From Physcia stellaris (taxonomy: Eukaryota > Ascomycota > Lecanoromycetes > Caliciales > Physciaceae), in contig JABSSW010000128.1 of NCBI GenBank assembly GCA_018902385.1, positions 1-20,308 of the forward strand: a stretch of DNA of 20,308 bases. Reading direction: 5' to 3'. The notes beneath the pieces are model-generated. The model ran no database searches. It was given only the letters and a program-made list of their open reading frames with translations, and was not told the DNA's origin. The translations under genes and the position numbers were made by a program. Below, one piece after another: positions 1-20,308 of this stretch (position 1 is the stretch's first letter; each line of letters starts with the position of its first letter).

Positions 1-544
1 CTGAAACAAAATTCGATTTCGTCAATTTTTGAATCGATTGCATTACGTCGTTTCACTTTAAAATTTTCTGCCGACGACACGTTTCAAAAATTTTTGTCTT
101 TGTCGTTCATTGAAGTTTTTTTGTATTTCATTTTTTCGATTGCGATCATCTGTTTATCGAACTGAAATTCAACAAGAACAATAACATTCAGCGTGTGATC
201 GAAATCGTCGATCAAATCGAATGAAACGAACGAATTGATTCATCGTTTGCTTTTTCGACACAGCAAACGCGTATCGAAATCGCATCATGACGATGTTTCG
301 ATTTTCGTTCACGATACAAAAAAAATAACGCAATGAATTCAACATCATATTCGCACAAAAAATTGATCACGATCATTTTTACGAACGCATTTAATCGTTT
401 ATTTTCGAAATTCAACAAATTTGCATTTGCAATCAATTTTACGATGTCGACGCGTTCAAAAATTTCATGTCGATGTGACAAAGACAAAAAAAGAATCGAA
501 CGAAATCAATGATCAATCAGAGATTTCGACAAACGAAAACGACG
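1..544. other. Gene-free AT-rich spacer
   Basis: I see no supportable gene here. The longest open stretch, on the minus strand at 212-487, is about 91 codons long. It has no Gly or Pro and no recognisable motif, so I treat it as chance openness caused by the scarcity of TAA and TAG. CC and GG are almost absent, but some CT and AG steps survive. Confidence 0.6.
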
Positions 545-571
545 AAAAAAAAAAAAAAAAAAAAAAAAAAA
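545..571 (+). repeat. Poly-A tract (27 A)
   Basis: This is an uninterrupted run of 27 adenines. It could be a simple slippage tract or the 3' tail of a decayed retroposed sequence lying upstream. No target-site duplication or reverse-transcriptase remnant was recognised next to it, so the retroposon reading is only a possibility. Confidence 0.9.
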
Positions 572-653
572 TCGAAAATGCGTTTGTCATAACTTAATAG
601 ATTAAAATTCCAATTGAGTTCAATTTTCATTTCTGTTCAACACATCATCACAG

Positions 654-893
654 TTCATTGCATTATTTATTTTGAATACATATCGTTTGCAAACAATGTG
701 TTCATTGCACTATTAATATTTATTTTGAATACATATCGTTTGCAAACAATGTGTTCATTGCATTATTTATTTTGAATACATATCGTTTGCAAACAATGTG
801 TTCATTGCATTATAATATTTATTCTGAATACATATCGTTTGCAAACAATGTCTTCATCGTATTTGATATTTCGTTTGCAAACAACATGTGCAT
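654..893. repeat. Tandem array A with GTTTGCAAAC palindrome (5 copies)
   Basis: GTTTGCAAAC occurs exactly at 685, 738, 785, 837 and 873, giving spacings of 53, 47, 52 and 36 bases. The unit runs roughly from TTCATTGCA through TTTATTTTGAATACATA to TCGTTTGCAAACAATGTG. The spacings vary and are not multiples of three, so the array is probably non-coding. The last copy carries AACATGTG, which links it to the arrays near 18.2 and 19.8 kb. Confidence 0.9.
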
Positions 894-2515
894 AATTGTT
901 CATGCTGATTGCGAAGCATCATGACGTGACGTACACGAAAAACTTTTTCTGATTTTTAGCGAAACATTCAAATATGAATGCAAAATGTTCATTTGAATGT
1001 TTTCATTTTTCAAATCATGTCGAAGTCGATTTGCTAAAATTTTTCAATATAAAATTTCGAATTCATCATCGATTCAATGATATTGTTCAAACTTATCGAA
1101 TTAAATTTTAATAAAAATTTTTCATTAACAAAGTTTTGCTCATACGTAATCGTCTGTTTGCGCACTGTAGACAACGTTGAATCACGAAATCAAATTGTCG
1201 TAATGATTTGCATCATTTATTGATTCATTCGTATCATTAAATTTTCGATTCAAAACGTCTTCAATGAAATTGACTTGAAATTGTTTTTTGTGACGACATC
1301 AAATCGTCTGATTTCAATTTCAGCATTTGATCGGACGAATCATTTAAAATTATTTTTTTGAAACGTTTTTCGATAATATTCAATTTGAAATTCATATGAA
1401 CAAAGTTCGAATATTTCCGAAAAACGTTTTCGAGTAAACTGATTTGAAAACATCAATCGTTTTCACATTTCATTTTGCATCATTAGCATTTTTCAAGAGA
1501 ATCACAACAATGAAATTCGCGCTTTTCAAATAACAATTTTTTTTTTTTTTTTTGATTTTTTGATCGAATCGTCATTAATATATCGTCGTTAACATTTTCG
1601 ACATTATCAGCGATTTTATTTCATTTTCGTGCACATTTCGAATTTTCAACATTTGTTGCTATTCACGTCACGAACATTTTGCGTTTTCATCTGAAAGACG
1701 CGTTTTTTTTTTTCACACGTCGATCGTTTAGACGATATTCGTTTTGACATTTTTTTTTATCGTTTGATGTCGTCAAGCGCGACAGCATCGTAACTGAATT
1801 CGCATCACAATGTTTTTGAATTTCATTTTATGTTCAGTTCACGTATACACATTTCGAATGTCAATCATCGCATTCTCGACAGTCAAACAAATAAGTTCAA
1901 AAATTCATGAAATGTATCAATGTTCATTGATATTTTATTTTAACTTTTTACGTCTACTATTTGAAAGATGTAGAAAAATCGAATGTCATGCTCATTTTCA
2001 TTCGAAATTCAATCACTCTATGAGAATTTTCGAGAGTTCGGGAAATTTTTTAGTTTGCACGTCATTTCATCATCAATTGCTTTCATGCGACAGCGTTTTA
2101 CAAAACATACAATTTTCGTGATTTTTGCGTCGTATATTCAACAGCGACGACAAGCATGAAAATCGCAACAATACGATATGTGTCGATTTCGAATCATTCA
2201 CACGTTCAGTTGAAAACTTAGACGAACATATTTCGTGTCGCATACAGAACATTTCACATTTTCAACGAATCGCGTCGTTCAATCGTTCGCGATGAAATGC
2301 GATAAAACGATTATTCAGTCACGATAATAACGACGAGCAATTTTTCGATTTTCATCGACATTCACGAAAACGTTGATGCGCGATTGCTGATTCGTTTTTG
2401 TGTCGATGATGAAATCATCACGAACTCAATTCGAATTTTCAAGACGATTGATTTTGACATAGAAACATAATGACGATTGATTTTTTCATGACGAAACTTA
2501 TTGAACGAAAGATTA
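894..2515. other. Gene-free AT-rich spacer
   Basis: No gene is supported. A plus-strand open stretch at 1810-2121 (about 103 codons) has a single Gly and no recognisable motif. There is a run of 17 T at 1537-1553. The same scarcity of CC, GG, CT and AG is seen throughout. I find no tandem array here. Confidence 0.55.
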
Positions 2516-2615
2516 GCATGTCAAATTGCAATGAATCAAAAAAATTTGAAAATCATTACTTTCTGCGTCGAAACGCGTTTTTGAAATTTATTTCGTAACA
2601 TTTTCGACAGATTGG

Positions 2616-3098
2616 ATGATTCACACATCGGCGACCATGCTCACTGATTTGATTTCTGATAAAGACAGATTTGACATTTCGATAAAACGAGACGCGAATT
2701 TTTCATCAAACGATTACAGACACAAAAGTATTTTTCGTTCGAAATTTTTTCGTGAACATTTGACATCATCAGTCGTCGTTTCATCACACGATCGGAAAAT
2801 TTACATTTTCGCGCGTTTCGATGTCGATTCATTTACGTCGAACGTTCAGATTGACAAAACGAAATTGACTGACATTGTCATTTGCGACGTCGAAAATTTC
2901 GAGTTATCGTTTGTCAATGTTCATTTGTCGATTTCACATTCATCTCAAAAATTTATTTCGAAAACTCAGTGTTTTCGATTGTTTTTTTGTTTTCGAACGT
3001 TTTCTCGTCGTTTTCGAACGATTTCTCGACGCTTCAAATTTTCAAACGCCGAATTCAATTTATCGTCAGTTCAGTTCGTCTCATCAGCAATCAATTGA
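2616..3098 (+). pseudogene. Possible fossil coding frame, unknown protein
   Basis: A plus-strand frame of 160 codons starts at an ATG at 2616 and has no internal stop. Counting TGA as a former Trp codon, the same frame has no TAA or TAG from 2517 to about 3527. I recognise no domain. The product is rich in Ser, Phe, Arg and Asp, and it lacks Gly and Pro as expected if GGN and CCN were mutated away. A 21-base tandem duplication at 2990-3031 stays in phase and encodes two seven-residue Phe-Arg-Thr-Phe/Ile-Ser-Arg-Arg repeats, which mildly favours past coding. TAA and TAG are scarce everywhere here, so openness alone is weak evidence. The frame could be a chance opening. Confidence 0.3.
2990..3031 (+). 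repeat. 21-bp tandem duplication
   Basis: Two adjacent 21-base units, 2990-3010 and 3011-3031, both begin TTTTCGAACG and differ at two positions. The length is a multiple of three and lies inside the open frame 2616-3098. Confidence 0.8.
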
Positions 3099-3441
3099 TC
3101 ACTCATTCATTCGCGACGATCTTCGAAACGAAAAGCGATACATTTCTTAAACGAATTTGAAATTTATCATCTTCATACAAATGCGCGTATTTGTTTAATA
3201 TTCGCTTTCGAATGACATTATTCTTCTTGATGAAATTGTCGGTCACATAGTTTTCGACAGCGATTTAACGTTTTTCTTTTTTCCGCAGACGACGACGATA
3301 TCTTGCATCTTGAAACGCAATTTCATGTAAATAAATTTGATTTGCCTGTCAAACGAACATCCGAAAAAAACAGTCGAAAAAAGAACAATCGAAAAATTGT
3401 CTGAACAAAAATAAATCTGTTTTCGAAACAACAAATTAATC

Positions 3442-3655
3442 GTTTGCAAACAACAGATTTAAAAATAAATATCGTCTGCAAACAACAAATAAAAAATAGA
3501 TATCGTTTGCAAACAACAGATAAAGAATAAATATCGTTTAAACGAGAATATCGTCTGCAAACAACAGAGAAAAAATAAATATGCAGAAAAATGAAAGATA
3601 ATGTAAATATCGTTTGCAAACAACAAACGAAAGTTAATGATATCGTTTTGCAAAC
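3442..3655. repeat. Array B: about 31-bp minisatellite with the palindrome
   Basis: GTTTGCAAAC occurs at 3442, 3505 and 3612. GTCTGCAAAC occurs at 3474 and 3553, a shortened GTTTAAAC at 3536, and an 11-base form with one extra T at 3645. The first spacings are 32, 31 and 31 bases, and each copy is followed by AACA and an A-rich AATAAATAT spacer. The period is not a multiple of three, so the open minus-strand frames across it only translate the repeat. The two GTCTGCAAAC copies keep one CT step that the other copies have lost. Confidence 0.9.
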
Positions 3656-3669
3656 GAACAAAAAAAATG

Positions 3670-6350
3670 TCGTTTGTCGACAGTCGTTATACAGAAAACA
3701 CTAACTTCGACATTTGTCATGATGATTTCTTCGACAATTGTCGATTAATGAATTCGGAAAATGTTTGTCATCGATGTCTGAACTTCGACTGATCAAAACG
3801 CTATTCTCGATTTCATGAAAAATAAACGTGAAAAAAGAAAACGATTGATCAGCAAATCAAACGTTCACCCATTCTCGTCGAGTGACACGCGTGCATCAAA
3901 GTTTCGCGCTAAAACACTTGATCGTTTTTAACGCGAACAATCGCTCATTTACAATCATGATGTGCTTTTACTTTATATTCGCGTGACTTCGTTATTGAAT
4001 GTGTTCGTTTAAATTGCACAAGCGTCAATTCTAATCGTCGCGTCCAGAACATATTGTTTGATCAGCACAACTTGTTGTTCAAACAATCGAAAATCAAAAC
4101 ACAATTCTAATTTTTTTTTTCACGCGATCATTTTGATCAATTGCGATTCTGATTTAAAACGATAAACACTTCGCGACATTCGAAATTCTTTCATTTGTAT
4201 TGCGCAATTTTATTAAAATCTCATCAGCAAAAAAAATTCAACGTTTGTTTCAAAACGTGCAAATCATTTAATCAACTTCATCGATTTCATTTTTCGCAAC
4301 GACGAAAAATCATTTTTGATGATTGAGACACAAATTCAACGATTTTTTTCGTTAAGCAAGCATCGATTCGCGTTGATGATAACGAAATACAAAATTGTTG
4401 AAAGTTTTGAATATCATTTTTCGCTTAATGCAATTGCTCGCTTTTTCTCATGCGGAAACGACACAAACAACGATTCAAATCATTTTTTCAAATCGCAATC
4501 AACGACGAACTTTCAATAATCCAAAACGTGTCGAAATTCACATTCGCGTCGATAATCTGGAATGTTTACACACACAATCGGCGAAAATGTATCAAATTTC
4601 ATGTCATTTCGCTTTTCTTCATTTTACGACAGACGAATTTTCAATGCCAAGACGAATAAACTCGTTCGACATGTACAAATTCACAGATTGATCAACACAG
4701 CGTCAAGTTTGATCGCATTCGTTCAATTTCTTTTTCGACAAATCGTTTTTTTATTCACATTTTTCTCAATCTTAAAACGAAACGTCTCATGACAGATGCA
4801 AATAGTCGTGTCGATAAATCAACGCGAAAAATTCTCAATTGAATCTTTTCGTCAAAATTATGTTAGCTATGATCAGAATCGTATCACGACGAGCATCGAA
4901 TTAATCGTATAAGTTCAAATTCATAAACGCGCACATCATCGACGATACGATCGTCACGAATCAACAATTTACATGGCGTTCAAAATTCGCGACATTTTCC
5001 AGAAATTTTTCGACATGACTTTCATATTTGTCAACGTCGAAAATGTCGACATAACAACGATTTTCAATTTGCGATGTTGAGATGCGATCGCGAACTGAAT
5101 TTGAATACATATTGTTTCAAGACGACGTTTTTATCAATTGTCGATCAATTGTATATTGTTTACAGACGACATGTTCAACGTAAAATTGAATGAAACTTTA
5201 AAGTTATGAAATTCACAACGAAGATGACGATTGATGAAGTCGCATTATTTCACATGAATATCGATGTTCGACGTGTGAATTTAAATCTCGAGATTGAAAT
5301 GAATAACTTGTCATGCAAAAACTCTCTGATAGTTTTGATTGATCGTTTCAGCATTCTGTAAATTGCTCGATTGTTTCAAATGATAAATGTCTGATATGTG
5401 ATTTAACGTCATTATTCGAATCTATTCGCAGTTGATAAACATCGTATAAAGTCACAAAACGAAATTGTTCAATATATTCAAAATGTTTTTATCACGTGAA
5501 CAATTACAGATTCTGATCATTTCGTTTTCGTAAACGATTTTTGTCGAAATAATTTGCATGATTGCAATGGCTTGATAATTTTTTTCTGTTTTGTCGTTTT
5601 TGTTTTCGTACGATTTTCATTCACGAATTATCATTTGTCATACAAATGATTTTTTCGTCATCTATTCAGTCAATAGTCGTCATTCACTTTTTATATGTGA
5701 TTTCAAATTTCAACTCACGATCAAATCGTTTCTTTTCAATCAATGTTATTTGAATTGATCAAATAAAATTCAACGCAAACGCGCGTTTTCGACGCGTTTA
5801 ACATCGAAAAACGTCAAAACATTCAACACAACGTCAACATCTTTTAATTTGCAATCTCGATTCACGAAATCGACAGCGTGTCATCATCGATAAATCAATT
5901 GACGCTCCGAATTCAATCAAACATGTTCGCGATTTTATTTGTTTTTGCAAAAACGTAAATAGTCTTCACGTTGTTTTCATAAATCAGCTAAATTATCAAG
6001 AAACACAATTGTTTCACGTCGAATCAGATTCACATCACGACTTCACGAGTTCGGAAACGAGCAAACGAAAAATTCAAACAATGAAAATTCTCGTTGTTGT
6101 CGACAAACATTCAATGACGTCATCTTTATTTTCGTCGATTTTCAACATTTCATGCAAAAATTTGTTCTCGTAATCGTGTTGCGAAAAACAGTCGAAACGT
6201 CGTCATTTCTCAGAAACGAGGAATTCACATGACGAAAACGACAAACTGTTTCAAACTCAATATCGAAATCAACATTTATAGATCGTTTGATTTCGATATT
6301 TCAAAAAGAAATCGTCGTCGTCACGAGTCATTCGCGTGTTATCAGTAATC
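3670..6350. other. Long spacer with no recognised gene
   Basis: I see no convincing gene in these 2.7 kb. The best open stretch, plus strand 4383-4691, lies downstream of a TAA at 4380. It encodes about 100 residues, keeps two Pro, and has no recognisable motif. A diverged copy of the palindrome repeat lies at 5099-5180. Stretches around 4.98-5.10 kb keep a handful of CC, CT and AG steps, so the mutation load is moderate. Confidence 0.5.
5099..5180. repeat. Diverged copy of the palindrome repeat
   Basis: The segment begins with TTGAATACATATTGTTT, matching the flank of array A units with one change. It also contains GTTTACAGACGACATGTTCA at 5158-5177. That half keeps CAGAC and ACATGT where other copies read CAAAC, so it may resemble the older form of the repeat. 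Confidence 0.6.
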
Positions 6351-6358
6351 CATTCAGA

Positions 6359-6840
6359 TTCAACAACGTCATTTTATCGAATGAAATTTGATCATCACGT
6401 TTCGAAATTTTTTTTTCTGATTTTTTTCATCATCATTCATCTCGACGTCGATTCATTTCGTCAACTGTCGAAAATGAAGAAAAAAAAAAATTCTGATATA
6501 GTTATTTCAAATTCTTCAACGTACATCGAATGAAATTTTTACTCGAGAATTTTTTTTGAAAGATGAAAAAGAAAAAAAAAAAATTTTGATATAATTATTG
6601 TCTGCAAACAAACTCAAACGCGCTAAAAGTTTCAACAACGTCATTTTCATCGAGTAAAGTCTGATCATCGCGTTTCGAGAATTTTTTTTGACTTTTCAAA
6701 CATATCATTCAATTCGATTTCAGATTTCTTTTTCGTTCATCGCTTTATTCAAGAAAGATGAAAAAAAAAATGAAAAAAAATTTTGATATAATTATTGTTT
6801 GCAAACAATCTCAAACGCGCTAATTTCAACGAAGCGACAA
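6359..6840. repeat. Interleaved long-unit repeats (about 200-270 bp)
   Basis: A segment starting TTCAACAACGTCATTTT occurs at 6359 and again at about 6630. A second segment, GATATAATTATTG followed by the palindrome and CAAACGCGCTAA, occurs at about 6588 and 6785, 197 bases apart. The first of these carries GTCTGCAAAC and the second GTTTGCAAAC. A partial third relative, TTCTGATATAGTTATTT, is near 6490. The pairwise differences that I checked are transitions, mostly at CT or AG steps. Confidence 0.75.
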
Positions 6841-7061
6841 CGATCTCGATTCGATTTTATTCAGCATATTTTCGATTTCGTTTTTCATTTCTTTTTTTTA
6901 TTTTTATTTTACATCTTCATCATATCAATCACTTTCGTTGATTCGATTCAGAATCACGTTTTGCTTTTGTTTTGCTTTTCGTTACGTTTATTATTTCATA
7001 CATCATCAACATACATACTTCTTGTTGCATTGAGCCGAAATCTGATTAATTGAAATCAATC

Positions 7062-7094
7062 TGATTCTGAAACTTCAAGTGAGTTTCAGAATCA
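7062..7094. other. Perfect 13-bp hairpin
   Basis: TGATTCTGAAACT (7062-7074) and AGTTTCAGAATCA (7082-7094) are exact reverse complements separated by the 7-base loop TCAAGTG. Both arms keep CT and AG steps that are rare elsewhere in the window. It lies about 110 bases upstream of the large fossil frame. It could be a terminator-like structure, a transposon-end hairpin or a chance inverted repeat. A CTAA follows at 7111, but the arrangement does not clearly match a Helitron end. Confidence 0.7.
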
Positions 7095-7201
7095 CATCGC
7101 TGAAATCACGCTAACGCGAAATCGCGATCAAATTTTATTCGTTCTAGCGTCGAAAATTTCTGTTTGCAGACGAAATTTTCTTGACGACATTTTTTTCATT
7201 C

Positions 7202-10200
7202 ATGTCGACAGCTGACAAAAAGCGCGTTTCTGTCGCAATCAATCTCGAAAATCGACTCGACAAGCGACGAAAAAAGACATTCAAGATTTTCGTCGATGAT
7301 CACGCCGATCGCGTTGTCGACGTTTCGAAATTCACGAACGCGAACATCAAAAACGCGATACAATACAATCATTCAGACGTTAAATTCGTGAAAAATCATG
7401 CAATACACGAGATCGCAAAAAAATTGACAGAATATTTCGACTTGAAAAACATCGAGAAATTCAAAATCATCGTCATCGACGATGAAAAATGCAATGTGAA
7501 TTTTTTGAAAATCTGAAAAATTGCTCGCGACGTCGCTTTCAGCATTTCGAATCAAAAAAATCGAATCATAAAATGATCATATTTTTTTTTTTGATACGAT
7601 TGACGAGACACAGAACAAAAATCTGAAATTGAATTTTGAAAAGCTAAGAATTTCGCTGTCGACGAAATTTCAAAAACAATACGTCAGATCTTGTTTTGAA
7701 CGATGACTATGTATCGATTGTTGCAATGCGAATGCGACATTGTCTTTAGACTCGTCGAAAAAATTCAGTCGAAACAGATTGATACACACTATGAATTCAC
7801 GATGAAGAATTGACATCGCGTTTATCGATTGCTGAAATTTTACGAGAGAAATTTAAGCGAAAAACGTGAAAAGAATCAGCGAAATCAAAACAATGTTTTC
7901 GTTAAATTTCGATTTTTCAATCAGACGCAATACGATTTTTACAAAATCGACAAACGCGCGATTCTGATTGTCACGAAAAATGCCGATAACGCGTCATCAT
8001 CAGATTTCACGATCGACAAAACTGATCAAGAAACAGTCGCGATCAAAATTCAAAAAAAAAAAGAAAATCGCACAGTGAACGACAGAGACTCGAACTCAAA
8101 TCAAGAATTTTTCACGTTTTCTCAACGCTCTCATCGCGATGTCAAAGCAGTATTTTCAACGAGTTGACGACAATCTAAGCAAAAATTCACAACTGATCAA
8201 TGCGAACAAGCGAGAACTCGACTTCGACAATTTTCGCAATTTTCTTTCGCGTCGCGAATTGAAAATGTTGATAAAAATTTTTTTAACGCATATGTATTGT
8301 TGCATTTTCAATCAAAATCGAATGAATTCAACATTGTATCGTTTATCGAGAAATTGACGATCGTTTTTTTCAAAATCAACGTTTTTTCAGATGACGAAAA
8401 AAACATCGTCGTGAAACGTTTCATTTTAAAAAAAATCAACGTCAAAAAACTCAACGTCGAAATGAAAAACAAAAATCGCGCAAATTTTTGAAAATTGCGA
8501 AACGACATGAACAAAATGATTGCAATCATTTTCGATTACATGAAATTTTGCGAAATCATTGAAATCGACGTCAATAAATCGTTGTTTTTCGATCATTGAA
8601 TCGAACAATCATTTTCAATTTGCGAATTCAAAAAACATCAAATCATCTATTTAACATGAAAGAAAAAATTGAAAACACAATTGAAATCAAATATGCTTTG
8701 TGACGAAATGAAATTGAACAAAATTTGTTCGATTTTTTCGTTGATTGCGTTGAACGTTTTTCGCAACGACGCGTTTCGTTTTGAAAACGATTCACATATT
8801 CTCGTGTTTGCAAATCAAATTCATGAAAACATTGCGTTTGCAAACAAATTTCTCGTTCATGAAAACATTGCGTTTGCAAACAAATTTTTCGTTCGTGAAA
8901 ACATTTCGTTTGCAAACAAATTTTTCGTTAATGAAAACATTTCGTTTGCAAACAAAATCATCATTCAAACAAATTTTTCGTTTGCAAACAACAATTTTTT
9001 TCAATTTCAAATCATCATTCAGACAAATTTTTCGTTTGCAAACAACAATTTTTTTCAATTTCAAATTATCATTCAGACAGATTTTTCGTTTGCAAATTAC
9101 AATTTTTTTCAATTTCAAATCAAAAACAAAAACGAAATATTCAGCGAAAATGAAAAGTTGATTGAAATAATCGAAAAATTAAGAACGAAAAAATACAAAT
9201 CGATTTTGATATTGATTTCGTTCGTCACGTTTTTCGTTTGATTTCGAAAAATCGCAAAGTTTTTTTCGTTTTTCATCGTGAAACATTTCAACGACAGTTC
9301 ACACACGGACACTTTGGCGAAGAGAAATGCAACATTGAACATTTCTGTTCGAAATTTTCTGAAATACATTCAGAAAATATCGAATATTTCGACGATCATG
9401 TTTCATGTCATTTTTTCGTCGTTCAATACGATTGTTGTTCGCATCAAATATTTGATTAAAAATGTCAATTTTTTCGAAACGTCGAATTCAATCGTGAAAA
9501 TCGAACGCGAAAATGAGAAAAACGAAATGATCGACAATCATGCGACGAAAATCATTGATGAAAACGAATTGATCAAATACAATTTTCACGAAATCGACGT
9601 TTTTCACAAAATCATCATCGACGAAATTCAAAAAATCAAAAATTTCGTTATTCACATCAATCGATTGATTCAATTATACGTCGTTTCTCGACGCATTTTG
9701 TTTATCGTCACGTTCATGATCAATCGTGTCGACGACATGTTGAATTTTTTAACAATCATGTGAATCGTTTCGTGAAAAAATATTAAATTTCTCGAAAGCA
9801 ATTATAACATTCGTTTTTATTCGAAAGTCAAAAATCGTTTGATGAACAAACGATTGAAAACGAAAACGATTAAAAATTATCGATGAATGTTAAATTCGAC
9901 GAATTTCAAAAAATTTTGCAAATCAATCGCGATGAAAAATATTTTGAATTTCGACATTGTTCATCGCATTGTTTTCGACATTTTGAATTTTGTTTTTTTT
10001 CGTCGAACGTTTGCTTCTAAAATGATCAACGTGAAAGGCGAAAACATTCGAATTGACGTTCATCTATTTCACGAAATGTGAATGAATGTGAAACTGACGT
10101 CAAAGTCTGTTCAGAAATCGATTTACGCGACGATTCATGCTAACAATTTTCATTTGCTGAGTAAAAACTACGACGAAACGACGAAAACGAAACGTCGCAA

Positions 10201-10318
10201 TCACATTTTTCATCGACGATTCTGTCACGTCGTGATTGATTCGAGCATGAATAAGTTTTTCATTGCACAATTCGACGACGAAGACACAACGTCGAAAAAT
10301 CACGAAATTTTCGGATGA
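7202..10318 (+). pseudogene. Large fossil gene, about 1,040 codons, unknown protein
   Basis: One plus-strand frame runs from a TAG at 7145 to the TGA at 10316-10318 without a single TAA or TAG. My hand scan found 26 of these in the other two forward frames. It contains 17 TGA (7514, 7574, 7592, 7601, 7637, 7697, 7811, 8165, 8489, 8597, 8657, 9239, 9761, 9773, 9884, 10079, 10316) and no TGG. I infer that the TGAs were Trp codons changed by GG to GA. Only two Gly and no Pro remain, which no normal protein of this size shows. I chose the ATG at 7202 as the first in frame. The start is Lys/Arg-rich, and 7600-7830, the least mutated part, reads as amphipathic helix. A tandem-repeat domain at 8806-9097 keeps phase. 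I recognise no catalytic motif; a decayed transposable-element protein is possible but unproven. Confidence 0.6.
8806..9097 (+). repeat. Array D: in-phase 36-bp and 54-bp palindrome repeats
   Basis: GTTTGCAAAC occurs exactly at 8836, 8872, 8908, 8944, 8980 and 9034, with GTTTGCAAAT at 8806 and 9088. The spacing is exactly 36 bases for the first five and exactly 54 for the last three. Both are multiples of three, so the fossil frame reads through as 12-residue repeats containing Glu-Asn-Ile-Ser/Ala-Phe-Ala-Asn-Lys and then 18-residue repeats ending Phe-Gln-Phe-Gln-Ile. Both other strands and frames are also open here, which is expected of a repeat free of stops. Confidence 0.92.
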
Positions 10319-10330
10319 CAAGATAAACAT

Positions 10331-10651
10331 TCAGATGAAAAAACAACACAGTATTGACATTACATTCGTTTCGTTCATTATTTCGTCGCGTTCAAGAATC
10401 GCGTCGAACTCGTTCATAACATTGATTGACGTTTTGCGAAAATAAATTTTTTTTTGCATTTCGTGCACGAGATTTGCATCATTCACAATCGCAAAATGAT
10501 CGTCTTTGTCGAATGATTTTTTACGCAATGACTCGATGAATGATTTTTTCAAAATGTCGATTTTCAAATGTTGAACATTCGTGTTCAACATTTTTTCAAA
10601 AAACGCATGCAATTCGTCGACAAATTCATTCAAAAACATAATGAATATCAC
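10331..10651 (-). pseudogene. Fossil coding frame, 3' part of a convergent gene, unknown protein
   Basis: A minus-strand frame of 106 codons ends in TGA at 10333-10331 and has no internal stop, whereas the overlapping plus-strand frame collects several TGA in the same interval. Strand choice therefore favours minus from here on. The predicted chain is rich in charged and hydrophobic residues in helix-like spacing, with Leu, Phe, Glu, Asp and Lys, and has no Gly, Pro or Trp. It shares its frame with the open stretch at 10694-11149. The two are separated by two TAA codons, at 10696-10694 and 10657-10655, which would need CAA to TAA change or an intron if the pieces were once one gene. I recognise no domain. 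Confidence 0.35.
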
Positions 10652-10693
10652 GTTTTAACGATCAATATTCGTTTCGATAATTTGAAATTCAAT

Positions 10694-11149
10694 TTACAAA
10701 AAAATTGTTGCGAAATCATTCTTTTTGACGCGTGAAACAACGCGTTCAACGTCATACAATGCGTAAATCGAATGTTGCGCATCGATTAAACGAAAATTTG
10801 TCGTTTTTACATTTTCATTTTCGATCATTTTTATGATCAAATCATTCAACAAAAAATTTGCGAAAAAATGTTGAACATCATCGTCGTTCAAAACAACGTG
10901 CAAATCAAAAAAAACGATATCGTTCGATAACGTCAACGTTTCGATCGCGTTTTTGAAAATGATTAATTGACAAACGCACAAATCAAAATTCGAATGATGA
11001 TTTTCAAAATCGACATTTTGTACATGACGCAATTTGAAATTCGCTCGTCGAAACAAAAATGAAACAATGTTTTTGATTTGTCGATCAAAAACACATTTTT
11101 TGACGAATCGAAATTTCGCGCGTTTTTCAATTTTTCGATTATTCACTTT
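10694..11149 (-). pseudogene. Fossil coding frame, 5' part of a convergent gene, unknown protein
   Basis: A minus-strand frame of about 151 codons lies between TAA codons at 11152-11150 and 10696-10694 with no internal TGA. That is the longest stop-free stretch on this strand in the window. It has no ATG at its start; the first plausible initiator is GTG at 11146. The beginning is Lys/Arg-rich, and the middle is rich in Phe, Leu, Asp and Asn. There is no Gly, Pro or Trp. It lies tail to tail with the large plus-strand fossil at 7202-10318. I recognise no family. The opposite strand also has partly open frames at 11034-11455, so strand assignment is tentative. Confidence 0.35.
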
Positions 11150-11397
11150 TTATTTCGCGATATCATCGACATCAAACGAAAATCGCAAACGTTCGCGAAA
11201 AACAAATTATTGTTTGCAAACTATATTTATTTTTTTATTGATTGTTCTAGATCGAAGTCGTCAGAAAAAAAAACAAACAACGCGACAAAAAAAAAACGCG
11301 TTTGCAAAAGTCGAAATTTGAAATCGCGATTTCGATCAAAAAACGTCAAAATGATGTCAAATCGAATAAACACGTTTTTTTCACGAACGATGAAAAC

Positions 11398-11434
11398 TCG
11401 TTTGAAAATTCGTTTGAAAATTCGTTTGAAACAT
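11398..11434 (+). repeat. 12-bp tandem repeat, three copies
   Basis: TCGTTTGAAAAT is repeated twice and followed by TCGTTTGAAAC. In one plus frame the repeat reads Asn-Ser-Phe-Glu three times. The 12-base period is a multiple of three, but the surrounding frame is short, so coding is uncertain. Confidence 0.8.
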
Positions 11435-11447
11435 CGAGCGATAAAAA

Positions 11448-12119
11448 TTGTATGAAACATTTTTTTCTCGATCGTCATTTTTTCGATTGAACGCATTGTT
11501 TGCAATCACATCATCATCGCAACGAATTTCGAACGACGCAAATCAATCATCGACGTTTGAATACGCGCATTCATCGCAATCGATGTTGACGACGCGCACG
11601 TCGTCGTCGATTTCAATCAATTTCGAACGATCGAATTTTTCGTCAATTTTTGACGTTTTATCATTTTTCGATCACGACGTCGAAATCGATAACGTCGTTC
11701 ATTTGCAATTTTTCGATTTTTTCGTTGATGCATCGAATTTCGCAATCGAAAACAATGCAATTGAAAACAATGAAATTTTTTTTTTTTTGTTCATTTTCAA
11801 TACAAATTATTTTTCATCAAGTTTTTTTTTCGTTTGATGAAATGTAATTTGCAAACAACAACTTTTTTTTTCGATGTTGATTCAAAATTTTGCAAATAAT
11901 TTCGATGAATTTGATCAATCACGAAATTTTTTCAACAAATTTGCATTCAATTTATCGTTTTCGTCGTTTTCGTTTGCGCAAACGTTATCATTCATTTTTT
12001 TTCGACGCATCAACAATTTTCGTCGTCGACGAATTTCGATTTCGATTCGCGATTCAATTTTCGATTCAATTCGCGAATCGCGTCGAAACAATAAAAATCG
12101 AATTTTTCGTCGAAATTGA
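11448..12119 (+). pseudogene. Possible fossil frame, Ser-rich then Phe/Arg-rich, unknown
   Basis: A plus-strand frame is open from 11448 to a double TGA at 11835-11840 and continues from there to a TGA at 12117-12119 without TAA or TAG. The first third is rich in Ser from TCG and TCA codons. The middle is acidic with Phe. The last part holds clustered Arg with repeated Arg-Asp-Ser-Ile sequences. There is no Gly, Pro or TGG. The interval 12001-12120 has no CC, CT, AG or GG step at all, so it is saturated for the inferred mutation and little original sequence can survive. No domain was recognised. It may be chance openness, because stops other than TGA are rare here. Confidence 0.25.
11847..11856. 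repeat. Isolated palindrome variant ATTTGCAAAC
   Basis: A one-base variant of GTTTGCAAAC followed by AACAAC, the flank seen in most other copies. Another single exact copy is at 11212-11221, and a near match GTTTGCAAAA is at 11300. Confidence 0.6.
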
Positions 12120-12123
12120 AAAT

Positions 12124-12240
12124 CATTTTTTTCGTTTGCAAATTACATTTTTTTTATTGCGTTCATTTTTTTCGTTTGCAAATTAAATTTTTTTTATTGC
12201 GTTCATTTTTTTCGTTTGCAAATTACATTTTTTCTATTGT
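12124..12240. repeat. Array G: exact 40-bp tandem repeat, three copies
   Basis: GTTTGCAAAT occurs at 12134, 12174 and 12214, each 40 bases apart. The units are nearly identical, consisting of ATTTTTTTCG, the palindrome variant, TACATTTTTTTTATTG and CGTTC. Copy two reads TAAATT where the others read TACATT. The near identity suggests recent amplification. The period is not a multiple of three. Confidence 0.9.
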
Positions 12241-12366
12241 TGATGAAACAATTTATCAATGATTTTTTTCGAACGATAAAATGTCGTTTGAAACATCATT
12301 TTGTGTTTTTCGTGCTCGTTTGTTGACGAATGAAAAACGTTTTATGTGAAACTGAATTTCGATTGA

Positions 12367-12575
12367 CATTTTCGAAATGAATCATTGCACAACGAAACGA
12401 ACATTCGTGTTCAACGTTTCAAATCTTTTCGCTTAATTATCGTTTCGAATTTTAGAAAAATTGAAATCTGTTTGTCATTTTCGAAATGAATTATCGCATA
12501 ATGAAACGAATTTAAAATTCAATATTCATTATTTTTTCATTTAGTTATCGTTTCAAATATCAAACAATGATTCGA
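12367..12575. repeat. Direct duplication of about 105 bp
   Basis: CATTTTCGAAATGAAT occurs at 12367 and 12476, 109 bases apart. The similarity continues through GCACAACGAAACGAA in the first copy and GCATAATGAAACGAA in the second, down to the TTATCGTTTC that follows in each. Many differences are C/T transitions. I see no coding frame here. Confidence 0.7.
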
Positions 12576-12630
12576 ATCATTTTCACATTTTTTTTTCGTG
12601 TTCAAGTTGTGATTGTTTAAATGTCAAAAT

Positions 12631-12673
12631 TCGAATGATATATTATATTATACATTTTTTATATATTATTCGA
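12631..12673. other. Imperfect inverted repeat in TA-rich DNA
   Basis: TCGAATGATATATT at 12631-12644 pairs with TATATATTATTCGA at 12660-12673 at 12 of 14 positions across a 15-base spacer. The TA-rich sequence is unusual for this window, where TpA is otherwise sparse. Confidence 0.5.
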
Positions 12674-12815
12674 TGAAGTTTTCGCGTCAATTTGATCGCT
12701 CGTGTATTTTTTTTTTTTTTGTTTCGTTTTTTTGATTAATCAAAATTGATTTCATTGATTGAATTATGTTTTTGATTTGAAATCAAATATTTTGTCTTGT
12801 GATTTTTTTTTGATT

Positions 12816-12887
12816 ATTGACATGTTCATGCATATTTTATCAATCGTAATTTTTTTTGACAATTGACATGTCGATGCATATCAATCG
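12816..12887. repeat. Short direct duplication, two copies
   Basis: ATTGACATG followed by ATGCATAT and ATCAATCG occurs at 12816-12846 and 12862-12887. The second copy is five bases shorter. The T-rich lead-in is also shared. Confidence 0.7.
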
Positions 12888-13319
12888 TTGAATCAAATCA
12901 ATTGTCGTCGTGAAATTTACAATTGTTCGTTTGAGACGCATTTTGAAATTCTTTCAAAAATTCGATCAATTCAAAAAAAAAGCAAATTTACGAATTCGTT
13001 CGTTGATTATAATTAGAATCAAAAAAATTGTAAATGTCGCGAATTTGAACATCGAATTGAAACGATGACGTTGATGATTTTATTTTAAAAACGAACGAAC
13101 AACGACGTAAATCATCGTCGTGATACATGAAAACATTATCGAAATTAATGAAATTTTCAATTGTTCGTTCGAGAAACGACTTGATTGATCAAATTGCTTT
13201 TTTTTTATTGTATTTTCAATTGTCGTTTCTTTTGCTCGTTTCGAAACTCGAACGAATTAAAGAAAATTTTGACGATAATCGTTTCATTTTCAACTCATTG
13301 AATTACAATAAATAAATAT
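12888..13319. other. Spacer without a recognised gene
   Basis: No gene is supported. One 62-codon plus-strand open stretch at 13127-13315, from an ATG to a TAA, has no recognisable feature. Confidence 0.5.
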
Positions 13320-13679
13320 TTGACGTGCGATTCATTTTTAAATTTTACAATTTATCAAATTTATTTTTATCATTTCATTGATTCAAAAGTTTGTTTTACG
13401 AATGTATTTGTTTATTATCGCATTGATTGTCTTTTTTTCATCAAAACACAAATTGATTTGTCACGAAATATATGTTTTTTTTCGTTCATGCGTTCAATTA
13501 TTTACACGTTTATCGCAATTTCATTTCACTGTTTATGTTTTGAAAACTCTGTAGCGAATCTGAAACAACTGAATTGTATTTCAAAAAATGACGAACTTTT
13601 TCAAACGAAAATTCTTGAAAACTCGAATTGTTCAACTGAAAACGCGTATTCGCGAAACAAAAATCGAAATATAAAATGA
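13320..13679 (+). pseudogene. Open frame of about 119 codons, unrecognised
   Basis: This plus-strand frame opens with TTG rather than ATG and ends with TGA. It is rich in Phe, Ile, Tyr, Asn and Cys, with no Gly, Pro or Trp. I see no signal peptide that I would trust and no motif. It may be a fossil coding fragment or chance openness. Nothing in the neighbouring sequence supports a role. Confidence 0.15.
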
Positions 13680-14479
13680 AAAAACAAAACATTTCAAATA
13701 TCGTATCGATCATAAAAATTGTAATAAAAAATACGAAACTGTCATTTCACGCGTTTCTAAATAAAAAAACAACTTTATGAAAATTTACACGTCATCGAAT
13801 CAAAATGAGCAATTTCGCAATCGCGATGACAAAAATCAATAGTTCAAACGCAAATTCGATCAAATGATTCAAAAATTCGTTGTTACGAATCAAATCAATG
13901 AAATTCTTGAAAAATTTCAATGATTTCGAAAAAATGACAAATTCATGAACGTTTTCGTTGACTCTATTTCAAAAATGAACGTTTGAAAAATTTGCTCAAC
14001 ATTTCAAAAATGTGAAAATCGAAAACGATGATTTGAATGATGTTTGAAACTTTTGAAACATTCAACAAAACGCAAAAACAAACGCATGAATATTTCATTC
14101 GTTTTGAAAAAAAAAACAGCGATCACGTCGCTGAAAAATTATTCACAAAATGTGATTTCATTGTCGTTTGAATGTAATTGCATTGTTTTTCGAAACGATT
14201 GACGACGATTTTGAAAAAAACAAATTCAACAAAACGTTATGAATCGAAAATTATCATTGTCGAATTTGAAAAAATCAAATTTCAACAATTTGCGCGTTTT
14301 GCGAATGATCGTTCACAATCGAATATATATCGAAAACACGCAAAAACGAAAATTACAAATTGTCAAAAGATGTGCAAACTGAAAAAAATAAATTGAATCA
14401 TTATCAGTTTTGTTTGCAATTCATTTTTTAATTAATTGTCTCGACGAACGAAATGAGTTTTATCATTCGTTCATGTACG
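13680..14479. other. A-rich spacer without a recognised gene
   Basis: No gene is supported. The plus strand is A-rich with many GAAAA and CAAAA runs. A 72-codon open stretch at 14178-14396 has no recognisable motif. Confidence 0.5.
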
Positions 14480-15010
14480 AAAACAATTCGAAAAGCGAAA
14501 AATGTTTCGAACGACGAAAAAAAAATCAAAATCAACAATTACAAACAGAATATCATTTCGATCGCAAGTGAAATAAAATTGCGAAATGAATTGAAAAAAA
14601 AAAAAAAAAATTGCAATCAGAAATGCGAATTGTAATCGTTCTTGCAGATTAGAAATATCATTTCGATCAATGAAAAAAATTTTGTTCGTGCATTTTTGCA
14701 AATTGACAATCTTGTTTTTTGATCGTTCGCAAAACGAAAAACGTTTCGAACGACGAACGAAAAATCAAAATCAAAAATTACAAAACGAAATATCATTTCG
14801 ATCGCGAATGAAAAAAAATTGCGAAATAAATTGAAAAAAAAAATGTCATCACGATGTTCATTTTTGCAAATTAACAATCAAAAATTTTGTTTTTGCGAAT
14901 TGACAGTTTTTTGATCGTTCGCAAAACGAAAAACGTTTCGAACGACGAACGAAAAATCAAAATTCAAAATTACAAAAATTTCGATCAATGAAAAACAAAA
15001 AACGACGATT
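14480..15010. repeat. Imperfect long-unit repeat, three copies
   Basis: A segment with GCGAAAAATGTTTCGAACGA, then CGAAAAATCAAAATC and AATTACAAA, occurs with its GTTTCGAACGACGAA core at 14504, 14743 and 14935. Spacings are 239 and 192 bases. Copies one and two share the downstream ATATCATTTCGATCGC and AAATTGCGAAAT; copy three is shortened. Copies two and three share the upstream TTTTTTGATCGTTCGC. Short frames on both strands only translate the repeat. Confidence 0.8.
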
Positions 15011-15318
15011 GTTGATCGAAATAATCAAAACATCGATTTCATAAAGTTACAAAAAAAAAATGAAAAAATTGTTCGTTTCATGATTGAATATTTGTACATC
15101 ACAAAGTACATTGATGAATACAAAAAATCGATGAATTTTTGTGTCAATCGATTGAAAAACGTTTGATCACGATATCGAACAATCGTGTTATTTTGACGTT
15201 ACTTTATCGATTATTTATCAAAAACGCAAACGACAATGCGTCAAAATCAACAACAACGATACAATGAACAAATGAAATGAGTGATAAAATTGACACATCG
15301 TTATCGCAACAAAATATA

Positions 15319-15429
15319 ATTTGCAAACAACATGTTTTTCGTTTTCGCATTGTTTGCAAACAATACGTATCGATAATGTTTGCAAACAATATATATCGAT
15401 AATCATTTTTCTAAATTTTGTTTGCAAAC
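15319..15429. repeat. Array H: palindrome cluster, four copies
   Basis: ATTTGCAAAC occurs at 15319 and exact GTTTGCAAAC at 15352, 15378 and 15420. Spacings are 33, 26 and 42 bases. The last copies are followed by AATATGTATCGATAA or close variants, related to the ACATGTATACGATAA flank of the array near 18.2 kb. Confidence 0.88.
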
Positions 15430-15821
15430 AATATGTATCGATAACGATTTTTGATTGTTGTTGTTGCATTGACGTTTTCAAATTTGACGTGATTATTGTT
15501 CGAACAATCGATTGTTTATGATTTTATAATCATTTGACAATCATTTTTTCATGATTTGATTGCGACAATTGAATGTTCGATTAACATTCGTTTATCATTT
15601 GAATAAAAAATAATCGTTACGTTGTTCACGATTGTGATTTATTTATTTTGTTCAATCATTTCGAATTTGTCTCGTTTCAAACGTTAACGCAATTCTTTTT
15701 CAATTTTATTTGTCTTTACAATGAAAACGTATTTTGCTAAAAATGATAAAATGTTTATCTGTCGAGAAAAAAATATTCGTCGAAAAATGAAAATTTTTGT
15801 CGTGCGCGATCGACATTTTCA
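15430..15821. other. Spacer with small palindromes
   Basis: No gene is supported. ATTGTTCGAACAAT at 15494-15507 overlaps AACAATCGATTGTT at 15503-15516; both are perfect palindromes. GAATGTT and AACATTC at 15571-15589 form a 7-bp stem. Confidence 0.55.
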
Positions 15822-16448
15822 ATGATTTCGATAAAAACGTCGCAAACGAATGATTTTTTAAACAATCGTTATACGAATATGTTTGCGAACGAAAACAAAA
15901 ATAAATTTGAAAAAATGAAATGTGATGACGAATTGACAACAAAAAAAAATGAAAAAAAAAATGAAATATGCAACGAGAATGTTCAATCGAAATCAAACAT
16001 CGTTGAACAAATTTCGATGACAAAAAAAAATTTCGACATCAATATCAAACGAGTTTCGTGCGCAAAAAATATCAATTATATATCATCGAATATCGTTTGA
16101 TAATTGATTGTCGTTTAATGTTTCGATTTGATTATCGATCATTCATCAACATTTAAAAAAAATATTTTCGTTATTTCGTTTTCATCGTCGATTGTTTCGA
16201 ATTTTTTCAGCACTTTTTCGAAACTGAAATTTTTGTTTGTTGTTTTCGAATCTTCTTCTTTTTTGAGTTTGATTTCGAAATCAAAAATATTTATTTCGTC
16301 GTTGTCGTCGCGATTCTTTATTCGCAAAATGATGTCATCTTTTTTTGTTTTTTCGCGATTCGATTTGAATTCGTATTCTATTTTGAAAACAAAATACGAA
16401 CATGTTTCGTCGATTCAACGAACTCATCATAAAGCGATGATCGCGTAA
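15822..16448 (+). other. Low-complexity open frames, coding doubtful
   Basis: Two plus-strand openings in the same frame, 15822-16100 and 16128-16448, are separated by TGA and TAA. The first is Lys, Asn and Glu rich; the second is Ser and Phe rich. Neither has Gly, Pro or Trp or any recognisable motif. The opposite strand is open over much of the same interval. They may be fragments of a decayed gene, but I cannot support a product. Confidence 0.2.
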
Positions 16449-17060
16449 GCGAACAAACATTTTCTGTTTTTCGAAAGAAAATTCGATATCAATTGAATCA
16501 AAATCAATCAAAAGAAACGAAAAACACAAAAAATTCTCGAACGCAAAAAAAAAAGAAATTACAAACGAATGATGATCAAAAATAAACAATCATTGTCGAA
16601 ACAATTAAAACACAACATGTTGCGATGTTTCAAATGATCGAAAATGAAAAAAACGTCGTTAAATCACAATTCGTAAATTCTTTTGTTTTCGTTGAAATAA
16701 CGAGAAACGATTGATTTTTGTTGTTTTGATTTTTTCAATTTATTTACGAGTTTTGTTTGCTATATATTTGCTATATATCGATGATTATACATTTTTAATC
16801 TGAGCGACTTTTGATGATTCAATTCGAAATGTCTGAATATTACATTGATTAATTAAATCACGCGTCATACGTTTATTGTCACATCGCAAGACTATGTTTT
16901 AGAATAAATCAACTATGATTTGATAAAAAGCTGTGAACTACTATTCATCAAAAAAAAAAATGATTGAATTTCGTACGCATTAAATGCGTATCTTTTACTA
17001 TATATCAGATTGAATACATAATTTAACTTCATCGAAATTCAATTTTATTTGTCGATTCAG
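16449..17060. other. Spacer with TA-rich 11-bp duplication
   Basis: No gene is supported. TTGCTATATAT is duplicated in tandem at 16757-16778. From about 16.8 to 17.0 kb, CT, AG and TA steps are more frequent than in the core of the window, so this stretch is less affected by the inferred mutation. Confidence 0.55.
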
Positions 17061-17073
17061 ATTTGAATCATCG

Positions 17074-17427
17074 TTGATCGATTATCATGCAAATTTCACA
17101 AACGCGTCAAAAAAGACGCGTGCTCGAGAAAATATTATTCAAAATATGAAAATCGTTGAACTTTTAAGTTTCAAGAATTGTCAAATTTTCTCGAAAAAAA
17201 TATCATTCAAGAAATTCCTGACCTTTATGACTGAAAAATTTCCCGAGACGATGAAGATGATTTTGAAAAACATATTCAAAAAAAAATGCTTCGATCTACT
17301 GACAACGATTTTACCGAAAAAGAAAAAAAAAAAACAGCAAATCAAATCGCTCGAAATGAAACTCGAAAAATCAAAAAAACAAATCAACTCAATCGTCAAT
17401 AATGTCGTTTTCATCATTGACAAATGA
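17074..17427 (+). pseudogene. Moderately preserved fossil frame leading into the coiled-coil repeats
   Basis: A plus-strand frame of 117 codons ends in TGA at 17425. It keeps two Pro, several Leu and more CC, CT and AG steps than its surroundings (about 14 in 17161-17280). The chain is Lys, Ile and Phe rich. Near residue 80 it has a run of Lys, followed by an alternating Glu/Lys/Leu stretch that is the first unit of the repeat at 17330-18045. The last third could form a coiled coil. Downstream units are not spaced in multiples of three, so a continuous protein is broken there. No family was recognised. Confidence 0.3.
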
Positions 17428-18045
17428 TGAAAAAATACAACATCAAATCGAGATGAAACTTGAAATGAAAAAAACAAATCGAATCAAACGACTCGAAATG
17501 AAATTCGAAATCAAAAAAATCAATCAATTCAATCAACAACAATGTCGTTTTCATCTTTGACGAATGAAAAAATACAACATCAAATCGAAATGAAACTTGA
17601 AATGAAAAAAACAAACCGAATCAAACGACTCGAAATGAAACTCGAAATCAAGAAAATCAGTCAACTCTCAACAATGTCGTTTTCATCTCTGACGAATGAA
17701 AAAAATACAAATTAAAATCGAAATGAAACTTGAAATCAAAAAAACAAGCCGAATCAAACGACTCGAAATGAAATTCGAAATCAAAAAAGTCAGTCAATTG
17801 ATCAAAAATAATGTCGTTTTCATCATTTGACAAATGATGAAATACAACATCAAATCGAAAAAAACTTGAAATCAAAAAAATCAATCAACTCAATCAAAAA
17901 TAATGTCGTTTTCATCATTGACAAATGATGAAATACAACATCAAATCGAAATGAAACTTGAAATCAAAAAAACAAATCAGACGAAACGACTCGAAATGAA
18001 ATTTGAAATCAAAAAAGCAAAATCGAATAAAATTTCGAAATGTTC
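17330..18045 (+). repeat. Imperfect tandem repeat of about 92-140 bp, five junctions
   Basis: The marker AATGTCGTTTTCATC occurs at 17401, 17541, 17673, 17810 and 17902, with spacings of 140, 132, 137 and 92 bases. Each unit carries GACAAATGATGAA or GACGAATGAA, ACATCAAATCGAAATGAAAC, CGACTCGAAATGAAA and a Gln/Asn-rich tail. When translated, a unit reads as a Lys/Glu/Met/Ile-rich helix of coiled-coil character. Unequal unit lengths shift the frame between units, so the array is not now coding as a whole. Confidence 0.88.
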
Positions 18046-18139
18046 GCGACGAAAACAATTTCAAATGAAAACAAAAAATGAATAAAACAAAAAACTTTTC
18101 AAATTCGCTGATTCGAATTCAACTAATTGAATTCAAAAT

Positions 18140-18249
18140 TATACATGTTGTTTGCAAACAACATGTATACGATGATGTCGTTTGCAAACATCATGTATAC
18201 GATAATATCGTTTGCAAACATCATGTATGCGATAATGTTGTCTGCAAAC
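18140..18249. repeat. Array I: exact 30-bp palindrome array, four copies
   Basis: The palindrome core starts at 18150, 18180, 18210 and 18240, exactly 30 bases apart. The first three are GTTTGCAAAC and the fourth is GTCTGCAAAC. Spacers read AACATGTATACGAT and close variants. The first copy is the centre of a perfect 30-bp palindrome at 18140-18169, with left arm TATACATGTTGTTTG and the right arm its exact complement. A short plus frame at 18078-18326 translates the array as a 10-residue repeat with Val-Val-Cys-Lys, but I consider coding unproven. Confidence 0.93.
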
Positions 18250-18276
18250 ATAATGTATACGTTGAAATGTTAACTA

Positions 18277-18332
18277 TATATATTCATTTCACATATAATT
18301 CATCTATATATTCATTCTGCATATAATTCGTC
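18277..18332. repeat. 28-bp tandem duplication
   Basis: TATATATTCATT followed by CATATAATTC occurs at 18277-18304 and 18305-18332. The copies differ at four positions, all transitions. Confidence 0.8.
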
Positions 18333-18445
18333 TGTCGATTACAGTCATTTATTGCATTCATGTGATTCGGAAAAAAAAACAAACTTTTGATATTCAACGA
18401 ATAATTCAACTGAACGAATTTGATTGATTGTTCTGTTTTCATAAA

Positions 18446-18469
18446 CGAATTCGATTTCGAATTCGATTT
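18446..18469. repeat. 12-bp tandem repeat
   Basis: CGAATTCGATTT occurs twice in tandem and is followed by CGAAATC. Confidence 0.75.
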
Positions 18470-18720
18470 CGAAATCAAAACATCGCGAAAATTCGAAATG
18501 AACGTTTCGATTCGTCAACTGAAAATCGCATCAAAATGCAAGCGACTTCGCGAAGACAAATATCGTCATGCATCAATCGTACTTTGAAAACGAACAGCGA
18601 AAAAATCGTCAAATCTGCGCATGTCGACAAATTACACCCGTCTCTGACGAGGCATTATTGCAAATCGAAAACATGCTGATTTTTATGCTGTCCGGTTTTT
18701 CATGCTGATATAAAAATGAA

Positions 18721-18740
18721 TGCATTGCAATTGCAATGCA
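18721..18740. other. Perfect 20-bp palindrome
   Basis: TGCATTGCAATTGCAATGCA is its own reverse complement over 20 bases. It shares a central TTGCAA-like theme with the dispersed palindrome but is a different sequence. A binding site for a dimeric protein or a hairpin is possible; the function is unknown. Confidence 0.8.
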
Positions 18741-18863
18741 CTTTTCATCAAAACAAATGTCGTCGTTAAGTGATTGCATTCTGAAACAGATCGAATATCG
18801 AAAAAATCTCAAGCGTCTCGAAAAGCGCGGCGAAACGATGACGATCGAGACATATGTTGTTAG

Positions 18864-19412
18864 AATGTTACAAAACGAAAATGAAAACAATCACAAATTC
18901 AATTGTTTTATTGTCAGCGTCAACGTCGACTTGTCGGCGCTTGTATCGGCGTTGTCGCTGTCATTCAGATCGCGAACAATTATCATTATTTTGTTCTTGC
19001 TGACTGTTTTGTTTTTAGATATTCAACATATTTCAATCATATCATAAAGCGTCTTATTACATATAAAAATTCATCTCATTTGCCAAATAATGAAAGCACC
19101 CAATTTTTTTCGATGATTTTTCGTGAGAACTTCGGCCAACATCTGCTTAGATCTGAACAGTCCAAATTGAAATTGATTCGTCTTTGCAGCAAGAATTTTC
19201 ATGAAGCGACTGTATTATGTTTTCAAATGTGAGTCTACATGTTGCTGATCGATATGCGGGATTTGAGATTGCAAGAAACTGATGCCGATTCAAATGAGTT
19301 GCATTCGTTACAAGTGATTCTTAAAAAAGTCGAACGACGATTTGAATATTTAGTAAATGGGGCATTTGAAAAATCAAATCTGGCTCTCGATTTTAATTTG
19401 TGCCGAAAAAGA
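18864..19412 (+). pseudogene. Best-preserved fossil frame, unknown protein
   Basis: A plus-strand frame has no TAA or TAG from 18864 to beyond 19412, only TGA at 18882, 19230 and 19410. Unlike other frames in the window it keeps normal Gly, Pro, Leu and Ala content, including Leu-Val-Gly-Ala-Cys-Ile-Gly and Leu-Pro-Asn-Asn. CC, GG, CT and AG steps are common (about 12 in 19261-19380). No start codon is obvious. The TGA at 19230 overlaps GTGAGT at 19229, with a CTGAT and an AG at 19275 downstream, so a 47-base intron is conceivable; however, splicing there would bring an early stop in this frame. The middle reads as amphipathic helix. An overlapping frame at 18736-19047 ends in a hydrophobic segment. 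I recognise no family. Confidence 0.35.
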
Positions 19413-19581
19413 TGAAAGTTTAATTTTGATATTGAAATCTCGTGATGAGATTACTTTGAGTAAAAATGACACGAATAGAAAATCAAGCGCGCTAAAAATC
19501 TATCGTTCGATAACAGAAAAATCGCAGATTGAAATAAACGGTCTGCCGAATGAAATTTTTATTCCTAACTTGACATTTTAA
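19357..19581 (+). pseudogene. Short open frame after the preserved fossil, unknown
   Basis: This 74-codon plus-strand frame starts at ATG 19357 and ends with TAA. It keeps Gly, Pro and Trp codons, so it lies in the lightly mutated stretch. It overlaps the end of the frame at 18864-19412 in a different phase. It could be the continuation of the same gene after a frameshift or intron, or a chance opening. No motif was recognised. Confidence 0.25.
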
Positions 19582-19769
19582 GATTTCAAATGATGTTATT
19601 TTTAAACCAAAAGTGATGACATAAGTCGAAAATCAATAAGTAAAAAACTGATCGTTCTGATGTTTGTATCAGGACATTGGTATCAATTCCAAAACGAACA
19701 TAAATCAATAGAACAGTTTTCAATTGCTCGTTCAAGTTAATTTGTCATGACAAGCAAAATGTTGTTTGC

Positions 19770-19857
19770 AGACAACAGAACAAATATATTTGCAAACAAC
19801 ATGTGTAAATATGTTTGCAAACAACATGTATAAATATGTTTGCTAATTGATCGTCAC
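19770..19857. repeat. Array J: about 25-bp palindrome cluster
   Basis: GTTTGCAGAC at 19774, ATTTGCAAAC at 19798, GTTTGCAAAC at 19823 and a truncated GTTTGCTAAT at 19848 have spacings of 24, 25 and 25 bases. Flanks read AACATGTGTAAATAT or AACATGTATAAATAT. The first copy sits in TGTTGTTTGCAGACAACA (19770-19787), a palindrome with a single mismatched pair, where the right arm keeps AG and the left arm has TT in place of CT. Confidence 0.88.
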
Positions 19858-19859
19858 GT

Positions 19860-20308
19860 TGATAATATCAGCGATGTTTCATGATTCAATTGTTTATCTA
19901 TAATCGCTGATGTGATTTTAACTCGTATTTTTCCTTACGCTCGGCGATATATTGCTGAAAAAGATTGAAACATCGATTTAAAACATCGATTTCGATATTT
20001 CAAATCTCATCAAGTCATCGTGCAATCGTGCATAAGCAATGCTCAATCGAGCAATTCTTTATATTTTGAGAAAATATATTACATCACACGCATTTTGATT
20101 TTACGCTCAATATCAAGTTCAGCTGAACAATACAACAACAGCGAGAAAACAAATAAAACGAAAACGTACATTTCGGAAATTGCGTCAGATTCAAGTGGAG
20201 ACGAACATGAATAATTTCGCTGTTGATCACGATATCATGACAATTGTCAAATGACAAGAAATTGCGAATTTTGTTATGTTTGATTTCATCGAAAAATTGC
20301 AATTTCGA
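19860..20308. other. Spacer without a recognised gene
   Basis: No gene is supported. Open stretches on each strand at 20020-20302 are 64 to 72 codons long and overlap each other. The plus one keeps one Gly and has a Ser/Glu/Asp-rich end but no recognisable motif. Confidence 0.5.

Follow-up and report, generated by a model that had tools for sequence, protein, structure and literature searches.

The window analyzed here, the whole 20,308-nucleotide contig C128 of Physcia stellaris, is very probably repeated DNA that has undergone a RIP-like process, in which C is changed to T on both strands where the 3′ base is C or T (CpY). The context order is CpC ≥ CpT >> CpA > CpG, so that repeat mutation at CpC and CpT nearly reverses the usual fungal preference for CpA. 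This signature is carried by AT-rich, repeat-bearing DNA in the surveyed genome (43.97 Mb in 147 contigs) and is absent from normal-GC DNA and from one unmutated retrotransposon pair.

Composition of the window and of normal-GC DNA

The depletion of CC, GG, CT and AG described in the initial annotation is confirmed by observed/expected ratios of 0.08, 0.09, 0.35 and 0.34 over the window; the corresponding values for CG, CA, TG and TA are 2.83, 1.30, 1.19 and 0.33. Every full 2-kb block has CC at or below 0.31 and CT at or below 0.52. The loss of CC is weakest in block 18001–20000 (0.31, versus 0.00–0.12 in the other blocks), and CT reaches 0.52 in this block and likewise in 6001–8000. The window thus divides into a heavily CpY-mutated, AT-rich tract at 1–18600, with CC/GG nearly absent and CT/AG at about one-third of expectation, and a less mutated right end at 18601–20308, which has 33 of the 79 CC/GG dinucleotides in the window (34 of 79 lie in the last 1.94 kb). 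A hand count reported earlier for the forward strand of 9541–9660 proved exact: all 22 C precede A (13) or G (9), and all 13 G follow C (9) or T (4).

CpA is retained as claimed, with a frequency of 0.067 in the window versus 0.070 in normal-GC DNA. The low TpA noted earlier is correct as a ratio (TA/AT = 0.33), but it is no evidence of the target: the frequency of TA is close to that of normal-GC DNA (0.039 versus 0.045), and the apparent depletion comes from the rise in T and A. The proposed TGG-to-TGA change is borne out by 23 TGG and 1387 TGA on the two strands of the window, as compared with 2840 and 3088 in 80 kb of normal-GC DNA. If the CpY rule holds strictly, Gly and Pro codons are changed, TAA and TAG never arise from sense codons, and TGG (Trp) to TGA is the one conversion of a sense codon to a stop, so that dead DNA can retain long open frames. 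Four open reading frames of the window were searched against Pfam, giving only matches under the curated cut-offs for three and none for the fourth; the Rfam scan at the gathering threshold and the tRNA scan of the window returned no match.

The window also contains several arrays of TTTGCAAAC, one at 8806–9122 on the forward strand and others near 664–897, 3430–3662, 12123–12242, 15314–15452, 18145–18264 and 19759–19843; we interpret TTTGCAAAC as TCTGCAGAC after CpY conversion. Separately, a scan of viral contigs for a repeat word yielded 28 stretches.

Outside the window, CC/GG is nearly all gone and CT/AG mostly gone in the AT-rich stretches (CC 0.00–0.04 in 8/8). The same depletion in gene-rich DNA had been named in advance as a finding that would speak against a CpY-targeted process. 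It is absent from all eight normal-GC stretches (CC 0.90–1.00, CT 1.00–1.10), which were chosen on composition, without gene annotation, and from three methyltransferase gene loci (CC 0.93–1.00, CT 1.04–1.05). The pattern recurs on many contigs, and an assembly error was rejected on this ground.

Context of C-to-T changes in aligned repeats

The main count of C/T differences by context comes from a multi-copy segment at positions 2–8252 of the forward strand, common to contigs C10, C31, C91 and C147 with differing ends (HSPs of at least 1 kb, ~82 to 94% identity), and comprises five copies in 15 alignments. The segment continues at 7101–13396 on the same strand, where C10 is 95% identical over 7101–11900 and 93% over a longer HSP spanning 6359–13396. 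Within the five-copy segment, C/T differences affect 117 of 126 CpC sites (93%) and 2719 of 3498 CpT sites (78%), as opposed to 890 of 10810 CpA (8%) and 403 of 10987 CpG (4%), and are therefore far from even over contexts, the other outcome that the initial annotation had set against its proposal. Transitions exceed transversions in 15/15 alignments (e.g., 474:33, 415:57 and 549:73). The claimed CpY target stands for both CpC and CpT, with two refinements: CpC is more completely changed, and some copies have a weak CpA component, seen in the C91 copy (86 private changes).

In 8/14 alignments the identity of the T-bearing copy changes in blocks along the sequence (p < 0.05), and strand-wise patches in the differences were found in 0/14 at the same threshold. 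Among residual CT/AG sites, strand patches reached p = 0.022 in one stretch (L039); however, three of the normal-GC controls also deviated.

Two comparisons polarize the changes. At conserved positions of a mutated rDNA copy, 22 of 24 CpC and 14 of 29 CpT are changed, leaving CpT intact at 15/29, as compared with 0/21 CpA and 0/28 CpG; the single 5.8S match reported also carries mutations. An unmutated homologue on contig C36 (L063) aligns to the reverse strand of the window at 8453–8847 (63% identity) and 9115–9455 (68%), and the two alignments summed give C-to-T changes at 52/66 CpC, 66/84 CpT, 10/108 CpA and 12/82 CpG.

Altogether, four aligned repeat families and the one rDNA copy are mutated. 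The pair L044/L071 differs at 65/87 CpT, 49/579 CpA and 17/619 CpG, with 162 transitions to 47 transversions, and L065/L066 has a ratio of 133:24. Family 2 is more diverged, with only 68–84% identity among its copies, and the predominance of transitions is weak there (498:249, 94:83, 230:284, 145:128 and 135:171): transversions are near or above transitions in 4/5 alignments and above them in 2/5. CpA (260/1114) and CpG (211/1265) also differ often in this family, and these frequent differences, together with the many transversions, indicate that much other change has been added on top.

A dispersed 6.85-kb repeat in L044 provides one case of spread into adjacent DNA. The mutated tract extends ~1.1 kb beyond the repeat end, CT loss fades with distance, and the edge falls within ~200 bases; this is a single boundary, and the flank is taken to be unique on the basis of a search in which 21 of 221 candidates were scored. 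Conversely, the retrotransposon pair L067/L068, 95% identical over 3.3 kb, is unmutated and has an even spectrum (CpA 19/411, CpC 24/464, CpG 26/422, CpT 33/405; odds ratio 1.2, p = 0.36), its differences being mostly synonymous change in coding DNA. The proposed CpY-targeted process is thus supported by composition, by pairwise repeat alignments, by both polarized comparisons, by this negative-control pair, and by a simulation run on normal-GC DNA of the same genome, which agrees with it.

Methyltransferase genes and the origin of the mutations

The genome contains three C5 cytosine methyltransferase genes of the RID/DIM-2 group, whose methyltransferase domains look intact; genes of the RID and DIM-2 types point almost certainly to a filamentous ascomycete. 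L055 is a DIM-2 homologue: it matches PDB 9bap, which we take to be N. crassa DIM-2 (the entry's own name is generic), with an E-value of 2e-181, and the homology covers the methyltransferase domain and beyond (best stretch, query residues 220–905; second stretch, 2–177). L054 and L056 are 40% identical in the methyltransferase region and carry PPCQ and GNAVPP motifs, on the basis of which they are putative members of the RID class. An enzyme of this group would supply the 3′-base specificity, and the process may have acted around the sexual cycle, by analogy with RIP; a MAT alpha-box match is present in the genome. On balance, we favor the view that a RID- or DIM-2-class enzyme of this lineage switched from CpA to CpC/CpT, which would constitute an undescribed type of RIP that standard indices miss. 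Several observations weigh against the RIP-like process: the persistent CpT sites, 15/29 in rDNA, the lack of strand-wise patches, and the CpA component of C91. The L067/L068 pair also counts against an efficient, currently active RIP, which would not be expected to leave such copies unmutated.

The strongest competitor, although improbable, is slow deamination of 5-methylcytosine in silent heterochromatin, where a DIM-2-like enzyme would methylate CpY of repeats vegetatively, without a premeiotic mutator. It accommodates the unmutated repeat copies and the DIM-2 homologue, and a preference for CpT is reported for Neurospora DIM-2 (PMC13297926). The near-complete CC loss that stops within ~200 bases beside normal DNA and the blocked distribution of T-bearing copies argue against slow decay, neither decisively. 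Enzyme class and target are common to this explanation and to the RIP-like process, and the odds on the two need not sum to one.

A general mutation bias or drift of non-coding DNA, independent of repeats, is very unlikely. Most of the sampled AT-rich stretches come from small contigs or from the ends of contigs, and one of them (L038) matched no other sampled stretch, only itself over 400 bases, which makes it, next to the unmutated pair, a possible exception to the rule that repeats are hit and single-copy genes spared. Such a bias is at odds with the eight intact normal-GC stretches and with the even spectrum of L067/L068, though the latter reflects mostly synonymous coding change. We give equally little credence to an APOBEC/AID-type cytidine deaminase with single-stranded repeat DNA or cDNA as its substrate: C-to-T changes do occur in repeats, but both strands are hit about equally and there is no dependence on the 5′ base (the differing CpT fraction is 0.77 after A, 0.76 after G and 0.79 after T). 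An APOBEC_N search found no match in this genome, nor in any control genome, and is uninformative.

Canonical CpA-directed RIP with exhausted CpA targets can practically be dismissed: CpT dominance has been published where TpA/ApT is already high (~1.6 in C. truncatum families; PMC6180176), but here CpA stays at its normal-GC frequency, TpA is not raised, and rDNA CpA is changed at 0/21. Decay of methylated CpG was also rejected.

Relation to known fungal repeat mutation

The RIP-like process shares with RID-dependent RIP of Neurospora crassa the C:G to T:A changes on both strands of repeats, AT-rich tracts adjoining normal DNA, spread into neighboring DNA (here one case), and putative RID-like as well as DIM-2-like genes. 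It differs in its context order, which CpC heads and in which CpA is hardly touched, against a Neurospora order of CpA > CpT > CpG > CpC (PMC5496416). The usual detection scores would call such repeats unmutated; RIP indices of the TpA type are given in PMC5602860. Purified RID is reported to have no detectable methyltransferase activity (PMC13297926); for the question of how RIP picks cytosines, a near-inverse natural preference would offer enzymes for comparison.

A CpA-sparing CpC/CpT signature was not found in the open-access literature searched, as far as its available text extends. CpT-biased RIP in Magnaporthe, Botrytis, Sclerotinia, Ascochyta, Anisogramma and Colletotrichum likewise includes CpT-to-TpT changes, but in those fungi CpA is hit as well or TpA has already reached a high level (PMC4352252, PMC4835772, PMC10998396 and PMC6180176), and the term CpC is absent from the main text of these four sources. 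CpC and GpG depletion is reported for Stagonospora nodorum repeat families in the RIPCAL paper, where, unlike here, the depletion extends to CpA and TpG, TpA alone is raised, and CpA to TpA dominates (PMC2621366). The basidiomycete bias of Microbotryum (TpCpG) and Rhizoctonia also consists of C-to-T changes, within transposable elements in Microbotryum, but favors CpG, which is spared here (PMC4352252 and PMC4014442). Finally, RIP-mutated rDNA pseudogenes of filamentous ascomycetes resemble the present case in having the mutation load on a dispersed rDNA copy; the bias reported for those pseudogenes is CpA, with CpT raised in N. crassa (PMC5555474), whereas the copy described here is changed at CpC and CpT.

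Composition of the window and the genome

The window is the complete contig C128 of an assembly of 43,974,083 bases in 147 contigs, from an organism that is almost certainly a filamentous ascomycete, in which CCCTAA telomere repeats are present at the start of C1 and an alpha-box match (mating type) is found. The initial annotation had described depletion of CC, GG, CT and AG across the window; our recount of the dinucleotide ratios bore this out, together with a hand count at 9541–9660 in which every C was followed by A or G. Seventeen stretches sampled from the genome, a set that is not random because several were picked for lying at contig ends or on small contigs or for carrying known repeats, comprised eight of normal GC, eight AT-rich and one mixed. 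The normal-GC stretches (GC 0.48–0.52) have observed/expected ratios of 0.90–1.00 for CC and 1.00–1.10 for CT, and each contains 2 to 11 stop-free frames of at least 150 codons, in sequence without gene annotation. The AT-rich stretches have GC 0.22–0.33, CC 0.00–0.04 and CT 0.05–0.44. Three methyltransferase gene loci resemble the normal-GC stretches (CC 0.93–1.00, CT 1.04–1.05). Eight interior places were picked blind to content: seven proved to be of normal GC, and L044 was mixed, its GC rising from 0.27 to 0.48 within ~200 bases around position 8000.

Long similarity to another sampled contig was seen for seven of the eight AT-rich stretches; against the sampled contigs, the AT-rich stretch L038 (C2:1–10000) matched only itself over 400 bases. 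Around positions 4001–5000 of L038, GC falls to 0.14 and TA rises (134 per kb), a composition that conversion of C to T before C or T (CpY) alone does not yield.

Sequence context of the C-to-T changes

Aligned repeat copies place the changes mainly at CpC and CpT. In the segment shared by C128, C10, C31, C91 and C147, 15 alignments of at least 1.4 kb, whose pairs among five copies are non-independent, gave C/T differences at 117/126 CpC, 2719/3498 CpT, 890/10810 CpA and 403/10987 CpG sites. The differing fraction at CpT was 0.76–0.79 whatever the 5' base, showing no 5' effect. A second, more diverged family (three stretches, five alignments) gave CpC 1/1, CpT 206/238, CpA 260/1114 and CpG 211/1265, a contrast made smaller by many transversions (transitions to transversions 498:249, 94:83, 230:284, 145:128 and 135:171). 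Two copies of a 6.85-kb dispersed element differed over 4.9 kb at CpT 65/87, CpA 49/579 and CpG 17/619, with no CpC sites remaining, and a further pair (L065/L066) at CpT 89/106, CpC 1/1, CpA 14/301 and CpG 11/409. In 8 of 14 alignments, T-bearing sites of the same copy lay in blocks along the sequence (p < 0.05), and in the other six they did not; runs numbered 62 versus 129 expected for C10/C147, and 132 versus 133 for C31/window. Strand labels clustered along the differences in none of the 14 alignments. In the C91 copy (L049, C91:8001–18000), private C-to-T changes number 86 at CpA, 30 at CpT and 12 at CpG; the other four copies have 6 to 26 private CpA changes each, so a weaker CpA component exists. 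This excess suggests either a weaker additional target or an older copy.

Two polarised comparisons point to the same contexts. The sole 5.8S match reported in the genome comes from a search that scored 39 of 2644 candidates and reported no intact rDNA; this match (L058, C41:44399–47552) is a dispersed rDNA copy with heavy mutation. Against the Rfam consensus, using stretches hand-picked from the alignments (the whole 5.8S, LSU model 1–453 and 132 SSU columns), C had become T at strongly conserved positions in 22/24 CpC, 14/29 CpT, 0/21 CpA and 0/28 CpG sites, while A and T were kept at 193/196. Over all positions of these stretches the contrast is weaker and its direction unchanged (CpC 82/121, CpT 53/84, CpA 7/73, CpG 18/98). 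A homologue on C36 (L063, C36:65811–69120), of normal composition (GC 0.476), matches the window at 8453–8847 (63% identity) and 9115–9455 (68%). With its letters assumed to be the older state, the two alignments summed gave C-to-T changes in the window at CpC 52/66, CpT 66/84, CpA 10/108 and CpG 12/82. A Pfam search of three L063 frames returned no domain over the cut-off.

The same homologue carries TCTGCAGAC as a coding repeat (Ser-Ala-Asp), and TTTGCAAAC occurs 56 times on both strands of the window, versus 1.45 expected. Counted with the pattern T[TC]TGCA[AG]A, whose fixed TGCA core means that the counts say nothing on TGCA survival, unconverted, half-converted and converted words number 3, 7 and 6 in the C31 stretch, 0, 6 and 38 in the window, and 0, 4 and 17 in a second C10 stretch (L060). 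Converted words alone occur in L040 on C10 (17), L049 on C91 (18) and L052 on C147 (14). The pattern occurs eight times in all in 80 kb of normal-GC DNA.

Simulated CpY-to-TpY conversion of the genome's own normal-GC stretches gave GC 0.246 when complete and 0.290 when partial (CpC 0.97, CpT 0.7, rates chosen by eye). The partial case yielded CC 0.05, CG 2.52, CT 0.40, TA 0.36 and TC 1.47; the strand-symmetric window has GC 0.307, CC 0.08, CG 2.82, CT 0.34, TA 0.33 and TC 1.47. Rules targeting CpA only, CpA plus CpT, CpG only or any C misfit the window composition in simulation. As shares of all dinucleotides, TA, CG and CA make up 0.045, 0.053 and 0.070 of normal-GC DNA, 0.039, 0.067 and 0.067 of the window, and 0.036–0.072, 0.046–0.072 and 0.054–0.069 of the eight AT-rich stretches, a TA range meaning that TA is elevated in some of the eight.

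A repeat edge and an unmutated retrotransposon pair

In the mixed stretch L044, positions 1–6852 match 20 other places over at least 1.9 kb each at 88–94% identity; among the 34 matches listed, the query's own place aside, none extends the repeat beyond 6874 (21 of 221 candidates scored for both). Loss of CC/GG persists past the repeat end, with 0 in 7001–7900, 1 in 7901–8000 and 8 in the following 100 bases. CT/AG climbs with distance from the repeat: successive 100-base bins starting at 7001 hold 0, 0, 1, 1, 3, 5, 3, 4, 10, 9 and 18.

Two retrotransposon copies of normal composition, L067 (C5:1163582–1166869) and L068 (C12:57372–60659), are 95% identical over 3.3 kb, and L068 encodes reverse transcriptase, RNase H and integrase domains. 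Their differences are nearly even across contexts (CpA 19/411, CpC 24/464, CpG 26/422, CpT 33/405; CpY versus CpA/CpG odds ratio 1.2, p 0.36), which counts against a background CpY bias. Of the codons that differ across 1464 compared bases, 71 are synonymous and five nonsynonymous; in one copy the frame is broken with respect to its counterpart. That the pair is unmutated, unexpected given the thorough mutation elsewhere in the genome, counts against a fully efficient, current RIP.

Relation to RIP and the methyltransferase genes

The process behaves like RIP and would be a variant of it that differs in target context; one customary mark of RIP, the CpA target, is missing here. Neurospora prefers CpA>CpT>CpG>CpC (PMC5496416), and a survey of 1,239 genomes concluded that a CpA preference is common to RIP-like defences (PMC12543289). 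Other reports describe CpT signatures that accompany CpA or occur where TpA is already high (PMC4352252, PMC6180176), and S. nodorum repeats depleted in CpC and also CpA, with TpA the sole rising product (PMC2621366). PMC7882544 mentions CpT to TpT as a dominant form where RIP-capable fungi are aligned, but the product index it reports for RIP tracts is 1.6, so TpA is high there. No CpA-sparing CpC/CpT signature was found in the part of the open-access literature that was consulted. The window scores 0.33 and 1.39 on two standard RIP indices with thresholds of ≥0.89 and ≤1.03, and standard scoring would therefore call it unaffected.

Three C5 cytosine methyltransferase genes are present in the genome (four matches, two being exons of one gene). 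One encodes a DIM-2-type protein, judged by its match to PDB 9bap (E 2e-181). The other two, L054 on C6 and L056 on C5, which we take to be RID-like by their motifs, share 40% identity across 174 residues of the methyltransferase region. Both internal stop codons in the L054 match fall in stretches that look by eye like introns, with motif X lying downstream. These two RID-like genes have diverged: one is short, and the other carries a long N-terminal part.
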